Source: a virus. Taken from it: 64,000 nt of DNA. The stretch is taken from positions 16,050 through 80,049 of IMG/VR virus record IMGVR_UViG_3300009183_000070. The stretch is one strand, 5' to 3'. Both the position numbers and the translations under genes were made by a program. Below, one piece after another: positions 1 through 64,000 of this stretch (its first letter is position 1; every line of letters begins with the position of its first letter). The notes beneath the pieces are model-generated. The model saw only the letters and a list, made by a program, of their open reading frames with translations, ran no database searches and was not told the DNA's origin.

Positions 1-684
1 GAACTAAAAGATGTAGTAGATCATTTTATTTTAGTGGAAGCTACCAAAACTCACTCTGGCGAAAATAAAAGATTGTATTTTGATGAATTAAAAAGCCAAT
101 ATGAAGAATATCCAATAATTCATGTTGTAGTTGATGATATGCCAGAAAAAACCGATTCTTGGGTTAGAGAAAACCACCAAAGGCGTTCTATTATAAAAGG
201 CCTAAAAGACATAATTCTCGATGATCAAGATATTTTAATTTTAACAGATGTTGATGAAATACCTGATCCAGAAACAGTAAAAATTATAGCAAAACAAGGA
301 TTGGCAGATTGCGTTGCTTTGGAGATGGATTTGTATTATTACAATCTTCACTGCAAATGGCAAATCAAATGGACTCATTCAAAAATATTTACTTATTCTA
401 AATTCAAGGAAGTTGGTGATTTTCAGGCAATGAGATTTTATCCTTGCAGAGTATGCATTCCAAAAGGAGGTTGGCATTTTAGTTATTTTGGAGATATTGA
501 TTTTATAATCAATAAGATTCAGTCTTTTGCTCATCAAGAATTTAACAAAGAAGAATATAAAAATCGTGAAAAAATTCAGAAATGCATAGATGAAAAAACA
601 AGCCTTTATGAAAATGTACAAAATATTGAAATAGAACCACATAAAAATGATTATCTGCCAAAAAATTGGAAAATATTGGCTTGA
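1..684 (+). CDS. GT17-like glycosyltransferase, 5'-truncated by the window edge
   Basis: The frame is open from base 1, so the true start lies outside the window; 227 codons remain before the TGA at 682-684. The fragment has the look of family 17 glycosyltransferases (beta-1,4-N-acetylglucosaminyltransferase type): FILVEATKTHSG near its start and the acidic LILTDVDEIPDP segment around nt 235-270, where the DVD would bind metal and nucleotide sugar. Family members are cytosolic or Golgi enzymes in eukaryotes and also occur in bacterial and phage glycan clusters. It ends 2 nt from a convergent metallopeptidase gene. It is one of at least six glycosyltransferases in the window, suggesting virion or host-surface glycan modification. 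Family assignment fairly sure; substrate unknown. Confidence 0.8.
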   Translation, partial: ELKDVVDHFILVEATKTHSGENKRLYFDELKSQYEEYPIIHVVVDDMPEKTDSWVRENHQRRSIIKGLKDIILDDQDILILTDVDEIPDPETVKIIAKQGLADCVALEMDLYYYNLHCKWQIKWTHSKIFTYSKFKEVGDFQAMRFYPCRVCIPKGGWHFSYFGDIDFIINKIQSFAHQEFNKEEYKNREKIQKCIDEKTSLYENVQNIEIEPHKNDYLPKNWKILA

Positions 685-685
685 T

Positions 686-1147
686 TTAGATTTTCTTGAT
701 GAATTTATTCCATTCGTCATTGACCCAAATGATTGGCGGATGATTGCTATAGTAAGCAGCATAGCTCATGCAGAATATTTCCTCATCATCTTGTCTTATT
801 GCTTCTTTTTGGGATTTTTTTTGAAACTTGTCTATTTGTTTTTGTTTTGTTCTTTTAATTATTTCACGCCATTCTTTTTTTAGTTCATCTGTAACTAGAT
901 GTTCCCATATTAAATGAGCAATTTCGTGAAGTGTCGTGAATCCACGACCATAATTCCAAGGCGCTGCTATTACTATTTTGTTTTTATGAATGTAACCAAT
1001 GTGATTGTTATCGCCATCTAAGGTATTGCCTTTGGTGTACTTGAATTTATATCCGTCAAAAAGTTTTCTATGAGATTTCGGCAATGAAGCCAAAAGTTCT
1101 TCAACATTTTTCTTCTCTTCGGATTCTAAAAAAAATCTAAAATTCAT
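686..1147 (-). CDS. LF-like zincin metallopeptidase with capsid-targeting-like leader
   Basis: A 153-residue protein with the zinc-peptidase signature TTLHEIAHLIWE (about residues 75-86): two histidines bind zinc and the glutamate is catalytic. A downstream DEEIFCMSYAAYY segment (about residue 121) could supply the third ligand, as in the anthrax-lethal-factor-like peptidases found in T4-like marine phages. The N-terminus MNFRFFLESEE resembles the leaders of several other proteins in this window (49.9-63.3 kb) and the T4 capsid-targeting sequence, so I infer it may be packaged in the virion. The start ATG has AAGGA upstream on the minus strand. It is convergent with the GT17 gene and divergent from the fibre gene. 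Peptidase fold fairly sure; target unknown. Confidence 0.78.
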   Translation of the reverse strand: MNFRFFLESEEKKNVEELLASLPKSHRKLFDGYKFKYTKGNTLDGDNNHIGYIHKNKIVIAAPWNYGRGFTTLHEIAHLIWEHLVTDELKKEWREIIKRTKQKQIDKFQKKSQKEAIRQDDEEIFCMSYAAYYSNHPPIIWVNDEWNKFIKKI

Positions 1148-1209
1148 CCTTGTTTCTCCTAAAAACTATCTAGTTGAAAATGACTTAAATTAGAATATTG
1201 TTCAAAAAG

Positions 1210-1217
1210 TATAAATA
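1210..1217 (+). promoter_or_regulatory. TATAAATA late-promoter-like box
   Basis: TATAAATA matches the T4 late promoter core exactly. It precedes the fibre gene by about 40 nt. A phage-encoded gp55-sized sigma factor at 7969 could be the reader. No -35 is evident, as expected for late promoters. Confidence 0.5.
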
Positions 1218-1259
1218 AAATATCATTTGTGGGAGCGCAATTAAATTGTGTTGAATATT

Positions 1260-2831
1260 ATGAACCAGCAATCTCTTATCAATTTTCCAAATGGCCTTCC
1301 AAACAATGGCCTTCCACTTCCTGTTGGAATTGTTTCTGGAAACATTTCTGTTTCATCAGGCAATATTTCACTCTACACAGCAAGCGGCGCTGTAAGCCAA
1401 GGAAATCCACTCCCTGTTGATATTGGCGGCGGTACAGTTAACATCAATGTTAATTCAGGCACAAATCTTAATGTTTCTGTTACATCAGGTCTGTTTGCGA
1501 TTTTATCAGGTAGGGTAAGCGTTTCATCTGGTAACACTTCGATTTACACAGCAAGTGGCACAGTTAGTCAATTAAATCCATTCCCTGTTTCAATTTCATC
1601 AGGAGCATTTTCTAACAATACTATTCCAGTTAGTTTTGCAGCAGGAACCACAGATGCATTTGGAAGACTTAGGGTAAGCAATCCCTTCACCGTTTTTGAC
1701 AGTCAGCATCGTTATCAGATCAATGACAAATGGAATTATGTCACAAGTGGAGGCGGTTCAACTGTTTATGACACCAATGGCAGTCTTGTCAATTTGAATA
1801 CTAACTTGGCATCAGGATCTCAAGTAATTGCTGAAACCAAAAGAGTAATGCCTTATCAGCCCGGTAAATCACTTCTTATTTATAGCACATTTACGATGTC
1901 ATCTGCACAAGAAAGCTTGAGACAAAGAATAGGTTATTTTGGCGAACAGAATGGAATTTATTTTGAATTAGATGGGGAATCAGTAAATTTTGTGAAAAGA
2001 AGTTATGTATCTGGTTCTGTTGTCGAAACAAAAGCAACAAGAAATGGGATTTCAGACTGGAATATAGACAACTTGGATGGAACTGGACCTAGTGGCTACA
2101 ACTTGTCAAATTACAGCAGTTCTTTGATTTTATATATTGAAATAGAATGGCTTGGAGTTGGTGATGTTCGTGTTGGTTTTGTACTTAATAACACATATGT
2201 ACCATGTCATTCTTTTAAGCATACTCCTGTTGGTGGAAGTCCTATAAGCGGAACATATATGACAACCGCTTGTTTGCCATTAAGGGCTGAAATTACAAAT
2301 AAAGGACCAATTGCTAATTCTGGTAATCTAAAACAAATTTGCAATAGTGTTATTTCAGAAGGTGGCTACGAAGGATTTAGCAGAAGATATAATGTAGATT
2401 TAGGAACAACCCCTAAAAATCTTACAAATGATGATGAGTTATATCCAATTATTTCTTTGCGTCTCGCTTCAGGAAGATTAGATTCAATTATTATTCCTTC
2501 AAATTTGAATGCAATTGTGACAAGCAATCAAGATGTTCAATATAGAATTATTTTGGACGGCACCACTAGTGGCGCAGTTTGGACTACACATTATAATGGC
2601 AATGTTCAATATGATACTTCAGCTACATCATTGGCAAGTGGAAGTGGAACAAATGTCATTGGCGGATATATCAACAAGCAAGGATATATTGATATTACCA
2701 GCCTGAATCAATTTAACTTTCAAATAGGAAGATTACTAGATGGAACAAGTCAAGTGTTGACAATTGCTATGGCTCCTACATCAGCAAACACGAAAGTTTT
2801 AGCTGATTTATCATGGTTTGAAATTGTTTGA
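1260..2831 (+). CDS. Conserved phage virion/fibre structural protein
   Basis: The protein is about 523 residues from ATG 1260; an upstream TTG at 1248 in frame is possible. Residues 1-110 are Ser/Gly/Val rich with two copies of a unit of the form VSVSSGN-S-YTASG-VSQ-NP-PV. From about residue 125 it has the TDAFGRLRVSNPFT and FDSQHRYQINDKW segments, followed by ETKRVMPYQPGKSLLI, LRQRIGYFGEQNGIYFE, SDWN-DNLDGTGPSGY, YMTTACLPLRAEITN and ISEGGYE. These are features I recognise from a widely conserved structural protein of T4-like cyanophages and pelagiphages, probably a fibre or decoration protein. A TATAAATA box lies upstream. Structural role likely; exact virion position unknown. Confidence 0.75.
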   Translation: MNQQSLINFPNGLPNNGLPLPVGIVSGNISVSSGNISLYTASGAVSQGNPLPVDIGGGTVNINVNSGTNLNVSVTSGLFAILSGRVSVSSGNTSIYTASGTVSQLNPFPVSISSGAFSNNTIPVSFAAGTTDAFGRLRVSNPFTVFDSQHRYQINDKWNYVTSGGGSTVYDTNGSLVNLNTNLASGSQVIAETKRVMPYQPGKSLLIYSTFTMSSAQESLRQRIGYFGEQNGIYFELDGESVNFVKRSYVSGSVVETKATRNGISDWNIDNLDGTGPSGYNLSNYSSSLILYIEIEWLGVGDVRVGFVLNNTYVPCHSFKHTPVGGSPISGTYMTTACLPLRAEITNKGPIANSGNLKQICNSVISEGGYEGFSRRYNVDLGTTPKNLTNDDELYPIISLRLASGRLDSIIIPSNLNAIVTSNQDVQYRIILDGTTSGAVWTTHYNGNVQYDTSATSLASGSGTNVIGGYINKQGYIDITSLNQFNFQIGRLLDGTSQVLTIAMAPTSANTKVLADLSWFEIV

Positions 2832-2859
2832 TAATTTGGTAAAAATAAATTATAGGACA

Positions 2860-2867
2860 TATAAATA
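2860..2867 (+). promoter_or_regulatory. TATAAATA box 5 nt from the phoH ATG (leaderless-type)
   Basis: A perfect TATAAATA ends 5 nt before the ATG of phoH. If transcription starts 6-7 nt after the box, the mRNA would begin at the start codon. No Shine-Dalgarno lies at a normal spacing. Confidence 0.5.
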
Positions 2868-2872
2868 ACATC

Positions 2873-4648
2873 ATGGCTAAACCAAGAAAAAAACCTGTCA
2901 AGACAGAAAAACAACCTCAAAACAATCAACACGCAAGTGTTAAAAAACAACAATTTCATGTTGAGTTTTTGAATGCTGCTCAAAAATTAGCTTGGTCGGC
3001 ATTTGACCAACATGATATTTTGTTTTTATTGGGTGCAGCAGGCACGGGGAAAGCTTTAACATTAAATTCAAAGCTTTATACTCGTAGTGGATATATTTTG
3101 ATGAGAGATGTAAAGGTTGGCGACGAAATTGCTAATCCAGATGGTAATTTTTCTAAAGTGACAGGTGTTTTTCCTCAAGGTAAAAAGCAAGTATGTCGTG
3201 TTTATTTTAGCGATGATACCTATGTCGATTGCTGTGAGGAACACTTATGGACGATTTCTCATACTAAAAATAAAGGCTGGAAAAATCAGGTCAAGACAAC
3301 TGCATATATTGAAAAAAATTACTTAAGAAGTGATGGGCACAGATCATTTTCTGTTATGGCTACTAAACCATTAAATTTCGACAGGCAAAAATTTTTGATA
3401 AATCCTTATTTAATGGGTATTTTTATTGCCGAAGGAAGTTTGACCAATTCAAATGTATGTTTTAGTTCTTGTGAATCGGAAGTTGTTTCAAGGATTACTA
3501 GTTCACTTTGCGAAGATTATGTTTGTAAATCAAAAACAAAATTTAATACAGAAGCTGCTGATCATCGTATTGTAAAGAAGAAAAGGAGTGGTTGTAAAAA
3601 TATTTATAAAGAGGTATTAAAAGATTTAGGTCTTTGGGGCAAAAAATCTTACGAAAAGTTTATTCCTCGTGATTATCAGTATTGTGCTGTGGATCAAAGA
3701 ATTGCTTTGCTCCAAGGACTTATGGATGGTGATGGCACAGTAGAAAAAAGAACAGGTTCTTGCAGTTATACCACAACATCTTATCAACTGGCTCAAGATT
3801 TTTGTCAACTAGTATATTCTTTGGGCGGATCGACTAGAATAAAAGTAAAAAAAGGCGCTTCTAAATCTGACGGTACTCGCCATAGAATTTCCTATAGATG
3901 TTATGTTAATCTTCCTCAAGAAATTGAAATTTTTTTCTTACAAAGAAAAAAAAGATTGTTAAAATCAAGAACAAAATATTTCCCAAAAAGATATATTGAC
4001 CGTGTAGAAAGATTGAATTATGAAGAAATGCAATGCATTACTGTTGATCATAAAGATTCATTGTTTTTGACCGACAATTTTACTGTGACTCATAATTCGC
4101 ACCTCGGTTGCGCTTTTGCAATTAGTGAAGTTTTAGCAAAAAGAAAAGAAAAAATTGTTATCACAAGACCAACTATTGAAGCTGGGGGAAGAGGTCTTGG
4201 GTTCCTTCCCGGCGATGCCGATGCTAAATTAACTCCTTATATGCTTCCTCTTTTTGATTGCATGGATATGTGTTTGGGAACATTTTCCCCTCAGCGTGAA
4301 GCAATTGCGAAGAGCGTGGAAATTGCACCTTTACAGTTCATGAGAGGCAGAACATTTCATAATTCTGTTTGCATTCTTGATGAAGCTCAGAACTGTAATT
4401 ATGGCGAAATTAAATTATTTTTGACAAGATTCGGAAAGAACAGCAAAGTAATTATCACAGGCGACCCTCTGCAAAGCGACTTGCCTTGGAAAGATAGAGC
4501 TTTGATGAATGTTGTTGAAAAGTTGTCTGGTCTTAAGGGTGTTGGTGTCATTCAATTCAAACCTAGTTCAATTGTTCGCCATCCATTGATTGCTGGTATT
4601 CTTGAAAGGTTGGAAGATAAGGAGGAGAATGGCTCTAGTAGTACCTGA
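2873..4648 (+). CDS. phoH: PhoH-like ATPase interrupted by an intein
   Basis: Reading frame of 591 residues. The host protein is a PhoH-like P-loop ATPase: FLLGAAGTGK (residues 51-60) is the start of Walker A and is completed by S409 after the intein. ITRPTIEAGGRGLGFLPGD and CILDEAQN (Walker B) follow, then IITGDPLQSDL. Removing the 348-residue intein (A61-N408) leaves about 243 residues, a usual size for phage PhoH. PhoH is common in T4-like marine phages, possibly linked to RNA metabolism or phosphate stress. The gene follows a TATAAATA box and its 3' end overlaps the next gene by 20 nt. Without splicing, Walker A is broken and the ATPase should be inactive. Confidence 0.92.
   Translation: MAKPRKKPVKTEKQPQNNQHASVKKQQFHVEFLNAAQKLAWSAFDQHDILFLLGAAGTGKALTLNSKLYTRSGYILMRDVKVGDEIANPDGNFSKVTGVFPQGKKQVCRVYFSDDTYVDCCEEHLWTISHTKNKGWKNQVKTTAYIEKNYLRSDGHRSFSVMATKPLNFDRQKFLINPYLMGIFIAEGSLTNSNVCFSSCESEVVSRITSSLCEDYVCKSKTKFNTEAADHRIVKKKRSGCKNIYKEVLKDLGLWGKKSYEKFIPRDYQYCAVDQRIALLQGLMDGDGTVEKRTGSCSYTTTSYQLAQDFCQLVYSLGGSTRIKVKKGASKSDGTRHRISYRCYVNLPQEIEIFFLQRKKRLLKSRTKYFPKRYIDRVERLNYEEMQCITVDHKDSLFLTDNFTVTHNSHLGCAFAISEVLAKRKEKIVITRPTIEAGGRGLGFLPGDADAKLTPYMLPLFDCMDMCLGTFSPQREAIAKSVEIAPLQFMRGRTFHNSVCILDEAQNCNYGEIKLFLTRFGKNSKVIITGDPLQSDLPWKDRALMNVVEKLSGLKGVGVIQFKPSSIVRHPLIAGILERLEDKEENGSSST
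3053..4096 (+). mobile_element. Class 3-type intein with LAGLIDADG endonuclease, in PhoH Walker A
   Basis: 348 codons from Ala61 to Asn408, inserted between GTGK and SHLG. Block A reads ALTLNSKLYTRSG, so residue 1 is Ala, not Cys or Ser. Block B has CCEEHLWTI with the conserved His124 and Trp126 (position B:12). Block F has MQCITVD with Cys388 at F:4, and block G is TVTHN with Thr406 at G:5, followed by Ser409. This Trp-Cys-Thr set together with a non-nucleophilic residue 1 is the published definition of class 3 inteins. Two LAGLIDADG helices, LMGIFIAEG (180-188) and LQGLMDGDG (280-288), each keep an acidic residue, suggesting an active homing endonuclease. Confidence 0.9.
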
Positions 4649-5039
4649 TCTTGGTGAAATTGAACTTCTGACCAAGTTGCTCATTAACACAACTGACACA
4701 GAAGACTATATTGTAAGATTGTATCAGAATAATTATAGCCCAAGCAATACCACCGTTGTTGGTGATTTTACCGAAGCCAACTTTACCAATTACACAGCTA
4801 AAACTATTGCAAGAAGTGATTGGGCATCTCCTTCAACTTTTGCCACCAAAGCCGAATCGAGTGTTACTGCTCAATCTTGGACTTGTGGCATTACTGGTAA
4901 TACATTATATGGATATTATGTAATTGGCTCGACATCGGGAGTATGTTTGTGGGCAGAACAATTCGCTGCTTCTAGGATTTTAGTTGACGGAGACATTCTT
5001 AATCTTACTCCAAAATTTACTCTTTCAAGCGCAAACTAA
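4629..5039 (+). CDS. Probable phage structural protein of unknown function
   Basis: 137 residues from ATG 4629, chosen because GGAGGAG sits just upstream; the start lies inside the end of phoH (20-nt overlap), suggesting coupled translation. The protein starts MALVVPDLGEIELL and is rich in Thr, Ser, Asn and Ala with no charged tracts, as in beta-rich virion proteins. I have seen similar MALVVPDLGE-type starts in phage proteins but cannot name a role. It lies between phoH and another likely virion protein. Confidence 0.7.
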   Translation: MALVVPDLGEIELLTKLLINTTDTEDYIVRLYQNNYSPSNTTVVGDFTEANFTNYTAKTIARSDWASPSTFATKAESSVTAQSWTCGITGNTLYGYYVIGSTSGVCLWAEQFAASRILVDGDILNLTPKFTLSSAN

Positions 5040-5070
5040 TTCTTTTGCTGTTGCGTGGTAAATAATTTAT

Positions 5071-6468
5071 ATGACCGTATACAACGACACCATGAATGAC
5101 GGTGTGGAGATAAATGGCTCCGCATTAGTAATAGCAAAAGTCAATGTTGACATTGATTTTTATTGGTCAGTAAACAATACAATAGAAGTTGATTTAAGTT
5201 TTGAGTGGTCAATTGGAGAAATACCTCTTTACTGGTATGTGATTGAAGGATATTTGAATCCTCCAGATGCCACTCAAGCTTTGGCGATAACAGTTCCAGA
5301 AAAACAAAACTTCATTCAAACAATACTTGCAAGAACTCCGAAGGAAGTTTGTGAGTATTTTGAAAGAGAAAAGTTACCTTGGCAAATTGTCAATATAAAG
5401 CGTTATAGACAGCCAGCAGACATTTATCTTAATGATCCAAATGTTTACACTAATGTTCTTGATCTTTTGAATTTTCAATGTCCTCAATTTTTAGTAAGCA
5501 CAAATGCTATTACTTACATAGGAATGTCCGCCTCTGCCATTCCGGTTATTGCAAATTATATTGGAAGCGGAATTGCTAGTTTTTCTGGTAGCGCCTCAGC
5601 CTCTATTATATCTGGCGGCACAACTCCGACATCATCTTCGTTTTCATATGCGAGTACAGGTTTAGTTATTACAACAGGTGGATATGGATTATACGATTCA
5701 TCTTTGCAGTTTGATTATTTGACTTATGCCGGAATAACCACTTATTTGGAACAAGAGGTTCTGTTCGGGTTGGGTTCAAGCACTGTGACTATTGTCCCAG
5801 CAGCCAACACTATCGCAACTGCATGTGGTGCATGTACGGCATTTCCTTCTGAGCTTTATTTGCAAATAAACTTAGAAAATTCAAACATTTTCTCTAAATT
5901 TCTGCAAAGAAATAATTTAGAGTTTAGCAAAGTCATGTCATTTTTTTATAATAGGCGTTTGGAGTCTTGGCTGGCTTTTCAACATTTTGTTGGACTTTCT
6001 GATGACAACACCACTGATGAAACATGGAGGTTTCAATTTGAGTGGAGTTGCACAACTAATTTCGGTGACTCGACTGGATTTCCAATGCTTAAGTTTTCCA
6101 TGCTTGTTACAAGGAAAAATTTGGAAACAGGACTTAGTATGGATACAAGATTAGCAATTATTTTTACAACAGATTCAGTTTGTTCTGCAATCAGAAATTT
6201 CAAACAAGATTTATTATTTGATTTGAACACTAAAACTAAATATGTCACAAGCATAATAGGAGTTGTGGCCAGCAATGTTTTATTGTCTGATAAAATAGGA
6301 ATATTCGGTTCAACATATTGGCAATCAAAACCAACTTTAAGCGTCAGAATTTCAAGTCAAAACACAACTATTACTACAGAAATGCAAGATATTTCTTTCA
6401 TAGTTCCTCAGAATCCATCTGTATTTCAAGATCAGACTCTTTTCCAGAGATCGAATACTAATGTATAA
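5071..6468 (+). CDS. Likely virion protein, unknown
   Basis: 465 residues, not recognised. The N-terminal 60 residues contain alternating hydrophobic strands (DFYWSVNN, LSFEWSIGEIPLYWYV). A Ser/Gly/Ala/Ile-rich central part (about 155-225) looks like a flexible or beta-helical region. The rest is mixed with several aromatic strands. No signal peptide or membrane helix is clear. A TAAATA box at 5059-5064 ends 6 nt before the ATG and there is no Shine-Dalgarno, the same arrangement as several other genes here. By its neighbours (fibre, small structural protein) it is probably part of the virion, for example a fibre or baseplate accessory. Confidence 0.6.
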   Translation: MTVYNDTMNDGVEINGSALVIAKVNVDIDFYWSVNNTIEVDLSFEWSIGEIPLYWYVIEGYLNPPDATQALAITVPEKQNFIQTILARTPKEVCEYFEREKLPWQIVNIKRYRQPADIYLNDPNVYTNVLDLLNFQCPQFLVSTNAITYIGMSASAIPVIANYIGSGIASFSGSASASIISGGTTPTSSSFSYASTGLVITTGGYGLYDSSLQFDYLTYAGITTYLEQEVLFGLGSSTVTIVPAANTIATACGACTAFPSELYLQINLENSNIFSKFLQRNNLEFSKVMSFFYNRRLESWLAFQHFVGLSDDNTTDETWRFQFEWSCTTNFGDSTGFPMLKFSMLVTRKNLETGLSMDTRLAIIFTTDSVCSAIRNFKQDLLFDLNTKTKYVTSIIGVVASNVLLSDKIGIFGSTYWQSKPTLSVRISSQNTTITTEMQDISFIVPQNPSVFQDQTLFQRSNTNV

Positions 6469-6475
6469 TTGAATT

Positions 6476-6781
6476 ATGGAAAACATTCTTTTGAGCATTG
6501 TGATCTTTTTATTGATTGTTAATTTGACACTTTATTTTTTCCTTTCCGTTTACATTGTCAGAATGAATAACAGGTTTGATTCTTTGATATCAGAACTTAT
6601 ACAGTTGATATCATTAAATGATTCGGAGCCTGTTGTTCCTCCTGATCCTGCCAGCAAGCCTAAAACTTGGGATGAGAAATACGAGATGGAAATTGAAATG
6701 ATGACAAGAAGAATGAGGCAAGATTCTGGTCTTGCTGACATACCAACTGTTAGAAGTTACGACTTGTCATCGGAAAATTAA
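6476..6781 (+). CDS. Small single-pass membrane protein
   Basis: 101 residues. Residues 3-33 are strongly hydrophobic (ILLSIVIFLLIVNLTLYFFL), followed by a basic residue and a hydrophilic tail with a Pro stretch (VVPPDPASKP) and charged helical end (EMEIEMMTRRMRQ). It is likely anchored in the inner membrane with the tail in the cytoplasm or periplasm. TATAAT at 6464-6469 ends 6 nt before the ATG and there is no Shine-Dalgarno. Function unknown; holin-like accessory or spanin-like roles are possible but unsupported. Confidence 0.55.
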   Translation: MENILLSIVIFLLIVNLTLYFFLSVYIVRMNNRFDSLISELIQLISLNDSEPVVPPDPASKPKTWDEKYEMEIEMMTRRMRQDSGLADIPTVRSYDLSSEN

Positions 6782-6857
6782 ATTGAAAAAAACTTTGTTG
6801 CTTATTTTGCAAAAATTTGGTAAAAGGTGATGAGGCGTTAGTTTTTACGAATTGGCT

Positions 6858-6872
6858 CGTCACTAGGTGACG
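6858..6872 (+). promoter_or_regulatory. Start-proximal hairpin CGTCAC/GTGACG
   Basis: A perfect 6-bp inverted repeat with a TAG loop ends 1 nt before the amidoligase ATG at 6874, and the 3' arm contains GGTGA, the likely Shine-Dalgarno. Folding would hide the ribosome site, so it may control translation. Confidence 0.45.
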
Positions 6873-6873
6873 C

Positions 6874-7875
6874 ATGGAAACACTCAAAATTAAGTATGTC
6901 AATTTTTCTAGCATGAGGAGATTCGGCGTTGAAATAGAAGTTGGCCATGAAGTGAAGAAGAAAGATGTTCACTTGGCAATAAAGTCTTCTTCTCAACACG
7001 ATGTCTATACAAGCCGATATGGATTGTCGAGCAATAACAGGTATTGGCATGTAAAAGATGATGCTACTTGTGGAATCAAGGGAAGAAAAGGCCCCAAGGG
7101 TGTCGAGATAGCTTCTTTTGTAGGACACGGAAATCAAGACATCGATCATATTTCGCAAATTGCTGGAATTCTTTCTCAAATAGGATGCAAAACGAATGAT
7201 AATTGCGGTCTTCACATTCATGCCGAGGCTGTTGATTTTACGATAGAGCAATGCAGTATATTGGTTGCTTACTGGGTTAAGATAGAAAAAATTCTCAGTA
7301 TGGCTTTGCCAATTAGAAGAAATAGAAGCGAATATTGCAAATTCACTTTTCCTCATGATGCTTCTTTTGATTTCAAATTGTGCAGAGAGACAAAATATTC
7401 AGCCGATTTGTTTTGGCAAATAATTTCTCCCAAGAATTTGGGTTTTTTTGATAATGAAGACAGAAGGTTCAATTTGAATCTTGTTAATTTTGTTCGATCA
7501 ATTAGAGATCAGAATTTACATAGAAAAACAATTGAGCTTAGATGGCCTGAAGGTTCTCTTGATCCAATAGACATTAGTTGTTGGACTAGGTTGTTTTTGT
7601 CATTTGTTGAAAATTGCAAGTTTATGATCATGCCAAATAATTTGGAGGATCTTTCTTTGCAGCAAACATTATGTTGTTTTGGTCTTGAAAATTTACAATC
7701 ATTTACGATTTTCAGTAGGAATATGCATGAAACTAAGACTTGGTTTCTTGAAAGGATAATCAAGCATGAATCGGATTCTGTTGAATTTTACAATGATGAA
7801 AAAATTCGCAATACGGTAATAGAAGCTAAAGAAATACTGAATAAAATGTGGTCGCCCTTGAGGAGATATGCTTGA
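6874..7875 (+). CDS. Amidoligase-family (ATP-grasp/COOH-NH2 ligase) protein
   Basis: 333 residues. RRFGVEIEVGHEV (about residues 15-27) is the FG-E-E opening of the putative amidoligase family, followed by WHVKDDATCG, KGVEIASFV and NCGLHIHAEAVDF. The conserved Glu, Asp, Glu and HIH residues would form the metal/ATP site of the glutamine-synthetase/gamma-GCS-like fold. Family members are predicted to form amide bonds, for example on peptides or in cell-wall-linked side chains. The ATG follows a small hairpin that holds the Shine-Dalgarno. A sigma factor follows after 93 nt. Substrate unknown; fold assignment fairly sure. Confidence 0.8.
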   Translation: METLKIKYVNFSSMRRFGVEIEVGHEVKKKDVHLAIKSSSQHDVYTSRYGLSSNNRYWHVKDDATCGIKGRKGPKGVEIASFVGHGNQDIDHISQIAGILSQIGCKTNDNCGLHIHAEAVDFTIEQCSILVAYWVKIEKILSMALPIRRNRSEYCKFTFPHDASFDFKLCRETKYSADLFWQIISPKNLGFFDNEDRRFNLNLVNFVRSIRDQNLHRKTIELRWPEGSLDPIDISCWTRLFLSFVENCKFMIMPNNLEDLSLQQTLCCFGLENLQSFTIFSRNMHETKTWFLERIIKHESDSVEFYNDEKIRNTVIEAKEILNKMWSPLRRYA

Positions 7876-7929
7876 TTTTTACTCATGGTCGATATATAAT
7901 CTTGATTAGAGCCTTTCTTCAAAAAAGGC
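7873..7929 (+). promoter_or_regulatory. Sigma-70-like promoter with 5' hairpin for the sigma gene
   Basis: TTGATT (7873-7878), 16 nt, then TATAAT (7895-7900). Eight nucleotides later an inverted repeat GCCTTT/AAAGGC (7911-7929) would sit at the very 5' end of the RNA. The same box-then-hairpin order appears before other genes in the window. Confidence 0.5.
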
Positions 7930-7968
7930 GCAACTAACTGCTAACTTTCAAAACTTTCAAGGATTACT

Positions 7969-8511
7969 ATGACTAAACATGAAATTAACGAACTTATTGT
8001 TCGTCACATTGATTTCTCTGAAAAAATAGCGAGATTGAATTGTAAAAAATATCCCGCAATAAGTTTTGACGAGCTTGTTTCTGCTGCTTACATGGGACTT
8101 GTAATTGCAGCAAATAAGTACAAATTAAATAGAAAAACTAAATTTACTACTTATGCATATTTGAAAATTAATTTTTCTATCAGGATTTACGCCAAAGAAA
8201 ACTATCCTTCTAGATCTAGAGTGAAGCCTTTTTTACACGAACAAATAGACAGATCGATGATGGAAAGTATTCCTTGTAAAAATAAAAATTCAGATGAAAG
8301 CGAGATAGTCGAGGCTTTGACTCAGGGCTTGAATCAAAAAGAAAAAGAGATTTTTCTGGATTACTATCTTAATGGCAAAAGACTATCAGAAATAGCTGTC
8401 GAAAAAATGGTTGATAAATCAAGGATATCTCGAATATTTGAGGATATAAATAAAAAGCTTGCATTAAAATGGGAATACAGGAAATTTGAATTATATTCTA
8501 TGATATCCTAA
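7969..8511 (+). CDS. Small sigma-70-family factor, gp55-sized
   Basis: 180 residues, close to T4 gp55 (185). Region 2 is visible: FDELVSAAYMGLVIAA (about 28-43) and KFTTYAYLKINFSIR (about 61-75), the core-binding and -10 recognition helices. A helical C-terminal part (LNQKEKEIFLDYYLNG, then LSEIAVEKMVDKSRISRIF) resembles a region 4 helix-turn-helix. It would direct host RNA polymerase to phage promoters, possibly the TATAAATA boxes seen here. The upstream region has its own promoter and 5' hairpin. Late-sigma role is inferred from size and from the promoter boxes only. Confidence 0.8.
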   Translation: MTKHEINELIVRHIDFSEKIARLNCKKYPAISFDELVSAAYMGLVIAANKYKLNRKTKFTTYAYLKINFSIRIYAKENYPSRSRVKPFLHEQIDRSMMESIPCKNKNSDESEIVEALTQGLNQKEKEIFLDYYLNGKRLSEIAVEKMVDKSRISRIFEDINKKLALKWEYRKFELYSMIS

Positions 8512-8538
8512 ATAAAGTGAACCCATGATTGGTGAAAT

Positions 8539-9396
8539 ATGATCAAAACTCTTATTTTTGTTTTTATGACAACTTGCTCCTTACTAGATCAGGAAAATAT
8601 TTCTCAAACACCACCATCTGAAGTCAGTGCCCCATTGATGGAATGGAACAGGTATGTTGGCAAAAATTTCACCATTATGAGCATCGACAACGAGAAAGGC
8701 AAGGAGCTTGTTAATGATCTTGAGAATCTGAAAAAATCAGCCTTAACGAGATGGGGATTTCCTGATGTCAAGTTCACAAAGGAATGCAGAGTATTTGTTG
8801 TTCCAGATTATGATTTGCTCAAAAAATTATTTAATCTAAATGTCGGCAAGGTTCAATTAAGGAAAGAATTGAATGTTATATGGTGTGTTGGGGATGACAA
8901 GCCAAATAAGTCAATTTTTCCTTATTTGACACAAGTTTGTCTTTATGAATATGAAACAGTTGAGTCAACAACTCTGCCAGTTTGGTTCAAAAGGGGTTGT
9001 ATCACACTCAGTACAAGTGTTCCAGATGTGCGTGAAACATTGAAACCTTTCAATGAAATAGCAAGAAAAGAGCAATTCAACCATTCAGCAGAACAAATGT
9101 TCACATTTACAGAGGAAGATTATAATAAGCAGACAACTGAAAACAAGAAGGTTTTTGATCAACAGGCTGCACTTCTTTGCTTGATGTTGAGAAAAGAGTT
9201 CGGCCAATTTAAGTTGCAGGGATTTCTGAGATTGCAAGCTAGAAATAAGCCGGAAGATGTTTTACAATTAGTTTATGGATTCAAAAGTTTTTCTCAGTTT
9301 GATAAGCAATATGTTCGATTTATGAAAGAATTGTGTGCTGATATTGCTGACGATCATACACCAGATTCATATTTGGAAATTAAAAATAGTTTTTGA
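8539..9396 (+). CDS. Exported DUF1570/peptidase-MA-like protein, catalytic motif absent
   Basis: 285 residues. The N-terminus MIKTLIFVFMTTCSLL looks like a lipoprotein signal with Cys13 as possible lipid site. The body has the order seen in planctomycete DUF1570 / peptidase-MA-like proteins: a small alpha/beta start, a VFVVPDYDLLKKLF segment, LPVWFKRGCITLS (where active members have P-W-x-x-EG) and an all-helical tail with FGQFKLQGFLR. I find no HExxH, so it is probably non-catalytic. The ATG is preceded by GGTGA. Origin by capture of a host envelope gene is plausible. Confidence 0.6.
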   Translation: MIKTLIFVFMTTCSLLDQENISQTPPSEVSAPLMEWNRYVGKNFTIMSIDNEKGKELVNDLENLKKSALTRWGFPDVKFTKECRVFVVPDYDLLKKLFNLNVGKVQLRKELNVIWCVGDDKPNKSIFPYLTQVCLYEYETVESTTLPVWFKRGCITLSTSVPDVRETLKPFNEIARKEQFNHSAEQMFTFTEEDYNKQTTENKKVFDQQAALLCLMLRKEFGQFKLQGFLRLQARNKPEDVLQLVYGFKSFSQFDKQYVRFMKELCADIADDHTPDSYLEIKNSF

Positions 9397-9406
9397 GGAT
9401 TCCCCT

Positions 9407-9706
9407 ATGATTTATCTCATGTCTTGGATTATTTTTGGCTTGATGGTTGGCTATATTGCTAAGGTTTTTCACCCCGGTGAGGAACCAGTTGGTTATTTGC
9501 CGACAATTGGAATTGGCGTTGGAGGGACATTTATTGGCGGGGCCATAAATTATCTACTTGGATATGGAGGAAGTCCATTTCAAGCTTCTGGTTTTGTGAT
9601 GTCAATTCTAGGCGGCGTAATATGCTGCGCCTCTTGGAGGTATTATAAACTGAAGACCGAACAGAGTGGACCTAAGTCTTTTTTAAGTGGAAAGAAAGTT
9701 GGTTAA
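9407..9706 (+). CDS. Transglycosylase-associated (GlsB/YeaQ/YmgE) family membrane protein
   Basis: 99 residues from ATG 9407 (TGAGG upstream). Three hydrophobic segments, MSWIIFGLMVGYIAK, GYLPTIGIGVGGTFIGG and GFVMSILGGVICC, with Gly-rich turns, match the small GlsB/YeaQ/YmgE membrane family, which has one W-I-I-x-G-L-x-x-G-x-x-A-K start motif. The family's role is unclear and linked to envelope stress in bacteria. It lies 10 nt after the exported protein gene, so an envelope-directed pair is possible. Family call good, function unknown. Confidence 0.8.
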   Translation: MIYLMSWIIFGLMVGYIAKVFHPGEEPVGYLPTIGIGVGGTFIGGAINYLLGYGGSPFQASGFVMSILGGVICCASWRYYKLKTEQSGPKSFLSGKKVG

Positions 9707-9760
9707 TTGACTGTCAATTGATACAATTAATCCATGCAAGAAGGCGATGGGTAATAGATC

Positions 9761-10000
9761 ATGCTAGATAAAACTGTTGTAGAAGCTCTTAAAAAAACAT
9801 ATTCTAATTTGCACCCTCTGCTTTTTTACAGATCAACAGAGAAAGCAAAGAGTAATGGTGATCTTTTCGATATCGTTGATACGGTGCCGCACAAGTATCC
9901 TCTTATGTGGAACGAAAAGGAAAATAGGTGGTCAAATGTCGCTGATCCTTATTTTGTGGAACAATTTCTAAGCGACTTCAATCAGAAAAACACCACTTGA
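9761..10000 (+). CDS. Small hypothetical protein
   Basis: 79 residues, not recognised. It is a charged, soluble protein with aromatic-rich centre (LLFYRSTEKAKSNGDLFDIV and WNEKENRWSNV). ATG is preceded by GGGTAA-type purines rather than a strong ribosome site. It is in line with the neighbours and followed after 21 nt by another unknown gene, consistent with a single transcript. Confidence 0.6.
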   Translation: MLDKTVVEALKKTYSNLHPLLFYRSTEKAKSNGDLFDIVDTVPHKYPLMWNEKENRWSNVADPYFVEQFLSDFNQKNTT

Positions 10001-10021
10001 TAAAGCGGTATCATTAAAATC

Positions 10022-10684
10022 ATGCGCTTATACGAAGAATATTTCAAAAGACATAAAATAAATGATGTGCCTCTGGTCCATCATGTCAATAATAGTTGCA
10101 TTGTATTCAGAACTAAAGATTATAAAATTTGGTATGATTTATTGTCGATTGATACAATAGTCAGCAGTAATTTTACTTTACCATCTGCTGGAATTCTAAA
10201 TATAAAATGGATTTATAGTGATCATCATCCCGGTCACTATGAAGTTTCATTACATTGTCAAATACATGATGGCTATCTCAATGATAAAATTTTTATGAAC
10301 AAGATGATTTCAAACATTAAATGGCATGATTATGAAAGTTTTATACATTCTTGCATGAAAAATTTCATGAATGTTGATTTAGTCAGGGATAAAGATGAAG
10401 CTTTCGTTTTATGCTGGGAAATGTTTGTGGCATCTTATGATAGCTGGTTCTCAAAACAAGGAGGAGAAATCAAGTATATGCTTTTTCAAACCTTGGATGA
10501 AGAATTAGATACAGCCACAAGGATTGATTTCATAGCAGAAATTCTAAAAAAATTAGCTTATACTTCTCCCGGTGTGTTTCGCAATTGGAAATACGAAGTG
10601 TTAAATAAAGTGCAGTATTTTGCTGACTGGTTTCTAGAATTGATTGATAAAAATGCTAAAGAACTATTGCCCTGTAAGGATTAA
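10022..10684 (+). CDS. Hypothetical protein
   Basis: 220 residues, soluble, not recognised. The sequence is rich in aromatic residues and His (HHPGHYEVSLHCQIHDGY) and has helical C-terminal segments (RIDFIAEILKKLAY, VQYFADWFLELIDK). No signal peptide or membrane helix. It is the first of three consecutive unknown proteins of 200-280 residues with similar composition, all apparently on one transcript ending before the phosphoesterase at 12165. Confidence 0.6.
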   Translation: MRLYEEYFKRHKINDVPLVHHVNNSCIVFRTKDYKIWYDLLSIDTIVSSNFTLPSAGILNIKWIYSDHHPGHYEVSLHCQIHDGYLNDKIFMNKMISNIKWHDYESFIHSCMKNFMNVDLVRDKDEAFVLCWEMFVASYDSWFSKQGGEIKYMLFQTLDEELDTATRIDFIAEILKKLAYTSPGVFRNWKYEVLNKVQYFADWFLELIDKNAKELLPCKD

Positions 10685-10733
10685 AAATCCTGTTTCAAAA
10701 AACTCTTTAGTTCGTCTTCTGACGGACCAGAAA

Positions 10734-11483
10734 ATGCATATTATTTTCTGTGGTCAACATTTTGCTGATTACAAACTTGATGTGGTTGGCGATTATATCG
10801 AAGTAGAGGAAGTATCGGAGGTAGATGATGGATGGATGGCCTCCATATGTCAAAAAACCAATTTAATTGATTATCACGACAGCACTCTTCTTCTTGGTGG
10901 AATTAATTTTTTTGATAACACCAACAATAAAATGGCATCTTTATGTGTTGTGAGTAGTAGCGACAACAATGATTACCTGAGAGTGATAAATCCCATCAAT
11001 TCTTTTTGCAATTTAAGCCCAGATCAAGTATTAGATGTTGTTTTTTATGGTAGCATAAATGATTGTTGGGCTGCACATCTATCATCGAAAGATTTGTGCC
11101 TTGAAATGATTCAAAGTTCAATCAAACCAACAAAACACATTTTGAAAAATGAAAAAACTCCATTGATGGAATATTTTTTTAGATTTAGATTCAATCGTAG
11201 CAGCATTGAGACTTTATCTAGTTTGCCATTTGCCAAGATGGATGGTGGATTTATACTTTTCTTAAATTCAAAGCAACAAAGAAGTGTTTTGAAGGTCACA
11301 TGTTGCTGGCGTGGAAAAAACTCAATTTACAAAGCTTTATTGCTACCCAAGATTCCGAGTCATAATTTTAATTTTTTTGGCAAGAAACAAAATAAACAAT
11401 GTTTGCAATCTAAGGTTTCTTTTGAGAAAATTGAATCGAATTCATTGGATTATGGTTGCACAGTCCTTCTATCAAAGGTGTGA
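10734..11483 (+). CDS. Hypothetical protein
   Basis: 249 residues from ATG 10734; the frame also contains an ATG at 10644 that would overlap the previous gene by 41 nt. I prefer 10734 because it gives a compact start (MHIIFCGQHFAD) and a normal gap. The protein is a Ser/Asn/Cys-containing soluble polypeptide with several beta-like stretches (LDVVGDYIEVEEV, VLDVVFYGS, GGFILFLN). No family recognised. Start uncertain. Confidence 0.55.
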   Translation: MHIIFCGQHFADYKLDVVGDYIEVEEVSEVDDGWMASICQKTNLIDYHDSTLLLGGINFFDNTNNKMASLCVVSSSDNNDYLRVINPINSFCNLSPDQVLDVVFYGSINDCWAAHLSSKDLCLEMIQSSIKPTKHILKNEKTPLMEYFFRFRFNRSSIETLSSLPFAKMDGGFILFLNSKQQRSVLKVTCCWRGKNSIYKALLLPKIPSHNFNFFGKKQNKQCLQSKVSFEKIESNSLDYGCTVLLSKV

Positions 11484-11488
11484 TAGGT

Positions 11489-12160
11489 ATGGTAAAATTA
11501 GATATCATAAATTTGCCTTGTAGGGAAATCACCATGACATATTGCAATCCTCCTTCAGGAGGATTTGCTATAGAGAAGGAAGCAAACAGATTAGTGAATT
11601 GGGACCATTGCCGTGAGCAGTTTGCGGTTAGATTTCTTGAAAAAACAGAGGGTTTTTATTTTTGTCATAAAGCATGTGAAGCTGATAGCGTTACTTGCTT
11701 TCTCAATAAATTTGAAAACATACTTTCGACTAGTGAAGGTTGTGATCTAATGGAAAAAACTCAATTTGCTCACACCAATCAGGAAAAAGTTCTTTATGTG
11801 AAACCAAGTTCTTTTTGGAAGGATTGTTTTTTTAAGAGATCATTGTTTACAATATTAGCTCGTTGCTCTCAAAATTATTTGCCTCACAAAGACAATTTTG
11901 ATGAAGCTCTTTTTTCTCCAAACTTCAAAGAATCAACATACACATATGAAACTAAACCTGCTGTATTGAGATTTATGTTTGGATTCACCAAGTATACTGG
12001 TATATCTCCTGTTACGGCTGAGTCTACAGTTGTCAAGCATGGCTGGAAAGAGGAGTTTTATAAACTTGACGAATCAGAAATAAGAAATCGCTTAGTTCTG
12101 CCAGATGGCGTAAAAAAGAAGTGTAACATTGTTGGATCTGATTCATTGTGGGGGTCATGA
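11489..12160 (+). CDS. Hypothetical protein
   Basis: About 223 residues from ATG 11489, preceded by AAAGGTG at a good spacing; ATG 11534 (AGGGAAA upstream) is an alternative. Not recognised. It has several Cys and aromatic residues (GFYFCHKACEADSVTCFLNKF). A C-terminal KHGWKEEFYKLDESEIRNRL helix is visible. Its TGA is followed 5 nt later by the TTG start of the phosphoesterase, suggesting translation coupling. Confidence 0.55.
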   Translation: MVKLDIINLPCREITMTYCNPPSGGFAIEKEANRLVNWDHCREQFAVRFLEKTEGFYFCHKACEADSVTCFLNKFENILSTSEGCDLMEKTQFAHTNQEKVLYVKPSSFWKDCFFKRSLFTILARCSQNYLPHKDNFDEALFSPNFKESTYTYETKPAVLRFMFGFTKYTGISPVTAESTVVKHGWKEEFYKLDESEIRNRLVLPDGVKKKCNIVGSDSLWGS

Positions 12161-12164
12161 TATT

Positions 12165-12947
12165 TTGAGCAACAAATGGTTCTTCACAGCAGATTGTCAT
12201 TTTGGTCATGCAAACATCATCAAATATTGCAAAAGACCATTCATTTCAAACAATGACATGAAAATCTGCGATTTGATCAAGAATGGCACCATACCCGCAT
12301 CTGACTACAAGGTTCCTGAAATTAGCATTGATCTGATGGATAAGACAATTGCTAAAAGCATAAACGAAGTAGTAGGTAAAAATGACAACTTGGTGATTGT
12401 TGGGGATTTCTGTCTCCCTCATGGTGACAAAAATGAAAAATATTATCGTAGCATGATTAATTGCCAAAATGTTTTTCTAGTTTTGGGCAATCACGATGAC
12501 AGAGATGCCTGCTCGGATGTTTTCACCGCATGTTACGAAAATTATTTATTCAAGATCGATGGGCAAAAAATATTTGTCAATCATTATCCAGCTAGATCTT
12601 GGAATAAGTCTAGCCAAGGATCATGGATGCTATATGGACATGTTCATGATGCATTTCATGATGAAGACAATGGTAGTCTTTCAAAACATGATAAACATGT
12701 TTTGTCTGAAAGTTTTGCTTCATTGATAAGAAAAAGAGGAATTCAACAGGATGGTCTTTTAGACGAATTGCTTGAAATTGTCGCTTCAATGAACGGTTCT
12801 CAATTAACTTTGGATGTAGGTGTCGATAATTTGTTGAGACCAGATTTGCCATTTGGCACTCCTTGGTCAATGTCTGATATTAGGGCTTATATGCAAGAGA
12901 AAATTCCATTATGGAATGCACGAAAAACTGTTCATAGATTGATTTGA
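12165..12947 (+). CDS. Calcineurin-like metallophosphoesterase
   Basis: 260 residues if started at TTG 12165, which has GGGGG about 10 nt upstream; a TTG at 12129 is less likely. Motifs in order: FFTADCHFGHANII (D-x-H), VIVGDFCLPHGD (GD), VLGNHDDRDA (GNHD), VNHYPARSW and LYGHVHDAFH (GHxH). These are the metal ligands of the two-metal phosphoesterase fold. It resembles phage and plasmid phosphoesterases acting on nucleotide or phosphoester substrates. Substrate unknown. The first motif has Cys between Asp and His, a tolerated change. Confidence 0.85.
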   Translation: MSNKWFFTADCHFGHANIIKYCKRPFISNNDMKICDLIKNGTIPASDYKVPEISIDLMDKTIAKSINEVVGKNDNLVIVGDFCLPHGDKNEKYYRSMINCQNVFLVLGNHDDRDACSDVFTACYENYLFKIDGQKIFVNHYPARSWNKSSQGSWMLYGHVHDAFHDEDNGSLSKHDKHVLSESFASLIRKRGIQQDGLLDELLEIVASMNGSQLTLDVGVDNLLRPDLPFGTPWSMSDIRAYMQEKIPLWNARKTVHRLI

Positions 12948-12989
12948 CATTCTTTTATTTACAACCAATCGAATTCATGGTAGTTTGCT

Positions 12990-13036
12990 CCTGTGTGACA
13001 GACACACAGGGATAATGCGACCCTGACACTCGCATT
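12990..13036 (+). promoter_or_regulatory. Double hairpin leader before secreted small protein
   Basis: Two perfect 7-bp hairpins lie in a row: CCTGTGT/ACACAGG (12990-13010) and AATGCGA/TCGCATT (13014-13036). They end about 23 nt before the likely start at 13059. They could protect the 5' end of the mRNA or control translation. No known riboswitch motif recognised. Confidence 0.45.
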
Positions 13037-13058
13037 GATTTTGGTGAGGATGATCCAC

Positions 13059-13400
13059 ATGAGGATTTTCGCTGCTTTCGCTTTGGTTTTTGTTGTAGCT
13101 TCCAGCGCACAGGCTAAACCTTTCGGTTTGTTTTCGCCACGAAAGACAACTAACAACAGGCCCGTGGCGAACGCTGTTAATTTTTCGCTAGGCACCGCTC
13201 AGTCTGTTGCCAACCATATGGCCAAAATAGGAAGAATAGGCCATTTTGGCGGCAACCCCTATCCCCGTGAAGGGGTTGGAATGGGTACAACTGCACAACA
13301 AGCGATTCGTAATTGTTGCTTTTATGGACAATACACCATCAAGGATCAAGGTGTAGCCCAAGGAAATAACGGGATGTGGTACGCTTGTAATCGATATTGA
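13059..13400 (+). CDS. Small exported planctomycete-type protein
   Basis: 113 residues from ATG 13059 (GGTGAGG 9 nt upstream). MRIFAAFALVFVVASSAQA is a clear signal peptide with AQA cleavage. The mature part has GTAQSVANHMAKIGRIGHFGG, EGVGMGTTAQQAIRNCCFYG and a final NGMWYACNRY. This pattern (Met-rich helix, GHxGG, EGVG, a double Cys and a C-terminal W-Y-A) is one I associate with small secreted proteins abundant in Planctomycetes. It appears more GC-rich than its neighbours, supporting recent host acquisition. Role unknown. A strong terminator follows. Confidence 0.75.
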   Translation: MRIFAAFALVFVVASSAQAKPFGLFSPRKTTNNRPVANAVNFSLGTAQSVANHMAKIGRIGHFGGNPYPREGVGMGTTAQQAIRNCCFYGQYTIKDQGVAQGNNGMWYACNRY

Positions 13401-13426
13401 TTTAATAGCAGTATAACAATTTCAAA

Positions 13427-13457
13427 AAAAACCGGGACATTTTTGTCTCGGTTTTTT
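13427..13457 (+). terminator. Rho-independent terminator
   Basis: Stem ACCGGGACA / TGTCTCGGT with a TTTT loop followed by a T run, 30 nt after the secreted protein gene. Confidence 0.85.
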
Positions 13458-13525
13458 ATTCTACACACTCTGATAAAATTGATGTCGAGGAATCAACTGC
13501 TCGATAATTTACAGGATAAAATTCT

Positions 13526-14326
13526 ATGAATAATAAGTTCCTAATCGGACAACGCCTTGTCTTTCAGAACCAAGAAGTTTGTGTAATCACACATGATTCG
13601 GAAAAAAATAAATACTTTTGTCAGGTAGGAGAGGCTGGTTTGCAAATGTGGATTCCTGAAGATCAACTTCAGGAAGGATTGCCAGATGGTCCTCCAACTA
13701 CGCATTTCAATAGGCGAACTCCTCATCTCATGATTGTGGATAGCTTTTATAAAAATCCTGATGAAATTCGCAACTTCGCTATGCAGCAAGAGTTCACCTA
13801 TGATAATCGATTCTATAAGGGACAAAGAACCAAGGAAAGATATCTCTGGCCTTATCTTAAGGAAGAATTTGAAAGAATTATTGGAAGACCAATTGTTGAC
13901 TGGTTAGATCAGCCAGCAAATGGATGTTTCCAAATCACTGGCTTTCAAGACCCCTTGGTTTATCATAGTGATGCTCAAAGCTATGCCGCTGCAATTTACC
14001 TCACTCCATTTGCTCCTCCTTCAGCCGGAACAAGTTTTTGGCGTGATAAGAAGCATCATGTTCGTCGTCCTCCAAATCACCCTTTGGAATTTGATAGGTT
14101 CTCAAGCGATCAGGAAAGAATTCAAGTTGCAGATGAAGTTTACAATGACTACAACATTCTTCATCCTGATAATTGGGAATTAGTCGATAGGGTTGGAGCA
14201 ATCTACAATCGTCTTGCTATTTGGGATGCAAAGATGATCCACTCGGCAAGTACATACGAAGGACTAATTAGCGAAGTAGTTGATAAGGCAAGATTGGTTC
14301 AACTTTTCTTTTTTACTGTTAGATAA
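13526..14326 (+). CDS. 2-oxoglutarate/Fe(II) oxygenase-like protein (DUF6445-like)
   Basis: 266 residues. After an N-terminal 60-residue beta-rich part (QRLVFQNQEVCVITHD), the core has HLMIVDSFYKNPDEIRNFA, then ITGFQDPLVYHSDAQSYAAAIYLTP with the HxD iron ligands (HSD, about residue 153), PPSAGTSFWRDKK, and a distal YNRLAIWDAKMIHSAS with the second His. This is the double-stranded beta-helix pattern of DUF6445-type oxygenases, which occur in phages and in natural-product clusters. It would hydroxylate an unknown target using 2-oxoglutarate. The gene stands alone between two hairpins. Fold call good. Confidence 0.78.
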   Translation: MNNKFLIGQRLVFQNQEVCVITHDSEKNKYFCQVGEAGLQMWIPEDQLQEGLPDGPPTTHFNRRTPHLMIVDSFYKNPDEIRNFAMQQEFTYDNRFYKGQRTKERYLWPYLKEEFERIIGRPIVDWLDQPANGCFQITGFQDPLVYHSDAQSYAAAIYLTPFAPPSAGTSFWRDKKHHVRRPPNHPLEFDRFSSDQERIQVADEVYNDYNILHPDNWELVDRVGAIYNRLAIWDAKMIHSASTYEGLISEVVDKARLVQLFFFTVR

Positions 14327-14346
14327 TTGGTATTTTTGAGAAAATA

Positions 14347-14386
14347 TAGAACCCGCATTCTCTTTTTTTAGAGACTGCGGGTTCTA
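14347..14386 (+). terminator. Long hairpin, possible bidirectional terminator
   Basis: Eleven-base-pair stem TAGAACCCGCA / TGCGGGTTCTA extended by TCTC/GAGA around a T-rich loop, 20 nt after the oxygenase gene. It lacks a clear T tract after the stem, so processing or attenuation is also possible. Confidence 0.55.
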
Positions 14387-14425
14387 TCATATATAAGTTA
14401 GTTATATTTTTCTGAGGAGCAAACC

Positions 14426-15154
14426 GTGGAAAATCAGGAAGAAGTTTTAGCACAAGTTAAATTAAACCATGCCAATCCTCTTGCCAATAAAAACATTGGC
14501 GATACTCCAATCAATTGGGATAGTAGTTCAGGTGATCCAACTGCTGTTGCAAATGCAGAATTTGATGGAACCAACTTCACAGCTTATTTTGAAAATAATC
14601 TAGTAGGAGTTTTTTTAACAGAAGCAACAAGTGATACAAAGGGAAGTATTTATTGGGACAAAACATTTGACTATACGAGAAATATACATTTTAGTGGCGT
14701 TATTTCTGCTGGCAATGGAGATGGAGCAGACGGCATAACTGTATTTTTTGGTTGTGATAATTCATTGACTTCAAGAGATAATGCTACAAATGGAATAGCT
14801 ATTTATTTCTCTGAATATGAAGGTAATATCGTGCAAATTTTTTGGGACGGTAATCAAATTTTTGATGTTTACGAAGATTTGGGAACAGGAGATTTCAATA
14901 CAAATTTTTCTTTAGATGATTTAACATGGAGACAATTTGATATTATTTATCAATATGTTGATATCACAAACTCTTATGTTACTGTTCTACTAAATGGCGT
15001 TTTCATTTGTCGTGTCAGAGTGGATGGCGAATGGGTCGAAAACGCTGGATCTATCGTTGGAATTAGTGGCTGGTGTGGTGCCAGCAATAATGATCATTGT
15101 TGCAAAAAGTTTCAGGCGAAAAGTGCAAATCCTTGGCTTTTGATTAATGGGTAA
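14426..15154 (+). CDS. L-type-lectin-like secreted/virion protein 1
   Basis: 242 residues from GTG 14426 (GAGGAG upstream). After a short N-terminus it starts the shared domain NHANPLANKNIGDTPINWD, then GSIYWDKTFDYTRNIHFSG, ADGITVFFGCDN and a C-terminal KKFQAKSANPWLLING. This matches the legume (L-type) lectin-like jelly roll seen in glycan-binding modules, where the DG-x-x-FF strand and an Asp/Asn loop bind calcium and sugar. Two paralogs follow directly. No signal peptide is visible, which favours a virion receptor-binding or decoration role. Lectin fold is inferred from pattern only. Confidence 0.65.
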   Translation: MENQEEVLAQVKLNHANPLANKNIGDTPINWDSSSGDPTAVANAEFDGTNFTAYFENNLVGVFLTEATSDTKGSIYWDKTFDYTRNIHFSGVISAGNGDGADGITVFFGCDNSLTSRDNATNGIAIYFSEYEGNIVQIFWDGNQIFDVYEDLGTGDFNTNFSLDDLTWRQFDIIYQYVDITNSYVTVLLNGVFICRVRVDGEWVENAGSIVGISGWCGASNNDHCCKKFQAKSANPWLLING

Positions 15155-15168
15155 AGAAAGAGGTAAAA

Positions 15169-16551
15169 ATGCAAAACAATAGCGGACCAAAAAAATCTAG
15201 AAATCCACTACAACCAGAAGCTCTTGGTGATTCTCCAATAGTTTGGAACAGTGGAATGGGTGATCCAACTTTACTTGGAGCCAATCTTAATGGAAATGCG
15301 AGTTTCGTTGATGCAGATAAAGGAGTTATACTTTCTACTGATTCAGATGGAAGTTCAGGAAGTTTGTATTGGCAAAATAATTTTGATTATGCAAATGATC
15401 TCTACATTAAGATGACCATCCATGCTGACCATATTTCTGGAAGTGGTGGACTTGGATGGACTTTGTTTTTAGGTTCTGATACAAATTATACATTTATAAA
15501 TGACGAAACAGGTTCAATAAATGTGTTTTTTGACGATGGTTTTTATGGTAATCCTTTTACCGATGCTCTTAGTTTGTGGGTTGATGGAACGAAAGTAGGA
15601 GGAGAAGGGTCAAATTATTATGTGGCTGATCCTCTTGATAATTCAGTTTCAAAAAATGTTGAGGTTTTATTCCAACACGATAAATCTGATTTTAATTACA
15701 TAACAGTTTTTATAGATGGTAAATATATTTGCAAAGCAAATGTAGGGACATGGACACCCGGCGGCAACTTTATTGGAGTAAGTGCTGCAAGCTCAGTTAG
15801 TTCAGAATATGTCAACAACCATTACATAAAATCCATGGAAGTAAGAAGCATAGTTCCATGGATAAATGTCAATTATCCAAAAATTCCAAAGAAAAATGAT
15901 AAAATTTTTATTCTCATCAATGACACTTATGTTGATTATGTTGCTGAGGGATCTGACTTTGGAAATGAACCAAACAATATTATGGCTTACTTAGATGCTA
16001 ATACCATCGCTTATGAAACATTTATAGACATATCAGAGTCTGGATGGGACAATATATTTGTTTTAGGAAAAGCTGGTTATGTTATGATTTCTGACATTGA
16101 AAATGATGATATTCTTCCAGATTTGACTTCAGGCGCTAAAAATAAAATCAACAATTTTGTTTCTTCTGGTGGTAAGTTGTTGATGTTTAACCCCTCAAAT
16201 GGAGATGTGGTTCCTTTCTTGAACGATATATTTAGCTTTAGTATTACTGGTGGTGGAGAGGGTGGACCTTCTGAGCCAATAAGCCTCACAGTTGATGGTT
16301 CTGGTCTTTTCCCAAGTGAAAGTGCTACTATTCCCAATTTAGATGCTACTAGTTCTTTAGACACTACTAGTTTGCCAGTAAATTCTGTAACAATTTACGA
16401 GGAAAATGGTGCGAATGAATCTGTAGTAACCATGATTCCATATGGTTCTGGGAAAATATATGTTCTTGGCTGGGATTGGTATGATGCTGCGCCGATAGGT
16501 GCAGAAGATGGTGGTTGGCTACATTTGCTTGAGTCTATTTTGCAATCTTGA
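15169..16551 (+). CDS. L-type-lectin-like protein 2 with C-terminal GATase-like domain
   Basis: 460 residues (GAAAGAGG upstream). Residues 1-225 repeat the lectin-like domain (EALGDSPIVWNSGMGDPTL, GSLYWQNNFDYAND). Residues 240-460 form a class I glutamine-amidotransferase-like alpha/beta domain: KIFILINDTYVDYV, NIMAYLDANTIAYETF, FVSSGGKLLMFNP and IYVLGWDWYDAAP. The same second domain occurs at the C-terminus of the protein at 20527. No catalytic Cys is visible, so it is probably a structural or ligand-binding domain. It lies 15 nt after paralog 1. Possibly a fibre-tip protein. Confidence 0.62.
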   Translation: MQNNSGPKKSRNPLQPEALGDSPIVWNSGMGDPTLLGANLNGNASFVDADKGVILSTDSDGSSGSLYWQNNFDYANDLYIKMTIHADHISGSGGLGWTLFLGSDTNYTFINDETGSINVFFDDGFYGNPFTDALSLWVDGTKVGGEGSNYYVADPLDNSVSKNVEVLFQHDKSDFNYITVFIDGKYICKANVGTWTPGGNFIGVSAASSVSSEYVNNHYIKSMEVRSIVPWINVNYPKIPKKNDKIFILINDTYVDYVAEGSDFGNEPNNIMAYLDANTIAYETFIDISESGWDNIFVLGKAGYVMISDIENDDILPDLTSGAKNKINNFVSSGGKLLMFNPSNGDVVPFLNDIFSFSITGGGEGGPSEPISLTVDGSGLFPSESATIPNLDATSSLDTTSLPVNSVTIYEENGANESVVTMIPYGSGKIYVLGWDWYDAAPIGAEDGGWLHLLESILQS

Positions 16552-16559
16552 GGAGTGAA

Positions 16560-17429
16560 ATGTTAAATCTTGATGTATCAACGGATAAATTTGCAGATTT
16601 GAAAAAACTTTTCAACAATGCTAATGTTCATTATCGAATATTTGGCACAAGCTCTGATGGTTTGACTACCACTTTGAAATTCAACAAAAAAGTTGATTTT
16701 GAAAAAGCCAAAGAAATAATCGATGGAAAAGTAGTTGCCCAAGGTAATCTTATTCATGCAAATCCACTAGGTAGTATAAACATTGGAGATAATCACATCG
16801 ATTGGCTTGGAGATATGGGTAGCCCCACTTTGTTTGGTGGCACTGTGAATGGAGATGCTTCATATTTAGGCGATATTTCTGGTCCCCAAAAAAGGAATTT
16901 CGTATATCTTACTCCAGATTCAAATAATCAGTTAGGCAGTATTGCTTGGGAAAAAAATTATAATTATTCTAAAAATATTTTAGTTAAGGCAACAACATAC
17001 AGTGGCGGCGATAGCGGAGATGGAATAACATTCTTTTTTGGGTCCGATTCAGAGAATCATAGTGGTTCTGATGACAATGGAGCCCTTGCTGTTTACATTG
17101 ATGAATTAAATGACAGTACAATTAAAGTTTATATTGAAGGATCTTTACAAACTACATTTTATACAAACCAAAATTTGGATTATGAAAGAGCAACGAGTTG
17201 GATTTTTTTGATAAATTGGGAGTATGATTTTGCAGGCGACTTAAAAGGTTATTTGTCAGTTTACATCAACAATTCATTTCAATTGAAAATTGATATCACT
17301 TCTTGGGCACAAGAAGGTGGACCATACATTGGCGTTTCTGCTAAAACATCAGCAGGCACAAACAACAGGCATCTGATAAGTCAATTTCAAGTTATGGGCG
17401 CTAATCCATGGCTTGCTATCAACAAGTAA
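16560..17429 (+). CDS. L-type-lectin-like protein 3
   Basis: 289 residues from ATG 16560 (AGGAG just upstream; the previous gene ends at 16551). An N-terminal 65-residue alpha/beta domain (DVSTDKFADLKKLFNN, LKFNKKVDFEKAKEII) precedes the same lectin-like module: HANPLGSINIGDNHIDWLG, GSIAWEKNYNYSKNILV, DGITFFFGSDSE and a final FQVMGANPWLAINK. Ends before a strong terminator, so 14426-17429 looks like one transcription unit of three paralogs. Confidence 0.65.
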   Translation: MLNLDVSTDKFADLKKLFNNANVHYRIFGTSSDGLTTTLKFNKKVDFEKAKEIIDGKVVAQGNLIHANPLGSINIGDNHIDWLGDMGSPTLFGGTVNGDASYLGDISGPQKRNFVYLTPDSNNQLGSIAWEKNYNYSKNILVKATTYSGGDSGDGITFFFGSDSENHSGSDDNGALAVYIDELNDSTIKVYIEGSLQTTFYTNQNLDYERATSWIFLINWEYDFAGDLKGYLSVYINNSFQLKIDITSWAQEGGPYIGVSAKTSAGTNNRHLISQFQVMGANPWLAINK

Positions 17430-17465
17430 AAAAAGTTTGAAAAATTTTATCTATCCAACTGAATG

Positions 17466-17507
17466 AACTGCTTCCTTGATCGAATTAGATTAGGGAGCAG
17501 TTTTTTG
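17466..17507 (+). terminator. Rho-independent terminator of the lectin cluster
   Basis: Stem AACTGCTTCCT / AGGGAGCAGTT (one mismatch) followed by TTTTTT, 37 nt after the third lectin-like gene. Confidence 0.85.
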
Positions 17508-17523
17508 GTTTGGAGTGCTAATC

Positions 17524-17709
17524 ATGGCAAAGATCATGTTCTGGATTCATCGTTTTGATTCTGCAAAAACGGCTCAAATAATGACCAAGATCTTAAGAAG
17601 TAAGCCTTACATCAAGGTTTCCGTGCAGAAATACCGGGATATACAGATATATAATTCAGAGCATTCGTGCTTCGACTCGCCTATGACAACCAGTCTTATG
17701 GACAGTTAA
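17524..17709 (+). CDS. Possible small hypothetical protein
   Basis: 61 residues from ATG 17524 with GGAG upstream. Not recognised; basic N-terminal half (IHRFDSAKTAQIMTKILRSK). Lies between a terminator and a membrane-protein gene. A UUCG-type hairpin (GCTC-TTCG-GAGC with flanking CTTTT/AAAAG) follows at about 17711-17733. Could be non-coding sequence. Confidence 0.35.
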   Translation: MAKIMFWIHRFDSAKTAQIMTKILRSKPYIKVSVQKYRDIQIYNSEHSCFDSPMTTSLMDS

Positions 17710-17786
17710 ATCTTTTGCTCTTCGGAGCTAAAAGAACTGGTCGAGGTGGTCTTTTCTTGATAGTTTCCAAGAATTGGTAATGTTAT

Positions 17787-18116
17787 ATGTTTCAATTTAT
17801 CATACTAACTCTTGTTGGAATAATTTGTTCATTGATGTGTTATATTAGTTTTGATAAATCTTTACATAATAAATGGTGGTATATACCGGCAGGTTTAATG
17901 CTGGGGATAATGAGTAACAGCATGTGGATTTTAACCGCCAAGTATTTTGGAGATGAGAAAAAATTATACACATTTAGTCTTATGTGGGATATTTTATTTG
18001 TTGCTATTTATTATTTTCTACCATTGATATTTTTTGATATAAAGCTTGAAAAACATGGGTATATAGGTTTGCTTTTAATGGTAATAGGAATATTGATAAT
18101 AAAAATAAAATTATAG
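17787..18116 (+). CDS. Small four-helix membrane protein (SMR/EamA-like)
   Basis: 109 residues with four hydrophobic helices: FIILTLVGIICSLMCYISF, WWYIPAGLMLGIMSNSMWIL, LMWDILFVAIYYFLPLIFF and IGLLLMVIGILIIKIKL. Size and helix spacing resemble small multidrug-resistance/EamA half-transporters, including a late G-x-x-L-M-x-x-G-I-L-I-I helix. No conserved membrane Glu is seen near the first helix, so true SMR transport is doubtful. Convergent with the deaminase-like gene (1-nt gap). Confidence 0.6.
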   Translation: MFQFIILTLVGIICSLMCYISFDKSLHNKWWYIPAGLMLGIMSNSMWILTAKYFGDEKKLYTFSLMWDILFVAIYYFLPLIFFDIKLEKHGYIGLLLMVIGILIIKIKL

Positions 18117-18117
18117 T

Positions 18118-18555
18118 TTATTTATTTGCTATTGTTCCATCCAAAAATGGTATAGATAAATTTGTATCATCTGTTAGACTCCAAACAACATTCATCAAAT
18201 TAGATTTTTGCAATGCTATTTCGCATTTGTAGCATGGTTTTGCCAGTCTGAATTTTCCATGTCTATTTATTTTCATGCTAAGTATTGTTGTTTTTCTGTT
18301 GTAATACTTTTCATCAAGTTTGAGGAGAAGGTCTGCCTCAGCATGAAGGAATGGGTATTTTTTCCAGTGTGCGATATTAAATTTTTGAGCTAATTTATAT
18401 GCCTTCGCTGACATCATGACGGGATTGTTCTTCCCCATTTCTATAATTCTATTTTTTCTTATTGCAAAAGCATAATGAAAACCAGTGCGGCTTTTGTCCT
18501 CTCCCCAATCATCCAGCATGAGGCAAACACATTTATGGAGAGTAGAAGCTTTCAT
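18118..18555 (-). CDS. Cytidine-deaminase-like zinc protein
   Basis: 145 residues. HAEAD (about residue 70) and PCYKC (about residues 107-111) are the zinc and catalytic motifs of the cytidine/deoxycytidylate deaminase fold (H-A-E ... P-C-x-x-C). RTGFHYAFAIRKNRIIEMG gives the first strands. It is shorter than dCMP deaminase and could act on nucleotides or a modified base. Ends adjacent to the membrane protein gene. Catalytic residues are intact; substrate unknown. Confidence 0.75.
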   Translation of the reverse strand: MKASTLHKCVCLMLDDWGEDKSRTGFHYAFAIRKNRIIEMGKNNPVMMSAKAYKLAQKFNIAHWKKYPFLHAEADLLLKLDEKYYNRKTTILSMKINRHGKFRLAKPCYKCEIALQKSNLMNVVWSLTDDTNLSIPFLDGTIANK

Positions 18556-18626
18556 GAAAAATTATAACCACATTCAATTGACATGGCCATTACTTATTTG
18601 TAAAATTGAGAAGTCGAAAGACAATT

Positions 18627-18699
18627 GCCCCCGTAACTCAGGTGAATAGAGTAGCGTTTTTCTAAAGCGCAAGTCGTTGGTTTGAATCCAACCGGGGGT
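18627..18699 (+). tRNA. tRNA-Arg(UCU)
   Basis: Full cloverleaf: acceptor GCCCCCG / CGGGGGT (one G-T pair), D stem ACTC/GAGT, anticodon stem GCGTT/AGCGC with loop TTTCTAA (anticodon TCT), T arm GTTGG-TTTGAAT-CCAAC, discriminator A at 18700. CCA is not encoded. It reads AGA, common in this AT-rich genome. Confidence 0.93.
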
Positions 18700-18754
18700 A
18701 TTTTTATTTTTTATCATATGATTTTTTCCATTTTCTTATTGCATTGGTGCCATT

Positions 18755-18991
18755 ATGACGGAAGACAATGAAATTGAGAAAACTTACACTGCTGCTGGAG
18801 CATTATTTTTGGGATTGATTGGTTTGTTATTTGGATCAATGTTATTTGCTTTTCCATTTATGTATTTTTGGAATAATGTTTTGATTGAGGTTTCTACAAT
18901 TCTCAAAGAAATTAATTATTGGCAAAGTGTTAGCACGATTATTTTTATTTTCTTTATTGGAAGATTATTTAATTTTTCAGGTAACAAGTGA
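18755..18991 (+). CDS. Small two-helix membrane protein
   Basis: 78 residues: acidic N-terminus, then GALFLGLIGLLFGSMLFAFPFMYFW and a second helix VSTIIFIFFIGRLF. Function unknown; size and topology would allow a holin-like or superinfection-exclusion role but nothing specific supports this. It overlaps the 3' end of the convergent adenylate-forming enzyme gene by 15 nt. Confidence 0.5.
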   Translation: MTEDNEIEKTYTAAGALFLGLIGLLFGSMLFAFPFMYFWNNVLIEVSTILKEINYWQSVSTIIFIFFIGRLFNFSGNK

Positions 18992-20005
18992 AACAAATTC
19001 TTCGTGTTTATAGTTCCTGAAATCATTCACATATGTTATTCTTGTTTTGATATCAACTCCCAAAGCATTTTTTACATCTGAAATTAAATTATTTTCATCA
19101 AAGTCTTTTGTCTTGATAAGTTGTAGTTCTAGATCATCCAATTCATGCTGAATGGCTTTGAATCTTGTGATTCCATATTTTTCATAATATGTGATTGAGG
19201 CGACAAGTGGCCATTTTTTTCTGCCATCTGGCATTGTGAATAAATTTCTAACTCTGCCATGTATCTTGGTTATTGTTTGCAGAGTTCTTCCACAACTGCA
19301 TTCCCCTAACTCAATCACATCGCCATTTTTATATTTTTTGATATAAGGATTTGTGAGTGTTGTTATTATTGCATTTCCTTCATCGTCTGCTTCAACAATT
19401 TGATTTTCCATGACATGATAATTTTGAGGATTGTCTGGACAACTAATTGCTATTGTTCCGCATTCTTCAGAGGAATACATAGTTCCTCCTAACTCTCCTG
19501 TTGATTTTGCATCAATAAAGTTTGTAATTTTTGTTAAATCAAGCTGCTTGATTATGCTTGGATAAGAGTGTATGTAATGTGGATTTGCGTATTCAAGTAA
19601 AGATTGGATTGATGGTATTGGTTCAAATCCTATTTTGTATACGCTTCCTTGATTGACAAATATTTCTTTTGGAAATCCCCAATCGTATTCTGTTTCAAAA
19701 GACTTATAGACAGGCTTGATTACTGCGATGTTTTTACTGACATCCCAATTTCTCCACTTAATTTCTCTTAAATTTGTTGCAATGTACCAGCAACGGTCTG
19801 GAATGTATTTTTGTACTATGACAGGTTCACCAGTTGATCCAGAACTTCGGCATGAAAACAAGCCTTTTTTCATGGGCATTTTTTGTAATTCTGCTCTTGT
19901 TAGAATTGGTAGATTTTTGACTAAATCAAAATTTGGCTTATGTTTCCATTGAGAATCTTCAAGTAATCGCAAAATGTCTTTTATGATGTCGATGTCTCTT
20001 CTCAT
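18977..20005 (-). CDS. PaaK/CapK-like adenylate-forming enzyme
   Basis: 342 residues. RSSGSTGEPV (about residues 53-62) is the phosphate-binding loop of adenylate-forming enzymes. SEECGTIAISCP (about 178) and NPYIKKYKNGDVIELGECSCG (about 219-239, Tyr/Asp region) match the phenylacetate-CoA-ligase / CapK branch, followed by TITKIHGRVRNLF. The family activates carboxylic acids as AMP esters; CapK relatives sit in polysaccharide clusters. It is shorter than PaaK (about 430) and lacks part of the N-terminus. The start overlaps the upstream gene (ATGA). With the methyltransferases and glycosyltransferases nearby it may add an acyl group to a glycan. Confidence 0.78.
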   Translation of the reverse strand: MRRDIDIIKDILRLLEDSQWKHKPNFDLVKNLPILTRAELQKMPMKKGLFSCRSSGSTGEPVIVQKYIPDRCWYIATNLREIKWRNWDVSKNIAVIKPVYKSFETEYDWGFPKEIFVNQGSVYKIGFEPIPSIQSLLEYANPHYIHSYPSIIKQLDLTKITNFIDAKSTGELGGTMYSSEECGTIAISCPDNPQNYHVMENQIVEADDEGNAIITTLTNPYIKKYKNGDVIELGECSCGRTLQTITKIHGRVRNLFTMPDGRKKWPLVASITYYEKYGITRFKAIQHELDDLELQLIKTKDFDENNLISDVKNALGVDIKTRITYVNDFRNYKHEEFVSLVT

Positions 20006-20454
20006 TGGAATCTCCAGACGAAAAAGTAATATTCTTGAAAGTGTCTGGTAATATAAGGAGTTATCTTAAATTCTTTGGGTTCTGGGAAATATTCGGCTAT
20101 TCTCATTTCTGGTTGTTTTCTCTTAAAGCTGCGAACTACAAAATTTTTGCAGCATTTTTGTGCCATTTTGAAAACATTCTTGGCCAATTCCTTATTCAGA
20201 TTAAGGACTCCATCACCAATGATGTTTTGGTAAAATTCTTTGTTTTCAATCCAGTTTCCCTGAATGACATTTGGCCCCTTGATCCAAGGTTCTAAATCCA
20301 TTTGTTTATCGGAAATGGGAACAAGTTTTTTTGTACATCCCAAAAGAAGAGTTGATCCTCCTATTGAATATTCTTGATATATTCTGACATCTTCTTTATT
20401 GGGATTGAGCGGGTGTGGCTGAGGTTTTTTCCAGTATTCTTGATTTACTTTCAT
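20002..20454 (-). CDS. Compact SAM-methyltransferase-like protein
   Basis: 150 residues. STLLLGCTKKL near residue 35 looks like the glycine-containing first strand/loop of a class I methyltransferase of the GVTPEL type, followed by MDLEPWI, VIQGNWIENKEF and IIGDGVLNL, which match the acidic, D-W and GDG positions of that type. The C-terminal third is basic (RSFKRKQPEMR). It is much shorter than usual (about 220), so it may be a reduced or partner-dependent enzyme. It shares the ATGA overlap with the adenylate-forming enzyme gene, so the two are likely co-expressed. Confidence 0.55.
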   Translation of the reverse strand: MKVNQEYWKKPQPHPLNPNKEDVRIYQEYSIGGSTLLLGCTKKLVPISDKQMDLEPWIKGPNVIQGNWIENKEFYQNIIGDGVLNLNKELAKNVFKMAQKCCKNFVVRSFKRKQPEMRIAEYFPEPKEFKITPYITRHFQEYYFFVWRFQ

Positions 20455-20526
20455 GGTTATTCCAAAATGATTTTTTACATGATATATAAGTATTATAGAT
20501 CATTATCGCTCTGATCGGAGAAAATT

Positions 20527-22194
20527 ATGCTCAATATTGAAGCAGTTTTGACAAAATTGAATCTTGGATATGAAAAAGTCACCGAAAACATTATCAATCC
20601 ATATTATTTCAGCGACGAACCAAATGATACAGGAGTTAACACCAACATTGAGGATGGTGGCGGCGACATGTATGATAGTGCAAATTGCTTAAATACAAAT
20701 CTAACTCAGCTTTATGCCAATATGGATAATGATGGTTCGGATAATGATACTGCCCGTGGTAATTCCATTCCCTACACTCATACTGTTGCTTCGACAGGAG
20801 GAGAAGGAGATTATACCAATCCTCCCATGGATGGAATAATTGCCGATGGCAGTTCATATTTTGGTGCTGGGAGCCAATATTTTACAAATATGTATCCAGA
20901 CATGTTTGTGATGGCGGCAACTGGTATTGATATTGAAGAATTTTCAATCACAGGGGATATTGGTGCTGATGGCAATGGTGATTATGAAGTTAATGTGTTT
21001 ACTTTGAATAGTAAAGGTCGCCAATTTACATGTTTTAATAAGCAAGTTTATGACTCTGGCGATCCATCTATCAATCATTTTATTTTTGTACCCGGAAACG
21101 GAAGTGGAATTGTTCATCTTTATGATACTGACAATGATTATGATGATCATTGTTTGCAAAATTTAACTGGAATTGATGAAATTTATTTTCTACTAATTGC
21201 AAAATTAGAAAACGAATACATGAACAATTATGAGCGGCAAATTATTGCTCAGGCTTTTTTAGATGCTATTGTTGAACCAAAAGGATCAAGAGGGCTAACT
21301 TATCTTAATCCAAGAATTACATTTAGAGCTAAAACTTATGATGCCACTACTCTTATGGGGCAATTGCCACCTGATGGCAATATAGAGAACATCATTAATC
21401 AGCTTAAGAATAAAACTGTGTTTGTTCCCGGTTGGCCTAATGCTTTGAAAAATGGAGATACATTTACCCTTCACGGTCAAGCAGCAAGTGATTTGAAAAG
21501 AAAACTTCCACAAATCAATTCAGGTGGAACAGTTCTTGAAATTTTCGATGATTCTAAAAGCATTTACATTTTCAACAACGCTGATTATGTTGATTGGGTT
21601 GTTGATCCGGGCACAAATGTAAATTATAGCACAAATAATATCATGATTTTTATGGAAAGCATAGGAATCAATTATAAAAGATTTGACAATATTAGCGCAT
21701 CAAGTTGGCTAGAAGTTACAAACAATGCTAGTACAATTATAATGCCATCATTAGGATCACCTTTATTGCCTGATCTTTCAAATCTACCAAGAGAATATTT
21801 GAGAGATTTTGTAAAAAAAGGCGGAAAACTCGTTATGTTCGATGTTAATGATAATAATAGATTATTATTGAATATAATATTTGATTTTAGTATAACTTCT
21901 TATTACTATACAGAGCCTTTTACTATCACAGCAGAAGGTGCTGCTTTATTTGATGGATTGAATTCTACTATTCCATATTATGTTGATACAGGCGTAATTG
22001 GCAGAGGCTCTTTACCATCTGGTTCAAAAACGATTTATGCTGGCGATGAAGTTAATGATCAAGCAATTGTGTCAAAAATTCCTTACAGTTCTGGTTCAAT
22101 CTATGTTCTTGGTTGGAATTGGAACAATGCTGCTCCACAAGGATCACAAGATGGTGGGTGGAATCTTCTTTTGCAGAAAATTTTGCAAGCTTAA
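20527..22194 (+). CDS. Multidomain virion-like protein with GATase-like C-terminal domain
   Basis: 555 residues (CGGAG upstream). Residues 1-230 are Asp/Asn/Gly-rich and beta-like. Residues 265-345 contain a WPNALKNGDTFTLHG unit that is also found in the small minus-strand protein at 41 kb (YWNKPLKYGDTFTLYG). Residues 350-555 repeat the amidotransferase-like domain of the lectin protein at 15169: SIYIFNNADYVDWVV, FVKKGGKLVMFDV and IYVLGWNWNNAAP. It is a mosaic probably involved in receptor recognition or particle decoration. No signal peptide seen. Confidence 0.6.
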   Translation: MLNIEAVLTKLNLGYEKVTENIINPYYFSDEPNDTGVNTNIEDGGGDMYDSANCLNTNLTQLYANMDNDGSDNDTARGNSIPYTHTVASTGGEGDYTNPPMDGIIADGSSYFGAGSQYFTNMYPDMFVMAATGIDIEEFSITGDIGADGNGDYEVNVFTLNSKGRQFTCFNKQVYDSGDPSINHFIFVPGNGSGIVHLYDTDNDYDDHCLQNLTGIDEIYFLLIAKLENEYMNNYERQIIAQAFLDAIVEPKGSRGLTYLNPRITFRAKTYDATTLMGQLPPDGNIENIINQLKNKTVFVPGWPNALKNGDTFTLHGQAASDLKRKLPQINSGGTVLEIFDDSKSIYIFNNADYVDWVVDPGTNVNYSTNNIMIFMESIGINYKRFDNISASSWLEVTNNASTIIMPSLGSPLLPDLSNLPREYLRDFVKKGGKLVMFDVNDNNRLLLNIIFDFSITSYYYTEPFTITAEGAALFDGLNSTIPYYVDTGVIGRGSLPSGSKTIYAGDEVNDQAIVSKIPYSSGSIYVLGWNWNNAAPQGSQDGGWNLLLQKILQA

Positions 22195-22213
22195 ATTTAT
22201 TTATTGAGGCTAA

Positions 22214-22933
22214 ATGTCATGCACGGTGATAATACCGACACTTGAAATGGCTTTGCCAATAACTGATAATTTGATTGATCAACTTGTCAATTGCGAATCT
22301 GTTAAAAAGATTATTATCATTAATAACAGAGAAAAAGATAGCTTTTCAGAAAGATACCAAGATTACAAAAAATTACAAGTAATTCACAATATGCCTAATT
22401 TATTTGTGAATCCTGCTTGGAATTACGGAATGAGTCTTGTTGATACAAAATATTATCTTTTATTGAATGACGATTTATTGTTTAATGGAAAAATAATTGA
22501 TTATATTATTGATGTTCTTGAAAAAAGAAATGATCTTAATCTTTTTACAATTGAGACAGTTCGTTTGTTTTTAGGAGTTTCTCCAAACTATAAACAAATA
22601 ATGTCATCTTTTCAAAATGAAAAATTAAATCCAATCAAATATGAAATAAAAAATTATCCCGAAATGAGACAAGGTTGGTTTATGTTGGCTAGGACTGAAA
22701 GCTGGGAGCCAATTGACATACCAAAATTTGAATTAATTATGCAAGGAGATGATTTCACTAACACATTAATTATGCGTGGAGATGATTTTATCCATAAAAA
22801 GAATCAAGAAAAATATCAAGGTTTTGGTTTAGTTACAAGTAATTTCTTGTATCATTGCGAAAGCACAACTGTAAATCAATATCTGGAAAGAAAAAACACA
22901 ATAGAACATGTTTCTAAAAAGATGGTTTTTTAG
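22214..22933 (+). CDS. Family 2-like glycosyltransferase
   Basis: 239 residues (TGAGG upstream). CTVIIPTLEM (residues 3-12) is the usual GT-A opening, VKKIIIINN the second strand, and YYLLLNDDLLF (about residues 80-90) the nucleotide-sugar DxD region (NDD). MRQGWFMLART gives the acceptor-side segment. It follows the multidomain virion protein by 19 nt and is convergent with a TylF-like methyltransferase (4-nt overlap). It probably transfers a sugar onto a glycan or protein; donor unknown. Confidence 0.75.
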   Translation: MSCTVIIPTLEMALPITDNLIDQLVNCESVKKIIIINNREKDSFSERYQDYKKLQVIHNMPNLFVNPAWNYGMSLVDTKYYLLLNDDLLFNGKIIDYIIDVLEKRNDLNLFTIETVRLFLGVSPNYKQIMSSFQNEKLNPIKYEIKNYPEMRQGWFMLARTESWEPIDIPKFELIMQGDDFTNTLIMRGDDFIHKKNQEKYQGFGLVTSNFLYHCESTTVNQYLERKNTIEHVSKKMVF

Positions 22934-23697
22934 TTTTTTTGCCAAAAAACTCCGCAGCCATCTATGTGTGTTAAAGGTGTTGTTATTTTATTTCTTTCTC
23001 TAAACACAATTGTTGCTCTTTGACATCCTCTTACTGCGCTGTAGTCATCAATAATTACAAATCCTTGGTTCTCAACTTTATGATAGCAAGAATCAAAAAC
23101 ATCCATAGTTGATTTATACATGTCTCCATCCATGCGTAAAATGCATAGTTTTTTTATGTCTTGGTTATTTGGCAATGTATCTGAAAACCAGCCTTTCAAA
23201 AATATGACATTCTCGTCCAATTCTTGATGCATTTCAAAGTTTTTCTTAACTTCTTCCAGAGAAACCTGAAGAAATTCCATTTTGTGATGATGATCTCCTT
23301 CATCTTCTGGATGTTCAGGTTTTGGCAATCCTTCAAATGAATCGGCAACAAAAACTTTTTTGTTCATATTGTATAGTTGAAAATATTTTTTGACGAATAT
23401 ACATGCTCCGCCACGCCATACTCCAGTTTCTATAAAGTCGCCATCAATATTATTTATTCTGACTTCATCAAGACATTTGTGCAAGTTATTCAAGCGCATG
23501 ATTCCTATCATAGTTTGCGCTCTTTGAGGCCAGTCAGAGCCATTTTTCCTATTGGCTGGTACTGAAGTTTTTAGAATATTTTGAATTTCTTGATCATTTG
23601 GGTATTGATTTGTTTCAAAATATTTTTGAAAAATGTCTTCATCATTGACGGTATCTGTTAAAATTCTTTTTAGGAATTCCAGTTTCAAATCAATCAC
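22930..23697 (-). CDS. TylF/MycF-like O-methyltransferase
   Basis: 255 residues from GTG 23697 (AAGGAG upstream). Segments typical of the macrocin O-methyltransferase family: DFIETGVWRGGACIFVKKY (SAM loop), VFVADSFEGLP, VIFLKGWFSDTLP, LCILRMDGDMYKSTMDV (metal-binding Asp) and IIDDYSAVRGC. The family methylates sugar hydroxyls, often rhamnose-type sugars, using SAM and Mg2+. It overlaps the upstream methyltransferase-like gene by 8 nt. This supports a methylated-sugar pathway encoded by the phage. Confidence 0.9.
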   Translation of the reverse strand: MIDLKLEFLKRILTDTVNDEDIFQKYFETNQYPNDQEIQNILKTSVPANRKNGSDWPQRAQTMIGIMRLNNLHKCLDEVRINNIDGDFIETGVWRGGACIFVKKYFQLYNMNKKVFVADSFEGLPKPEHPEDEGDHHHKMEFLQVSLEEVKKNFEMHQELDENVIFLKGWFSDTLPNNQDIKKLCILRMDGDMYKSTMDVFDSCYHKVENQGFVIIDDYSAVRGCQRATIVFRERNKITTPLTHIDGCGVFWQKN

Positions 23698-24271
23698 AAA
23701 TTCTCCTTAGGATTGTTAATCCGTTGTTGTTGACATAAACTTTATGGATTTCCCATTTTTTGCCTTCATGTGTATGCAAGAATTCATCAATTGCAGGAAG
23801 AAGTCCTTGTTTATCAGAATCGATATTTTTTAGTTTACAATCTGGCCAATATATTGGTTCATCTAAATTTCCATATGTTGTTGTATCATGCAAGATAATA
23901 TATTTTTTTGTTTTATGTGAATGTAATTCAAGTTCTTTTTTAAGCTGAAGATATCTGTGTAAGGTGTCTATGAAAAGCAATTCTGTTTCTTCAATTTCTA
24001 CATCAAGAACATCAGCATTGATGTATTGAAAATTAATTTCTTCTTTTTCCGCTTCTCTCTTTACATCGCTCATGTCAATAACTGATATATCATAGCATTT
24101 GAATGTTTTTGGTTTGCCTGCGAGTAGAGCCCATGTAGACACAATTCCTCTTACTCCCATTTCGGTGATATGTTGGCATCTTGCCGCATAGTTTTTCAGC
24201 GTTTCAAGATGCTGATTAATGTCTGATTCTGTGTTTTTTTTAAGTTCGTAATTTTGGTTTATTATCGACAT
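23690..24271 (-). CDS. Class I SAM methyltransferase / cephalosporin-hydroxylase-like
   Basis: 193 residues (TTGAGG upstream). ITEMGVRGIVSTWALLAGKP is the SAM-binding loop, YDISVIDMSD the second strand, ELLFIDTLHRYLQLKKELELH the metal/substrate region, and YIILHDTTTYG the following strand. This pattern occurs in CmcI-like and related methyltransferases of surface-polysaccharide clusters. Upstream partner of the TylF-like enzyme in a two-gene operon on the minus strand. Confidence 0.8.
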   Translation of the reverse strand: MSIINQNYELKKNTESDINQHLETLKNYAARCQHITEMGVRGIVSTWALLAGKPKTFKCYDISVIDMSDVKREAEKEEINFQYINADVLDVEIEETELLFIDTLHRYLQLKKELELHSHKTKKYIILHDTTTYGNLDEPIYWPDCKLKNIDSDKQGLLPAIDEFLHTHEGKKWEIHKVYVNNNGLTILRRICD

Positions 24272-24293
24272 AATTCCTCAATTGTTGTTTACA

Positions 24294-24299
24294 TATAAT
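24294..24299 (+). promoter_or_regulatory. TATAAT box next to an ATG
   Basis: TATAAT ends 1 nt before the ATG at 24301, and there is no Shine-Dalgarno. Similar box-ATG pairs with 4-6 nt gaps occur at other genes; here the gap is shorter, so the true start may be further on or the box may be fortuitous. Confidence 0.3.
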
Positions 24300-24300
24300 T

Positions 24301-24714
24301 ATGGGAGCAAAGTTAGGTTTTCAAGAATATGTTCTATTAAAAGAGGGTAACAGTCGTACCGCTCTCAAGACATTGCTTTATCCTCTTTCGTATGGAGGAT
24401 TGGGCAATTATCCTCCTGCTCACTACCTTCCTCAATCAGCGGATGCTATTCTCTATATTTCTCAAGATGAAAGATTGTACTGTAATGGTGACGATTCTCC
24501 GTTCGATATAACTCATATTCCCGGTCATAAACAATATGGAGACAAGGTCAATAACGGTGAGGGCAAGCCTTGGGATATTCATTTAGTTCCCGGCAAGCCA
24601 AGAGAGCCGCTTGATCATGATCTTCCCGGCAAACAAATTCCTTACAAAGGATTTGTGAGGCTCATTACTAACATAAAATGTATTAGTCCTAAAGGACATA
24701 ATTTGCCTGATTGA
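24301..24714 (+). CDS. Hypothetical protein
   Basis: 137 residues, not recognised. It contains two similar short segments, PFDITHIPGHKQ and PWDIHLVPGKPRE, and many Pro/Gly turns, as in an extended beta protein. No membrane segment. It is followed by a hairpin and a small helical gene. Could be virion-associated. Confidence 0.6.
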   Translation: MGAKLGFQEYVLLKEGNSRTALKTLLYPLSYGGLGNYPPAHYLPQSADAILYISQDERLYCNGDDSPFDITHIPGHKQYGDKVNNGEGKPWDIHLVPGKPREPLDHDLPGKQIPYKGFVRLITNIKCISPKGHNLPD

Positions 24715-24719
24715 ACATT

Positions 24720-24736
24720 CCGTCAACTCCTGACGG
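24720..24736 (+). promoter_or_regulatory. CCGTCA/TGACGG hairpin before a start
   Basis: A perfect 6-bp inverted repeat with a 5-nt loop, ending 13 nt before ATG 24750, with GGAGAG between. One of a family of CCGTC/GACGG-type hairpins placed just upstream of ribosome sites in this window. Confidence 0.5.
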
Positions 24737-24749
24737 ATGGAGAGTAAAA

Positions 24750-24977
24750 ATGAATGATAAACACATGAGAACATTGGCCGCTTTTGAGCAAGTCGGGGCC
24801 TTTCTGAACATATTTGCCAATTTCCTTTATTCTTATCACAAAGACCTCGTCAATGCTGGATTCCAAAGAGACGAAGCATTAAAATTGGTTAGGCAGCTAC
24901 AAGCGACAATATTTAAGGAATCATTCAACAATAGCACAACAAATGATCCTGATTTGGATCGGGATTACGAAGAATAA
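24750..24977 (+). CDS. Small helical protein
   Basis: 75 residues from ATG 24750 (GGAGAG upstream). FLNIFANFLYSYHKDLVNAGFQRDEALKLVRQLQ is one long amphipathic helical stretch, and the end is acidic (NDPDLDRDYEE). No family recognised. The length and form are typical of small phage regulatory or inhibitor proteins, but no target can be given. Confidence 0.6.
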   Translation: MNDKHMRTLAAFEQVGAFLNIFANFLYSYHKDLVNAGFQRDEALKLVRQLQATIFKESFNNSTTNDPDLDRDYEE

Positions 24978-25065
24978 TTCTTAGTGTTTGGTGAAAATAT
25001 ATCGCCATGCTGAATCATTTTTTTAGACATCGCCTTCAGAATCTTAAATAGATTAGGAGGTGACT

Positions 25066-25656
25066 GTGTTTGCACATCGGAAAGTGCTTGTTCTCAATAA
25101 ATCTTGGAGAGCCATTGGCATTATCACTCTTGAAAAGGCCATGGCAAAGATATTTTCTACTTATGATGATGGAACACCAAAGGCGAAAATTATTGATCCT
25201 AGCAATAATTTCATGCTTTTTGAGTGGGAAGAATGGTCGATGATAAGACCATCTGAAGGCGAGTTAAAAATAAGGACAATTAACAACTCTTTTAGAGTTC
25301 CAGAGGTTATTCAGTATACCAAATACGATAAGATGCCTTCTACCAAGGCGCACTTCAATAGAAAGAGTTTGTATCGAAGAGACAGAAGTACATGTCAATA
25401 TTGCGGCGAGAAAAAAATAGCCGAGCAGCTTTCATTGGATCATGTTTTGCCAAGATGTCAGGGAGGCATGACTAATTGGGAAAATATTGTTGTTGCTTGC
25501 AAGGATTGCAATTCAAAGAAGGCTGGAAGAACTCCCAAGCAAGCTGGCATGAAATTATTGAAAGAACCCAAAAGGCCATTGTCAAGTTTGTATCTTGATG
25601 AATTGCATATTGAATCATGGTCGCATTTCTTGAATTTTGATGACATTATTTCTTGA
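25066..25656 (+). CDS. HNH endonuclease
   Basis: 196 residues from GTG 25066, placed 5 nt after AGGAGG; a GTG at 25060 overlaps that ribosome site. An N-terminal domain starting VLVLNKSWRAIGIITLEKAM is typical of the common bacterial/phage HNH family. The nuclease core has CQYCGEKK, LSLDHVLPRCQGG, TNWENIVVACKDCNSKKAGR (two CxxC zinc pairs, catalytic His in DHV). Such enzymes are free-standing mobile or packaging-linked nucleases. All key residues present. Confidence 0.9.
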   Translation: MFAHRKVLVLNKSWRAIGIITLEKAMAKIFSTYDDGTPKAKIIDPSNNFMLFEWEEWSMIRPSEGELKIRTINNSFRVPEVIQYTKYDKMPSTKAHFNRKSLYRRDRSTCQYCGEKKIAEQLSLDHVLPRCQGGMTNWENIVVACKDCNSKKAGRTPKQAGMKLLKEPKRPLSSLYLDELHIESWSHFLNFDDIIS

Positions 25657-25710
25657 TTTGATTTGCCGATCATGCTAAAATCAAGTTGATAACCCGTCTT
25701 TTTCAGACGG
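25653..25710 (+). promoter_or_regulatory. Promoter with 5' CCGTCT/AGACGG hairpin
   Basis: TTGATT (25653-25658), 17 nt, TAAAAT (25676-25681), then a perfect CCGTCT/AGACGG inverted repeat at 25694-25710, which would be at the mRNA 5' end. The next gene starts at 25737. Confidence 0.5.
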
Positions 25711-25736
25711 TGCAACAGTAAAAAAGAGATTTCTCT

Positions 25737-25946
25737 ATGTGGTTAAAACTTTCTACAAGCTGGCTCAACATGAGCAATATTGTTCGTGTTGAGTTTATTG
25801 AGGAAAAGACGAGCCGTTTAGCAACTGTTATTTCAGTAAAGCCGGGTGGATCAGATAAGACTGTTTACGGTTCTGATGATTCTTTGCTAATCGAAAAATA
25901 TTTGACTTCTACTCAAAGTCAAAAAAGTAAAAAAAGCTCTTCATGA
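25737..25946 (+). CDS. Small hypothetical protein
   Basis: 69 residues. STSWLNMSNIVRVEFIEEK suggests a short beta hairpin followed by ATVISVKPGG and a basic Ser/Lys tail. It resembles small bacterial proteins that set N-M-x-x-I-x-x-V-E strands. It has its own promoter and 5' hairpin and is followed after 7 nt by the BCS1-like gene. Confidence 0.6.
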   Translation: MWLKLSTSWLNMSNIVRVEFIEEKTSRLATVISVKPGGSDKTVYGSDDSLLIEKYLTSTQSQKSKKSSS

Positions 25947-25953
25947 GGCTGAT

Positions 25954-27036
25954 ATGATACCAACAATATTCACTCTACTTGCTTCTGCTGTAGGATTTTG
26001 GGCTTTTTGCAAATACATCTTACTTGTTGAGATCAGAGTGGACTCTGATATCTACAAGACTTTGTTTGATCATTTTAAGAATTCAAATAAATTTACCTTG
26101 AACGAAGAGTTTACATCGGAATCGAGACATCCAGTTCTTTACATAGCATTCGTTTTTTCTGATAAGACTCCTTGGTTTTTACTTTCACATAGTGAAAGAT
26201 TGTTGCAGGCTGGTTGGCACGGTAAAGATCATGTCACCATGATTTTTTGTTTGCGTTGGAACTATAAGGCAATAAAGCAATTTCTTTCTCACGAATTAAA
26301 GGAATCAAGCCTTAAAACATTAGGAATTCCAGTCCGCATTTTGCTTCCTTATAGTGTTGATAAAATTGGTTCAATTAAGCAAAAAGCTCCAGAGCCAATA
26401 ATGAATCGTTCTTTATGGGGTGATATTGACGATGATATTTATGAGATGTTACAAGGTAAAAGGTTAAAGACAGGTGCTATTTTGCATGGTCTGCCGGGAA
26501 ATGGCAAAAGTAGTTTAGTTAAATATATTTCAACCAAATATAACTTGCCAATCATGATTTTCACTCTAAATCCAGAGTGGAGCAATCATGATTTATTGAT
26601 TATGTTTTCAAACATTCCCAAAAAATGCATTGTTTTAATGGAGGATTTTGACAATTATTTTGACAAGAGACAATGCATTATGGGCTCATCTGATAAGGTT
26701 GGAGTTAAATTTACCTTTGATATTTTCTTGAATGGTCTTGATGGTGTTTACAACACATATGAAAATGTCGTTTTTATCATGACTGCAAACGACATTGAAA
26801 AGATAGATGATGCCATCAAGCAAAGGCCTAGTAGGTTCAAGTTTCTAAAGCATTTCCATAATCCAGATATGGAAACAAGATTGAAACTTCTTCCTCAAGA
26901 TTGGGCGAAATCAACAGATGGGCTTAATCTTGATCAGATTTTCAAGATATCTGAATTGCATCGAAATGGATGCGAATTTGAATTGGCCTTACAGAAAATT
27001 GATCGTCGCCAACAGATTCAGCCTACTGTTGGCTGA
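25954..27036 (+). CDS. BCS1-like AAA ATPase
   Basis: 360 residues. An N-terminal hydrophobic segment (TIFTLLASAVGFWAFCKYILL, residues 4-24) probably anchors it. The AAA core has GAILHGLPGNGKSS (Walker A, about 174-187), KKCIVLMEDFDNYF (Walker B, about 222-235), VVFIMTANDIEKID (sensor 1) and IKQRPSRFKF (arginine finger region). This is the order of BCS1-type AAA proteins, which move folded proteins across membranes in mitochondria; bacterial and phage members have unknown substrates. It could extract or thread a membrane protein during infection. Overlaps the convergent methyltransferase gene by 14 nt. Confidence 0.85.
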   Translation: MIPTIFTLLASAVGFWAFCKYILLVEIRVDSDIYKTLFDHFKNSNKFTLNEEFTSESRHPVLYIAFVFSDKTPWFLLSHSERLLQAGWHGKDHVTMIFCLRWNYKAIKQFLSHELKESSLKTLGIPVRILLPYSVDKIGSIKQKAPEPIMNRSLWGDIDDDIYEMLQGKRLKTGAILHGLPGNGKSSLVKYISTKYNLPIMIFTLNPEWSNHDLLIMFSNIPKKCIVLMEDFDNYFDKRQCIMGSSDKVGVKFTFDIFLNGLDGVYNTYENVVFIMTANDIEKIDDAIKQRPSRFKFLKHFHNPDMETRLKLLPQDWAKSTDGLNLDQIFKISELHRNGCEFELALQKIDRRQQIQPTVG

Positions 27037-27658
27037 TCGTCCACATAAATTTATCATTGCTAAATGTGGCGACTCGTCCCAAGGTGTCTGCAACAGCTTG
27101 TTTTATTGGCGGATGAAACCAGTCATCTCCAACAAGTATTCCTCCTTGTTTGACTAGTTTTGAGTAGTTCGTAAGATCATTTTTAACCGAATCGTATTCG
27201 TGACCAGCATCGATGTATATAAAATCTGCTTGAATGCCATATTTTTTCAAAACTAAAGCTCCATTTATTGAATCAATTGGAAATGGAGTAATATATTCTG
27301 TTGTTTCAGTGTGGATTACATTTGAAATAAACTGATCGTAAATTGTTGGCTTTCCATTTTTGAATTTGGAAATGGGTAAGTTTTCATCTTCGTGAGTCCA
27401 ATGTTCGACAGAGCCGAGCCAAGTATCAATGCAAAGAATTTCTGTATTAAGACCTAATCTTTTACATATTTTTGCCATGTTGATGGCCGATCTTCCTTTC
27501 CATGATCCAACCTCAATAATTCTTTGAGGTTTGAAATTTTGAATTACAAAATCAAAGATTGGAGAATCGCTTGCCCAGCCCTGCAAGTCAATTTCTAGAG
27601 GTTGAAAATCTGCATATATGTCGTGATTTCCATAAATTATTTTCCTCATTTCTTTCAT
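27023..27658 (-). CDS. Class I SAM methyltransferase (Methyltransf_24-like)
   Basis: 211 residues (GGGAGAAAG upstream). IIEVGSWKGRSAINMAKIC is the SAM loop, ILCIDTWLGSVEHW the second strand acid, ADFIYIDAGHEYDSVKNDL the fourth strand with metal-type Asp, and GGILVGDDW the fifth. This is typical of Methyltransf_24-type enzymes of glycan clusters. Follows the proline-rich methyltransferase-domain gene on the same strand by 21 nt. Confidence 0.85.
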   Translation of the reverse strand: MKEMRKIIYGNHDIYADFQPLEIDLQGWASDSPIFDFVIQNFKPQRIIEVGSWKGRSAINMAKICKRLGLNTEILCIDTWLGSVEHWTHEDENLPISKFKNGKPTIYDQFISNVIHTETTEYITPFPIDSINGALVLKKYGIQADFIYIDAGHEYDSVKNDLTNYSKLVKQGGILVGDDWFHPPIKQAVADTLGRVATFSNDKFMWTISQQ

Positions 27659-27679
27659 GAAAACTTTCTCCCTCTAAAT

Positions 27680-28969
27680 CTAAATTAGAGTAAAGTCAAC
27701 AAATTCAATCTCCATGAATTCTCTAGGGAATTTAATTCCACTTGCATATTCTGAATTACTACTGCTATTCCATTTTTCCTTAATCCTTTTAAGGATAACG
27801 GGATTGTGTGCGAAAAATAGTTCTACCTCCCTTGTCATGATTTTTTCATTTTGAATAGTAAGACCAGCAGCCTTGAAAAGCCTATGATAAGCTGTTAATG
27901 GGTCGAGAAGTCGGTTTGTTAAAGTAGGTTTGATTCCCATTCCAAAAAGCTCATCTTCGCTGAATATCAAATGAAGAAAGGCTTTGTTGACTTGAAGATG
28001 TGTGTGGCATCCATGTCTGCTTGTCCAAGGATGGCATCTTATAAAAATCTTTCCTGTTGGGTTTTTTACGGAAATTATTTTCTGGAATGATTTTTCAAAT
28101 TCTTGTGCATGATCGATAATATCGTGAATGATAATAGCATCATATGGCCCTTCTTTCTCGATATCGCTCCATTTGTCTGAATAGATGAGTGATTTATCTT
28201 GGCAATATTTGCTCCAGTTATCACTTTTTTCAATGTCATATGACACAAATTTTTTGGTGTTGAATAAAGTTTTAGCAACATAGCCGACATGTCCTTCTTT
28301 GCATCCAAATTGAAGAACATTTTTTTCTAACAGATCAACTTTGACCAAAGTACTTAGAATTGCCGCTGCCTGATGCAGTTTTTCTTCTTCGTTGTCATGA
28401 ACGATGTCTCCTTCTTCCATTGCTTCTGGCCAATGATCGCTTTTCATAAGGAACCGTAAATCTGTGAATTCTTTGAGTGAGTCATTGCTTGTAATTGTGA
28501 CTTCATTCACTAAGTTTTCCTGATCAAGGAATTTCTGCATGAATGCTTTGAGAGAGTCCAATGTTTGGATGAAGTGTTGAACATCTTTTATTTCACTTTC
28601 TGTGTAGTTTTTGTGTTGTTGGTTTACTTTTCTAGGTGCCATTTTCTTTTGAATTTGAGTTTGGTCTGGAAACATGAAGTTGGGGAATGGTGGTTGCATG
28701 GGAGGCATCCCTTGCATTTGTGGAGGATAAGGAGGCATTCCATGCATTTGTGGAGGATAAGGAGGCATCCCTTGCATTTGTGGATGGAATGGAATTGGGA
28801 GGTTTTGAGGCGAGGCGGGTTGCCTTGATGCTAAATTTACCTTATCAGGAGAAGTTGCATTTTTTTGTGCTTCTTCTTTTTTTATCTTTTCCAATTCCTG
28901 CTTCATAAGTTCGTGTCTTTTCCTGAACTCACGGAATTCTTTGCCTACTTCTTCATTATTTTCGCTCAT
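27680..28969 (-). CDS. Coiled-coil/proline-repeat protein with methyltransferase domain
   Basis: 429 residues from ATG 28969 (a TTG at 29011 is less likely). Residues 1-40 form a charged coiled coil (EVGKEFREFRKRHELMKQELE). Residues 60-100 hold tandem MPPYPPQM repeats. From about 215 a SAM-type fold is visible: VLQFGCKEGHVGYVAKTLF, FVSYDIEKSDNWSKY, YDAIIIHDIIDHAQEF and IFIRCHPWTSRHG. The Pro-rich linker suggests an extended protein, perhaps virion-attached or a polymerase- or assembly-linked enzyme. It is divergent from the gene at 29023. Fusion of this linker to a methyltransferase is unusual. Confidence 0.65.
   Translation of the reverse strand: MSENNEEVGKEFREFRKRHELMKQELEKIKKEEAQKNATSPDKVNLASRQPASPQNLPIPFHPQMQGMPPYPPQMHGMPPYPPQMQGMPPMQPPFPNFMFPDQTQIQKKMAPRKVNQQHKNYTESEIKDVQHFIQTLDSLKAFMQKFLDQENLVNEVTITSNDSLKEFTDLRFLMKSDHWPEAMEEGDIVHDNEEEKLHQAAAILSTLVKVDLLEKNVLQFGCKEGHVGYVAKTLFNTKKFVSYDIEKSDNWSKYCQDKSLIYSDKWSDIEKEGPYDAIIIHDIIDHAQEFEKSFQKIISVKNPTGKIFIRCHPWTSRHGCHTHLQVNKAFLHLIFSEDELFGMGIKPTLTNRLLDPLTAYHRLFKAAGLTIQNEKIMTREVELFFAHNPVILKRIKEKWNSSSNSEYASGIKFPREFMEIEFVDFTLI
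28697..28790. repeat. Coding tandem repeat of about 33 nt
   Basis: Almost three copies of a unit like CATTTGTGGAGGATAAGG with small changes. On the minus strand they encode the MPPYPPQM repeats of the coiled-coil methyltransferase protein. Copy number may vary between strains. Confidence 0.7.
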
Positions 28970-29022
28970 GGTGAACTCTTTTATGGTTAGAAATTCGTCA
29001 CTAAATGACAAAGTATATATCC

Positions 29023-29292
29023 ATGAAAAAATTACAAGTTTTGTCTGATTATAGCGAAGAGTTTAAGCGTGAGATAAAATATCTTTCTGTTGATGGTGAG
29101 ATTTTTGATTGGGGTATGGATTTGGATTCTTTGGCTGAGGCCAAAAAAGTGATTTCTCAGCATAGGGATTTGGCAGAATCTGTTTCTATGTCAATTATCA
29201 ATCACTTTCTTGAAAGTTTTTCAGATTTTATTGGTCAGCAAATATCACTCAGAAAATTACTCGATTCAATCGAGAAGGGGTTTATTGAATGA
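29023..29292 (+). CDS. Hypothetical protein
   Basis: 89 residues from ATG 29023 (the frame is open from an ATG at 29005). KKLQVLSDYSEEFKREIKYLS and ESVSMSIINHFLESFSDFIG suggest a small helical protein. TATATAT ends 2 nt before the ATG, with no Shine-Dalgarno. The TGA overlaps the ATG of the SET gene (ATGA), so the two are co-translated. Confidence 0.6.
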   Translation: MKKLQVLSDYSEEFKREIKYLSVDGEIFDWGMDLDSLAEAKKVISQHRDLAESVSMSIINHFLESFSDFIGQQISLRKLLDSIEKGFIE

Positions 29293-29822
29293 TTCTTTTT
29301 GAAGAAAATGATGATAGGTTTTATATAAAAGAATCTACATTGCAAAATGCTGGCAAGGGTGTTTTTGCATCTCGTGATATTTCTAAAGACGAATATTTGC
29401 CCATTTCTGGAGTTATGGTCAAAAGAGACTCGGATGCAGATCAATGCACATATTTTTTCAATTCCTATAAATTTGCAGCTAATGTCAAGAGATGTGGCGA
29501 TATGGTTGATATAGGAGAAAATGTCATAGTTCCTCTTGGCTTTGCAGCCATAGTCAACCACATCAATGATCAGAGGCAATCTGTTGAAATCAGATATGTT
29601 GGCGATCAGTTTCCACAAAAGTCTTCTCATTCTGGAAAAGCTGTTTATTGGTTTATCAGAGATGTGAAAAAAGACGAGGAAATTTTTGGCAACTATGGCA
29701 AAGGATGGAACGATGTCCTCAATTGGGCCAACGATGTCAGATCAACTAATCAAATAGAAAAGCAAGATTGGGAAAAGTTTATTTTGATTGATCTTTATGG
29801 ACTCAAAGAATTGGTTCAATAA
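29289..29822 (+). CDS. SET-domain protein
   Basis: 177 residues. NAGKGVFASRDISKDEYLPISG (about residues 18-39) is the first SET motif, GFAAIVNHINDQRQSVEIRYV (about 94-114) has the NH motif, and WFIRDVKKDEEIFGNYGKGW (about 121-140) the DEEI-x-x-x-Y-G motif with the catalytic Tyr. These are the SAM and lysine-channel motifs of SET methyltransferases. Bacterial and phage SET proteins methylate lysines on host or own proteins. It sits with an unknown helical gene before it and a VWA-like gene after it. Substrate unknown; fold call good. Confidence 0.85.
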   Translation: MILFEENDDRFYIKESTLQNAGKGVFASRDISKDEYLPISGVMVKRDSDADQCTYFFNSYKFAANVKRCGDMVDIGENVIVPLGFAAIVNHINDQRQSVEIRYVGDQFPQKSSHSGKAVYWFIRDVKKDEEIFGNYGKGWNDVLNWANDVRSTNQIEKQDWEKFILIDLYGLKELVQ

Positions 29823-29837
29823 TTATTTGGAGAGAAA

Positions 29838-30371
29838 TTGGAAAAATTTGATTTTAGTAGGCGCAAGATTGTCGGCTTGGTTTTTGATTTATCAATCAGG
29901 CATGATAAGAATGGGCAGAGAATAATTGATTTGGTCAAAGAATCATTGAAAAAAAGAGTCGTCGATAATGACGAAGACTTGTTTTTCTTTGTGTCCAATT
30001 TATCGAATAAGATGCCAAAAGGTGTTGGAGAGACCATTCAACAGATTGATTCATATGATGATCCAATAGATTTTAATTATGGACAATCAGTAAAGTACAT
30101 TATTAATTGCTTTGATGATTCAGTTGAAGATGTGGACAAGATTTTTCTTGCTATTACAGATAGATTTGATAAAAAATATAAAGGTCATTACAAATCTGTT
30201 TTTGATATAAGTAATTCAAAAAACATGGAAATTAAGGTGATTTATTTGGGAGTTGGCAATCATTATGATAAAGATGTTTTAGAAAAAGAAATTTCCAATC
30301 GAGGTGGCTATTTTGCTCATGTTGATGATTTGAAAAATTTAATTGATATTCTTAAAAAAGCAGGGGTGTAA
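29838..30371 (+). CDS. VWA-like domain protein
   Basis: 177 residues from TTG 29838 with GGAGAG upstream. VGLVFDLSIRHDKNGQRI (residues 12-29) takes the place of the DxSxS metal site (D-L-S-I-R, so the second Ser is lost), and FLAITDRFDKKY supplies a second acidic site. Strands KVIYLGVGNHY and YFAHVDDLKNLIDIL complete a Rossmann-like fold. VWA domains bind partner proteins. The pair with the SET protein may be a modifier and its target-binder; inferred from order only. Confidence 0.65.
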   Translation: MEKFDFSRRKIVGLVFDLSIRHDKNGQRIIDLVKESLKKRVVDNDEDLFFFVSNLSNKMPKGVGETIQQIDSYDDPIDFNYGQSVKYIINCFDDSVEDVDKIFLAITDRFDKKYKGHYKSVFDISNSKNMEIKVIYLGVGNHYDKDVLEKEISNRGGYFAHVDDLKNLIDILKKAGV

Positions 30372-30373
30372 AG

Positions 30374-31147
30374 ATGACAGATAAAGTGTTTGTTGCAAAA
30401 ACGATAGAGTCGAAACCTTTTTATATGTCTCCTGTTGAAATTATCATTCCTTTTCATAATGAGCAGTCCAAAGTAATATCTTTGATTAATGATATTTTTA
30501 TAACTGTGCAAAAAAATCGCTATCTGATAACATTAGTTGATGATGGTTCTGGAAATAAAGATTTCACTAAGGAATTAGAAAAAAAGAAAATACCCGGATT
30601 ACGATTCTTGAATCATGATGATTGCAAAGGATTTGGTGCTTCTGTAAATACTGCTCTCAAAAATCCATTCAGCAATCAAATTCCATTTGTTGCCATATTG
30701 CACTCTGATGTGCGTATTCGTGATCAAAACTGGCTTTTCAATCTGGGTCAAACCTTGTCTTCTCTTAAGCAAACAGGCGTTAAAATGATCTCTTCTTTAA
30801 CCGACAATCCAGTTGTCGAAAATGAGTTTTTGAAAGCAAGTCATGGAGAGAAGAAAAAAGATCATGTTTTAACAGATGGCTTTTTACCAATGTACTGTGT
30901 TTTATCACATAGAGATTTATTTAACAGGGTTGGTTTTTTGAAAGAATATCCATATGCGGGTGGAGAGGTGGAAGATTTCGCACAAAGAATGAAAAAAATG
31001 GGATTTAAGCAGGGAGTTTGCGGAAGCAGTTGGGTACAGCATGAAGGAAGAGGAACCCTATCACAGTTTGCAAAAAATAAAAAAGTTCAAGAAATATTGC
31101 GAAATGTCGAGAATGAAAGAAACAAAGAGTATAAAAATGGTAGTTGA
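30374..31147 (+). CDS. Family 2 glycosyltransferase
   Basis: 257 residues. VEIIIPFHNEQSKVISLI (about 18-35), ITLVDDGSGNKDF (about 53-65, DDGS), GFGASVNTALKN and VAILHSDVRIRDQNWL (HSD at the DxD position, about 112-127). GGEVEDFAQRM gives the C-terminal acidic site (ED). Full GT-A set. Starts 2 nt after the VWA-like gene, so it is on the same transcript. Probably adds a sugar to a glycan chain. Confidence 0.85.
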   Translation: MTDKVFVAKTIESKPFYMSPVEIIIPFHNEQSKVISLINDIFITVQKNRYLITLVDDGSGNKDFTKELEKKKIPGLRFLNHDDCKGFGASVNTALKNPFSNQIPFVAILHSDVRIRDQNWLFNLGQTLSSLKQTGVKMISSLTDNPVVENEFLKASHGEKKKDHVLTDGFLPMYCVLSHRDLFNRVGFLKEYPYAGGEVEDFAQRMKKMGFKQGVCGSSWVQHEGRGTLSQFAKNKKVQEILRNVENERNKEYKNGS

Positions 31148-31186
31148 ATAGTGTATATACTATGATCAGATTCATAGGAGGTCATA

Positions 31187-31342
31187 ATGCGTTGCAAAAA
31201 AAATGACGGCACTTTCACAACTACTACTTGGAAATTTTACACAGCAGCTTGCTCAAAAGTTCAACAGTCTCTTGGAATTTGCTCTGGTGTATCAGGTGCG
31301 TGGGTTCCCGCTGTGACTGTTTGCAATCTTCGTCTTTTCTGA
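31187..31342 (+). CDS. Small Cys-containing peptide (51 residues)
   Basis: ATG at 31187 with a perfect AGGAGG upstream and a TATATACTAT box before it; the 51-codon frame ends TGA 31342 and is followed by a strong terminator at 31369. The peptide has four Cys (MRCKKN, AACSKVQ, GICSGVSG and TVCNLRLF) and a Thr-rich stretch. The full set of expression signals makes it a real gene despite its size. It is not recognised; possible roles include a regulatory or antimicrobial-type peptide. Confidence 0.65.
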   Translation: MRCKKNDGTFTTTTWKFYTAACSKVQQSLGICSGVSGAWVPAVTVCNLRLF

Positions 31343-31368
31343 TTTCTATTTTCCAATTATTTCCATGA

Positions 31369-31401
31369 ATCATGGCTGGTTACCCAGCCATGATTTTTTT
31401 G
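31369..31401 (+). terminator. Rho-independent terminator
   Basis: Perfect stem ATCATGGCTGG / CCAGCCATGAT, TTAC loop region, then TTTTTTT. Ends the small peptide transcript. Confidence 0.9.
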
Positions 31402-31459
31402 TTGACTTGATATTTGAATATTTGTAATATAAATCCTCTATGTCCAAGAGGGTTTTTTG

Positions 31460-32107
31460 ATGCTTTCTTTTGTTCTGGCTTGTTTTTCTTATTTCAACAA
31501 TAATTTTTTTGAAAATCATCTTGTTATTCCTGAATTACAAATTGATCTGACCAAAAAATTCGCAATGCGTTTTGATGGGATTACAAATCAGCTTGTCGTT
31601 GGAAGCGGCATCTTGCATGTAAAAAATAAATATGATTTTTCAAATCATGTATTGCACGAAATGATTCATATTGACAACCATATAAATCACATTGAAGATG
31701 TGAACAACAACCAATATCACACCATGAAGTTTGCAAGCCATGCATTAAGAATTGGACTTGGTGTCCAGAAAGATAAAAATCAAGGATGGTCACTTACCAA
31801 AATAATCGCACAAGGCAAGATGAGAAAAGATTTCAAAATAAATCATGAAGCCAATCGCAAAATGAATGATTTAGTTGAGAATTTAGACTTTGATGAAAAA
31901 AATTATTTGAATTGTTTGGAATTGCTGATTGGACAGGCAAAGCTTTTGAAGCCAAGCAAATTATTTTTTCTTAAATATGAATGTTCATGTCCGCCACCAC
32001 ACAACTCAATCAGGTCTGGCAGAAGACCTGATGGCAATAATCCAATTGATATAATTTGCGATCATTGTAAATATAAGTTTATTTGTGTTTCTCCTTTAGA
32101 TGACTGA
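31460..32107 (+). CDS. SprT-like zinc metalloprotein
   Basis: 215 residues from ATG 31460 (AAGAGGG upstream). HVLHEMIHIDNHI (about residues 62-74) is the HExxH zinc peptidase motif, with a further YHTMKFASHALR helix. A C-terminal zinc ribbon is formed by YECSCPPPHN (Cys pair) and IICDHCKYKF. This is the SprT/Spartan-like layout, linked to cleaving DNA-protein crosslinks in other systems. MLSFVLACFSYF at the start is hydrophobic but short. It overlaps the convergent MscL-like gene by 29 nt. Role in phage unknown; protection of phage DNA from crosslinks is one option. Confidence 0.78.
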   Translation: MLSFVLACFSYFNNNFFENHLVIPELQIDLTKKFAMRFDGITNQLVVGSGILHVKNKYDFSNHVLHEMIHIDNHINHIEDVNNNQYHTMKFASHALRIGLGVQKDKNQGWSLTKIIAQGKMRKDFKINHEANRKMNDLVENLDFDEKNYLNCLELLIGQAKLLKPSKLFFLKYECSCPPPHNSIRSGRRPDGNNPIDIICDHCKYKFICVSPLDD

Positions 32108-32486
32108 CATGCGGCATTTCAAACTCAGCATCTGGATCAATTCTTTTGATGACTTTTTGAAAGACTAGGTAAAGTATTGTCGTGATAATCGTGAACTCAA
32201 GGAATGAGTTCAAAAGATTGCCTACTTCTATGTCCATTCCTTCTATTGGCGTAAAGACAAGGTGCCTCCAGTTGCCACTTGTTTTGGATAGAAGGAAATT
32301 AATTATTGGCATGAGGAATGATTCGGTTATAGAAGAAGCAAATTTCTGTGTTTGAGTCGCCAAAACAAGGGCCAATGCCATGACAAAGAAGTTTTTCTTG
32401 TAAGCGAAATTCTTGTATTCGTTGAATTCTTGCTTCAGTTTGTCTTGACTGATGAAATTTTTCTCAGTCGAAGAATTTTCCTGCAT
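32079..32486 (-). CDS. mscL: MscL-like mechanosensitive channel protein
   Basis: 135 residues (TGGAG upstream). KNFAYKKNFFVMALALVLATQTQKFASSITESFLMPII (about 26-63) is the first MscL helix region, and VGNLLNSFLEFTIITTILYLVFQKVIKR (about 87-114) the second. MscL normally starts F-R-E-F-x-x-R-G-N-V-x-D-L-A-V and has a similar second helix. The protein would form a pore in the host inner membrane that opens on tension; phage copies might protect from osmotic stress or aid lysis. Sequence is diverged; family call moderate to good. Confidence 0.7.
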   Translation of the reverse strand: MQENSSTEKNFISQDKLKQEFNEYKNFAYKKNFFVMALALVLATQTQKFASSITESFLMPIINFLLSKTSGNWRHLVFTPIEGMDIEVGNLLNSFLEFTIITTILYLVFQKVIKRIDPDAEFEMPHVSHLKEKHK

Positions 32487-32543
32487 TGCTTAAACTCCAT
32501 TTTACTTCCAAACAAAAACCGTGTATGGTCGCTATTGCCATCA

Positions 32544-32563
32544 TCGTGTGATGGCGCTGTTCA
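32544..32563 (+). promoter_or_regulatory. GCCATCA hairpin upstream of the ParB-like gene
   Basis: Inverted repeat GCCATCA/TGATGGC around TCGTG, about 100 nt before the ParB-like start. It could be a binding site or an mRNA hairpin. The rest of 32487-32664 has no recognised gene. Confidence 0.35.
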
Positions 32564-32664
32564 TAGATCATTATACCTGATCCGTGACTCATGGGCAATT
32601 CTTGTAAATCTGTCGTGATTCAACAGGACAGAATGGAACCGCTATTTTTAGCCGGGGAGGCACG

Positions 32665-33930
32665 ATGTCTACCAATATGATCAATTCAAGAAGCTCGTCA
32701 AAGGATGATGGGCTAAAGATGATGCAAATGCCGAATGGCACTAAGCATCTGACTGGGAATCTCTACATGATTCCATTTGCCAGCATTCGTTCTCCGCAAA
32801 ACAATCCTCGTCTCTTGACTGAACAGGGCAGGAATGACCTTCTTGATAGGGAGCTTTCGAGTCAGCTTCGTGATTCGATTCGTCGTAACACCTTGCTTAA
32901 TCCGCTTGTTTGTCGATGGGTTATCGAGGATGGCAAAGCCATCCCAACAATAGTAGGTGGTGATCGTCGTCATCGGGCCTTGGATGTTCTTATTAGGCAG
33001 AAGGTTGAGGTCGTTGACCCTCGCAGCCCTCGACATAGCGATAACGGGCATTTTGTCAATTCTTCGGTAACAACAGCCGATCTTGCTTACGAATTTGTGC
33101 CATGCCAAGTTTTTATTTGTAACGATGACATTGATGCACTCACTTTAGCATGGGCAGAAAATAAGAACAGGATTAACTTAACTGATGGCCATGAGATAGC
33201 CCAAGTTATCCAGCTTCGTGAGAATGTGGCTACAGATTCTCAGATAGTTGATATTCTCCAGCGCAACCAAAAATGGCTTGCCGATACTGACAGGTTGATT
33301 GCTTCTCTTGATTCTCACACCTTGACCGACTTGCTTGAAGGCCGTCTGGAAAGGACCGCTGCTGTTGAATTGGCCGCAATTGAAGATCTTGCTGTTCGTG
33401 ACAGCGTAAGGCTTGAAGCAAACGAACAGGCAGTAGCATCTTGGTCGAAGAAGATTAATCGTTTGAGGAACAAGGCTGATGCTGCCAATGCCAATATTGA
33501 GAGAGCAGAAGGCAAAATAGTGCTTGCCATGGACGATGAGGAAGTCGAAGAGGCAAGGGAGGAGCTTGCAGTAGCACAGGCAAATTCCCGTGATGCTCGA
33601 AGAGAAATGTTTGAGAACGAAAATCCAGTTACAACAACTGGTAATATTAGGACTGCATCAAGATCACAAACAGGATCAGTTCCAACTACTGGAAACAAGC
33701 GTGGACCAAAGGGTGGTTCAAGGAAGATGAGGGAATCCAAGATTCAGGAGGGTCTTGAGTTCTTCGTGAATCTGGTGAAATCTAAAGGTCTTCCTCCTGA
33801 TGCCTCTTTCACAGCAGATGTAAACGCCATTAAACTTGTGGCCAACATCTTCCGTGATAATATTATCGGCAACAATCCTGATTGGATGGGAACCCTGAGA
33901 CGGTTCTACTCAGATCGTGATTCAAAATGA
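32665..33930 (+). CDS. ParB-like nuclease-domain protein
   Basis: 421 residues, ATG 32665 with GGGGAGG upstream. MIPFASIRSPQNNPR (about 30-44), LRDSIRRNTLLNPLVCR and IPTIVGGDRRHRALDVL (about 91-107) are the ParB/Srx fold with the CTP/phosphate-binding GDRRHRA box. VWAENKNRIN-type region and a helix-turn-helix DSQIVDILQRNQKWLADTDR (about 190-210) follow. Residues 250-320 are a charged coiled coil, and a basic tail ends the protein. ParB-type proteins bind centromere-like sites; no parA is seen, so a transcription or genome-spreading role is possible. Codon use appears more GC-rich than the surroundings, suggesting a host-derived gene. Confidence 0.85.
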   Translation: MSTNMINSRSSSKDDGLKMMQMPNGTKHLTGNLYMIPFASIRSPQNNPRLLTEQGRNDLLDRELSSQLRDSIRRNTLLNPLVCRWVIEDGKAIPTIVGGDRRHRALDVLIRQKVEVVDPRSPRHSDNGHFVNSSVTTADLAYEFVPCQVFICNDDIDALTLAWAENKNRINLTDGHEIAQVIQLRENVATDSQIVDILQRNQKWLADTDRLIASLDSHTLTDLLEGRLERTAAVELAAIEDLAVRDSVRLEANEQAVASWSKKINRLRNKADAANANIERAEGKIVLAMDDEEVEEAREELAVAQANSRDARREMFENENPVTTTGNIRTASRSQTGSVPTTGNKRGPKGGSRKMRESKIQEGLEFFVNLVKSKGLPPDASFTADVNAIKLVANIFRDNIIGNNPDWMGTLRRFYSDRDSK

Positions 33931-33951
33931 TAAATTAAATTGTTTGAATAA

Positions 33952-33988
33952 ATGCAAACAGGCCAAAAGCCTGTTTGCATTTATTTTT
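33952..33988 (+). terminator. Rho-independent terminator
   Basis: Perfect 12-bp stem ATGCAAACAGGC / GCCTGTTTGCAT, loop CAAAA, then TTATTTTT. It follows the ParB-like gene by about 20 nt. Confidence 0.92.
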
Positions 33989-34011
33989 GATAAATGATTT
34001 GAATATATATT

Positions 34012-34323
34012 TTGATGATTAAATCTTGCCCATTTTGTGGTCACAGTTTGCAAAAAGAATTGCAAGATGGTTTGACATCTTGCTGCAATTGTGAACAGGT
34101 ATTCGATACGAGCGAATTAAACAAACTATTGTCTGCTTCTTGGTTGGTTCGCAAGAACCATTATAATCGAGAGCAACTTAAATGGCACACCAAATTGGAT
34201 GACGAACTAATCACTTTGGTTATGACATTTGTTTCAGAAAATAGTTATTCACATCAGGAATTTGTTCAATTCCTGAAAAGATTAGGTCGATTTGCCATTC
34301 ATCAAAAATCAGCCAATCGATGA
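34012..34323 (+). CDS. Zinc-ribbon hypothetical protein
   Basis: 103 residues. MIKSCPFCGHSL and TSCCNCEQVFDT give two CxxC pairs about 20 residues apart, a zinc ribbon. The rest is helical (DDELITLVMTFVSEN, QEFVQFLKRLGRF). TATATAT precedes the ATG region without a Shine-Dalgarno. Probably a nucleic-acid or protein-binding regulator. Convergent with csrA. Confidence 0.6.
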   Translation: MMIKSCPFCGHSLQKELQDGLTSCCNCEQVFDTSELNKLLSASWLVRKNHYNREQLKWHTKLDDELITLVMTFVSENSYSHQEFVQFLKRLGRFAIHQKSANR

Positions 34324-34326
34324 TTT

Positions 34327-34581
34327 TTAGTTATCTGCCAATTGATCATCTGAGTCTGTAATGGCAGATATCTGTCCTTTTGGGGCACGGCTATCGATTT
34401 CAACCGAATTGGATGCTGATGCCAATTCAGATCGAAGAACCATGACCTTTTTGGGGGCTTCGATACCAATCCTTACCTTATTACGATTATCGATTCTTAC
34501 AATTGTTAGGGTTATGGGTTCCTCAAGACCGGGAACCCGAACGATTATTTGCTCATCCTTTTTGCGACTTAGTACCAACAT
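34327..34581 (-). CDS. csrA: CsrA-family RNA-binding regulator
   Basis: 84 residues (AAGGAAA upstream). MLVLSRKKDEQIIV (residues 1-14) and ITLTIVRIDNRNKVRIGIEAP (about 23-43) are the CsrA strands, with VMVLRSEL (about 47-54) the final helix start. The R-L-S-R-K-x-x-E-x-I box and V-x-I-G-I-x-A-P are RNA-contact elements. CsrA dimers bind ANGGA sites in leaders and block or stabilise mRNAs. A 25-residue acidic Ser/Asp tail is longer than usual. A phage copy could reprogram host translation or bind the GGA-containing hairpin leaders in this genome (inference). Confidence 0.93.
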   Translation of the reverse strand: MLVLSRKKDEQIIVRVPGLEEPITLTIVRIDNRNKVRIGIEAPKKVMVLRSELASASNSVEIDSRAPKGQISAITDSDDQLADN

Positions 34582-34678
34582 TTTTATTTCCTTTGTGGTA
34601 TTCCCCGTATATGACGGTTTTCTAAGTTAAGTTAGTTTTGTTTCATAGAAATTTTTCACTTCTGGCAAAAAAAAACGA

Positions 34679-34699
34679 TTTTGGTATTTACAACCAAAA
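34679..34699. promoter_or_regulatory. TTTTGGT/ACCAAAA palindrome
   Basis: Inverted repeat of 7 bp around ATTTACA in the 200-nt gap between divergent csrA and the host-like regulator. Size suits a dimeric operator. The gap also holds a CCGT/ACGG hairpin (34601-34613) before csrA. No further gene seen. Confidence 0.4.
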
Positions 34700-34790
34700 G
34701 TAATCAAATTACAAATGAGTTAATGGCACGAAATAAACCTTTCTATTGTTTGGAAGGTAGGTGTCATTAACTTTAGTTACTGGTGTCACT

Positions 34791-35240
34791 ATGAAGCACA
34801 ATAATAACAGCAACGGCGAATTTCGCCTTTTTTCCGAACAACTCAATCAGATTCGGGATTCTATTCGGGATCATGAAAAGGAAATTGAGACTCATATCGA
34901 GCATATTAGAAAGCTTCGACTCCAACAGAGGCGTTATGAAAAATGTAATCGTCTTCTTTCTGAAAATGATGATGACAACAAACCAGCCGCTACTCGATCC
35001 CGCTCTGCGTCAACAAATGATCCAAAACGCATGGCCTTGCCAGCACTTTTGGAAATGATCGGCCAACAACAGAACAAGGGAATCAGGTATAAGGATATGG
35101 CTGTTCTTGTGAAGAACTCTGGATATAGGAGCCATTCCAAGAACTTTAGCAACATGGTATATCAAGCACTTGAAAAACTTGTCAATAAAGGTAGGTTTCA
35201 GAAAGACAGGGAAACTCTTGAGTACACATACGCAGGTTGA
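34791..35240 (+). CDS. Host-like regulator with coiled coil and winged-helix-like domain
   Basis: 149 residues from ATG 34791; GTG 34761 is an alternative near GGAAGG. Residues 10-55 form a coiled coil (FSEQLNQIRDSIRDHEKEIE). The C-terminal half has MALPALLEMIGQQQNKG, IRYKDMAVLVKNSGYRSHSKN and VYQALEKLVNKGRFQKD. This domain (L-x-D-x-A-x-x-V-x-x-x-G-Y-x-S-x-x-x-N-F-x-x-x-V-Y-Q-x-L) is one I link to planctomycete proteins and to HARE-like DNA-binding domains. It supports a planctomycete host. A terminator follows. Confidence 0.7.
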   Translation: MKHNNNSNGEFRLFSEQLNQIRDSIRDHEKEIETHIEHIRKLRLQQRRYEKCNRLLSENDDDNKPAATRSRSASTNDPKRMALPALLEMIGQQQNKGIRYKDMAVLVKNSGYRSHSKNFSNMVYQALEKLVNKGRFQKDRETLEYTYAG

Positions 35241-35264
35241 TTCAAGATGTTGTTGAATATTTCA

Positions 35265-35296
35265 AGCAGACAGGTCAATCCTGTCTGCTTTTTTGT
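35265..35296 (+). terminator. Rho-independent terminator
   Basis: Stem AGCAGACAGG / CCTGTCTGCT with a 5-nt loop and T tract, 24 nt after the host-like regulator. Confidence 0.92.
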
Positions 35297-35399
35297 TTGC
35301 CCTCGAATAATAAGAAAAAACATATATACTCCGACAGGCCAATGAGGTAGATTGCATCTGGAAATCCATCGAAAGATGTGGCTCTGTAAGGAGTTTCGC

Positions 35400-36662
35400 A
35401 TGGCTAGGAAAAAGGGGCCTTTTTGTGATTATTGCGGTCTTGCTAGTTCTCAAGTTGGAACACTTGTAGAAGGCCCAACAATTGACAAAGAGCAGAATGG
35501 CAGACCAGCAGGAAATAAGGTTTACATTTGTGCTGAGTGTATAGATGTTTGCCAGTCGATGGTTCGCAAAAAGTCTTCAACCAAGTTCAAGCTGGATGAT
35601 TTGCCAACCCCAAAGCAAATTGTTGAAGAGCTTGATAAATCAATCATTGGTCAAGATAGGGCCAAGAAATCGCTTGCAGTCGCAATTATCAATCACTACA
35701 AGCGTTTGTCCCAAAATGTCGAAGTGACTGATGATGATCCATTTTCGGATGTGACAATTGAAAAGTCCAACATTCTTTTAATTGGCCCAACAGGAAGCGG
35801 CAAAACATCTCTTGCCAGAACAATATCGAAAATGTTGCGTGTTCCATTTGCAATTGGAGATGCCACTACTCTCACCGAAGCTGGATATGTGGGAGAAGAT
35901 GTGGAAAACCTCGTCCTCAAGATATTGAGGGAGGCCGACTTTGATGTCGATTTGGCTCAGACTGGAATCATCTTTTTAGACGAAATCGACAAGATTGGGA
36001 AGACATCCCACAATGTGAGCATTACTAGGGATGTGAGCGGAGAAGGAGTGCAGCAAGCACTTTTGAAAATGCTTGAAGGAACAATATGCAATGTGCCACC
36101 GGGAGGAGGCAGAAAGCATCCTGAACAACAGTTTGTTCAGGTTGATACCACAAATGTGCTTTTCGTTTGCGGAGGTGCATTTAATGGTCTTGATGATATT
36201 GTTAAACGCAGAATCGGTAAAAAAAGCATGGGATTCAATAGCACTGCCAAAAATGAAAATGAAGATTGGTTTCTCGAACAAGTCACTCAAGAGGACTTGA
36301 TTGAATACGGTATGATTCCTGAGCTTGTTGGCAGGCTTCCAATCGTGACTCCTTTGCGGGGTCTTGATGAAGAAGCTTTATTGAAAATTTTGACTGAACC
36401 TAAAGACGCATTGATTAAGCAATATCAAAAAATGTGTTGGCAGGACGATGTTAAGCTCGTATTTACGAATGATTCCTTGAGATCCATAGCAAAGAAAGCT
36501 ATTGATATAGGAACTGGAGCTAGGGGTCTGAGAACAGTCATGGAGGGATTTATGATTGAAATTATGTACAATTTGTCCGAACATCAGGGAGAAAAAGTCA
36601 CTGTGACTAAGGAAGTAGTGGATGGACAACCAGCTAAATTTAGCAAAAATTTGGCAGCATAG
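35400..36662 (+). CDS. clpX: ClpX, ATP-dependent protease unfoldase subunit
   Basis: 420 residues from ATG 35400 (TAAGGAG upstream). Zinc-binding Cys9/12/44/47 (FCDYCG and CAECIDVC). Walker [10 protein letters not shown] (129-137), pore loop GYVGED (162-167), Walker [10 protein letters not shown] (192-200), pore-2/ISP region and sensor 2 [12 protein letters not shown] near the C-terminus. All ClpX elements are present and the length is normal. ClpX recognises and unfolds tagged proteins for ClpP. No clpP is in the window, so it may use host ClpP or act alone on virion or host factors. Codon use looks more host-like than its neighbours. Confidence 0.96.
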
Positions 36663-36688
36663 TTGACAAAAATAAGGCATTCTGTCTT

Positions 36689-37345
36689 ATGGACAAACAA
36701 TTAAAAAAACTTACTCTTTGCGGGGATGTTCATGGCAATATCCCCGCATATCTTGATCTTGTCAAAAATTCAGATTATTCAATACAACTTGGCGATCTCG
36801 GCTTTAGTTACAAGCCGATTATATTTAATGTTTCATCTGAATTTCACAAAATTGTAGCTGGAAATCATGATAATTATACTATAGAGAAAGGTGTGTTCGT
36901 TGATCAAACATCACATTTTCTTGGTGATTTTGGTGTTCATGTTGTTCCTGAAATCGGCTCTTTCTTTTTCATTCGTGGAGGACAAAGCATCGACAGGGAT
37001 CAAAGGCTTGTTGGGATAGATTGGTGGCATGAAGAGGAATTGAGCTACGAAAAATGTGTTCAGGCTTGCAATTATTACCAAGAAATCAAGCCAGAAATCG
37101 TAATATCTCATGAATGCCCAAAAGAAGTAATTCCTTATGTGTCTAAAATGGAGAGATATAACGGAAGGCCTATAAGGGAAAGCAGGACTTCTTTGATTTT
37201 GCAAAATATGATTGAAATCCATAGACCTAGGCATTGGTTTTTTGGTCATTATCATGTAAGTTGGTCTATGATGATAGGTAGAACGCAATTTCGTTGCCTG
37301 AACGAGCTTGAAACATTTAACATATTTGAAGGCGGTCTTTCATGA
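36689..37345 (+). CDS. Metallophosphoesterase
   Basis: 218 residues. LTLCGDVHGNIPAYL (GDxHG), YSIQLGDLGF (GD), IVAGNHDNYTI (GNHD), VISHECPKE (H) and WFFGHYHVSW (GHxH) give all five motifs of calcineurin-like phosphoesterases. It is closest in layout to small phage/bacterial phosphatases of the Ser/Thr-phosphatase type. It starts 26 nt after clpX and overlaps the next gene by 4 nt. Second phosphoesterase in the window; the two differ. Confidence 0.85.
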   Translation: MDKQLKKLTLCGDVHGNIPAYLDLVKNSDYSIQLGDLGFSYKPIIFNVSSEFHKIVAGNHDNYTIEKGVFVDQTSHFLGDFGVHVVPEIGSFFFIRGGQSIDRDQRLVGIDWWHEEELSYEKCVQACNYYQEIKPEIVISHECPKEVIPYVSKMERYNGRPIRESRTSLILQNMIEIHRPRHWFFGHYHVSWSMMIGRTQFRCLNELETFNIFEGGLS

Positions 37346-37938
37346 ACTACTTGGTGTCAACATTTCTTGATGAAGAGAGTTGGGAAAAGTTTGGACTTAA
37401 TTGGTTGAGAAGCGCCAAATCTGCTTCATTACAGGCTTTGATTATTGGCAAGAATTTGCCTGAAGTCGCACAACAGAAAATTAAAGAGTTGAATTACAAA
37501 TTTGTTCCAGTCGAAAATAAATTCAAGACTGATTGTAATTTTCATTACACTCTTTCACGCAATCTTGAAAAAGGACAAAGATGTTTGTGGACAAGACCTG
37601 ATTTGTTGCCAAAGGCAGGATTTGAAACTGATGCAGATGTTACATGCTCTTATTCTAATATAAATATAAATGATTTGGTTTCTCCAGTCATCAATCTTTA
37701 TGACAGAGCAGCCATGATCCAGTCTTTGCAACAGAATATTGAAAAAATACATGGAAAATATTTGTCGAGTAATTACATGCTCGGAACATCTGATTTTTGG
37801 AATGGTCTTTTTGGATGCAGGGCTTACTTATTTGAGAAAGGATATTTGCAAGGAAGTGGACACAGCGATGATTTGGTATTAAACTTTTTCATAGTCTTTG
37901 CAAACTCTTTTTCTGTAGAAGTGAAAAACTATGCCTGA
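37342..37938 (+). CDS. Hypothetical, possible glycan-related protein
   Basis: 198 residues, starting on the ATGA of the phosphoesterase gene. SASLQALIIGKNLPEVAQQKI suggests a Rossmann-like start, CLWTRPDLLPKAGF and LGTSDFWNGLFGCRAYLFEKG and HSDDLVLNFFI resemble glycosyltransferase-A acceptor loops, but I do not see a DxD. Context (glycosyltransferases after it) agrees. Function not established. Confidence 0.5.
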   Translation: MNYLVSTFLDEESWEKFGLNWLRSAKSASLQALIIGKNLPEVAQQKIKELNYKFVPVENKFKTDCNFHYTLSRNLEKGQRCLWTRPDLLPKAGFETDADVTCSYSNININDLVSPVINLYDRAAMIQSLQQNIEKIHGKYLSSNYMLGTSDFWNGLFGCRAYLFEKGYLQGSGHSDDLVLNFFIVFANSFSVEVKNYA

Positions 37939-38050
37939 TTTCATACCAATGACACTATTTCATATTGGGTCTTTTGTTTTTTTTATGATTGCAATGACCT
38001 TTGTATGTCTTTTTTTTATGGTAATATCGGAGCCCGGTGATAAAGAATGA
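37931..38050 (+). CDS. 39-residue membrane peptide
   Basis: ATG 37931 lies inside the end of the previous gene and its TGA (38048-38050) overlaps the ATG of the next gene (ATGA), so it fills the gap exactly. The peptide is one transmembrane helix (LFHIGSFVFFMIAMTFVCLFF) with an acidic tail SEPGDKE. This coupling supports a real gene. Role unknown; small membrane peptides in phages can affect host membrane proteins. Confidence 0.55.
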   Translation: MPDFIPMTLFHIGSFVFFMIAMTFVCLFFMVISEPGDKE

Positions 38051-38478
38051 GCATTCTCTTATTTGTTTATGGAACTTTGAAAAATAATTTCTCTCGTTCC
38101 CTTGCAAATTTCAATCAGCACTATTTGGGAACAGCAAAGACAACACCAGAATACGCCATGTTTGCTCTCGGTGGTTATCCAGCCTTGCTAAATAAAAAGC
38201 TAGCAGTGCAAAATGATGTCGTTGCTGATAGGTCAATTTTTGGTGAAATATGGGAAATCGATGATGAGTGTGTCGTAAAATGTGATAAAATTGAAGGTGT
38301 TGATTTTGACCTCTTTGAAAGAAGCCGCATTGATATTGAGGAATTCACTTTGTTAAATTTGCCTCTTCATAAAAGTGTATGGCAAGATGTCGAACTTAAA
38401 AAATCTTGGGCTTATTTGTACAAAAAGCCGATTAGAGGTGCTGCAAACTGTGGCTCATATTGGCCTCGTCATGGATGA
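38047..38478 (+). CDS. Gamma-glutamylcyclotransferase-like (AIG2-like) protein
   Basis: 143 residues. LLFVYGTLKNNFS (residues 4-16) is the family's YGTLK substrate loop, MFALGGYPALL (about 38-48) and ADRSIFGEIWEIDDE (about 60-75, with the catalytic Glu region GEIWEI) follow, and WAYLYKKP closes. Family members cut gamma-glutamyl amide or amine adducts to give 5-oxoproline. Together with the amidoligase gene it could act on gamma-glutamyl-type modifications (inference). Starts on the stop codon of the membrane peptide. Confidence 0.82.
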   Translation: MSILLFVYGTLKNNFSRSLANFNQHYLGTAKTTPEYAMFALGGYPALLNKKLAVQNDVVADRSIFGEIWEIDDECVVKCDKIEGVDFDLFERSRIDIEEFTLLNLPLHKSVWQDVELKKSWAYLYKKPIRGAANCGSYWPRHG

Positions 38479-38503
38479 TTAAAATTTACGGAAATTAATT
38501 AAA

Positions 38504-38872
38504 ATGGTTATTTTTTTATCTTTTCTTGGCGGGATTTTATTTGCATCAACTATTTTCTTTTTGTACAGAATTTCTCTTGTTGGTCAAATTGAATCACTGC
38601 AAAATAAATCGGTTCTCGATGATCTTGAAATAGCTACCAAGGAGCAATTGCTCAAGGAATTCAGGAGCAGACCAAATAATTCATATATTCTTTTGATGCC
38701 TCTCAATAAAAAAGATGAAGCTGGCATGAATATTGAACTGAATTCATTCTCGCCATACGACAGCGTTAGTCTTTTGCATTTGGCAACTTGTCTTATATTC
38801 CGTGACATGAAAAATAGAGGAATGAGTGTGCCTGATTTGCCTCCAATTGATGAATATGACGATCAATTATGA
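38504..38872 (+). CDS. Membrane-anchored hypothetical protein
   Basis: 122 residues. VIFLSFLGGILFASTIFFLY (residues 2-21) is a transmembrane helix and QIESLQNKSVLDDLEIATKEQLLKE a coiled coil, with a soluble tail. Ends in ATGA shared with the next gene. Function unknown. Confidence 0.55.
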   Translation: MVIFLSFLGGILFASTIFFLYRISLVGQIESLQNKSVLDDLEIATKEQLLKEFRSRPNNSYILLMPLNKKDEAGMNIELNSFSPYDSVSLLHLATCLIFRDMKNRGMSVPDLPPIDEYDDQL

Positions 38873-40011
38873 AAAAAAAAGCAAAAATATGTCTTAACAC
38901 AATGGTCGCAAATGAATCTCATGTTATTTTGAGAATGTTGGAATCTTGTTGGAAATATATTGATTATTGGATTATTCAGGACAACGGCTCCAAAGATGGA
39001 ACTCAGCAACTTATCACTAATTTTTTTGCTGAAAAAGAAATCGAAGGATTTCTTTATGAAACTAATTGGCAATATCCCGGTATCAACAGAGATGATGCTT
39101 TGCAAAAATGTCTTGTCGCCAATCATGGTTGCGACTGGATTTTGAGAATAGATGCTGACGAATCAATTCAAGTAAGCGATGATTTCGATTGGAGTCTTCT
39201 AGAAGATAATTCCATTCAAAGTTTTAACATTATGGCTTCTCAAGGAAATTGCATTTACCATAGGTGTTGGTTGTGGAATGCTAAACTGCCTTGGAAGTTC
39301 AAGCACGACAAAAGACATGAAATTATTTACCTAGATGGAGTTGGGGAAGGATTCCAAAGATATCCTATGCCTGATGGATTTAGGCATGTTGTATTTGGTG
39401 ATGGAAAATCTTGGTTCAATCCTACTAAGTTCTATGGCGATGCTCTTGAAATAGAAAAAGATTTGTTAACATCTGGCAAAATGAAATCTGACTTTTATCA
39501 TTTGTTTTACATTGCCAAAAGCTATCGTGATGCAGTTCTCAGCACGGATTCAAATTGGCCTTTTGGTGTGATCCATAGGGATGAATGCACAAGAAGAGCA
39601 ATTTTCTTCTTTGAAAGATACCTTGATACTGCTCATGATTATGGAAAAAACAAAGATCCTAAATATATTGATGAAATGGGTTACATATCATTAATTTCAA
39701 TTTCAGAATGTTATAGATTGATGGGCCAACACGAAAAATCACTCAATTGTCTCAGTGAAGCCGAAAAATTCTGCCCTGAGAGAAATGAACATTTATTGGA
39801 AATGGCTCATGTTTTTCTTGATATTGGTGAAAATCTAGATGCTTTAAGAGTTTTGATAAGAGCTTCTTCTCCTGAGAGAAAAAATCCTTTCCCTAATTAT
39901 ACTTTATTTTTGAATAATGACGCTTATTGCGACACAGGAGACTACATCCATCATCTTTGCCAAGAAATTCATCAGATTATTGTTGAAAAATCTTTGATAA
40001 TTCAACAATAG
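38869..40011 (+). CDS. Glycosyltransferase family 2 with TPR-like tail
   Basis: 380 residues. ICLNTMVANESHVILRML (about 6-23), WIIQDNGSKDGTQQLI (about 37-52), WILRIDADESIQV (about 88-100, DAD at DxD) and a long GT-A end with WKFKHDKRHEIIYL (HE). From about 265, helices LISISECYRLMGQHEKSLNCLSEAE and LLEMAHVFLDIGENLDALRVL look like tetratricopeptide repeats. SunS-like/O-GlcNAc-type layouts have this fusion; the repeats would select a protein acceptor. This suggests protein glycosylation by the phage. Convergent overlap of 35 nt with a HAD gene. Confidence 0.8.
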   Translation: MKKKAKICLNTMVANESHVILRMLESCWKYIDYWIIQDNGSKDGTQQLITNFFAEKEIEGFLYETNWQYPGINRDDALQKCLVANHGCDWILRIDADESIQVSDDFDWSLLEDNSIQSFNIMASQGNCIYHRCWLWNAKLPWKFKHDKRHEIIYLDGVGEGFQRYPMPDGFRHVVFGDGKSWFNPTKFYGDALEIEKDLLTSGKMKSDFYHLFYIAKSYRDAVLSTDSNWPFGVIHRDECTRRAIFFFERYLDTAHDYGKNKDPKYIDEMGYISLISISECYRLMGQHEKSLNCLSEAEKFCPERNEHLLEMAHVFLDIGENLDALRVLIRASSPERKNPFPNYTLFLNNDAYCDTGDYIHHLCQEIHQIIVEKSLIIQQ

Positions 40012-40453
40012 TTTCATCGGCATTCTTGTGTCTAATCGCTTTGCCGCCCATTTCTTTCCATTCTTTGATATTAATGTCAAGATCATCAATTAAAATGTTG
40101 TTTTCGCAAGAGTATTTCTTTTTCTTATCACTATGAGAAACGCACAATACTCTTGATGATGGGATGCCAAGATTGTTTTTGCACCATATTTTTTTACCTC
40201 TGGCAGCAGCACGATATCCAGAACAAGATGTTAGGATGAATGGATTGTATTTTTTGATATGGTCCCATAAAGTCGTGCAATCTTCTGTTCTAGGTAGATT
40301 TGCCCAGAAATCACAGTTTTCCTTTTCGCTAAGACTTTCCATGTGTTCGTAAAATTTGATACTGAAAATTGGCAAAATGTCATATCCGTATAAATCATTC
40401 ATATGTTTTTCTAAATCAACTAAAACTCCATCTAAGTCGCAAAAAATAACCAT
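39977..40453 (-). CDS. HAD-like phosphatase (5'-nucleotidase/NTPase type)
   Basis: 158 residues (GAGGG upstream). MVIFCDLDGVLVDLE (DxDGV, residues 1-15), PFILTSCSGYRAAARGK (motif II, Ser), then NNILIDDLDINIKEWKEMGG (DD, about 117-136). This is the DUF/phage 5'(3')-deoxyribonucleotidase-like HAD type. It would dephosphorylate nucleotides or sugar phosphates. Overlaps the convergent glycosyltransferase end. Confidence 0.85.
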   Translation of the reverse strand: MVIFCDLDGVLVDLEKHMNDLYGYDILPIFSIKFYEHMESLSEKENCDFWANLPRTEDCTTLWDHIKKYNPFILTSCSGYRAAARGKKIWCKNNLGIPSSRVLCVSHSDKKKKYSCENNILIDDLDINIKEWKEMGGKAIRHKNADETIVELSKIFQQ

Positions 40454-40578
40454 GTGTTTTTCCCTCGTTGCTCAATATTAACTTAAAACTGTTTGAAATG
40501 CTAGTTTACTATTTTTTCAAAACGCTGTATATTGAACCCACTAGATGACAGAAACGCCATGATGGCATGAGGAATCAG

Positions 40579-40854
40579 ATGAAAAATCTTATGGGAAAAA
40601 ACCAAACCTTGCAGCTATACAAGGTGATAGCATCTTATGATAAAGATATAGACGATTGGTTTGTCGAAAGATTAGAAGCTACAGATACTTTTTTTGAAAT
40701 CAAAGTTCCTAGCCAAGAGGAAATTTGCAAAAAAGTTGGAGTGAATAGGAAAAGGCACATAGCATTAGTTAGTAAGAATGATGTTTTCATTTGTGAAAAG
40801 TCAACCAATCGTCCAGTGGCATACTTGAAAAAGGCAACCAAAGTTGATGATTAG
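40579..40854 (+). CDS. Small hypothetical protein
   Basis: 91 residues from ATG 40579, chosen for GAGGA at a good distance; ATG 40567 is an alternative. TLQLYKVIASYDKDIDDWFVE and FEIKVPSQEEICKKVGV suggest a small alpha/beta protein. Not recognised. A GCCAT/ATGGC mini-hairpin lies just upstream. Confidence 0.55.
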   Translation: MKNLMGKNQTLQLYKVIASYDKDIDDWFVERLEATDTFFEIKVPSQEEICKKVGVNRKRHIALVSKNDVFICEKSTNRPVAYLKKATKVDD

Positions 40855-40861
40855 CCGGGAT

Positions 40862-41143
40862 TCACGGATTAGTTTTATTTTCTTGCACTAATTCAAGAAC
40901 CTTTGGCTTTTGGCCGATATATGTTTCATAACATTGAATGGCTTTTGTGCCATACAGAGTAAATGTATCTCCATATTTTAACGGTTTGTTCCAGTATGGA
41001 ATAATAACTTGGACGCTTTTAAGTCCAAGTATTATATTTTCCATGCTGTTTGGCAATGTCTGACTTGCAAGTTCAACAGGATCAATTGGATTGACCCTGA
41101 ATGTGTACTTGGGTTCTAACTTCATGTTTTTTGGTTTGCCCAC
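40862..41143 (-). CDS. Small protein sharing the GDTFTL domain with the 20.5-kb protein
   Basis: 93 residues from GTG 41143 with AAGGAG upstream (a TTG at 41158 is possible). VQVIIPYWNKPLKYGDTFTLYG (split here as VQVIIPYWNKP and LKYGDTFTLYG) followed by KPKVLELV is the same unit as FVPGWPNALKNGDTFTLHG and TVLEIF in the protein at 20527. A free-standing copy of this unit suggests a reused structural module. Function unknown. Confidence 0.55.
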   Translation of the reverse strand: MGKPKNMKLEPKYTFRVNPIDPVELASQTLPNSMENIILGLKSVQVIIPYWNKPLKYGDTFTLYGTKAIQCYETYIGQKPKVLELVQENKTNP

Positions 41144-41187
41144 GATTTCTCCTTTCAATATTTAAGTTAAAAAAATCAAATATTGAT

Positions 41188-41243
41188 TTGACATGATCAA
41201 TTTATGGAAATATTCTTAATATAAATCTGTCATAAAATGACGG
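41188..41243 (+). promoter_or_regulatory. Sigma-70-like promoter with 5' CTGTCAT/ATGACGG hairpin
   Basis: TTGACA (41188-41193), 17 nt, TATTCT (41211-41216), then CTGTCAT/ATGACGG inverted repeat at 41227-41243 and GGAGGTCGAT before the sigma-factor ATG at 41271. This is the clearest host-type promoter in the window. Confidence 0.6.
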
Positions 41244-41270
41244 ATATTCGTTTAAGAATCGGAGGTCGAT

Positions 41271-42185
41271 ATGAGCGAGAAAAAGACTGATTCAGTAATT
41301 AAATTTTTTTCTGATGAAAATTCTTTCTCAAATCTAAAAATGAGGGTAGCTATACTTGGAAAGATGCCTGATTTTGTTTCTTTTCAAAAAGGCATTCAAA
41401 AAATTGAAAAGATCAAGATGGAAAAGATAAATCCTGAAATGATGCCTTGTTACAAATCTCCTCTTTTGACTAAGGAACAAGAGGTTCATTTATTCAGAAA
41501 GTTTAATTATCTCAAATATAAAGCCAATAGTCTTTATGGAATTGAAAAAGAATCCAAATTCTTTGATGTAAAGAAGAAATTAGCAGATCACATCTATAAA
41601 AAAGCCATCCAAACCAGAAACTTGATTGCTGAAAGCAATTTCAGGCTGGCTACTCAAATCATGAAACACAAGAAGGGCAATCAAGACTCCAACACAGAAT
41701 CCGTATTGAGCGATGCTTACTGGGATGTACTCAAAGCGGTAGAATATTTCAACTGGACATTGGGACTCAGATTCAGCACTTATGCCACATGGGTAGTTAA
41801 GAAGAACTATTTTAGAGAAGCCAAGAACAAACAGACCAACTCGGAAAAGTTGACATTTCTTGATGATTCAAGAGCCGAAAATATTGAAGATCGAAATGGA
41901 ATTAGTTCAGAAGAAAAAAATCAAGAAGCTAGGCAATATATGGTCAATAAGCTTATAAACTTATTGATTAAAGAAAATATAGGAACAGATAGGGCTAGGC
42001 AAGCTTATGTGCTTGAAAACTACTTTGGTGTCAACGGAAGAAAAAAGCTCACCCTTGAGCAGATTAGTTCACAGATTGGCGTAACAAAAGAAAGAGTGCG
42101 TCAATTGAAGGAAAAAGGATTGCAGTGGATAAGGCAAAAGGTAAACGATCTTAATCTTAACATGGAAGATGCTAGTTACTTTTGA
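41271..42185 (+). CDS. Sigma-70 family factor, planctomycete-like
   Basis: 304 residues with GGAGGT upstream. LLTKEQEVHLFRKFNYLKYKA (about 65-85) is the region 1.2/2.1-like part, NLIAESNFRLATQIM (about 117-131) region 2.1, WTLGLRFSTYATWVVKKNYF (about 162-181) region 2.3/2.4, and LTLEQISSQIGVTKERVRQLKEK (about 258-280) region 4.2. All needed parts for promoter recognition are present. EQEVHLFRK-NYLK is a form I link to planctomycete primary-type sigma factors. It may recruit host polymerase to the sigma-70-like phage promoters. Confidence 0.9.
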   Translation: MSEKKTDSVIKFFSDENSFSNLKMRVAILGKMPDFVSFQKGIQKIEKIKMEKINPEMMPCYKSPLLTKEQEVHLFRKFNYLKYKANSLYGIEKESKFFDVKKKLADHIYKKAIQTRNLIAESNFRLATQIMKHKKGNQDSNTESVLSDAYWDVLKAVEYFNWTLGLRFSTYATWVVKKNYFREAKNKQTNSEKLTFLDDSRAENIEDRNGISSEEKNQEARQYMVNKLINLLIKENIGTDRARQAYVLENYFGVNGRKKLTLEQISSQIGVTKERVRQLKEKGLQWIRQKVNDLNLNMEDASYF

Positions 42186-42883
42186 AAAACAACATCCAAA
42201 AACTTGATGTTATAATTCTTTCTTATACGAAAGATTTGTGTTACTACGGACTAACACAAAGATGCATATCATCTTTGTTTAGAAATAATATAAATTTATC
42301 ATTGAATGTTATAGTTGTAGAAACAAATAGTAATTTAGAAAATGAATATTTGTTTTATAACGGATGTAAGGTTGTTTTACCTTGCGAAGAATTTAATTAC
42401 AATAAATTTATGAATATAGGACTTCAATATTGTAATTCAGAATTTGTTATGATGTGTAATAATGATTTGATATTTGGACACAATTCGGCAGAAAACCTTT
42501 TACAAACTATGATAAGCAATGACATGAAAAGCGCATGTCCTCTTGAGCCAAACTGGCATAAAACAAAACTGAGCGAAGTGGAATATCAGTCGCCAATTTT
42601 GGAAGGATATGAGGTTGAAAAACATATTGTTGGTTGGTGTATTTGCGCTGATAGAAAGATGTTGTGTGATAATCAAATTTTGGATGAAAAGTTTTCTTTT
42701 TGGTATCAAGATAATGATTATGCCAATACATTGAAGAAATTAAACATAAAGCACTTTCTTGTAAAATCCAGTCATGTCTATCATGAATTTAGCATTTCGC
42801 ACAAACTACTAGGAAACAGAGCGCACGAATTAACACATGGCTTAAAAAGCGTTTACGAAGAAAAGTGGCAAGGCAACTATTGA
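42182..42883 (+). CDS. Family 2-like glycosyltransferase
   Basis: 233 residues from TTG 42182 overlapping the sigma-factor stop. LDVIILSYTKDLCYYGLTQR (residues 8-27), LNVIVVETNSN and FVMMCNNDLIFGHNS (about 90-104, NND) give the GT-A set. EKFSFWYQDNDYANTLKKLN is the C-terminal acidic site. Donor unknown. Fifth glycosyltransferase in the window. Confidence 0.8.
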   Translation: MKNNIQKLDVIILSYTKDLCYYGLTQRCISSLFRNNINLSLNVIVVETNSNLENEYLFYNGCKVVLPCEEFNYNKFMNIGLQYCNSEFVMMCNNDLIFGHNSAENLLQTMISNDMKSACPLEPNWHKTKLSEVEYQSPILEGYEVEKHIVGWCICADRKMLCDNQILDEKFSFWYQDNDYANTLKKLNIKHFLVKSSHVYHEFSISHKLLGNRAHELTHGLKSVYEEKWQGNY

Positions 42884-42946
42884 CAATTTATTTTGAAATG
42901 AGACAATGAGTTTCTAGTAGTTTTGTTGAATATGCAAGGAAGTAAT

Positions 42947-43498
42947 ATGTTACAAGATGGACTTTCTGCTTGTAAATCATGGAAGGGCAAAGCCCTTCTT
43001 GTTAACGATTTTTATCAGTCTAGGAGAATTGATAGTTCACTTGAGCCAATGTGGATTCATGGAGCATATGAAATTGTTAAAAATTATATTGATGATACTT
43101 TGCAAAAGGATCAAATTAAATTTTTCTATGATATCATTAGAAGTCATGAGTTGCCTGATGGATTTGAAGTCCCATCCATGCCCAATGTTCCAAGTAGCCC
43201 AATTAGGATTATGCACGAAGGCTGGAAGATAGGTAGTCCAACTTGGATATTTATGGGCCGTAATCAATTGGGAGCATCAGTCCATGTTAGCGGAGATTGG
43301 ATCGCAGTAAAAAGAACTATCCCTTCTGAAATATACAAATTGTTTGATCCTCAATTGCCAGATACCATTTGGATGGCTTACAACACTAAAATTCAAATGG
43401 GAAGCATGAATTCATCTCAAGATGTTGGAGAAATGGGTCCAGCCATGGATTTTGAAGACCTCGTTGAAGCAATTGAAAAGAAAATTTTTCCAAAATAA
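42947..43498 (+). CDS. Hypothetical protein
   Basis: 183 residues from ATG 42947 (AAGGAAG upstream). IHGAYEIVKNYIDDTLQKDQIKF suggests helices, and GASVHVSGDWIAVKRTIP a beta hairpin. Not recognised, no membrane segment. Confidence 0.55.
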   Translation: MLQDGLSACKSWKGKALLVNDFYQSRRIDSSLEPMWIHGAYEIVKNYIDDTLQKDQIKFFYDIIRSHELPDGFEVPSMPNVPSSPIRIMHEGWKIGSPTWIFMGRNQLGASVHVSGDWIAVKRTIPSEIYKLFDPQLPDTIWMAYNTKIQMGSMNSSQDVGEMGPAMDFEDLVEAIEKKIFPK

Positions 43499-43569
43499 CA
43501 CTTTGTTTCAATTAAAATGTTTGCTAAAATTAAAATGAAAGAAAAATATTGTCGATGAGGTGTTTTCAA

Positions 43570-44043
43570 ATGAAAGTGAAATTTTTCAAAAATATACTTT
43601 GCAATGGCGGTAAAGTTAGCTTTTTATTGCCAGAAAAAAAGTATTTTCCCGGTCATTTCCATGTGACTGAAGTCGCAAAAGTGACAAAAAACTGCATTGA
43701 TTGCGGCGGAGAATCAAGGCAATTTAATTTTGTAACATTGCAGCTATGGCTTGGAGATGATTTTGATCATAGGATTAATTCCCAAACCATGAAAAATATC
43801 ATGGAAAATATTGAATCTTGTTGTGATGAATGGGACATAAAAGTTGAACTAGACAGCGGAACAACTGGTTTATACGATATAGAGGAGGTTATCCTTTACT
43901 CAAACCAAATTAACAACTCTAATAAAACTGGTTACGGCAACGAGAACATTACTTTTCAACTAGAAAGAACTTATACCAACTGTCTTGCTCCACAAAAGTG
44001 TGGCTTGAAAGACCAAAGAGAATGCGGCGATTCTTGCTGCTGA
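43570..44043 (+). CDS. DUF6428-like protein
   Basis: 157 residues from ATG 43570 (GAGGTG upstream). FPGHFHVTEVAKVTKNCIDCGG (read as FPGHFHVTEVAKVTK and NCIDCGG) and LQLWLGDDFDHRINSQTM match the DUF6428 family with its HFHVTE metal-like site and DHR. A Cys-rich tail (NCLAPQKCGLKDQRECGDSCC) is extra. The family is conserved in bacteria and phages with unknown function; the His/Glu set suggests metal binding. Confidence 0.72.
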   Translation: MKVKFFKNILCNGGKVSFLLPEKKYFPGHFHVTEVAKVTKNCIDCGGESRQFNFVTLQLWLGDDFDHRINSQTMKNIMENIESCCDEWDIKVELDSGTTGLYDIEEVILYSNQINNSNKTGYGNENITFQLERTYTNCLAPQKCGLKDQRECGDSCC

Positions 44044-44068
44044 AAAGAATACTGCTAGGGAGTGAAAA

Positions 44069-44326
44069 ATGCTTGATGCCATCATGCCAGTTGTACAACC
44101 AGAAATTTGCTTTTCAATCGAAGATGAATGCAAAGATTTTTCAGACGCTGATACAGTTAAAAGACTTTATAAAAAAGTCAAAGATGAAAATCCAATTGTT
44201 GCCATGTGGATAAAGAATTGGGCAAAGCAAACCAAGGATCGAATTGGTTCTATGGCATGCGCTTTGATTACCTATCGTCTTATTCAAAGCCAAATTGAAG
44301 CAGACATCATGAATAGCAACTACTAA
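44069..44326 (+). CDS. Small hypothetical protein
   Basis: 85 residues (AGGGAGTG upstream). Mostly helical: ADTVKRLYKKVKDENPIVAMWIKNW and SMACALITYRLIQSQIEADIM. Not recognised. Gap of 25 nt to the DUF6428-like gene. Confidence 0.6.
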   Translation: MLDAIMPVVQPEICFSIEDECKDFSDADTVKRLYKKVKDENPIVAMWIKNWAKQTKDRIGSMACALITYRLIQSQIEADIMNSNY

Positions 44327-44396
44327 AATTCTTGGTTATCGATACATTTTTGATCTGTTTATACATATCTAAATGTGTCAATAACCAAGGAGCATG

Positions 44397-44798
44397 ATGG
44401 AACAAGACTGCCGAACCTTGGGCGAAAAAGTGAGTGACGGAGTAGCCAAATTTGGCGGGTCTTGGTATTTTATCATAACTGGTTTTTTTGTTATTCTTTT
44501 TTGGGTTTTTTTCAACACAATACCTTTCTTTTACCATTATGATGGTTATCCTTTTATTTTACTCAATTTGTTACTTTCGCTTATAGCAGCTTTTCAAGCT
44601 CCATTCATTTTGATGGCGCAAAGAAGAGTTGAAGTCAAACAAGATGCCATTTACAGGGCCTTGTTTAGGGAAATAAAAGAACTAGTCGAAATTGATCTAA
44701 GTCTTGAAAATGAGGTATTGGAAACAAACAAGAAAATGGAGCAAGAAATACAAGTTTTGAAAGAAATGCTCAAGCAACAACAAAAAGAGAGCCAATGA
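44397..44798 (+). CDS. DUF1003 membrane protein
   Basis: 133 residues from ATG 44397 (AAGGAG upstream; ATG 44394 is too near it). GGSWYFIITGFFVILFWVFFN (about 21-41) and YPFILLNLLLSLIAAFQAPFILMAQRR (about 50-76) match DUF1003, whose members have two helices and the N-L-x-L-S-x-x-A-A-x-Q-A-P-x-I-M-x-x-Q-x-R box. A coiled-coil tail follows. Role in bacteria unknown. Ends in ATGA with the HNH gene. Confidence 0.85.
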   Translation: MEQDCRTLGEKVSDGVAKFGGSWYFIITGFFVILFWVFFNTIPFFYHYDGYPFILLNLLLSLIAAFQAPFILMAQRRVEVKQDAIYRALFREIKELVEIDLSLENEVLETNKKMEQEIQVLKEMLKQQQKESQ

Positions 44799-45694
44799 AA
44801 TACCGTTGCACATGTACTATAATTTTTGATTTTGAAACTGATTTGCCTTATGAGCAAGCAATCAACTTGGCCAAGAATTATCTCGATGAGATACCAATCA
44901 AAGAAGGCCTAGAAAACACCAGAACAGTTTTGCAACTCGATAAATTGAAATCAAAAGTAGAAAAAATTAAATTGGGCGAATTCAAACTTGATGAAGTATT
45001 TCCTTTTATTACAGAAGAAAATTCTAAAAAACAATTCATAGTAGACGATAAAACTTATGATGTTAAGATGAATACTGACAGGTATCATCTTTTCAAAAAC
45101 AATTTATCTTGTGTTTCCTGCGGACTAACCGGAACCAGACTTTTCCTTGAATGTTATCCAGCAGATATGAAACCTCATTTTAATCTATATGGGGAAGAGG
45201 ACAGAAAATTGGTTCTCTTTACCAAAGATCATATTACCGCAAGGGCATTCGGAGGAGAAAACACATTAGAAAATTATCAAACCATGTGCAGCACATGCAA
45301 TAGCTTGAAAGCTCACAGCAACTTATCATTAGAATCAGTATCAAAACTGAGGAAAATTTACAACGATAATAGGAAAAAAATCACCAAGAAAAAATTGCAT
45401 GTTCTGATTGAAGATGAAAGAAAAAAACTTGAATTACCTTGGCCTCATTTGATATATGAGCAAAAAAACATCATACCAAAAAATGGAATACAAGTTAATT
45501 GTGACTTGGCTATTATTGAAGAGGATGCAAATTTGATCTGCATTCCAGAAAAACAATTGCCAGAATCAATATTGTCAAGAGGTTATATAAAGGATCAGTC
45601 TTATCTGGAAGAAATTGTTGAAATAAACGGAATGATTATTTGTAAATTGACAGATGGAAGAATTGTTCGCTTGAATAAGAAATATGTGAAATAA
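44795..45694 (+). CDS. HNH nuclease-domain protein
   Basis: 299 residues. CVSCGLTGTR (about 107-116), LFTKDHITARAFGGENTLEN (about 145-164) and MCSTCNSLKAHSNLS (about 167-181) form the HNH core with two zinc Cys pairs and DH. An N-terminal alpha-helical/beta domain and a C-terminal basic part are extra, giving a larger protein than free HNH homing enzymes. Could be a structural or host-DNA nuclease. Second HNH in the window. Confidence 0.85.
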   Translation: MKYRCTCTIIFDFETDLPYEQAINLAKNYLDEIPIKEGLENTRTVLQLDKLKSKVEKIKLGEFKLDEVFPFITEENSKKQFIVDDKTYDVKMNTDRYHLFKNNLSCVSCGLTGTRLFLECYPADMKPHFNLYGEEDRKLVLFTKDHITARAFGGENTLENYQTMCSTCNSLKAHSNLSLESVSKLRKIYNDNRKKITKKKLHVLIEDERKKLELPWPHLIYEQKNIIPKNGIQVNCDLAIIEEDANLICIPEKQLPESILSRGYIKDQSYLEEIVEINGMIICKLTDGRIVRLNKKYVK

Positions 45695-45736
45695 TAAATA
45701 ACTGGTCTAAATATCTGTATAAAATAGAGGTGAGTT

Positions 45737-46363
45737 ATGAAAATAGAAGATTGGGAGAAAGAACTAAAAAAACAAATTATGGATGAGCCACAGACCGTGA
45801 CTCCAAATGTAAATAATAATCCAGTCAATAATGAACAACCCAATCTCAGTCAGCAGCCTAAAGTTAATGAAGACCCAAAATCTTTGCCGCCACCAGTTCA
45901 GTTGGTCGTAAATAACCAACAACAAGATGGAAGTGGCACATGGATGTTCGTTCTGATGCTTATTGCCTTGGCTGCGGCAACTTTGTATGTTTATGATGAC
46001 AAGACAGGAGGTAAACTTAAGTCGTCTATCACCTCTTCTTTTCACTCTAAAACAGAATCAAAGACGATAATTGAAAGATCAGATGCTGAAGTTGCAAAGT
46101 TGAAGGCCGAACTTGATAAATTTAGATCTGAAAACAAAGCATCTATTGATTCTATTCAGGCAAAACTCAATACCAATTCCACCAAGATTGGTTTGATGGG
46201 CATTCTTTTGAATGAAAATTTCACCATGATCATGCGTGGAGAAAATTCAAGTGACTTTATATTCTTTAATCGGGACTGGACTTTGGACAGAATGCCGAAG
46301 CATATTGAGATTACTGAAGATGACAGGGAATATCTGAAGAAAATGGTTAGGTCGGGTCAGTAA
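45737..46363 (+). CDS. Membrane-anchored coiled-coil protein
   Basis: 208 residues (GAGGTGAG upstream). N-terminal Asn/Pro/Gln-rich soluble part, a helix TWMFVLMLIALAAATLYVYDD (about 74-94), then a coiled coil (AEVAKLKAELDKFRSENKASIDS, about 118-140). The small C-terminal domain holds GENSSDFIFFNRDWTLD. Probably in the inner membrane. Function unknown. Confidence 0.6.
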   Translation: MKIEDWEKELKKQIMDEPQTVTPNVNNNPVNNEQPNLSQQPKVNEDPKSLPPPVQLVVNNQQQDGSGTWMFVLMLIALAAATLYVYDDKTGGKLKSSITSSFHSKTESKTIIERSDAEVAKLKAELDKFRSENKASIDSIQAKLNTNSTKIGLMGILLNENFTMIMRGENSSDFIFFNRDWTLDRMPKHIEITEDDREYLKKMVRSGQ

Positions 46364-47049
46364 CACTTAAATGTAGATACTCCTTGGTAACTTGATGCTT
46401 TCATGACATCATTGATTGACATGGAGATGTAATCAGAAGCAATTTCAGCCAACTCTTTATCTTTTCTTAAATCATATATGATCTCAACTTGCATCGATGA
46501 GACATTTGCATCGTAATCCCATTTCCGAAAATATTGGTTGAGGTTCTGCCTTGACCATCCGCTCATTTGACCGCCAGCTTTACCTTCGTATGCAGTTATT
46601 CCACATTGATTAAGGGAATTAAGAAAATAATTTTTTTGCCATAAGTCGCATGAAAGGCTGTTTGGACTACCTGCTCCATATCCAACAACTACATCAAGGC
46701 GAGGATCTTTAGATATTTTTCTGTGACGATTACTCATGCCGTGAATATAAAAAATATAGGCAATTTGGTGGCGTGTCAGAATCCTGTTCTTAAACCTAAT
46801 GATCGGATCAAGGAATTCTTCTCTAACAACATCTTCCTTGCAATGATAAACATTGTTGCAATCAGCTTTATCTTTCATGAAATCAACGGATTCTGCTCTT
46901 TCCCATCCACGATTGATTACAGCATAACAATCAATATTTTTAGCAATGTGTTCCACTATCAAATCCGTATTTTCATCGTCCTGCCCGTAGCCGTGTGGGG
47001 CCACTAAGATGACGGGATTGAGCCCTTCAATAATGCTCACTCTTTCCAT
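46357..47049 (-). CDS. N-formylglutamate-amidohydrolase-like protein
   Basis: 230 residues from ATG 47049; an in-frame ATG at 47094 is possible. NPVILVAPHGYGQDDENTDLIVEHIA (read as NPVILVAPHG and DDENTDLIVEHIA) and YAVINRGWERAESVDF match the N-formylglutamate amidohydrolase family, with metal ligands in PHG-x-D-x-x-T; IFYIHGMSNRHRK gives the second His. Family members hydrolyse N-formyl-Glu or peptide-like amides and occur in phages. TATAAT (47061-47056 on the minus strand) ends 6 nt before this ATG, and there is no Shine-Dalgarno. Confidence 0.72.
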   Translation of the reverse strand: MERVSIIEGLNPVILVAPHGYGQDDENTDLIVEHIAKNIDCYAVINRGWERAESVDFMKDKADCNNVYHCKEDVVREEFLDPIIRFKNRILTRHQIAYIFYIHGMSNRHRKISKDPRLDVVVGYGAGSPNSLSCDLWQKNYFLNSLNQCGITAYEGKAGGQMSGWSRQNLNQYFRKWDYDANVSSMQVEIIYDLRKDKELAEIASDYISMSINDVMKASSYQGVSTFKCY

Positions 47050-47161
47050 ACTGTTATTATAGATGAGATTTTTTAGATTACTGCAAATATTCAAGAACTA
47101 ATTTTTTTCTCCAAACGATAAATAGTTTCTGTGTTCTATTTGTTCCCTTTTAAGGAGATTG

Positions 47162-47326
47162 ATGATTACTGATAAATTATTGTTGGACTTATCATCCAAA
47201 AACCCAGATGTCGTTAAAAATTATCTAGAGGCAATTCTTGCAGTTAAATACATACTGAATAAAAAAGGTATGCTCATGGAAATCAAAAAGATCAAATCAA
47301 AGAAGAAAACTAGTTTTTCAGCTTGA
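47162..47326 (+). CDS. Small helical protein (54 residues)
   Basis: ATG 47162 with AAGGAG upstream; frame ends TGA 47326. KLLLDLSSKNPDVVKNYLEAI and ILAVKYILNKKGMLMEIKKI are amphipathic helices, with a basic tail (KSKKKTSF). Lies in a 325-nt gap that otherwise appears empty. Not recognised. Confidence 0.55.
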   Translation: MITDKLLLDLSSKNPDVVKNYLEAILAVKYILNKKGMLMEIKKIKSKKKTSFSA

Positions 47327-47418
47327 ATATAAAAAATTTTATTGTTCAGAAAAATTAAAAATTTTTACTTGCCAAAATAAAAACATTATTTTAGAATTCA
47401 TTATCAAGTCATTAAATC

Positions 47419-48429
47419 ATGACGGATTGTTCAAATATGCATGTTGCTACAATTGAGAAAGTGGTGTCTGTTAGGGAACATCCAAATGCAGACTTGCTAC
47501 AAATAGCCACTATTTTAGGATGGGATGTGGTTTGTAAAAAACAAGATTGCCAAAAAGACGAACTTGTTGTTTTTATAAACATTGATAGTATTGTTGATCC
47601 TCATCCATTTTTTCATTTCCTTAAAGCAAAAAGTTATCAAATAAAACCAATCAAAATCAGAGGACACATCAGTCAGGGACTTATTGTCCCTATAAAAGAT
47701 TTACAACAATTTGGTTTCACCAAAATACAAGAATTGTCAATTGGCAGTGATGTTAGCAAAATAGTAGGAGCCAAACACTACGAGAAAATCGAACCATCAA
47801 GAACAACAGGAAAATCAAAAGGTCTATTCCCTAGTTTTCTTTTCAAAACAAATGAAAACAATCTCAGAAATTTTCCATTAGCCATCGAAGAGATAAAAGA
47901 CAAGGAAGTTTACATAACACAAAAAATAGATGGAACAAGTGCTACTTTTTATGTGAAATCTGGTAGGTTCGGAGTTTGTAGCAGGACTCTTGATCTTCAA
48001 GAAGATGAAAATCATTACTGGAATATGGTAAAAAAATATGATCTTGCATTCAAAATGTTGAATTTTGATGACGATATAGCTATTCAAGGAGAAATATATG
48101 GGCCAAGTATACAAAACAACTCTTCTGGTATAAAACAAATATCATTTGCAGCATTTAATATATTTGATATAAAAAGATTAAATTATGGATCTTTGCAAGA
48201 ATTGACTGATTTTTGCAGCACAAATGATATACCGCAAGCTAAAATAATTTATCGTGGAAAAATGAATTTTGAATTAAAAGATTTAATTAGAATGGCAAGT
48301 GAGCAATTTTATGATAATAACAACCCTTGTGAGGGAATCGTAATAAGGACTGTTGAGCCAATAAATTCAAAATGTATGGCTCTTAATAGATGGAGTGCCA
48401 AAGTTTTGAATGAAAACTACGATATATAG
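47419..48429 (+). CDS. RNA ligase, Rnl5/DraRnl-like
   Basis: 336 residues. An N-terminal OB-like part (REHPNADLLQIATILGWDVVC, from residue 20; SQGLIVPIKDL) precedes the nucleotidyltransferase domain: TQKIDGTSATF with Lys169 (motif I, K-x-D-G), RFGVCSRT (Ia), AIQGEIYGPS (IIIa, 221-230), PCEGIVIRTVEP (IV) and WSAKVLNENY (V). The order is that of the Deinococcus-type RNA ligase that seals 3'-OH to 5'-phosphate nicks in RNA. All catalytic residues present. It may repair tRNA cut by host defence nucleases. Confidence 0.88.
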   Translation: MTDCSNMHVATIEKVVSVREHPNADLLQIATILGWDVVCKKQDCQKDELVVFINIDSIVDPHPFFHFLKAKSYQIKPIKIRGHISQGLIVPIKDLQQFGFTKIQELSIGSDVSKIVGAKHYEKIEPSRTTGKSKGLFPSFLFKTNENNLRNFPLAIEEIKDKEVYITQKIDGTSATFYVKSGRFGVCSRTLDLQEDENHYWNMVKKYDLAFKMLNFDDDIAIQGEIYGPSIQNNSSGIKQISFAAFNIFDIKRLNYGSLQELTDFCSTNDIPQAKIIYRGKMNFELKDLIRMASEQFYDNNNPCEGIVIRTVEPINSKCMALNRWSAKVLNENYDI

Positions 48430-48460
48430 TTGGAAAAGCTCAAATTAGGGAAAGGTAAAC

Positions 48461-48880
48461 ATGAACGAAAGCAATCTTATGCCACCAATCGGTTTCAATG
48501 AGGCGACAAACTCTACTGGTGGTAAATCCATATCGGTACTTTTCAGCAAGTTGTTTGAAGCAAGGGATTTTGCTCATTACGCCCATTTACAAACAAAGTC
48601 TTATAGCCAACACAAAGCACTAGGTTCTTTCTATGAAGAGATAGTTGATTTAGCAGACACACTATTTGAAACTTATGCTGGTCAATATGGAATCATCAAA
48701 TTTAACATGGCCTCCGCTCCAGTTAATCAAGATGTAATTTCTTACTTTGAAAACTTGGCAAAGACAGTTGCAGATTCTCATAATATTATTGACAAGAAAG
48801 ACACTCATCTTCATAACATTCTTGATGAAGCTACCGCTTTAGTCTATCACACTATCTATAAGCTGAAAAACCTTAAGTAG
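48461..48880 (+). CDS. DUF5856-like protein
   Basis: 139 residues (AAAGG upstream). KLFEARDFAHYAHLQTKSYSQHKALGSFYEEI (read as KLFEARDFAHYAHLQTKSY and HKALGSFYEEI) and LFETYAGQYG with a long helical layout match the DUF5856 family of T4-like marine phages, which has a Dps/ferritin-like four-helix look. The role is unclear; DNA protection is possible. 1 nt from the convergent M14-like gene. Confidence 0.75.
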   Translation: MNESNLMPPIGFNEATNSTGGKSISVLFSKLFEARDFAHYAHLQTKSYSQHKALGSFYEEIVDLADTLFETYAGQYGIIKFNMASAPVNQDVISYFENLAKTVADSHNIIDKKDTHLHNILDEATALVYHTIYKLKNLK

Positions 48881-49873
48881 TCAATCTGCTTCGTAATAGT
48901 AAATAGTCCTGAGCGGAGTTGGATGTAATTCTAACTCCGTTCCTTCTTTTATGAACAATAATATTGCGTTCAAACTTCTATCAACTGAAGGAGATACTTC
49001 CGAATATTCAACAAATTGTCTTGTCTTCTGGCCCCACATCATCTGAACACTCGCTGCTCCAGAAGAATAAAACCAGTCTGTATCTGTTCCAGAACCATGA
49101 GCGTTTTCAATTCTTTCAGTCTTGTAACCATTTAATCCAGTCATCTTGGCTATGATTCCAGAAATCTTGTCTCCATCTTCTTTCTTGCATATTTCAGGTG
49201 GATAAATTGATTCTCCCGGTGCGTGCATGTTCAATACAGCTTTGAATTTCATATTATTCATCATGCTCATCATGAGCTTGATTGGAGAAGGAGATGCATT
49301 GTTAGGCCTCTTTGGATAAGGAAAGCTTGTATGTGGATTGTATCCTTCAATTTTATCTGGCTTAAGATATGCGTCTGGACTTGCAACAGGAATAAAGTAA
49401 ATGTCACGATTATCAACTATCCATGTGATGTCATCATTCTTTCCGTAACTACTTAAAATCTTTTCAATTAAATTCATGGTTGCTAGTATTGAAAACTCCT
49501 CGTCTCCATACAATCCAGATTGAATCAAAACTTTTGGTTTTTCTTTGTTTCCAATTCTAAAGTAATTACATTCAGTGCCTTGAGATGTTTTTCCATATGC
49601 TGTCACTTCAGTTACTGAAGGAGCTTCCAAATTCCACCTCTTAAGTTGTTCTATAATGTCGCCATATCCCTTATAAAATTGCATTACTGGACTTATTGTA
49701 AATGAGTGATCTGCTACTTTAGAAGGACTTGAATGAGATTGGGGCAAAGAATCGTTATTTTTAATGATTACTTGTTTATTTTTTGATGTAATATTTTTCT
49801 TGTATATGAGAATTCCTTCTGACACCAAGAGAAGTGGAACAAGAAGAATTAAAATAGTTCTTGAATTCACCAT
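48881..49873 (-). CDS. M14-type carboxypeptidase-like protein, metal site altered
   Basis: 330 residues from ATG 49873 (TGGAGA upstream; ATG 49879 less well spaced). ILILLVPLLLVSEGILIY (about 6-23) is a signal anchor. KPKVLIQSGLYGDEEFS corresponds to the zinc motif, usually H-x-x-E; here it reads L-Y-G-D-E, so the His is replaced by Tyr. VLNMHAPGES has the second His, and RQFVEYSEVSPS the region of the catalytic Glu. WYFIPVASPDAYL is also typical. One zinc ligand is missing, so it may be inactive or use another metal geometry. Exported or inner-membrane location. Confidence 0.72.
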   Translation of the reverse strand: MVNSRTILILLVPLLLVSEGILIYKKNITSKNKQVIIKNNDSLPQSHSSPSKVADHSFTISPVMQFYKGYGDIIEQLKRWNLEAPSVTEVTAYGKTSQGTECNYFRIGNKEKPKVLIQSGLYGDEEFSILATMNLIEKILSSYGKNDDITWIVDNRDIYFIPVASPDAYLKPDKIEGYNPHTSFPYPKRPNNASPSPIKLMMSMMNNMKFKAVLNMHAPGESIYPPEICKKEDGDKISGIIAKMTGLNGYKTERIENAHGSGTDTDWFYSSGAASVQMMWGQKTRQFVEYSEVSPSVDRSLNAILLFIKEGTELELHPTPLRTIYYYEAD

Positions 49874-49938
49874 AATCATTTCTCCATATTGTTATATATG
49901 CGTAACAATTCGTGATTAAAATTTCGTTGATCAACTGG

Positions 49939-49944
49939 TAAATA
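49939..49944 (+). promoter_or_regulatory. TAAATA box before a leader-type capsid gene
   Basis: TAAATA 4 nt before ATG 49949, no Shine-Dalgarno. The same TGGTAAATAA lies before 5071. Confidence 0.4.
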
Positions 49945-49948
49945 AATT

Positions 49949-50719
49949 ATGAAGAATTTCAAAGCATGGTTATTTGAATCGGAAAGTTATATCGATGATA
50001 AAACAGTGTCTTACTCAGATTGTTTTGGCATTATAAGAGATGCCATAAAACTAAGAGATTCAGGAATTAGTGCATCAAGTTTAATTGATGCTAGAATTGG
50101 CATGGACACTAAACCATTTTTTTATTTAGAAGATATCAATAAAGTTTTTCTTGGAAATTTTGGCTCATATCATAGATCAATAATCGATAATCTTATAATT
50201 AGAAATTCTGAAGATGAAAATTTGCGAAATGAACTAGCAAGGCTTTATTACGGTCTTTCTGGCGCAAATTCCCCCATGGGAGTAGTTGGTAGAATTGCCT
50301 ATGGAATAAACTACAACAATATTAATATTTATATTCCTCGTGATTTGAGAGTTGATTTGGAAAGAAAAAATATGCAAGAACTCAAAGATAAAATGAGGGG
50401 CATGGATATCATTGCTTTTTACAAATCAAAGAGTGGTTCTAAAACTGACGAGAATGTTAAAAAGTGTCTTAAAAAACTTGAACAAGATGGACATGTCAGA
50501 AATAAAGACAAAACAATTGTAATTAATGAGAATAAAGTCACCATTTTTGATTCCCTTGAAGATGATTATAAATCTCCTGAAAATGAAAAAGAAGAAATTA
50601 AGCTTACAATGCAACAATCAAAAGAAAAAAGTCGTAGATTTATTCCTAAGCCTCAAACAATGAGACAGGCAGCATACCAAGCTGGTATTCCAATGGGTGA
50701 TTGGAACACAAATCTTTAG
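49949..50719 (+). CDS. Capsid-targeted-type family protein, paralog 1
   Basis: 256 residues. The leader MKNFKAWLFESESY fits the T4 capsid-targeting form and contains L-F-E before S, a [LI]xE gp21-type cleavage site. The body (SASSLIDARIGMDTKPFFYLED, read as SASSLIDAR and KPFFYLED; VGRIAYGINYNNINIYIP) is shared with the next two genes. The C-terminus QSKEKSRRFIPKPQTMRQAA plus YQAGIPMGDW is nearly identical in all three. I infer an internal head or scaffold-linked protein. The repeat units show recent duplication or gene conversion. Confidence 0.65.
   Translation: MKNFKAWLFESESYIDDKTVSYSDCFGIIRDAIKLRDSGISASSLIDARIGMDTKPFFYLEDINKVFLGNFGSYHRSIIDNLIIRNSEDENLRNELARLYYGLSGANSPMGVVGRIAYGINYNNINIYIPRDLRVDLERKNMQELKDKMRGMDIIAFYKSKSGSKTDENVKKCLKKLEQDGHVRNKDKTIVINENKVTIFDSLEDDYKSPENEKEEIKLTMQQSKEKSRRFIPKPQTMRQAAYQAGIPMGDWNTNL
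50593..50706 (+). repeat. 3'-terminal gene repeat, copy 1
   Basis: About 115 nt, coding for the shared C-terminus, nearly identical to 51367-51528 and 52223-52384. Upstream sequence of this copy is more diverged than in the other two. Confidence 0.75.
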
Positions 50720-50733
50720 TGAATAATAAAAAT

Positions 50734-51555
50734 ATGAGTAATTTATCTTTTAAGAAATGGTTTAATTTGCGAGAATCTAATGATTATTCTCCTGATATGA
50801 AAAATGCTTTAGAAATATTCATGAAACCAGAAGAAATTTTTGAAATTTCGCCTGCTTCAATTGCAGATGGTAATCTCACAAACACTCACAAGCCATTCAT
50901 TTATCTAGAATCTACAGATACAGTTTATTTGGGCATAGATGAAGGCTATCATAATAATTTAATTTTTCAAAAAATTAAGCAAGATCCAAATATAGGACTG
51001 GAACTTCGGAAAGCTTATGATGGAATTCACCAATCAGATTCCGATGTTGCTGCTGCTGTTGGCAGAATAGGCTATAAGGTTAATTTTGCCAAATTACAAT
51101 ACAGACTTCCAGCAAATAATATCAAAAAGTTTTTATATGGAGATGACGAGACAAATTGGCCTGAAATTATAAAAAAGCTAGCCGTTATTCCCTATCCAAT
51201 TAAACAAATTTTCGATCAAATTGATTTAATATCAATTTATCAAACACCGATACCAATCGCAGCATCATCCTGCAAAAAATTACAAGAAAACGGAGAAATT
51301 CGTGACCCATTAAAAACCGTTGTATTTCTTAACAATAAAGTGCATATGTTTAATGAATTAATTACTCATGCATCTTCTCCATCCAGCGAAGAAGAACAAT
51401 TAGATAAAAAAGAAGAACCTAAAATTACAACTCATCAATCAAAAGAAAGAAGTCGTAGATTTATTCCTAAGCCTCAAACAATGAGACAGGCAGCATACCA
51501 AGCTGGTATTCCAATGGGTGATTGGACAAACTATATTGGCAAAATTTTTCGGTAG
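50734..51555 (+). CDS. Capsid-targeted-type family protein, paralog 2
   Basis: 273 residues from ATG 50734 (an upstream TTG at 50701 overlaps the previous gene). Leader MSNLSFKKWFNLRESND has F-K-x-W and L-R-E, as in T4-type capsid targeting. Body SPASIADGNLTNTHKPFIYLE, AAAVGRIGYKVNFAKLQYRLP and the near-identical C-terminus (RFIPKPQTMRQAAYQAGIPM). Between them is a Ser-rich acidic linker HASSPSSEEEQLDKKEEPK, almost the same as in paralog 3. Probable internal virion protein. Confidence 0.65.
   Translation: MSNLSFKKWFNLRESNDYSPDMKNALEIFMKPEEIFEISPASIADGNLTNTHKPFIYLESTDTVYLGIDEGYHNNLIFQKIKQDPNIGLELRKAYDGIHQSDSDVAAAVGRIGYKVNFAKLQYRLPANNIKKFLYGDDETNWPEIIKKLAVIPYPIKQIFDQIDLISIYQTPIPIAASSCKKLQENGEIRDPLKTVVFLNNKVHMFNELITHASSPSSEEEQLDKKEEPKITTHQSKERSRRFIPKPQTMRQAAYQAGIPMGDWTNYIGKIFR
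51367..51528 (+). repeat. 3'-terminal gene repeat, copy 2
   Basis: Nearly identical to 52223-52384 over about 160 nt, including the linker HASSPSSEEEQLDKK; differs mainly at His/Gln before QSKE. Confidence 0.85.
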
Positions 51556-51569
51556 ATTCTAAATAATAT

Positions 51570-52427
51570 ATGTTAAATTTCAAAAAATGGATTGAATTTT
51601 TTGAGTCATCTTTGACTAATGAGTTATCAATTGAAGATGCCGTAAATGCATTTGTTGAACCAAGACCAGAATATGAATTGACAGCATCTACACTTATCGA
51701 TGCAAACTTGTGTCCAAACAATAAGTCATTTATTTATCTCAGTTCAAAAGACAAAATCTATGTTGGACAAAATGGCGAATATCACAGAGAAATAATCGCA
51801 AGAGAAAAAACAATAGATCCCATCTTGGCATCGGAGCTTCAAAGATCTTACGAGACATCATATGGAGGAGAATCTTATACTGCGCCAGAAAACGCTGTTG
51901 GTAGGATTGGCTATGGAGTCAATTATGATAGACTTAAAAAAATATTACCACTTGCAAATATCAAAGGTTTTTTGAGCAATGAAAAAGAAATTAGTGATGG
52001 AGAAGCAGCAATGCATATTTTTATGCCAACATCATTTCCTATCAAAAAATTGTTCAGCGAAATTGATGTCATAGCAATTTATTCTGGAGTCAAAACCCCA
52101 ATTTCTGTTGCTGCAAGAGCAGTGCAATTATTGATGGAGAATTCATCATATTCGCCAAGAAATATAGACAATACAATAGTCATGTATGACAATAAGGCCC
52201 ATTTTGGCAAAGAATTCATTACTCACGCATCTTCTCCATCCAGCGAAGAAGAACAATTAGATAAAAAAGAAGAACCTAAAATTACAACTCAGCAATCAAA
52301 AGAAAGAAGTCGTAGATTTATTCCCAAGCCTCAAACAATAAGACAGGCAGCTTATCAAGCTGGTATTCCAATGGGTGATTGGACAAACTACCCCTACATT
52401 TTTAGAGGAAATAATTATAATGGATAA
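51570..52427 (+). CDS. Capsid-targeted-type family protein, paralog 3
   Basis: 285 residues. Leader MLNFKKWIEFFESSLTNE. Body TASTLIDANLCPNNKSFIYLS and VGRIGYGVNYDRLKKILP as in the others; linker and C-terminus copy those of paralog 2, with TIRQAA for TMRQAA and a new end YPYIFRGNNYNG. CTAAATA box 4 nt before the ATG, no Shine-Dalgarno. Its end overlaps the next gene by 8 nt. Confidence 0.65.
   Translation: MLNFKKWIEFFESSLTNELSIEDAVNAFVEPRPEYELTASTLIDANLCPNNKSFIYLSSKDKIYVGQNGEYHREIIAREKTIDPILASELQRSYETSYGGESYTAPENAVGRIGYGVNYDRLKKILPLANIKGFLSNEKEISDGEAAMHIFMPTSFPIKKLFSEIDVIAIYSGVKTPISVAARAVQLLMENSSYSPRNIDNTIVMYDNKAHFGKEFITHASSPSSEEEQLDKKEEPKITTQQSKERSRRFIPKPQTIRQAAYQAGIPMGDWTNYPYIFRGNNYNG
52223..52384 (+). 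repeat. 3'-terminal gene repeat, copy 3
   Basis: Third copy of the unit at 51367-51528 and (partly) 50593-50706. Confidence 0.85.
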
Positions 52428-54180
52428 GGTTAATTTTTCAGAATGGCTTGAACTTCGTGAAGAAAAAGATGCCTGTTACCATAAGGTAAAAAGACGATAC
52501 AAAGTATGGCCATCAGCCTACGCCTGTGTTCCTACAAAAACTTCAAAAGCACTTACAAAAGAAGGCTGGAAGCATTACGAAGAATTAAGTGTAGGAGATG
52601 AAATACTTACATACAGTATGGCAAAGGATTCCTTAGAATTTCAACCAATTAAAAATTTGTATTCTTATCAAGACGCTGAAACATATGTAGTTCAAAATGG
52701 CAATAAAGGTTTGAAGTTTGAGTGTACTCCAAATCATAAGTGGGTTGTTAAATATAATTCATGCAAAGAGAATATAGGAACAAAAAAATACACAGATTTA
52801 GTTAATGATATGAGGCTTGTCACAACTGAAGAGTTATTGGCAGACTCTGAAAGCAATGGAAAATTAGTAATAAGTTCAAATTATAGTGACGATAATATTG
52901 TAGAATTAGAAAATTTCAATCTTATTGAGGAAAGAAAAGCTGATGTGTGGTGTCCTGAGACAGATAATGGCACTTGGTTAATGATGCAAGAAAATGATGG
53001 ACATGAAATTATAACAATTACTGGAAACTCAGGCGCACTTGTCCGTTGTCGAAAAGTTGGAGCAAAGAATTGGGGAATATCTGAAAATGTTGATAAAATA
53101 GCAATCAGATATTTTCATGAAGATGGTCGTGGATTAATGAACAATTCATCTTTGAATTATGAAAAATTAGATGATGAAGAATATTCCGATGTAGAAGATG
53201 AGTATCTAGGATTAAGTCAACCACCATCAGACTTACACAATAAAAAAATAGTTTTTGCATTTACGCCTGAAGGCGAACAAAAACACAATAGACTAATCGA
53301 ACTCTTATCTAAAGCATCAAAAAAAGGTGTTCGTCGTGAAGTCTTAGATTTATCAGATTATCAAATAGAGTGGCAAAGTGGAGATGGTCAACTGGGATTA
53401 AAAAAATTAAGAAATCAAAGAGATGAATTTCATGAAGGAACTTTTGATTTAGAAAAAGAGAGAGGTCTTCGTGGTTGGTTTGATCGCAACAAAGGAAAAG
53501 GATGGATTGATTGCAAAGCCAGTAAAAAAGGACATCTGGTGCCATGCGGCAGAAAAAAAGCAGGAAAAGGCACTGAACGAAAATATCCTGCTTGTAGACC
53601 AACATTAAGTGCCTGCAACAAATCGAAACATAAAAAGAAAACTACTAAGGCAATAAGTTGGAAAACCAAAAGTGAATCTAGATTGGATGAATTAAATTGG
53701 AAATCATTGCTTGCTAGTAGTGCATTGTTAGCTGGAGCGGGAAATGCAGGAGCCGCAGATCCAATTCATCATTTCAGTGGAGAAGAATTAGTCCCAATAG
53801 GACAATCAGAAAAAAAACTTGAAACAGATGAGCGTTTCATAAAAAGTTGGACAATGATCAAAGAAACAATAACAAATAAAATAAAAAAAAATCCAAACAT
53901 AAGATTTTTACATATTGAGGTTATTTTAGAACATCATCAAGGAAAAAAAACTGCTGTAGTTAGTCTTTCTGCCGAAATACAGGCAGAAGATGAACAATTG
54001 GCAAAACAAATTCTGATCAGAGAAGTCACTAGATCAGCAGCAGAAGTTGGGCTTCAAGGAGAAGCAATAAGAGGACTAAAGAAAATTTTCGTAAATTCTA
54101 GCATGAGCAATGAAAGCATGGGTTCAATATTCAAATTGAAACTTATTATCACACCACAAACTGCATTTTGGAGGGCATAA
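52420..54180 (+). CDS. Leader-type virion protein interrupted by a second intein
   Basis: 586 residues from ATG 52420 (AGAGGAAA upstream). Leader MDKVNFSEWLELREEKDA (F-S-E-W, then L-R-E). YHKVKRRYKVWPSAYA and, after the intein, SGALVRCRKVGAKNWG join into the phage motif KVWPSAYASGALV-CRK. Further on, WIDCKASKKGHLVPCGRKKAGK and KYPACRPTLSAC form the second Cys/Lys-rich motif of that protein type. A region near residue 440 looks like a short hydrophobic segment (LLASSALLAGAGNAGAADP). Removing the intein leaves about 418 residues. Probable basic, DNA-contacting virion protein. Confidence 0.7.
   Translation: MDKVNFSEWLELREEKDACYHKVKRRYKVWPSAYACVPTKTSKALTKEGWKHYEELSVGDEILTYSMAKDSLEFQPIKNLYSYQDAETYVVQNGNKGLKFECTPNHKWVVKYNSCKENIGTKKYTDLVNDMRLVTTEELLADSESNGKLVISSNYSDDNIVELENFNLIEERKADVWCPETDNGTWLMMQENDGHEIITITGNSGALVRCRKVGAKNWGISENVDKIAIRYFHEDGRGLMNNSSLNYEKLDDEEYSDVEDEYLGLSQPPSDLHNKKIVFAFTPEGEQKHNRLIELLSKASKKGVRREVLDLSDYQIEWQSGDGQLGLKKLRNQRDEFHEGTFDLEKERGLRGWFDRNKGKGWIDCKASKKGHLVPCGRKKAGKGTERKYPACRPTLSACNKSKHKKKTTKAISWKTKSESRLDELNWKSLLASSALLAGAGNAGAADPIHHFSGEELVPIGQSEKKLETDERFIKSWTMIKETITNKIKKNPNIRFLHIEVILEHHQGKKTAVVSLSAEIQAEDEQLAKQILIREVTRSAAEVGLQGEAIRGLKKIFVNSSMSNESMGSIFKLKLIITPQTAFWRA
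52525..53028 (+). mobile_element. Mini-intein (168 residues), Cys1, Gly-Asn end
   Basis: Inserted between AYA and SGALV, which together make the conserved SAYASGALV. Block A starts CVPTKTSKALTKEGWKHYEE, block B is LKFECTPNHKW (T-x-x-H), block F is VWCPETDNGTWLMMQ and the end is ITITGN followed by Ser. The penultimate residue is Gly, not His. Trp after the block B His and Cys in block F are also present, as in class 3 inteins, although residue 1 is Cys. There is no LAGLIDADG or other endonuclease, so it cannot home on its own. Confidence 0.85.
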
Positions 54181-54545
54181 TGAACAATTATTATGAATGG
54201 ATGAATTCCATAACACACTTTTTTGAAAATCAAGAAAATTATGGGTCTTCATGGGGAGAGATCGAAAATTTTCTAAAAAGAAGCACATGCAATGAAAAAA
54301 GAGTTCACGGTTTTTGTAGCCACCCAAGATGTGATAAGGCTCAAAATTTGATGGACACCGCAAGTGATGGTTCAGCCATGTCGCCAAATGACATGGAGAG
54401 AATTCAAAAATTTATTCATGAAAAATCTTGTTTTTCGATGAGAAAAGAAGGAATGTGTTTTCATCCTGCTTGTCGCACAAATCAAAGACACGCTGAATGG
54501 ATTCAGGATCAAATCAATCAAAATTACGGAAGCGAAGCGATCTAG
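54180..54545 (+). CDS. Cys/His-rich zinc-knuckle-like protein
   Basis: 121 residues from ATG 54180 (GGAGGG upstream; overlaps the previous stop, TAATG). Two matching units STCNEKRVHGFCSHPRC (about 39-55) and KSCFSMRKEGMCFHPAC (about 84-100), each C-x7/8-C-x-H-P-x-C, look like two zinc knuckles. The rest is helical. Role unknown; RNA or protein binding is plausible. MNNYYEWMNSI may be a weak form of the leader motif. Confidence 0.6.
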   Translation: MNNYYEWMNSITHFFENQENYGSSWGEIENFLKRSTCNEKRVHGFCSHPRCDKAQNLMDTASDGSAMSPNDMERIQKFIHEKSCFSMRKEGMCFHPACRTNQRHAEWIQDQINQNYGSEAI

Positions 54546-54547
54546 TC

Positions 54548-54763
54548 TTATTTTTTTGGATGATCTATTTCAATCATGCATTCTTTTCCTCCTTCCACAA
54601 AAGGCCAAGGATCGTGAATGCAGCTTGTTATTTCAACCGACTTGTCTGCAATCCAATCATTCATCTTTGGATCAAAATCTGGCATCTTAGGATGCCAGAC
54701 TAATCTTCCTTTAAGGCCTTTGGTTATGTAACCGGGATAAAGGAAAATGGTTGTTGGCTTCAT
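54548..54763 (-). CDS. Small hypothetical protein
   Basis: 71 residues. TIFLYPGYITKGLKGRLVWHPKMP and SVEITSCIHDPWPFVEGG look like a compact beta protein. GGGG lies upstream of the ATG. Not recognised. 2-nt gap to the convergent zinc-knuckle gene. Confidence 0.55.
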   Translation of the reverse strand: MKPTTIFLYPGYITKGLKGRLVWHPKMPDFDPKMNDWIADKSVEITSCIHDPWPFVEGGKECMIEIDHPKK

Positions 54764-54898
54764 CTTGTTTCCCCAAGGCTCTTCTTGTTTCGATTCAATT
54801 TAATGTTTTTATTACCGATAGTCAAGTATTTGATCGAGAATAGTCGATCAAAATAATAAATAGAATTGGCAGCAAAACAATTTTAAGCAAGGAGGCTT

Positions 54899-55063
54899 AT
54901 GTTTATTGTCTTATCTTTGATATCCATGTTTTTTGTTTTCATAGGTTTCTCTTTGATTATCGTGTCACTTTTCATGATATTCAGTCAAGAATATCCCGAA
55001 GACTGCAATAAATTAAATTCTATGCACATCCGCATGATTATAAGGATTTTGAGAAAAAAGTAG
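54899..55063 (+). CDS. Small membrane protein (54 residues)
   Basis: ATG 54899 with AAGGAGG upstream and a TAATAAATAG box at about 54852. FIVLSLISMFFVFIGFSLIIVSLFMIF is one long helix (or two), then a basic tail (HIRMIIRILRKK). Ends 3 nt from a convergent gene. Role unknown. Confidence 0.55.
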   Translation: MFIVLSLISMFFVFIGFSLIIVSLFMIFSQEYPEDCNKLNSMHIRMIIRILRKK

Positions 55064-55066
55064 AGA

Positions 55067-55324
55067 TTAAAAACTTTGTAAGAATATGGGGGTGTTAGGC
55101 CCCATCCAAGAACCACTAACATTAAATTCAAAAAATTCCTCTGCCTCTTCAAGATTCATTTCACGACAGAGGATTTCTATACATTTCTCTCTGTCGTAGA
55201 TGGCAAGTGCTGGTTGGCTTATTCTTCTTCCGATTCCAATTAAAGCTTCATCATATCCATCTGCCAGTAAGGCATCTGGATTTTCATCAATAAGTTGTTC
55301 TTTGATTGCTTCGCATGAACGCAT
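55067..55324 (-). CDS. Conserved phage hypothetical protein
   Basis: 85 residues (GAGGG upstream). PDALLADGYDEALIGIGRR, ALAIYDREKCIEIL, EEAEEFFEFNVSGSWMG: I recognise this small acidic alpha protein as very widespread in phages and bacteria under no known function. Length is normal. Confidence 0.8.
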   Translation of the reverse strand: MRSCEAIKEQLIDENPDALLADGYDEALIGIGRRISQPALAIYDREKCIEILCREMNLEEAEEFFEFNVSGSWMGPNTPIFLQSF

Positions 55325-55390
55325 CGCATTCCCTCGTGTTGCTCATAATCTCTTTTGGCAATCATAAAGCAAAAAAGGTGAAAATCAATT

Positions 55391-55427
55391 ACAAAAAATA
55401 ACCGCCAGAGCAAAATACTCTGGCGGT
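55391..55427 (-). terminator. Rho-independent terminator (minus strand)
   Basis: Perfect ACCGCCAGAG/CTCTGGCGGT stem, 7-nt loop; on the minus strand it is followed by a T-rich tract. Ends the HEAT-like gene at 55459. Confidence 0.85.
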
Positions 55428-55458
55428 TCAAGTTTTAATTTCTTTTTAGGAAATAAAA

Positions 55459-56181
55459 TTAGTTGGTTTCATCGGGTACAGTTATGGTATTGATTCTCTT
55501 TACCTTGAAGCCGGGAATAGAGTCATCAATTGTTTCAACAGTCACTTGTCTAGTCCGCACAGGAGGCTTGCTAGATTCAGTTTGTGAATTGCTTTTTGGG
55601 CGATTCACGATTGCCTTCACCTCAACAACCCCACTCTTGTTGTTGCTCTTGGGGGGCACACGACGACGAACGCTTTCGTAATCATCATCTGCACCTTCAT
55701 TTGGAGAAGAAGGTGAGTTTGGAAGTCTGTTCTTGGCGTAAAAAATACGCCACAAGTTAGCCGAATCAGACTTGTGGGCAGGGTTGGAATTAGGATAAGG
55801 TCCGAAATCAACACGCCTATTAAGTTGCACTACAGCGATATAAGTCAAAGCTTCACGGGCTGCTTGAGAGACGAGAGGATCGGTGTCCTCCAGAAGCATG
55901 AAAAGTGTTTCATCAGGCTTATAAGCCATTCCTGCTGCAAAGGCAGCGGCAACCCTGTGAGTAGTATCTCCAGAAGTAATGGCTGGCATCAGCATGTCCG
56001 TATTGCTACGGAGATTACGGGCCAATCCAGTTGCGTGAAGCCTCATCTGAGTAATGCTTTCAGGCGTATTAAAATAGCTCGTTCTCGATGGAGAACAATT
56101 TCCACTTTGGCATCCCACCGCTTGACACATTGCATCAAGACCGTTTTGTCCACCCACGAAAAGCAATGTCATTAACAACAT
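55459..56181 (-). CDS. Exported HEAT-repeat-like protein
   Basis: 240 residues (AAGGAG upstream). MLLMTLLFVGGQNGLDA could be a short signal sequence. RVAAAFAAGMAYKPDETLFMLLED and SQAAREALTYIAVVQLNRR are two HEAT-like helical pairs (with D-P-L-V turn). The C-terminal 100 residues are a Pro/Ser/Lys-rich tail. Planctomycetes use many exported HEAT proteins and the codon use appears more GC-rich than around it, so host origin is likely. Role unknown. Confidence 0.6.
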   Translation of the reverse strand: MLLMTLLFVGGQNGLDAMCQAVGCQSGNCSPSRTSYFNTPESITQMRLHATGLARNLRSNTDMLMPAITSGDTTHRVAAAFAAGMAYKPDETLFMLLEDTDPLVSQAAREALTYIAVVQLNRRVDFGPYPNSNPAHKSDSANLWRIFYAKNRLPNSPSSPNEGADDDYESVRRRVPPKSNNKSGVVEVKAIVNRPKSNSQTESSKPPVRTRQVTVETIDDSIPGFKVKRINTITVPDETN

Positions 56182-56204
56182 TTGTTGAACTCCTTGTTTT
56201 ATGC

Positions 56205-56214
56205 CGCCAATTTT
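56205..56214 (-). promoter_or_regulatory. CCGTCA/TGGCGG hairpin before the HEAT-like gene
   Basis: On the minus strand CCGTCAAAAATTGGCGG can fold with six pairs (one G-T) just before AAGGAG; a relative of the other CCGTC hairpins. Boundaries approximate. Confidence 0.4.
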
Positions 56215-56224
56215 TGACGGAATA

Positions 56225-56259
56225 CTAAAAAACTGTGGCGAATAAATATCGCCACAGTT
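56225..56259 (-). terminator. Rho-independent terminator (minus strand)
   Basis: Stem AACTGTGGCG/CGCCACAGTT, followed by TTTTTTAG on the minus strand. It lies after the 56402-57967 gene and before the HEAT-like gene. The 56260-56401 remainder shows no gene. Confidence 0.85.
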
Positions 56260-56401
56260 AAACTAATCTGTTTACTTGTTTTTGTAAAGTGTTGAACTAC
56301 AAGGGCCTTTCTTGAAAACTAAACCAAACTTTCTATTTGTTGATATCTTGTGATAGAAAATTAAACATATTTTGTTTTTATTGTCAAGAAAATTATTTAA
56401 T

Positions 56402-57967
56402 TCAAGACATGCCTAAAAGATTCTTGGCTTTAGCTTTCACTTCTTCGGCTATTTTCTGACCTGCATCGCTTTTAGCAAGTAGATCAACAACTTGGGAAAA
56501 GTAAAAATAGACTAGAGAAACAAACTTGAATTTACCAGCTATTTCAAGGAAATCTGTGAATCCTGCTCCGTATGCCGTCAGGCCAGCAACTGTAGGACCA
56601 AGTATCGGATTTTTGATTGTGTGCTTTGCCATTACAAGCATTGTTCCAAGTATCTTATTCAAAGATTCCAATTTCAACTTGTCCCTATCACCAGATCCAA
56701 TTCCCTTTATTATTTCGTAAATCGCCAATGCTGCGGCGATTTTCTTACCAGTCAATTCAATCATCTTTGAATAACCAAACAAGAAATCAGCGCCCTTAAT
56801 TGTTTTGCTTATTGTTGGATTTTTAGTGGCAAGATCGTAAACATTTGATATTTGAAGGTTTGAAAACATATCTCCAATTACATCATGCAAAGAATCAACA
56901 TCTGAAAACATATGATGAGCAGCATCTGCATAACTATGTTCCATAGCCTTGATTCGAGGAGTTCTCCAATCGCCAGATTGTGTTATCGCAGTTAAGTGGC
57001 CAAGGCTGACCCCTGTTCCAATAGTAGTTGGATCAATGATCCCCATATGTTCTTTTTCCTTGCCTATCATCTTCAATAAGTTTTTCTTAGGTCTGTATGG
57101 ATTAATTTTGAACTCTTGATTGTTCACACTAAGAACGATCTCATCGCCACTACCAGACTTAACTATTTTGTTGCCAACAATTTGGCACCAGTCATTCCAA
57201 AGAACCTTTGAAATATCATCGCCATACAAATCTTGCAAAGTATCCAAGAATGCTGCATAGCCTCTCATTCCTACATTGCTGTCTTTTGCGACAACATCAA
57301 GAATTGGGTTTCCTTCTTTGTCCAAAACAACTTTCTTATTTTTTTTCCTCTTTTGCAAAGTAAATCCAGATTTTTTTTCTTTTGCTTTAATGTCTGCTCT
57401 TAACATTGTGTCATATGCTCTGGTATTCACAGAATCGATACAACCGAATTTACCAACTATCAATTGTGTTGCGAAAGCAGCCTTTGTAATTCCCAATCCC
57501 TCCACATTTTGGTAAATGTACTTCCATATTTCAAATTCAGATGAAGTGCTAAGTGATGTGGTTTCACCTTTCATGAGTCGCATGATATTGCTAAAAATGG
57601 AATTTTTATTTTTCCACAAATCAGCGATATAGAAAGCTTGATTTGGTCTTTTTTTGTTTGCGCCTATCATGTTTGCATATTTGTGGAAAGGCTGTAATTT
57701 ATAATTCCAATTGTCGGTCCTTACTGCATCTTCAAAAATCCATTTCAAGAATTCAGGGAATGTTTGCCTTACAATCTGCCACTCTTTCTGAATTGTATAA
57801 AACACGAAAGCAAACACGATGAACATGTTCGTAGAATTGCTTTTTGCAAATTCATTTATTTGTGGGTTATGCAAGCAAAAACCGCTTACTTCTGAATCTC
57901 TTTTTTGACCTAAAGTGATTAAAGTATCTTCTTCGGCAATTAGCCAATCTTTGAAATTAATGTTCAT
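56402..57967 (-). CDS. Large leader-type virion protein with HhH-like segment
   Basis: 521 residues. Leader MNINFKDWLIAEEDT contains F-K-x-W and I-A-E, a gp21-like site. Around residue 155, YIYQNVEGLGITKAAFATQLI and FGCIDSVNTRAY resemble a phage helix-hairpin-helix segment (G-L-G-x-x-K-A, then C-x-D). A charged KEKKSGFTLQKRKKNKKV part follows. The last 130 residues are hydrophobic helices (MLVMAKHTIKNPILGPTVAGL). It starts on the stop codon of the exostosin gene. Probably a head protein with DNA contact; inference. Confidence 0.6.
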   Translation of the reverse strand: MNINFKDWLIAEEDTLITLGQKRDSEVSGFCLHNPQINEFAKSNSTNMFIVFAFVFYTIQKEWQIVRQTFPEFLKWIFEDAVRTDNWNYKLQPFHKYANMIGANKKRPNQAFYIADLWKNKNSIFSNIMRLMKGETTSLSTSSEFEIWKYIYQNVEGLGITKAAFATQLIVGKFGCIDSVNTRAYDTMLRADIKAKEKKSGFTLQKRKKNKKVVLDKEGNPILDVVAKDSNVGMRGYAAFLDTLQDLYGDDISKVLWNDWCQIVGNKIVKSGSGDEIVLSVNNQEFKINPYRPKKNLLKMIGKEKEHMGIIDPTTIGTGVSLGHLTAITQSGDWRTPRIKAMEHSYADAAHHMFSDVDSLHDVIGDMFSNLQISNVYDLATKNPTISKTIKGADFLFGYSKMIELTGKKIAAALAIYEIIKGIGSGDRDKLKLESLNKILGTMLVMAKHTIKNPILGPTVAGLTAYGAGFTDFLEIAGKFKFVSLVYFYFSQVVDLLAKSDAGQKIAEEVKAKAKNLLGMS

Positions 57968-58890
57968 GAAATATTTAGCGATTCTTTTAGAAAATTATGG
58001 AAATTTTCAGGACAAAACCATTTTTCCCATGTTTGTCTTGCAGCTATTGAAGCTTGTATCAAATTCCTTTTTTCTTTGAATTCATATATTTTCTGAGGTA
58101 TTGAATCTATTTCGCTTTCTTTTACTCTTAAAACAAATTCGTCGTAATTAATTTTATGCTCAATCGGTAGTTTTGTTTCATCAGAGATTAAAATAGGAAT
58201 CCTGCCAGAAGCGATTGTTTCAAAAAATCTTACAGATGACATCCCAAACCCTTTTGGGCATAGAACGAATTTGCTCATTTGTATCAAGCCGATATAATTT
58301 CTTTCTATTTCTTCTGTTTCTCTTCCCATAAATTTTTCAAACCAATAGCGTTTATTTATCACGACATTTTTCAAGCCAGAAACAGAATTGGCAGCTTTTT
58401 TCCTGATTTCATTGCAAAAGTATCCTTGAAAAGAAACATCGTAGTGGGCAAGGTCTATAGAAGAAATTAATTTCGGCACTTCAACAATTGGCTGATAATA
58501 CAAACACTTGTTTTTACTTGATTTGTTTACAGAAAAGGCAAAGACAATTGAATTTTCTAATGTTTTGATTGGTCTTGTTTCATCAGATCCAACAAAAAAT
58601 ATGTGCTTCTCGGGTTTGTGTTTGAAAAAAGCCAGATTTTCAGACAAGTGATTAAAAAGTTCTTTTTCGTCTTTTAGATGATGTGTGTGGATTATTAAAT
58701 AAGGCACAAGGAAATAATCACATTCAGATGGACTGTAGTTGGGTATTGAACTAATTTTTCCTATGTGGTGATAAGAATTGTTGAGTTTTGGCTTTTTTCC
58801 AATGTTTTTTTCATCAAATGGAGTGCAACACCATTCAGAGTTGTGGGTTCTTTCATTTAGGGATAAGCGATCATAGACATGAAATTTCAT
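57964..58890 (-). CDS. Exostosin-family (GT47-like) glycosyltransferase
   Basis: 308 residues. DYFLVPYLIIHTHHLKDEK, HIFFVGSDETRPI and, near 210-260, FVLCPKGFGMSSVRFFETIASG and RIPILISDETKLPIEHKINYDEF match the exostosin domain (F-x-L-C-P-x-G, R-x-F-E-x-I-x-x-G-x-I-P-I-x). Such enzymes build beta-linked glycan chains. TATAAT on the minus strand (58901-58896) ends 5 nt before the ATG, with no Shine-Dalgarno. Overlaps the next gene by 4 nt. Confidence 0.85.
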   Translation of the reverse strand: MKFHVYDRLSLNERTHNSEWCCTPFDEKNIGKKPKLNNSYHHIGKISSIPNYSPSECDYFLVPYLIIHTHHLKDEKELFNHLSENLAFFKHKPEKHIFFVGSDETRPIKTLENSIVFAFSVNKSSKNKCLYYQPIVEVPKLISSIDLAHYDVSFQGYFCNEIRKKAANSVSGLKNVVINKRYWFEKFMGRETEEIERNYIGLIQMSKFVLCPKGFGMSSVRFFETIASGRIPILISDETKLPIEHKINYDEFVLRVKESEIDSIPQKIYEFKEKRNLIQASIAARQTWEKWFCPENFHNFLKESLNIS

Positions 58891-58913
58891 GTCTTATTAT
58901 AGTATGTTGACAT

Positions 58914-59070
58914 GCTAGATGACGGCGCAGGCATCGAGGCCGTAATCCTGCCTCGATTGTGTTGGTATGGTCATCTCAGGCAAGGAGCAGCCCTCAACAA
59001 CGACCATCGTGTTAGATACAAGGGCCAATGGACAAAACCCATGATCTCAACCCGCACTCTGTCATCTAGC
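58914..59070 (+). ncRNA. Structured RNA candidate, 157 nt
   Basis: GCTAGATGAC (58914-58923) pairs with GTCATCTAGC (59061-59070), closing the whole element. Inside are ATCGAGGC/GCCTCGAT and ATGGTC/GACCAT pairs. It is clearly GC-richer than its surroundings and contains no frame. TATAGT lies upstream at 58898-58903 and TTTT follows the 3' arm, so I place it on the plus strand (minus also possible). No family recognised. Confidence 0.5.
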
Positions 59071-59107
59071 TTTTAAGAAGCTACTATGATTTGCTATTGG
59101 AATAAAG

Positions 59108-59135
59108 AAAAACCCCTTCATTTCTGAAGGGGTTT
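59108..59135 (-). terminator. Terminator after tRNA-Ile (minus strand)
   Basis: AAACCCCTTCA/TGAAGGGGTTT stem; on the minus strand it is followed by TTTTTCTTT, directly after the tRNA 3' end. Confidence 0.9.
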
Positions 59136-59137
59136 AT

Positions 59138-59437
59138 GGGATCGGTGGGGATTGCACCCACGACCTAAGCGTTATCATACCACTTCGGCTTTCGCCGCCA
59201 TCTTGCGATGTTCGTGGTCTGGACTATGTCACAACCATGCCTTGCGGTTTAGGTCCACCCCCCATAGTCTCTACACACGCCAGACGATTTCTCGTCCGCT
59301 TGGCTCGGCGTTGCCACGGGATTGATCCCAGAGGTTTCACCGAATTCGGGGCGATCCGATAGGCAGTTTCCCAACCTATCGCTCATAAGGTCTGAAGACC
59401 ATTCAAGCACTCCGCTCTCCTACTGAGCTACGATCCC
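59138..59437 (-). tRNA. tRNA-Ile(UAU) interrupted by a group I intron
   Basis: On the minus strand exon 1 (59437-59405) and exon 2 (59175-59138) join to a full cloverleaf: acceptor GGGATCG/CGATCCC, D stem GCTC/GAGC, anticodon stem GAGTG/CGCTT, T stem GTGGG/CCCAC. With the 5' site after U and an intron ending in G, the loop reads CTTATAA, anticodon TAT. If the ends were shifted, GAT would result; both are Ile. CCA not encoded. It would read AUA, frequent in this AT-rich genome. Confidence 0.85.
59176..59404 (-). mobile_element. Group IC3-like self-splicing intron in tRNA-Ile
   Basis: 229 nt on the minus strand between U34 and A35. Core elements: GGTGAAACC, TGGCAACGCCGAGCCAAGC, GTGTAGAGACTATGGGG and GACATAGTCC (P7 pair GACTA/TAGTC). 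The first 10 nt can form P1 with the exon CTT pairing to GAG with a U-G at the splice site. The layout is close to the Azoarcus tRNA-Ile intron as I remember it. No endonuclease gene is inside. Confidence 0.88.
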
Positions 59438-59523
59438 AATAGTCAATCCAGAGCAGATTGAATTGACTACAACCCTATTATTGTTGCTCCAAAACAAAAG
59501 TCAAGCGAGATTATATATAAATC

Positions 59524-60249
59524 ATGATGAATTTCAGGGCATATTTTGAAAAAGTCGAATTGACTCTCAAATACCACGATGATTTGAATCCATCTTTTTG
59601 GAAGAATGGAATTCTTGACTCAGATGTTAGGGATCATTTGCTCGACATAGCTGAATTCTTTCGTGATTATGCTAATATTCCCAAAGATGCGGTCAAGGAC
59701 ATAATCTTCACTGGAGGCAACGCAAACTACAATTACACCGAGTTTTCCGATGTTGATGTTCATCTGATAATTGACAAGAAAAAGCTCAAGGTTTGCGATC
59801 CTGAAATCATGGATGATTATCTTAGTGATAAAAAAGCCTTAATAGCTCTTACTCATAATATCAAGATAAAAGGATTTCCTGTTGAGTTGTATGCACAAGA
59901 TGAGAAACAAGCCACATCATCTGACCAAGGAGTATTCAGTTTGAAAGACAATAAATGGATTAAAAAACCAGCCAAGAAACAAATTAATCTAAGAGATCCC
60001 TATCTTGTTAAAAAGATAAAAGATATTGAAAATCAAATTAAAAGATTCATTGACGGCAAATCAAAAGATGTTAAAGAGATGGATGACTATAAAGAAAAAT
60101 TGAGAAAAATGCGAGGATCAGCAGTTCAGCATGGAGGAGAATTCAGTTTGGAAAATTTGGCATTCAAGGAATTGAGAAATAGAGGACTTCTTGAGAAGTT
60201 TTCTGACTATATTAAGGATGTCGAAGACAAGAGGCTCACTCTTAAATAA
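59524..60249 (+). CDS. Phage-type nucleotidyltransferase
   Basis: 241 residues (MMNFRAYFEKVE; the second ATG at 59527 is possible). KDIIFTGGNANYNYTEFSDVDVHLIID (read as KDIIFTGGNANYN and FSDVDVHLIID) gives the G-G-N and D-V-D metal site of the nucleotidyltransferase fold, then GFPVELYAQDEKQ and DNKWIKKP. This form is common in T4-like phages. TATATAAAT sits directly before the ATG. N-terminal M-N-F-R-x-Y fits the leader group. Substrate unknown; could act in the virion. Confidence 0.82.
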   Translation: MMNFRAYFEKVELTLKYHDDLNPSFWKNGILDSDVRDHLLDIAEFFRDYANIPKDAVKDIIFTGGNANYNYTEFSDVDVHLIIDKKKLKVCDPEIMDDYLSDKKALIALTHNIKIKGFPVELYAQDEKQATSSDQGVFSLKDNKWIKKPAKKQINLRDPYLVKKIKDIENQIKRFIDGKSKDVKEMDDYKEKLRKMRGSAVQHGGEFSLENLAFKELRNRGLLEKFSDYIKDVEDKRLTLK

Positions 60250-60274
60250 TTTATTTTAATCACATAGAGGTAAA

Positions 60275-60952
60275 ATGTTAACTAATTATCGAGATTGGAG
60301 AAGAAAATTTAGGGAAGATTTTGCATCTTCTTTCCCCAATTCAAAAAGAAAATGGGTTTCCATAGAAAAGTCCCATATAATCGAAGATCCTGATTTGGCT
60401 CAACAAATTTTTGATCTTATTGATGATGCCTACAAAGGAATAGGCGGAAATGCCAATATTAGGTCGAAACATGATTTAACTAGCGAGTTTTTGAAGGGCG
60501 ATCTTTCAGTAGTGAAGGCTATTGATTTAGATGACGATTCTGATCCAGATGCTGTGATTGGCTATAAGCGCACAGACAAAGGCAATAAGGCTGTTCTTTC
60601 GGCAGCTAAAGGATCGAGCGAAGAAGCTAAAAAATTATTGATTGACAAAAAGAAAGAGGAATTCAATAAAGGTGACGCTTATGGCGAAGTGTCTGGACCT
60701 CTTGCTAAGAAATTAATTGATGCTACAGTTCCTGTGATAGAGGACGAGGAAACTGTTAGGAGCATGTTGCCCGGCAAAAATATCATATGGCACGGTGAAC
60801 ATCCAGAGCTTGCAACTTTGCCACCTAAAATAGCAGCAACATTTGGCAAGCATAAGGGTTGGTACACTAGGTTGATTGGTGGACACCCTCATACAAAATT
60901 GATGATAGGCTTGAGAAATAAGCCCAGCCAAGTAACTGAAATTGGCGACTGA
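60275..60952 (+). CDS. Conserved T4-superfamily virion-associated protein
   Basis: 225 residues (AGAGG upstream). Leader MLTNYRDWRRKFREDF (weak form of the group motif). DDAYKGIGGNANIRSKHDLTS, DLDDDSDPDAVIGYKRT, AYGEVSGPLAKKLIDA and HKGWYTRLIGGHPHTKLMIG are known to me from a protein common in T4-like marine phages, sometimes called acetyltransferase-like. Enzyme activity is not clear from the sequence. Directly follows the nucleotidyltransferase gene. Confidence 0.72.
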   Translation: MLTNYRDWRRKFREDFASSFPNSKRKWVSIEKSHIIEDPDLAQQIFDLIDDAYKGIGGNANIRSKHDLTSEFLKGDLSVVKAIDLDDDSDPDAVIGYKRTDKGNKAVLSAAKGSSEEAKKLLIDKKKEEFNKGDAYGEVSGPLAKKLIDATVPVIEDEETVRSMLPGKNIIWHGEHPELATLPPKIAATFGKHKGWYTRLIGGHPHTKLMIGLRNKPSQVTEIGD

Positions 60953-60972
60953 TTACCAATTTTCTAAAATTA

Positions 60973-61824
60973 TCATCGTAAGTCTCCGTAATGTGTGGTC
61001 GGAACTGTAAATTTTGGATCAATGAAATTGTTAGATCTCATGTGTTTTGCGATTTTGTTTTGAACAGCTAAAAGTTGATTGTAAATACTTTGCCTGCTGA
61101 ATGGCTTATTTGTTTTCGTATTTATAAATTGCCTTTGGTATTCTTCGTACCAAAGGCAATCTATTCTTCTGTTTACGAAACAGCGCAACATGCATTCTTC
61201 TTTAGGACTTAGTTTACATTTATAAATCAGATTGTTAAGTTCGCTATCAAAGTTATTACCGCATTCAGTTTCGATATGCTTTGAGAAATTATTGAAGTTG
61301 AATGTTTCTGAATCAAAACTTGATTCATAATAAAGATTAAAGTTTTTTCTTCTTTCTTTCTTTAGTTTATTCTTATTGAGTTGCCCTTTGATTCTCATAA
61401 AGATTGCTTTATGGACGAATGTAGTAAATGATGCTTTGATCTTATAGGTGCGATATTGCCATGTGGCAGAACGAATTGCTAGAAATCCATCTGTAACAAA
61501 TTCATCAAACTTTTCAAAATCAATTCGCATTTTATGCATGATATTAAAAATCATGGCATGATACTGTTCAGCAAGCAAGTTTTCAATTTGCTGTGCGTAA
61601 AACATGTTTTGAATATCTTTTTTGTACTCGGTTAAGTATCTCGGTTTGATTTTTTCTATTATGGATTCTGGATTCTTGTATATGCTCAGGATGAATTTCA
61701 TGTAATCACGACGAGATATTTTCATTCTTTTGCTCCATTTGAAGCAAAGATCGTTGCTTTTTTTAAGTTTTTCAAAGTCAACTAGTTCTTTGATATTTTT
61801 CCGCATCCTGCTTACATATTCCAT
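60973..61824 (-). CDS. Third sigma-70-like factor
   Basis: 283 residues (GAGG upstream). FDEFVTDGFLAIRSATWQY (about 106-124) and ASFTTFVHKAIFMRIKGQL (about 131-149) match region 2.2-2.4, preceded by helices. Region 4 (SPKEECMLRCFVNRRIDCL and FSRQSIYNQLLAVQNK) is weaker. More diverged than the other two. It could direct another phage promoter class. CTCT/AGAG mini-hairpin before the ribosome site. Confidence 0.7.
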   Translation of the reverse strand: MEYVSRMRKNIKELVDFEKLKKSNDLCFKWSKRMKISRRDYMKFILSIYKNPESIIEKIKPRYLTEYKKDIQNMFYAQQIENLLAEQYHAMIFNIMHKMRIDFEKFDEFVTDGFLAIRSATWQYRTYKIKASFTTFVHKAIFMRIKGQLNKNKLKKERRKNFNLYYESSFDSETFNFNNFSKHIETECGNNFDSELNNLIYKCKLSPKEECMLRCFVNRRIDCLWYEEYQRQFINTKTNKPFSRQSIYNQLLAVQNKIAKHMRSNNFIDPKFTVPTTHYGDLR

Positions 61825-61866
61825 GATATTCCTCGCTCTCTCTCATAGAGTGCAGATTTTGAGTTA

Positions 61867-62316
61867 TCACGCTTCGGATTGGATTAGTTCTTCCAAACCA
61901 AAGTGAAATGGCCAGTTAGCCCTTGATGATTCTATCTCGTCGATAATTTTTTTCAAGTAATTTCTTTTGGTGGTGTAGTAATCCATACCTCTTTGTATTT
62001 GCAATTCCTTAGGATCTTTGGCTAATCCATAAATCAATGCCCCATGTAATTCAATCATGGTATTTGATGATGAATTAATTCTATGTTCAACATCACCAAC
62101 TACATGGTTTTTAATCTGTTCATCCGTCAATTCAGACTGTTGCTTAAATCTTTCGTAGTTCATGCAACGAACAATACTCAAAACTTGAGTTAAATTCAAT
62201 TCAAGTAAAATCTTTGTGTCATCGGTTTCTCTTTCAATGAATATTGACTTTTCATCAAAACACTCTTGATAAATATGGTTCTTGCCGTCCCAGAAAATAC
62301 TCAGTTTAGTAGACAT
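61867..62316 (-). CDS. Hypothetical protein
   Basis: 149 residues (GAGGTG upstream). SIFWDGKNHIYQECFDEKSIF and LLELNLTQVLSIVRCMNYERF, with later helices GDVEHRINSSSNTMIELHGAL. Not recognised. Preceded by TATAAT (62370-62365 on the minus strand) and a CCGTC/GGCGG hairpin. Confidence 0.6.
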   Translation of the reverse strand: MSTKLSIFWDGKNHIYQECFDEKSIFIERETDDTKILLELNLTQVLSIVRCMNYERFKQQSELTDEQIKNHVVGDVEHRINSSSNTMIELHGALIYGLAKDPKELQIQRGMDYYTTKRNYLKKIIDEIESSRANWPFHFGLEELIQSEA

Positions 62317-62330
62317 AAATCACCTCAACA

Positions 62331-62370
62331 ATCAGTCCGCCACAATGAGACGGATTTGTTTTTAATTATA
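62331..62370 (-). promoter_or_regulatory. TATAAT box and CCGTC hairpin (minus strand)
   Basis: TATAAT (62370-62365), 11 nt, CCGTC (62353-62349) pairing with GGCGG, then GAGGTG and the ATG at 62316. Same order as before 7969, 25737 and 41271. Confidence 0.5.
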
Positions 62371-62680
62371 CATCACTTTTCATGTTCTCTTTAATGCTTT
62401 TCACCTTGGAAAGCAAAGAAATAATTTTATCAATTTTCTCCTCGTTGAGAATGATGTCTCCAAAACCGTCATTTGAGTTGTGATGATTAAAAACATACTT
62501 GATTGCATGCCAAATCCTCATCCAGATAGATTGATCTGGATTGAAGTTGATATGGAAAGATACATCGACATCAACGATTTTATCGTTTTTTTTCCACTCA
62601 AACAATTCAATGATTGCTATGTGACCGGGGCTTCCACATTCACATGTCAGGAATTCTTGGGTCGAATCACTCATGCTCAT
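62366..62680 (-). CDS. Small zinc-binding-like phage protein
   Basis: 104 residues from ATG 62680 (AGAAGGA upstream); longer starts at 62722 and 62800 are weaker. TQEFLTCECGSPGHIAIIELF (C-E-C, H) resembles a small phage protein with a C-x-C and G-H site, then VDVSFHINFNPDQSIWMRIW. Role unknown. Its stop overlaps the promoter region of the next minus gene. Confidence 0.6.
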   Translation of the reverse strand: MSMSDSTQEFLTCECGSPGHIAIIELFEWKKNDKIVDVDVSFHINFNPDQSIWMRIWHAIKYVFNHHNSNDGFGDIILNEEKIDKIISLLSKVKSIKENMKSDV

Positions 62681-62855
62681 TTTTTTGATCCTTCTAATAG
62701 AGTTGACGGGTTTCCAAGGCATTGTAAATTCATACTTCGCAATGGAATTTGGGTAAAACCTTTTATTTTTGAAGAAAAACTGGGTATTCTGGAAAGACAA
62801 GATGAGTCATGGTGGCTCTTATAGATGGCTATAAAATTATAGCGTGGAGATTGAA

Positions 62856-63179
62856 ATGAATAATGCTGTTAATGATGATAAGGAACACATGGAATTGTTT
62901 ATCAGTAGAGTCAAAAGGATAGTCAAGATGGTGAAGCTTAATGCGCCACGCACTTTAATTTCCGGCGATATTCAGCAGGTTTACTCGATGATTCCATCGA
63001 TTTTGAAAGAAATAAGCGAAGAAAATCATGTTGATAAAAATAAAATAGCATTCAATGTCGCTTGTCAGAAAAACAAACTAAGGATTTGCGCCAAAGAAGA
63101 ATGCGTCAATGAAATTGCACATCTGGAAAAAAATAAAATTGGCATCCAGTTGTGTTATATTTGTCAAAGCAAAAAATAA
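62856..63179 (+). CDS. Hypothetical protein with Cys pair
   Basis: 107 residues from ATG 62856 (GTGGAG upstream). Helical start (HMELFISRVKRIVKMVKLNAP) and a C-terminal C-A-K-E-E-C / C-Y-I-C set (ICAKEECVNEI, LCYICQSKK) that may bind zinc. Not recognised. Confidence 0.55.
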   Translation: MNNAVNDDKEHMELFISRVKRIVKMVKLNAPRTLISGDIQQVYSMIPSILKEISEENHVDKNKIAFNVACQKNKLRICAKEECVNEIAHLEKNKIGIQLCYICQSKK

Positions 63180-63210
63180 GCAAAAAATCTATCTTTGCTT
63201 GTGAATAATT

Positions 63211-63256
63211 CTCTCCACATTCCTAAATAATTAGAAATGTGGAGAGATTTTTTTAT
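63211..63256 (+). terminator. Hairpin/terminator abutting the next ATG
   Basis: CTCTCCACA/TGTGGAGAG stem with a CTAA/TTAG inner pair, then ATTTTTTT ending at the ATG 63257. It may end the previous transcript. The following gene must then have its own promoter or be read through. Confidence 0.65.
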
Positions 63257-64000
63257 GAATAAGTTCAAAAGCTGGTTGTTAGATCGTGACACTAATCTTC
63301 TGGAAACCATGTCCAGAGAAAAAATGATGGAAGATGATCTTGATGCCTTGAATTATGCAAAAAAGCAAAAAAGACAAGAAAAAGAACTTGATGAAAAAAT
63401 TCGTATAATTAAGTATCTTGCTAAAATTAAGAAAAAAATAGAACAATTCGTTGACGCACACGACAAAGGCGCTCAAGCTCTTAAGCTGATAGCAGCATCT
63501 TTGTTGACTCACGAAAAGGGCAGAGAAGGCATTAAAACCCATGTTCGTCATGTTTATAGCAAGGATTTGAAAAGCCTCAAAGACTTGCAGAAGATTTTCA
63601 CTCATGAAAACTTGATCAAGCTTTTCCACGATGTTGATGCTCTCCACTCTTTGAGCATGATATTGGATTCCGATTTTGAAAGTCATGTCGGCAATTTGGA
63701 AAAAGATTCTCAACACGGTCATATTGATCATTCACATGGCGAGTTGGGCAAAAAATTTGCAAGTTTTGTTGTGAGCCATATCAAGCATGCTGCTGACGAT
63801 GTTTTAGCATCATTCCTTCAAGATCATAATAAAGATGAAGGTCAAGACGACGATGTTCCTCAAGATCAGGAATCTGGCGATGAAGCCGCTCCAGATATGT
63901 CTGCTGATGAAATGAATCCTGATATGGAAGTAGGCGGTTCAGCACAAGATGCAGGTCAAATGGGTCAGGATGCAGGTCAAATGGGTCAGGATGCAGGTCA
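63257..64000 (+). CDS. Leader-type head-assembly protein, 3'-truncated by window end
   Basis: ATG 63257 and open to base 64000 (248 codons seen). Leader MNKFKSWLLDRDTNLLETM. A long coiled coil (about 25-70, KKQKRQEKELDEKIRIIKYL), helices to about 185, then an acidic low-complexity part (DEGQDDDVPQDQESGDEAAP) and a GQDAGQM repeat at the end. The acidic coiled-coil form resembles prohead scaffold or core proteins. I infer a role in head assembly. Confidence 0.6.
63925..64000 (+). repeat. Coding repeat GQDAGQM, cut by window end
   Basis: Tandem 21-nt unit (GATGCAGGTCAAATGGGTCAG) at the end of the window, in frame with the acidic tail of the leader-type protein. Copy number beyond the edge is unknown. 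Confidence 0.8.

Follow-up and report, generated by a model that had tools for sequence, protein, structure and literature searches.

A candidate T4-like capsid-targeting leader on mostly unrelated proteins of an uncultured huge phage

Introduction

The internal proteins IPI, IPII and IPIII of phage T4 carry a capsid-targeting sequence, which was described by Mullaney and Black and is reviewed in PMC9026906. According to the part of that review dealing with the mutagenesis of IPIII, positions 4 and 7 (Y4 and F7) act in targeting and positions 8 and 10 in processing. Additionally, in the portion of PMC12373910 that cites Repoila et al. 1994, Ip1-Ip3 are presented as proteins that are injected to counter restriction and are otherwise without homology. 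The present study concerns a window of 64,000 nucleotides (positions 16,050 to 80,049 of IMG/VR record IMGVR_UViG_3300009183_000070), for which a first-pass annotation had proposed a head-packaged protein set sharing a leader of this kind. In the open-access literature searched, no report of such a leader in huge or metagenomic phages was found.

Leader genes in the window

All eight N-termini named by the annotation were present, with starts at 1147 (-), 49949, 50734, 51570, 52420, 57967 (-), 59527 and 63255, of which 50734 and 52420 are internal ATGs and not longest-ORF starts. The common F-[KR]-x-[WFY] leader claimed for them was found in seven of the eight, 52420 having F-S-E-W in its place, and the [LI]xE said to follow it in several occurred in four, as LFE|S, LRE|S, LRE|E and IAE|E; two others had FxE instead (FFE|S and FLE|S), and 59527 and 63255 lacked [LI]xE, the latter having Asp. 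The named proteins were only a fraction of the leader set.

The triplicated family with leaders was recovered as described, its copies being MKNFKAWLFESES (49949..50719, +), MSNLSFKKWFNLRES (50734..51555, +, an internal ATG of ORF 50701) and MLNFKKWIEFFES (51570..52427, +), and a TAAATA element lies 4 nt 5' of the start codon of the first (49939..49944, +) and third (51560..51565, +) copies. The next leader protein, MDKVNFSEWLELREE (52420..54180, +), contains an intein-like insert of 168 aa (CVPTKTS...ITGN|S; 52525..53028, +), for which one PDB intein match was obtained at E 0.4 only, and its extein was weakly DUF5872-like, a match short of the cut-off (E 0.0075). A 521-aa leader protein, MNINFKDWLIAEE (56402..57967, -), matched no family in Pfam or PHROG and is likewise preceded by TAAATA, 4 nt 5' of its start codon (57972..57977, -). 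A search for close relatives of the triplet family, the 521-aa protein and a 769-aa protein found only the near-identical record G001.

The annotation had also placed a zincin peptidase and a nucleotidyltransferase in the set. In the former (MNFRFFLESEE; 686..1147, -) the leader is conserved in two relatives, G014 (MEFKTFLESEE) and LR756511 (MEGFRQFFEQTEE, with TAAATA), and the peptidase call comes from an HExxH seen by eye, with Pfam Peptidase_Mx below the cut-off (E 0.027). The putative nucleotidyltransferase (59527..60249, +; phrog_36119, named from annotated relatives) does begin with MNFRAYFEKVE; however, this leader was absent from the two cyanophage homologues inspected among 45 records with a match. 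It is a doubtful member, as is MLTNYRDWRRKFRED (60275..60952, +), which resembles the FKDWRNKFDEA form at G000 6456 and was left out of the 50 composite matches discussed below; the annotation had already regarded both as weak. The third weak member is MNKFKSWLLDRDT (63255..64000, +), which runs off the record end and is complete in G001, with 350 aa at 23463-24515. A possible extra leader protein, MGAKLGFQEYVLLKEG (24301..24714, +), is weak and without TAAATA.

Frequency of the leader

Genes were taken as longest ORFs, with nearby starts allowed up to codon 26, and the first-pass motif was scored at residues 3-10 against an expectation from internal positions. In the window's record, 8 of 117 genes matched versus 1.10 expected (p 2e-5), a count to be read with the fact that the window's gene set partly inspired the motif, so that fair tests lie outside this record. 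Because the first-pass list supplied motif A, and the window and G001 supplied the TAAATA element, the weight is carried by the rest of G001 (for the motif), G026, G036, G014, LR756511 and IMG/VR. Past its overlap, G001 had 9 matches in 69 genes (0.91 expected, p 4e-7), G036 had 3 in 63 (0.42 expected, p 0.009), the relative G014 had 13 in 276 (1.57 expected, p 1e-8) and LR756511 had 32 in 1022 (8.2 expected). In the 288-kb composite of overlapping records, 37 of 403 genes matched versus 3.8 expected (p 2e-24), and with a second, Glu-containing motif added, 50 of 403 starts did so versus 6.3 (p 1e-28). Subtracting about 6 chance matches from these 50, roughly 44 proteins of the phage would be tagged.

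The leader has the form M-x(1-3)-[FY]-[KRQ]-x-[WFY]-[LIF]...E. In the phage's own genome, [LI]xE was found in 11 of 33 leaders versus 1, 2 and 4 of 33 in comparison segments; several leaders lack it, and Glu is often found at F+5, F+7 or F+8, with Asp or nothing in some.

Genome chain, head genes and the T4 determinants

The window's 80-kb record was extended to a chain of about 288 kb through overlapping IMG/VR records, which we infer to represent one phage genome. G026 is joined to it via G001 by a 9.9 kb overlap at 99.99% identity, and G026 in turn overlaps G036 at 99.99% identity. G036 was assigned to the same genome because of this overlap, which replaces an argument from its other likenesses, tetranucleotide composition and synteny with G014.

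Neither the window's own record, G000, nor G001 yielded the gp21-like protease expected elsewhere in the genome; in the chained record G026, a gp21-type Peptidase_S77 is encoded at 7572-7982 (E 2.7e-26), and it was also detected in G036 (E 9e-27). The chain contains T4-type genes for both the gp21 protease and the gp23 capsid protein. In the N-terminal region of gp23 from G036 and 15 other records (G026 being identical), [FY]L[NH]E, [LM]EN and NE motifs were found, and LLE|N lies one alignment column off the T4 cut point. LR756511, an unannotated metagenomic huge-phage record of 595 kb, shares 80.9% identity with G036 in gp23; beyond gp23 it is more distant, with a median identity of 38-39% (41 of 123 G000 and 16 of 65 G036 proteins having a match), and it resembles the composite in being leader-enriched. 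Peptidase_S77 was also sought in the 63 records behind the 80 IMG/VR loci examined (L025, L030, L041, L051, L070 and L076 left out), and it was present in 19 of 63 leader records versus 2 of 13 controls, both of them among the 3 controls above 100 kb; since controls carry it too, its presence does not discriminate, and co-occurrence was dropped as evidence of association.

The conserved positions of the leader (an aromatic residue, two residues, an aromatic, a hydrophobic and a later Glu) correspond to the targeting and processing positions of IPIII as given in the available account of its mutagenesis. The aromatic residues at both targeting positions are inherent in the motif, the excess in the composite being 37 versus 3.8. 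When a T4 stretch was scanned, ipI, ipII, ipIII and one other gene of 43 were picked up (1.28 expected, p 0.04); in a second T4 stretch, one gene of 26 matched (gp15), and the known gp21 substrates gp22, gp23 and gp24 did not. These comparisons, together with the mostly unrelated bodies, make it highly probable that the leader targets the capsid as that of T4 does, as the annotation had suggested, and that it has been expanded to serve a large cargo system, with putative packaging and cleavage. Since dozens of unrelated proteins bear a T4-like head-loading tag, the virus probably brings a large protein cargo into cells.

Against capsid targeting stand the Glu spacing, which in many leaders departs from the F+6 of T4, the lack of Glu in some others, and cyanophage Syn9, also T4-like, in which no leader enrichment was found (3 of 185 genes, 1.95 expected). 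Additionally, the AdoMet decarboxylase and the poly(A)-polymerase-like protein look like intracellular enzymes that are not obviously useful when packaged. The tagging of these plausible intracellular enzymes, and of an FMN reductase, would be expected if the leader addressed another site, such as the tail or a membrane, a compartment for replication or a target in the host, and the tagged proteins stayed outside the head. We regard this as unlikely, given that the conserved residues are those of the T4 capsid-targeting determinants, that a blind motif scan recovered all three T4 internal proteins and that gp21 and gp23 genes occur on the chained record.

The upstream TAAATA element

TAAATA was found upstream of 28 of the 50 composite leader genes versus 12 of 353 other genes (p 2e-20), separated from the ATG by a fixed gap of 4-5 nt in 27 of these 28 (27 of 50 overall). 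A Shine-Dalgarno-like motif was present in only 1 of the 28, versus 120 of 235 other ATG genes. The TAAATA core fits the TATAAATA-type T4 late promoter box and is a putative promoter, the late promoter forms of T4 and S-PM2 being those given in the relevant part of PMC2984593; three of the four sigma-like proteins scanned matched phrog_351.

This arrangement could also mean that the leader codons form an mRNA-level downstream box that helps near-leaderless late mRNAs to be translated, with an inert peptide, a reading favoured by the fixed gap and the scarcity of Shine-Dalgarno-like motifs. It is nonetheless quite improbable, since synonymous codons vary (among the 82 in-frame IMG/VR matches listed, F is TTT in 51 and TTC in 31, and K is AAA in 71 and AAG in 11), and aromatic and hydrophobic residues swap for each other in the leaders of the phage's own genome. 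Furthermore, TAAATA is missing from 22 of the 50 leader genes, of which 10 have a Shine-Dalgarno-like motif, and T4 ipI, ipII and ipIII share the peptide pattern yet have AGGA-type upstream sites.

Bodies behind the leader

The 50 leader proteins of the composite fall into 46 body clusters at E 1e-3. Their genes are dispersed throughout the 288 kb, 14 of them being grouped at 85.5-98.3 kb of G026. For most of the proteins no family is known; the Pfam domains found behind the leader in a few come from unrelated families (AdoMet-decarboxylase, HAD, FMN-reductase, ankyrin and helicase-associated), and one protein is zincin-like (HExxH). In the poly(A)-polymerase-like G026 protein, the leader stands at an internal ATG (86966), beyond the start limit and outside the 50. 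Two structure predictions gave no usable fold (mean pLDDT 39.3 and 36.2).

Three small paralogous groups (the triplet, 45544/47956 and 55509/56746) would fit a leader that is a relic of common descent in a single family with diverged bodies. The number of clusters and the unrelated Pfam families make this very improbable, as does the modularity seen in two gene pairs, in which the leader DNA is 93-96% identical and the next 90 bases are 30-32% identical, as in unrelated pairs.

IMG/VR surveys

A late-promoter-like box followed by the leader was found, with a first pattern, in at least 120 IMG/VR stretches versus 13 in an order-scrambled control, and with a second form in 74 versus 1. Among the first-pattern matches listed, 82 were in frame with an ATG and 3 were out (6 of 13 in frame in the control); for the second form, 74 were in frame and 10 out. 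Of the at least 120 first-pattern loci, 80 were examined, giving 71 distinct ORFs, 67 of them of at least 40 aa; after removal of L040, L083, L028 and L053, 61 leader ORFs fell into 43 body clusters, and 53 second-form leader ORFs fell into 31. These sets still include loci of G026 (L065 in the first; L065, L228 and L269 in the second) and of relatives (L248 of G021). Of the 43 cluster representatives of the first set, 25 had [LIVMF]xE between F+4 and F+10, versus 4/43, 4/43, 2/41 and 2/39 in later segments; the first scan pattern holds no Glu, and its fixing of F+4 as L or F can account for no more than 3 of the 25. The enrichment of Glu and hydrophobic residues fades past F+8, the shared region ending about 10-15 residues in.

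The family search took 51 of the 61 leader ORFs, near-duplicates and very short ORFs being left out, and covered the best 25 of 40 and the best 25 of 37 matches; two of the 51 were assigned as ADP-ribosyltransferases. PF18760 had no match in G000, G001, G014, G021 or G036, and the ADP-ribosyltransferase claim was therefore restricted to these two proteins. G001 49713-50507 was rejected as a candidate, having no convincing match to a known ADP-ribosyltransferase.

Chance likeness, in a genome rich in AT, Lys and Phe, is refuted for the leader set by the composite count and the scrambled controls, and it stands for single members, such as the weak 59527 and 60275 and the about 6 of 50 matches expected by chance.

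Discussion

Under capsid targeting, a cargo gene would be transcribed late in infection, in many cases from a T4-type late promoter of its own, which adjoins the start codon and, from the presumed mRNA start point, would yield an mRNA almost without a leader. The N-terminal peptide would then bind the prohead core, so that the protein is enclosed during shell formation, and the gp21-type protease would cut after Glu and release the cargo, which would leave the head together with the DNA when the next cell is infected.

A further idea, which is tentative and may well be wrong, is that about 40 bp (late box, 4-5 nt, start codon and targeting peptide) act as a capture cassette that makes an adjoining gene late, near-leaderless and head-packaged, so that huge phages could build and reshuffle an injected arsenal. 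The evidence is mixed: in the two pairs with near-identical leader DNA, upstream identity is 0.47-0.57 versus a mean of 0.44 over all pairs, and the G026 pair 94128/95000 shares both parts (0.80 and 0.85), with 0.39 afterwards.

If capsid targeting is correct, an N-terminal tag would predict head-carried, injected proteins among the hundreds of unknown ones in uncultured huge phages and would lead directly to proteins for anti-defence and host takeover, as was the case with T4 IPI-IPIII. It would also suggest a rule for dating tagged genes (late, with near-leaderless mRNA) and widen the set of natural tags for phage protein delivery.

Compared with other systems that bring proteins into the head, the N-terminal signal of P1 DarB is similar by description, and no leader shared by several proteins is described in the relevant part of PMC9024508. 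The SPN3US/phiKZ-type giant phages also have N-terminal propeptides, which are removed from inner head proteins; in the account given in PMC5694885, several exceed 100 residues and that of gp45 has 20, whereas the present leader has about 10-15 and is not a long propeptide of that style. As in the T-even internal-protein loci, so far as the sources describe them, variable genes are recognisable by a common leader, although the T4 genes lie in two loci and the leader genes here along 288 kb. The number of tagged proteins, about 44, exceeds the handful of T4, many are far larger, Glu is mostly at F+5 or F+8 and not at F+6, and a late-type box stands 4-5 nt ahead of the ATG in many of the genes, unlike in the T4 internal-protein genes. 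The closest likeness is nevertheless to the T4 internal proteins, with which the set shares an N-terminal peptide of about 10 residues, the order aromatic-xx-aromatic-hydrophobic and then Glu, unrelated bodies, and gp21 and gp23.

Leader Enrichment at Protein Starts

The eight N-termini that the first-pass annotation had described as sharing a short leader of the F-K/R-x-W/F/Y type were all present in the sequence. Protein starts were scored for motif A (F[KR]x[WFY] at residues 3-10) and for motif B ([FY]xx[FWY][LIVFM]x(1-3)E), with the expected counts drawn from how often each occurs internally in the same proteins. Over the 403 genes of the composite formed by the window's record (G000) and three other IMG/VR records, motif A occurred 37 times against 3.8 expected, motif B 35 against 2.8, and either of them 50 against 6.3 (p 1e-28). 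Enrichment was also observed in the 225-kb relative G014 (motif A 13 vs 1.6, motif B 14 vs 1.2) and in the 595-kb metagenomic record LR756511 (1022 genes; 32 vs 8.2 and 33 vs 8.0). As controls, a T4 stretch of 43 genes returned ipI, ipII, ipIII and one other gene against 1.28 expected; in a second T4 stretch of 26 genes gp15 was the sole match, the known gp21 substrates gp22-gp24 being unmatched by the scan, and cyanophage Syn9 showed no enrichment (3/185 genes, 1.95 expected). Thus, proteins known to be capsid-targeted are picked up by the scan, and enrichment of the leader is not a feature of every T4-like phage.

A Promoter-Like Element Coupled to the Leader

In the composite, 28 of the 50 leader genes have the hexamer TAAATA in the 20 bp before the start codon, in comparison with 12 of 353 others (p 2e-20). 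Its distance to the ATG was 4 nt in 21 cases, 5 nt in six and 7 nt in one, and a Shine-Dalgarno-like motif accompanied one of these 28 genes, versus 120 of 235 other ATG genes. The T4 late box is described as an 8-bp element starting at -13 (PMC2988020), reported as TATAAATA in T4 and NATAAATA in S-PM2 (PMC2984593). When this geometry is applied to the leader genes, the transcript would start at most 1-2 bases from the ATG, so that near-leaderless mRNAs are predicted for the TAAATA leader genes. The association was weaker in G014 (5/21 leader genes vs 13/255 others, p 0.007) and in LR756511 (14/47 vs 38/975), where TATATA-like forms were also noticed by eye.

Leader Members and Modularity

Among the proposed members, the window triplet of paralogues (49949, 50734 and 51570), 52420 and 57967 were graded good, and the leader of the zincin-like protein (686-1147, minus strand) is retained in G014 and LR756511, in the latter with TAAATA. 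For the nucleotidyltransferase at 59527, a phrog_36119 member, the start is present and the leader is doubtful, because both cyanophage homologues examined begin otherwise. The leader at 60275 is a weak match that nevertheless resembles the FKDWRNKFDEA form at 6456 of L001, the 16 kb of G000 upstream of the window; the G014 counterpart of the latter reads MALISFGDWRKKFDEAS and carries TAAATA. Elsewhere in L001, the protein encoded at 6686-7096 (MLSFHEWRAKRLDEAA) is leader-like and contains KKPDS repeated in tandem; its G014 counterpart (MIFFNEWMQERFDEA) retains F-x-E-W and DEA at its start.

The bodies of the 50 leader proteins fell into 46 groups, the triplet and two G001 pairs being the only paralogous groups found. 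In G026, the genes at 90152 and 90666 share 96% identity over 27 leader bases and 30% over the next 90, and for those at 95000 and 96689 the values are 93% and 32%; averaged across all pairs, identity over the next 90 bases is 30%. Upstream identity was 57% and 47% in these two pairs (all-pair mean 44%), so that promoter and leader did not clearly move together there; the pair 94128/95000 shows 80% upstream, 85% in the leader and 39% after it. Two sub-forms are frequent, FKxWLxxxE and FKxFLE, in which Glu lies eight (F+8) or five (F+5) residues after the first aromatic; among 33 motif-A representatives of the phage's own genome, these positions hold Glu in 16 and 14, respectively. FKxFLE prevails among the 14 leader genes clustered at 85.5-98.3 kb of G026.

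The Leader in Other Viral Sequences

A pattern leaving Glu unspecified (TAAATA, 2-5 nt, ATG, 1-2 codons, F-K-x-W-[LF]) matched at least 120 IMG/VR stretches, versus 13 for a control with F and W swapped. In the 80 loci listed, 82 matches were in frame with the ATG and three out of frame, compared with 6 of 13 in frame for the control. Among the matches listed, Glu occupied F+8 in 17 of 43 non-homologous representatives and F+7 in 12 (background 7.4%); [LIVMF]xE fell at F+4 to F+10 in 25 of the 43, compared with 2-4 for windows further along the proteins. For the FKxF[LF]E form, 74 stretches matched (codon-reversed control, 1), with 74 matches in frame and 10 out of frame, its 53 ORFs forming 31 clusters. 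These sets include a few loci of G026 itself or its relatives.

Putative Cargo Proteins

Most of the scanned own-genome leader proteins matched no family. Above the Pfam cut-off were an AdoMet decarboxylase, a HAD domain, ankyrin repeats, helicase-associated repeats and an FMN reductase (for which the scan omitted the 14 C-terminal residues), while a protein with a poly(A)-polymerase head in Pfam, outside the counted 50, begins MKFKLWLENEE from an internal ATG. Among the matches listed, 51 IMG/VR leader proteins gave two ART-PolyVal domains and one each of peptidase C39, NUDIX, GNAT and AAA domain in Pfam; PHROGs added two HNH endonucleases. T4 Alt, a packaged ADP-ribosyltransferase according to PMC9026906, is a precedent for the ART-PolyVal proteins. 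At 83588-85485 of G026, the leader-bearing AdoMet decarboxylase lies near a MetK-like ORF (AdoMet synthetase by eye) that lacks the leader; one idea is that this neighborhood supplies polyamines for packaging.

Intein-Like Inserts, a Second Signature and Neighboring Features

The leader protein 52420 holds an intein-like insert of 168 aa (52525-53028, Cys1 to TGN/S) at PSAYA/SGALV, slashes marking junctions or cut sites; residues 23-109 of the protein holding it matched phage records, several annotated as DNA polymerase (40% identity, E 5e-11). About 456 bp at about 53676-54133 are absent from the near-identical G001, where the 52420 protein continues into the next ORF. At 2873-4648, a PhoH-like ATPase (by eye) is split at Walker A (GTGK/..HN/S); the intein-like insert there spans ~348 aa and, as judged by eye, contains endonuclease-like motifs. 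The 202-nt 3' ends of the triplet (50511-50712, 51332-51533 and 52189-52390) are 71% and 92% identical between the outer copies and the middle one, versus 37-50% for the protein bodies, and these tails (KERSRRFIPKPQ) have possibly been homogenised. A zinc carboxypeptidase with a hydrophobic N-terminus lies at 48881-49879 (Peptidase_M14, E 7e-17).

Five of 99 G001 genes, at 24537(+), 37262-37618(-), 42490(+), 43194(+) and 61620-62819(-), begin with a different signature, L[SA]G[VILF]x(1,2)E (e.g., YLSGVINES), which occurs at none of 14,881 internal positions. G014 carries three similar ones (motif count 4 vs 0.8 expected), and the signature is possibly another cleavable tag. G001 also contains a tandem array of five paralogous ORFs (51606-55453; 247-250 aa each), glycosyltransferase-like by eye.

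Genome Chain and Head Genes

The window (bases 16050-80049) belongs to G000, a linear virus sequence of 80,049 bp. G001 (71,123 bp) overlaps it at 98.6-99.6% identity and extends 47 kb beyond its end, this junction of the composite bridging two slightly different strains. The other two junctions are both 99.99% identical: the last 9,916 bases of G001 match the end of G026 (136,667 bp), whose first 11,192 bases in turn match the beginning of G036 (45,631 bp). From these overlaps, the chain of ~288 kb would represent one phage genome. Neither G000 nor G001 gave a match to Peptidase_S77 (the family of T4 gp21), which is present in G026 and G036, adjoining gp23. The gp21-like protease sought outside the window lies on records chained by the 99.99% overlaps. 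An extra gene between Peptidase_S77 and gp23, which matched no Pfam family, occupies the place of the T4 scaffold gene. G014 shows colinearity with the start of G000, with part of G001 and with G036 (median identities of the proteins, 68%, 77% and 66%), and genes related to those of G000, G001 and G036 occur together in LR756511. Therefore, from the head genes on the chain, G014 colinearity and LR756511 content, we infer that the window belongs to a jumbo phage whose head is of the T4 type.

Comparison with T4 Capsid Targeting

In T4 IPIII, positions 4 and 7 are reported to act mainly in targeting and 8 and 10 in processing, and Asp at position 10 stops processing without affecting targeting (PMC9026906). 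The IPIII N-terminus, read here as MKTYQEFIAE/A, has the same series of residues as the conserved positions of the leader (aromatic, aromatic, hydrophobic, Glu), the Glu of the leader being spaced differently and missing from several members; one leader, at 63255, has Asp instead of Glu. When gp23 was compared between G036 and 15 other records, among them G026 with an identical protein, every copy had [FY]L[NH]E close to its N-terminus, together with an [LM]EN site displaced by one alignment column from the T4 FLTE/A junction, the T4 cut position being derived from the 65-residue propeptide given in PMC5694885 and the T4 sequence. The leader form FLE/N resembles this [LM]EN site. The leader probably works like the T4 capsid-targeting sequence, which predicts packaging and cleavage of the proteins bearing it. 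In contrast to T4, this phage would tag ~44 proteins, and cargo size, Glu spacing and promoter coupling also set its leader apart.
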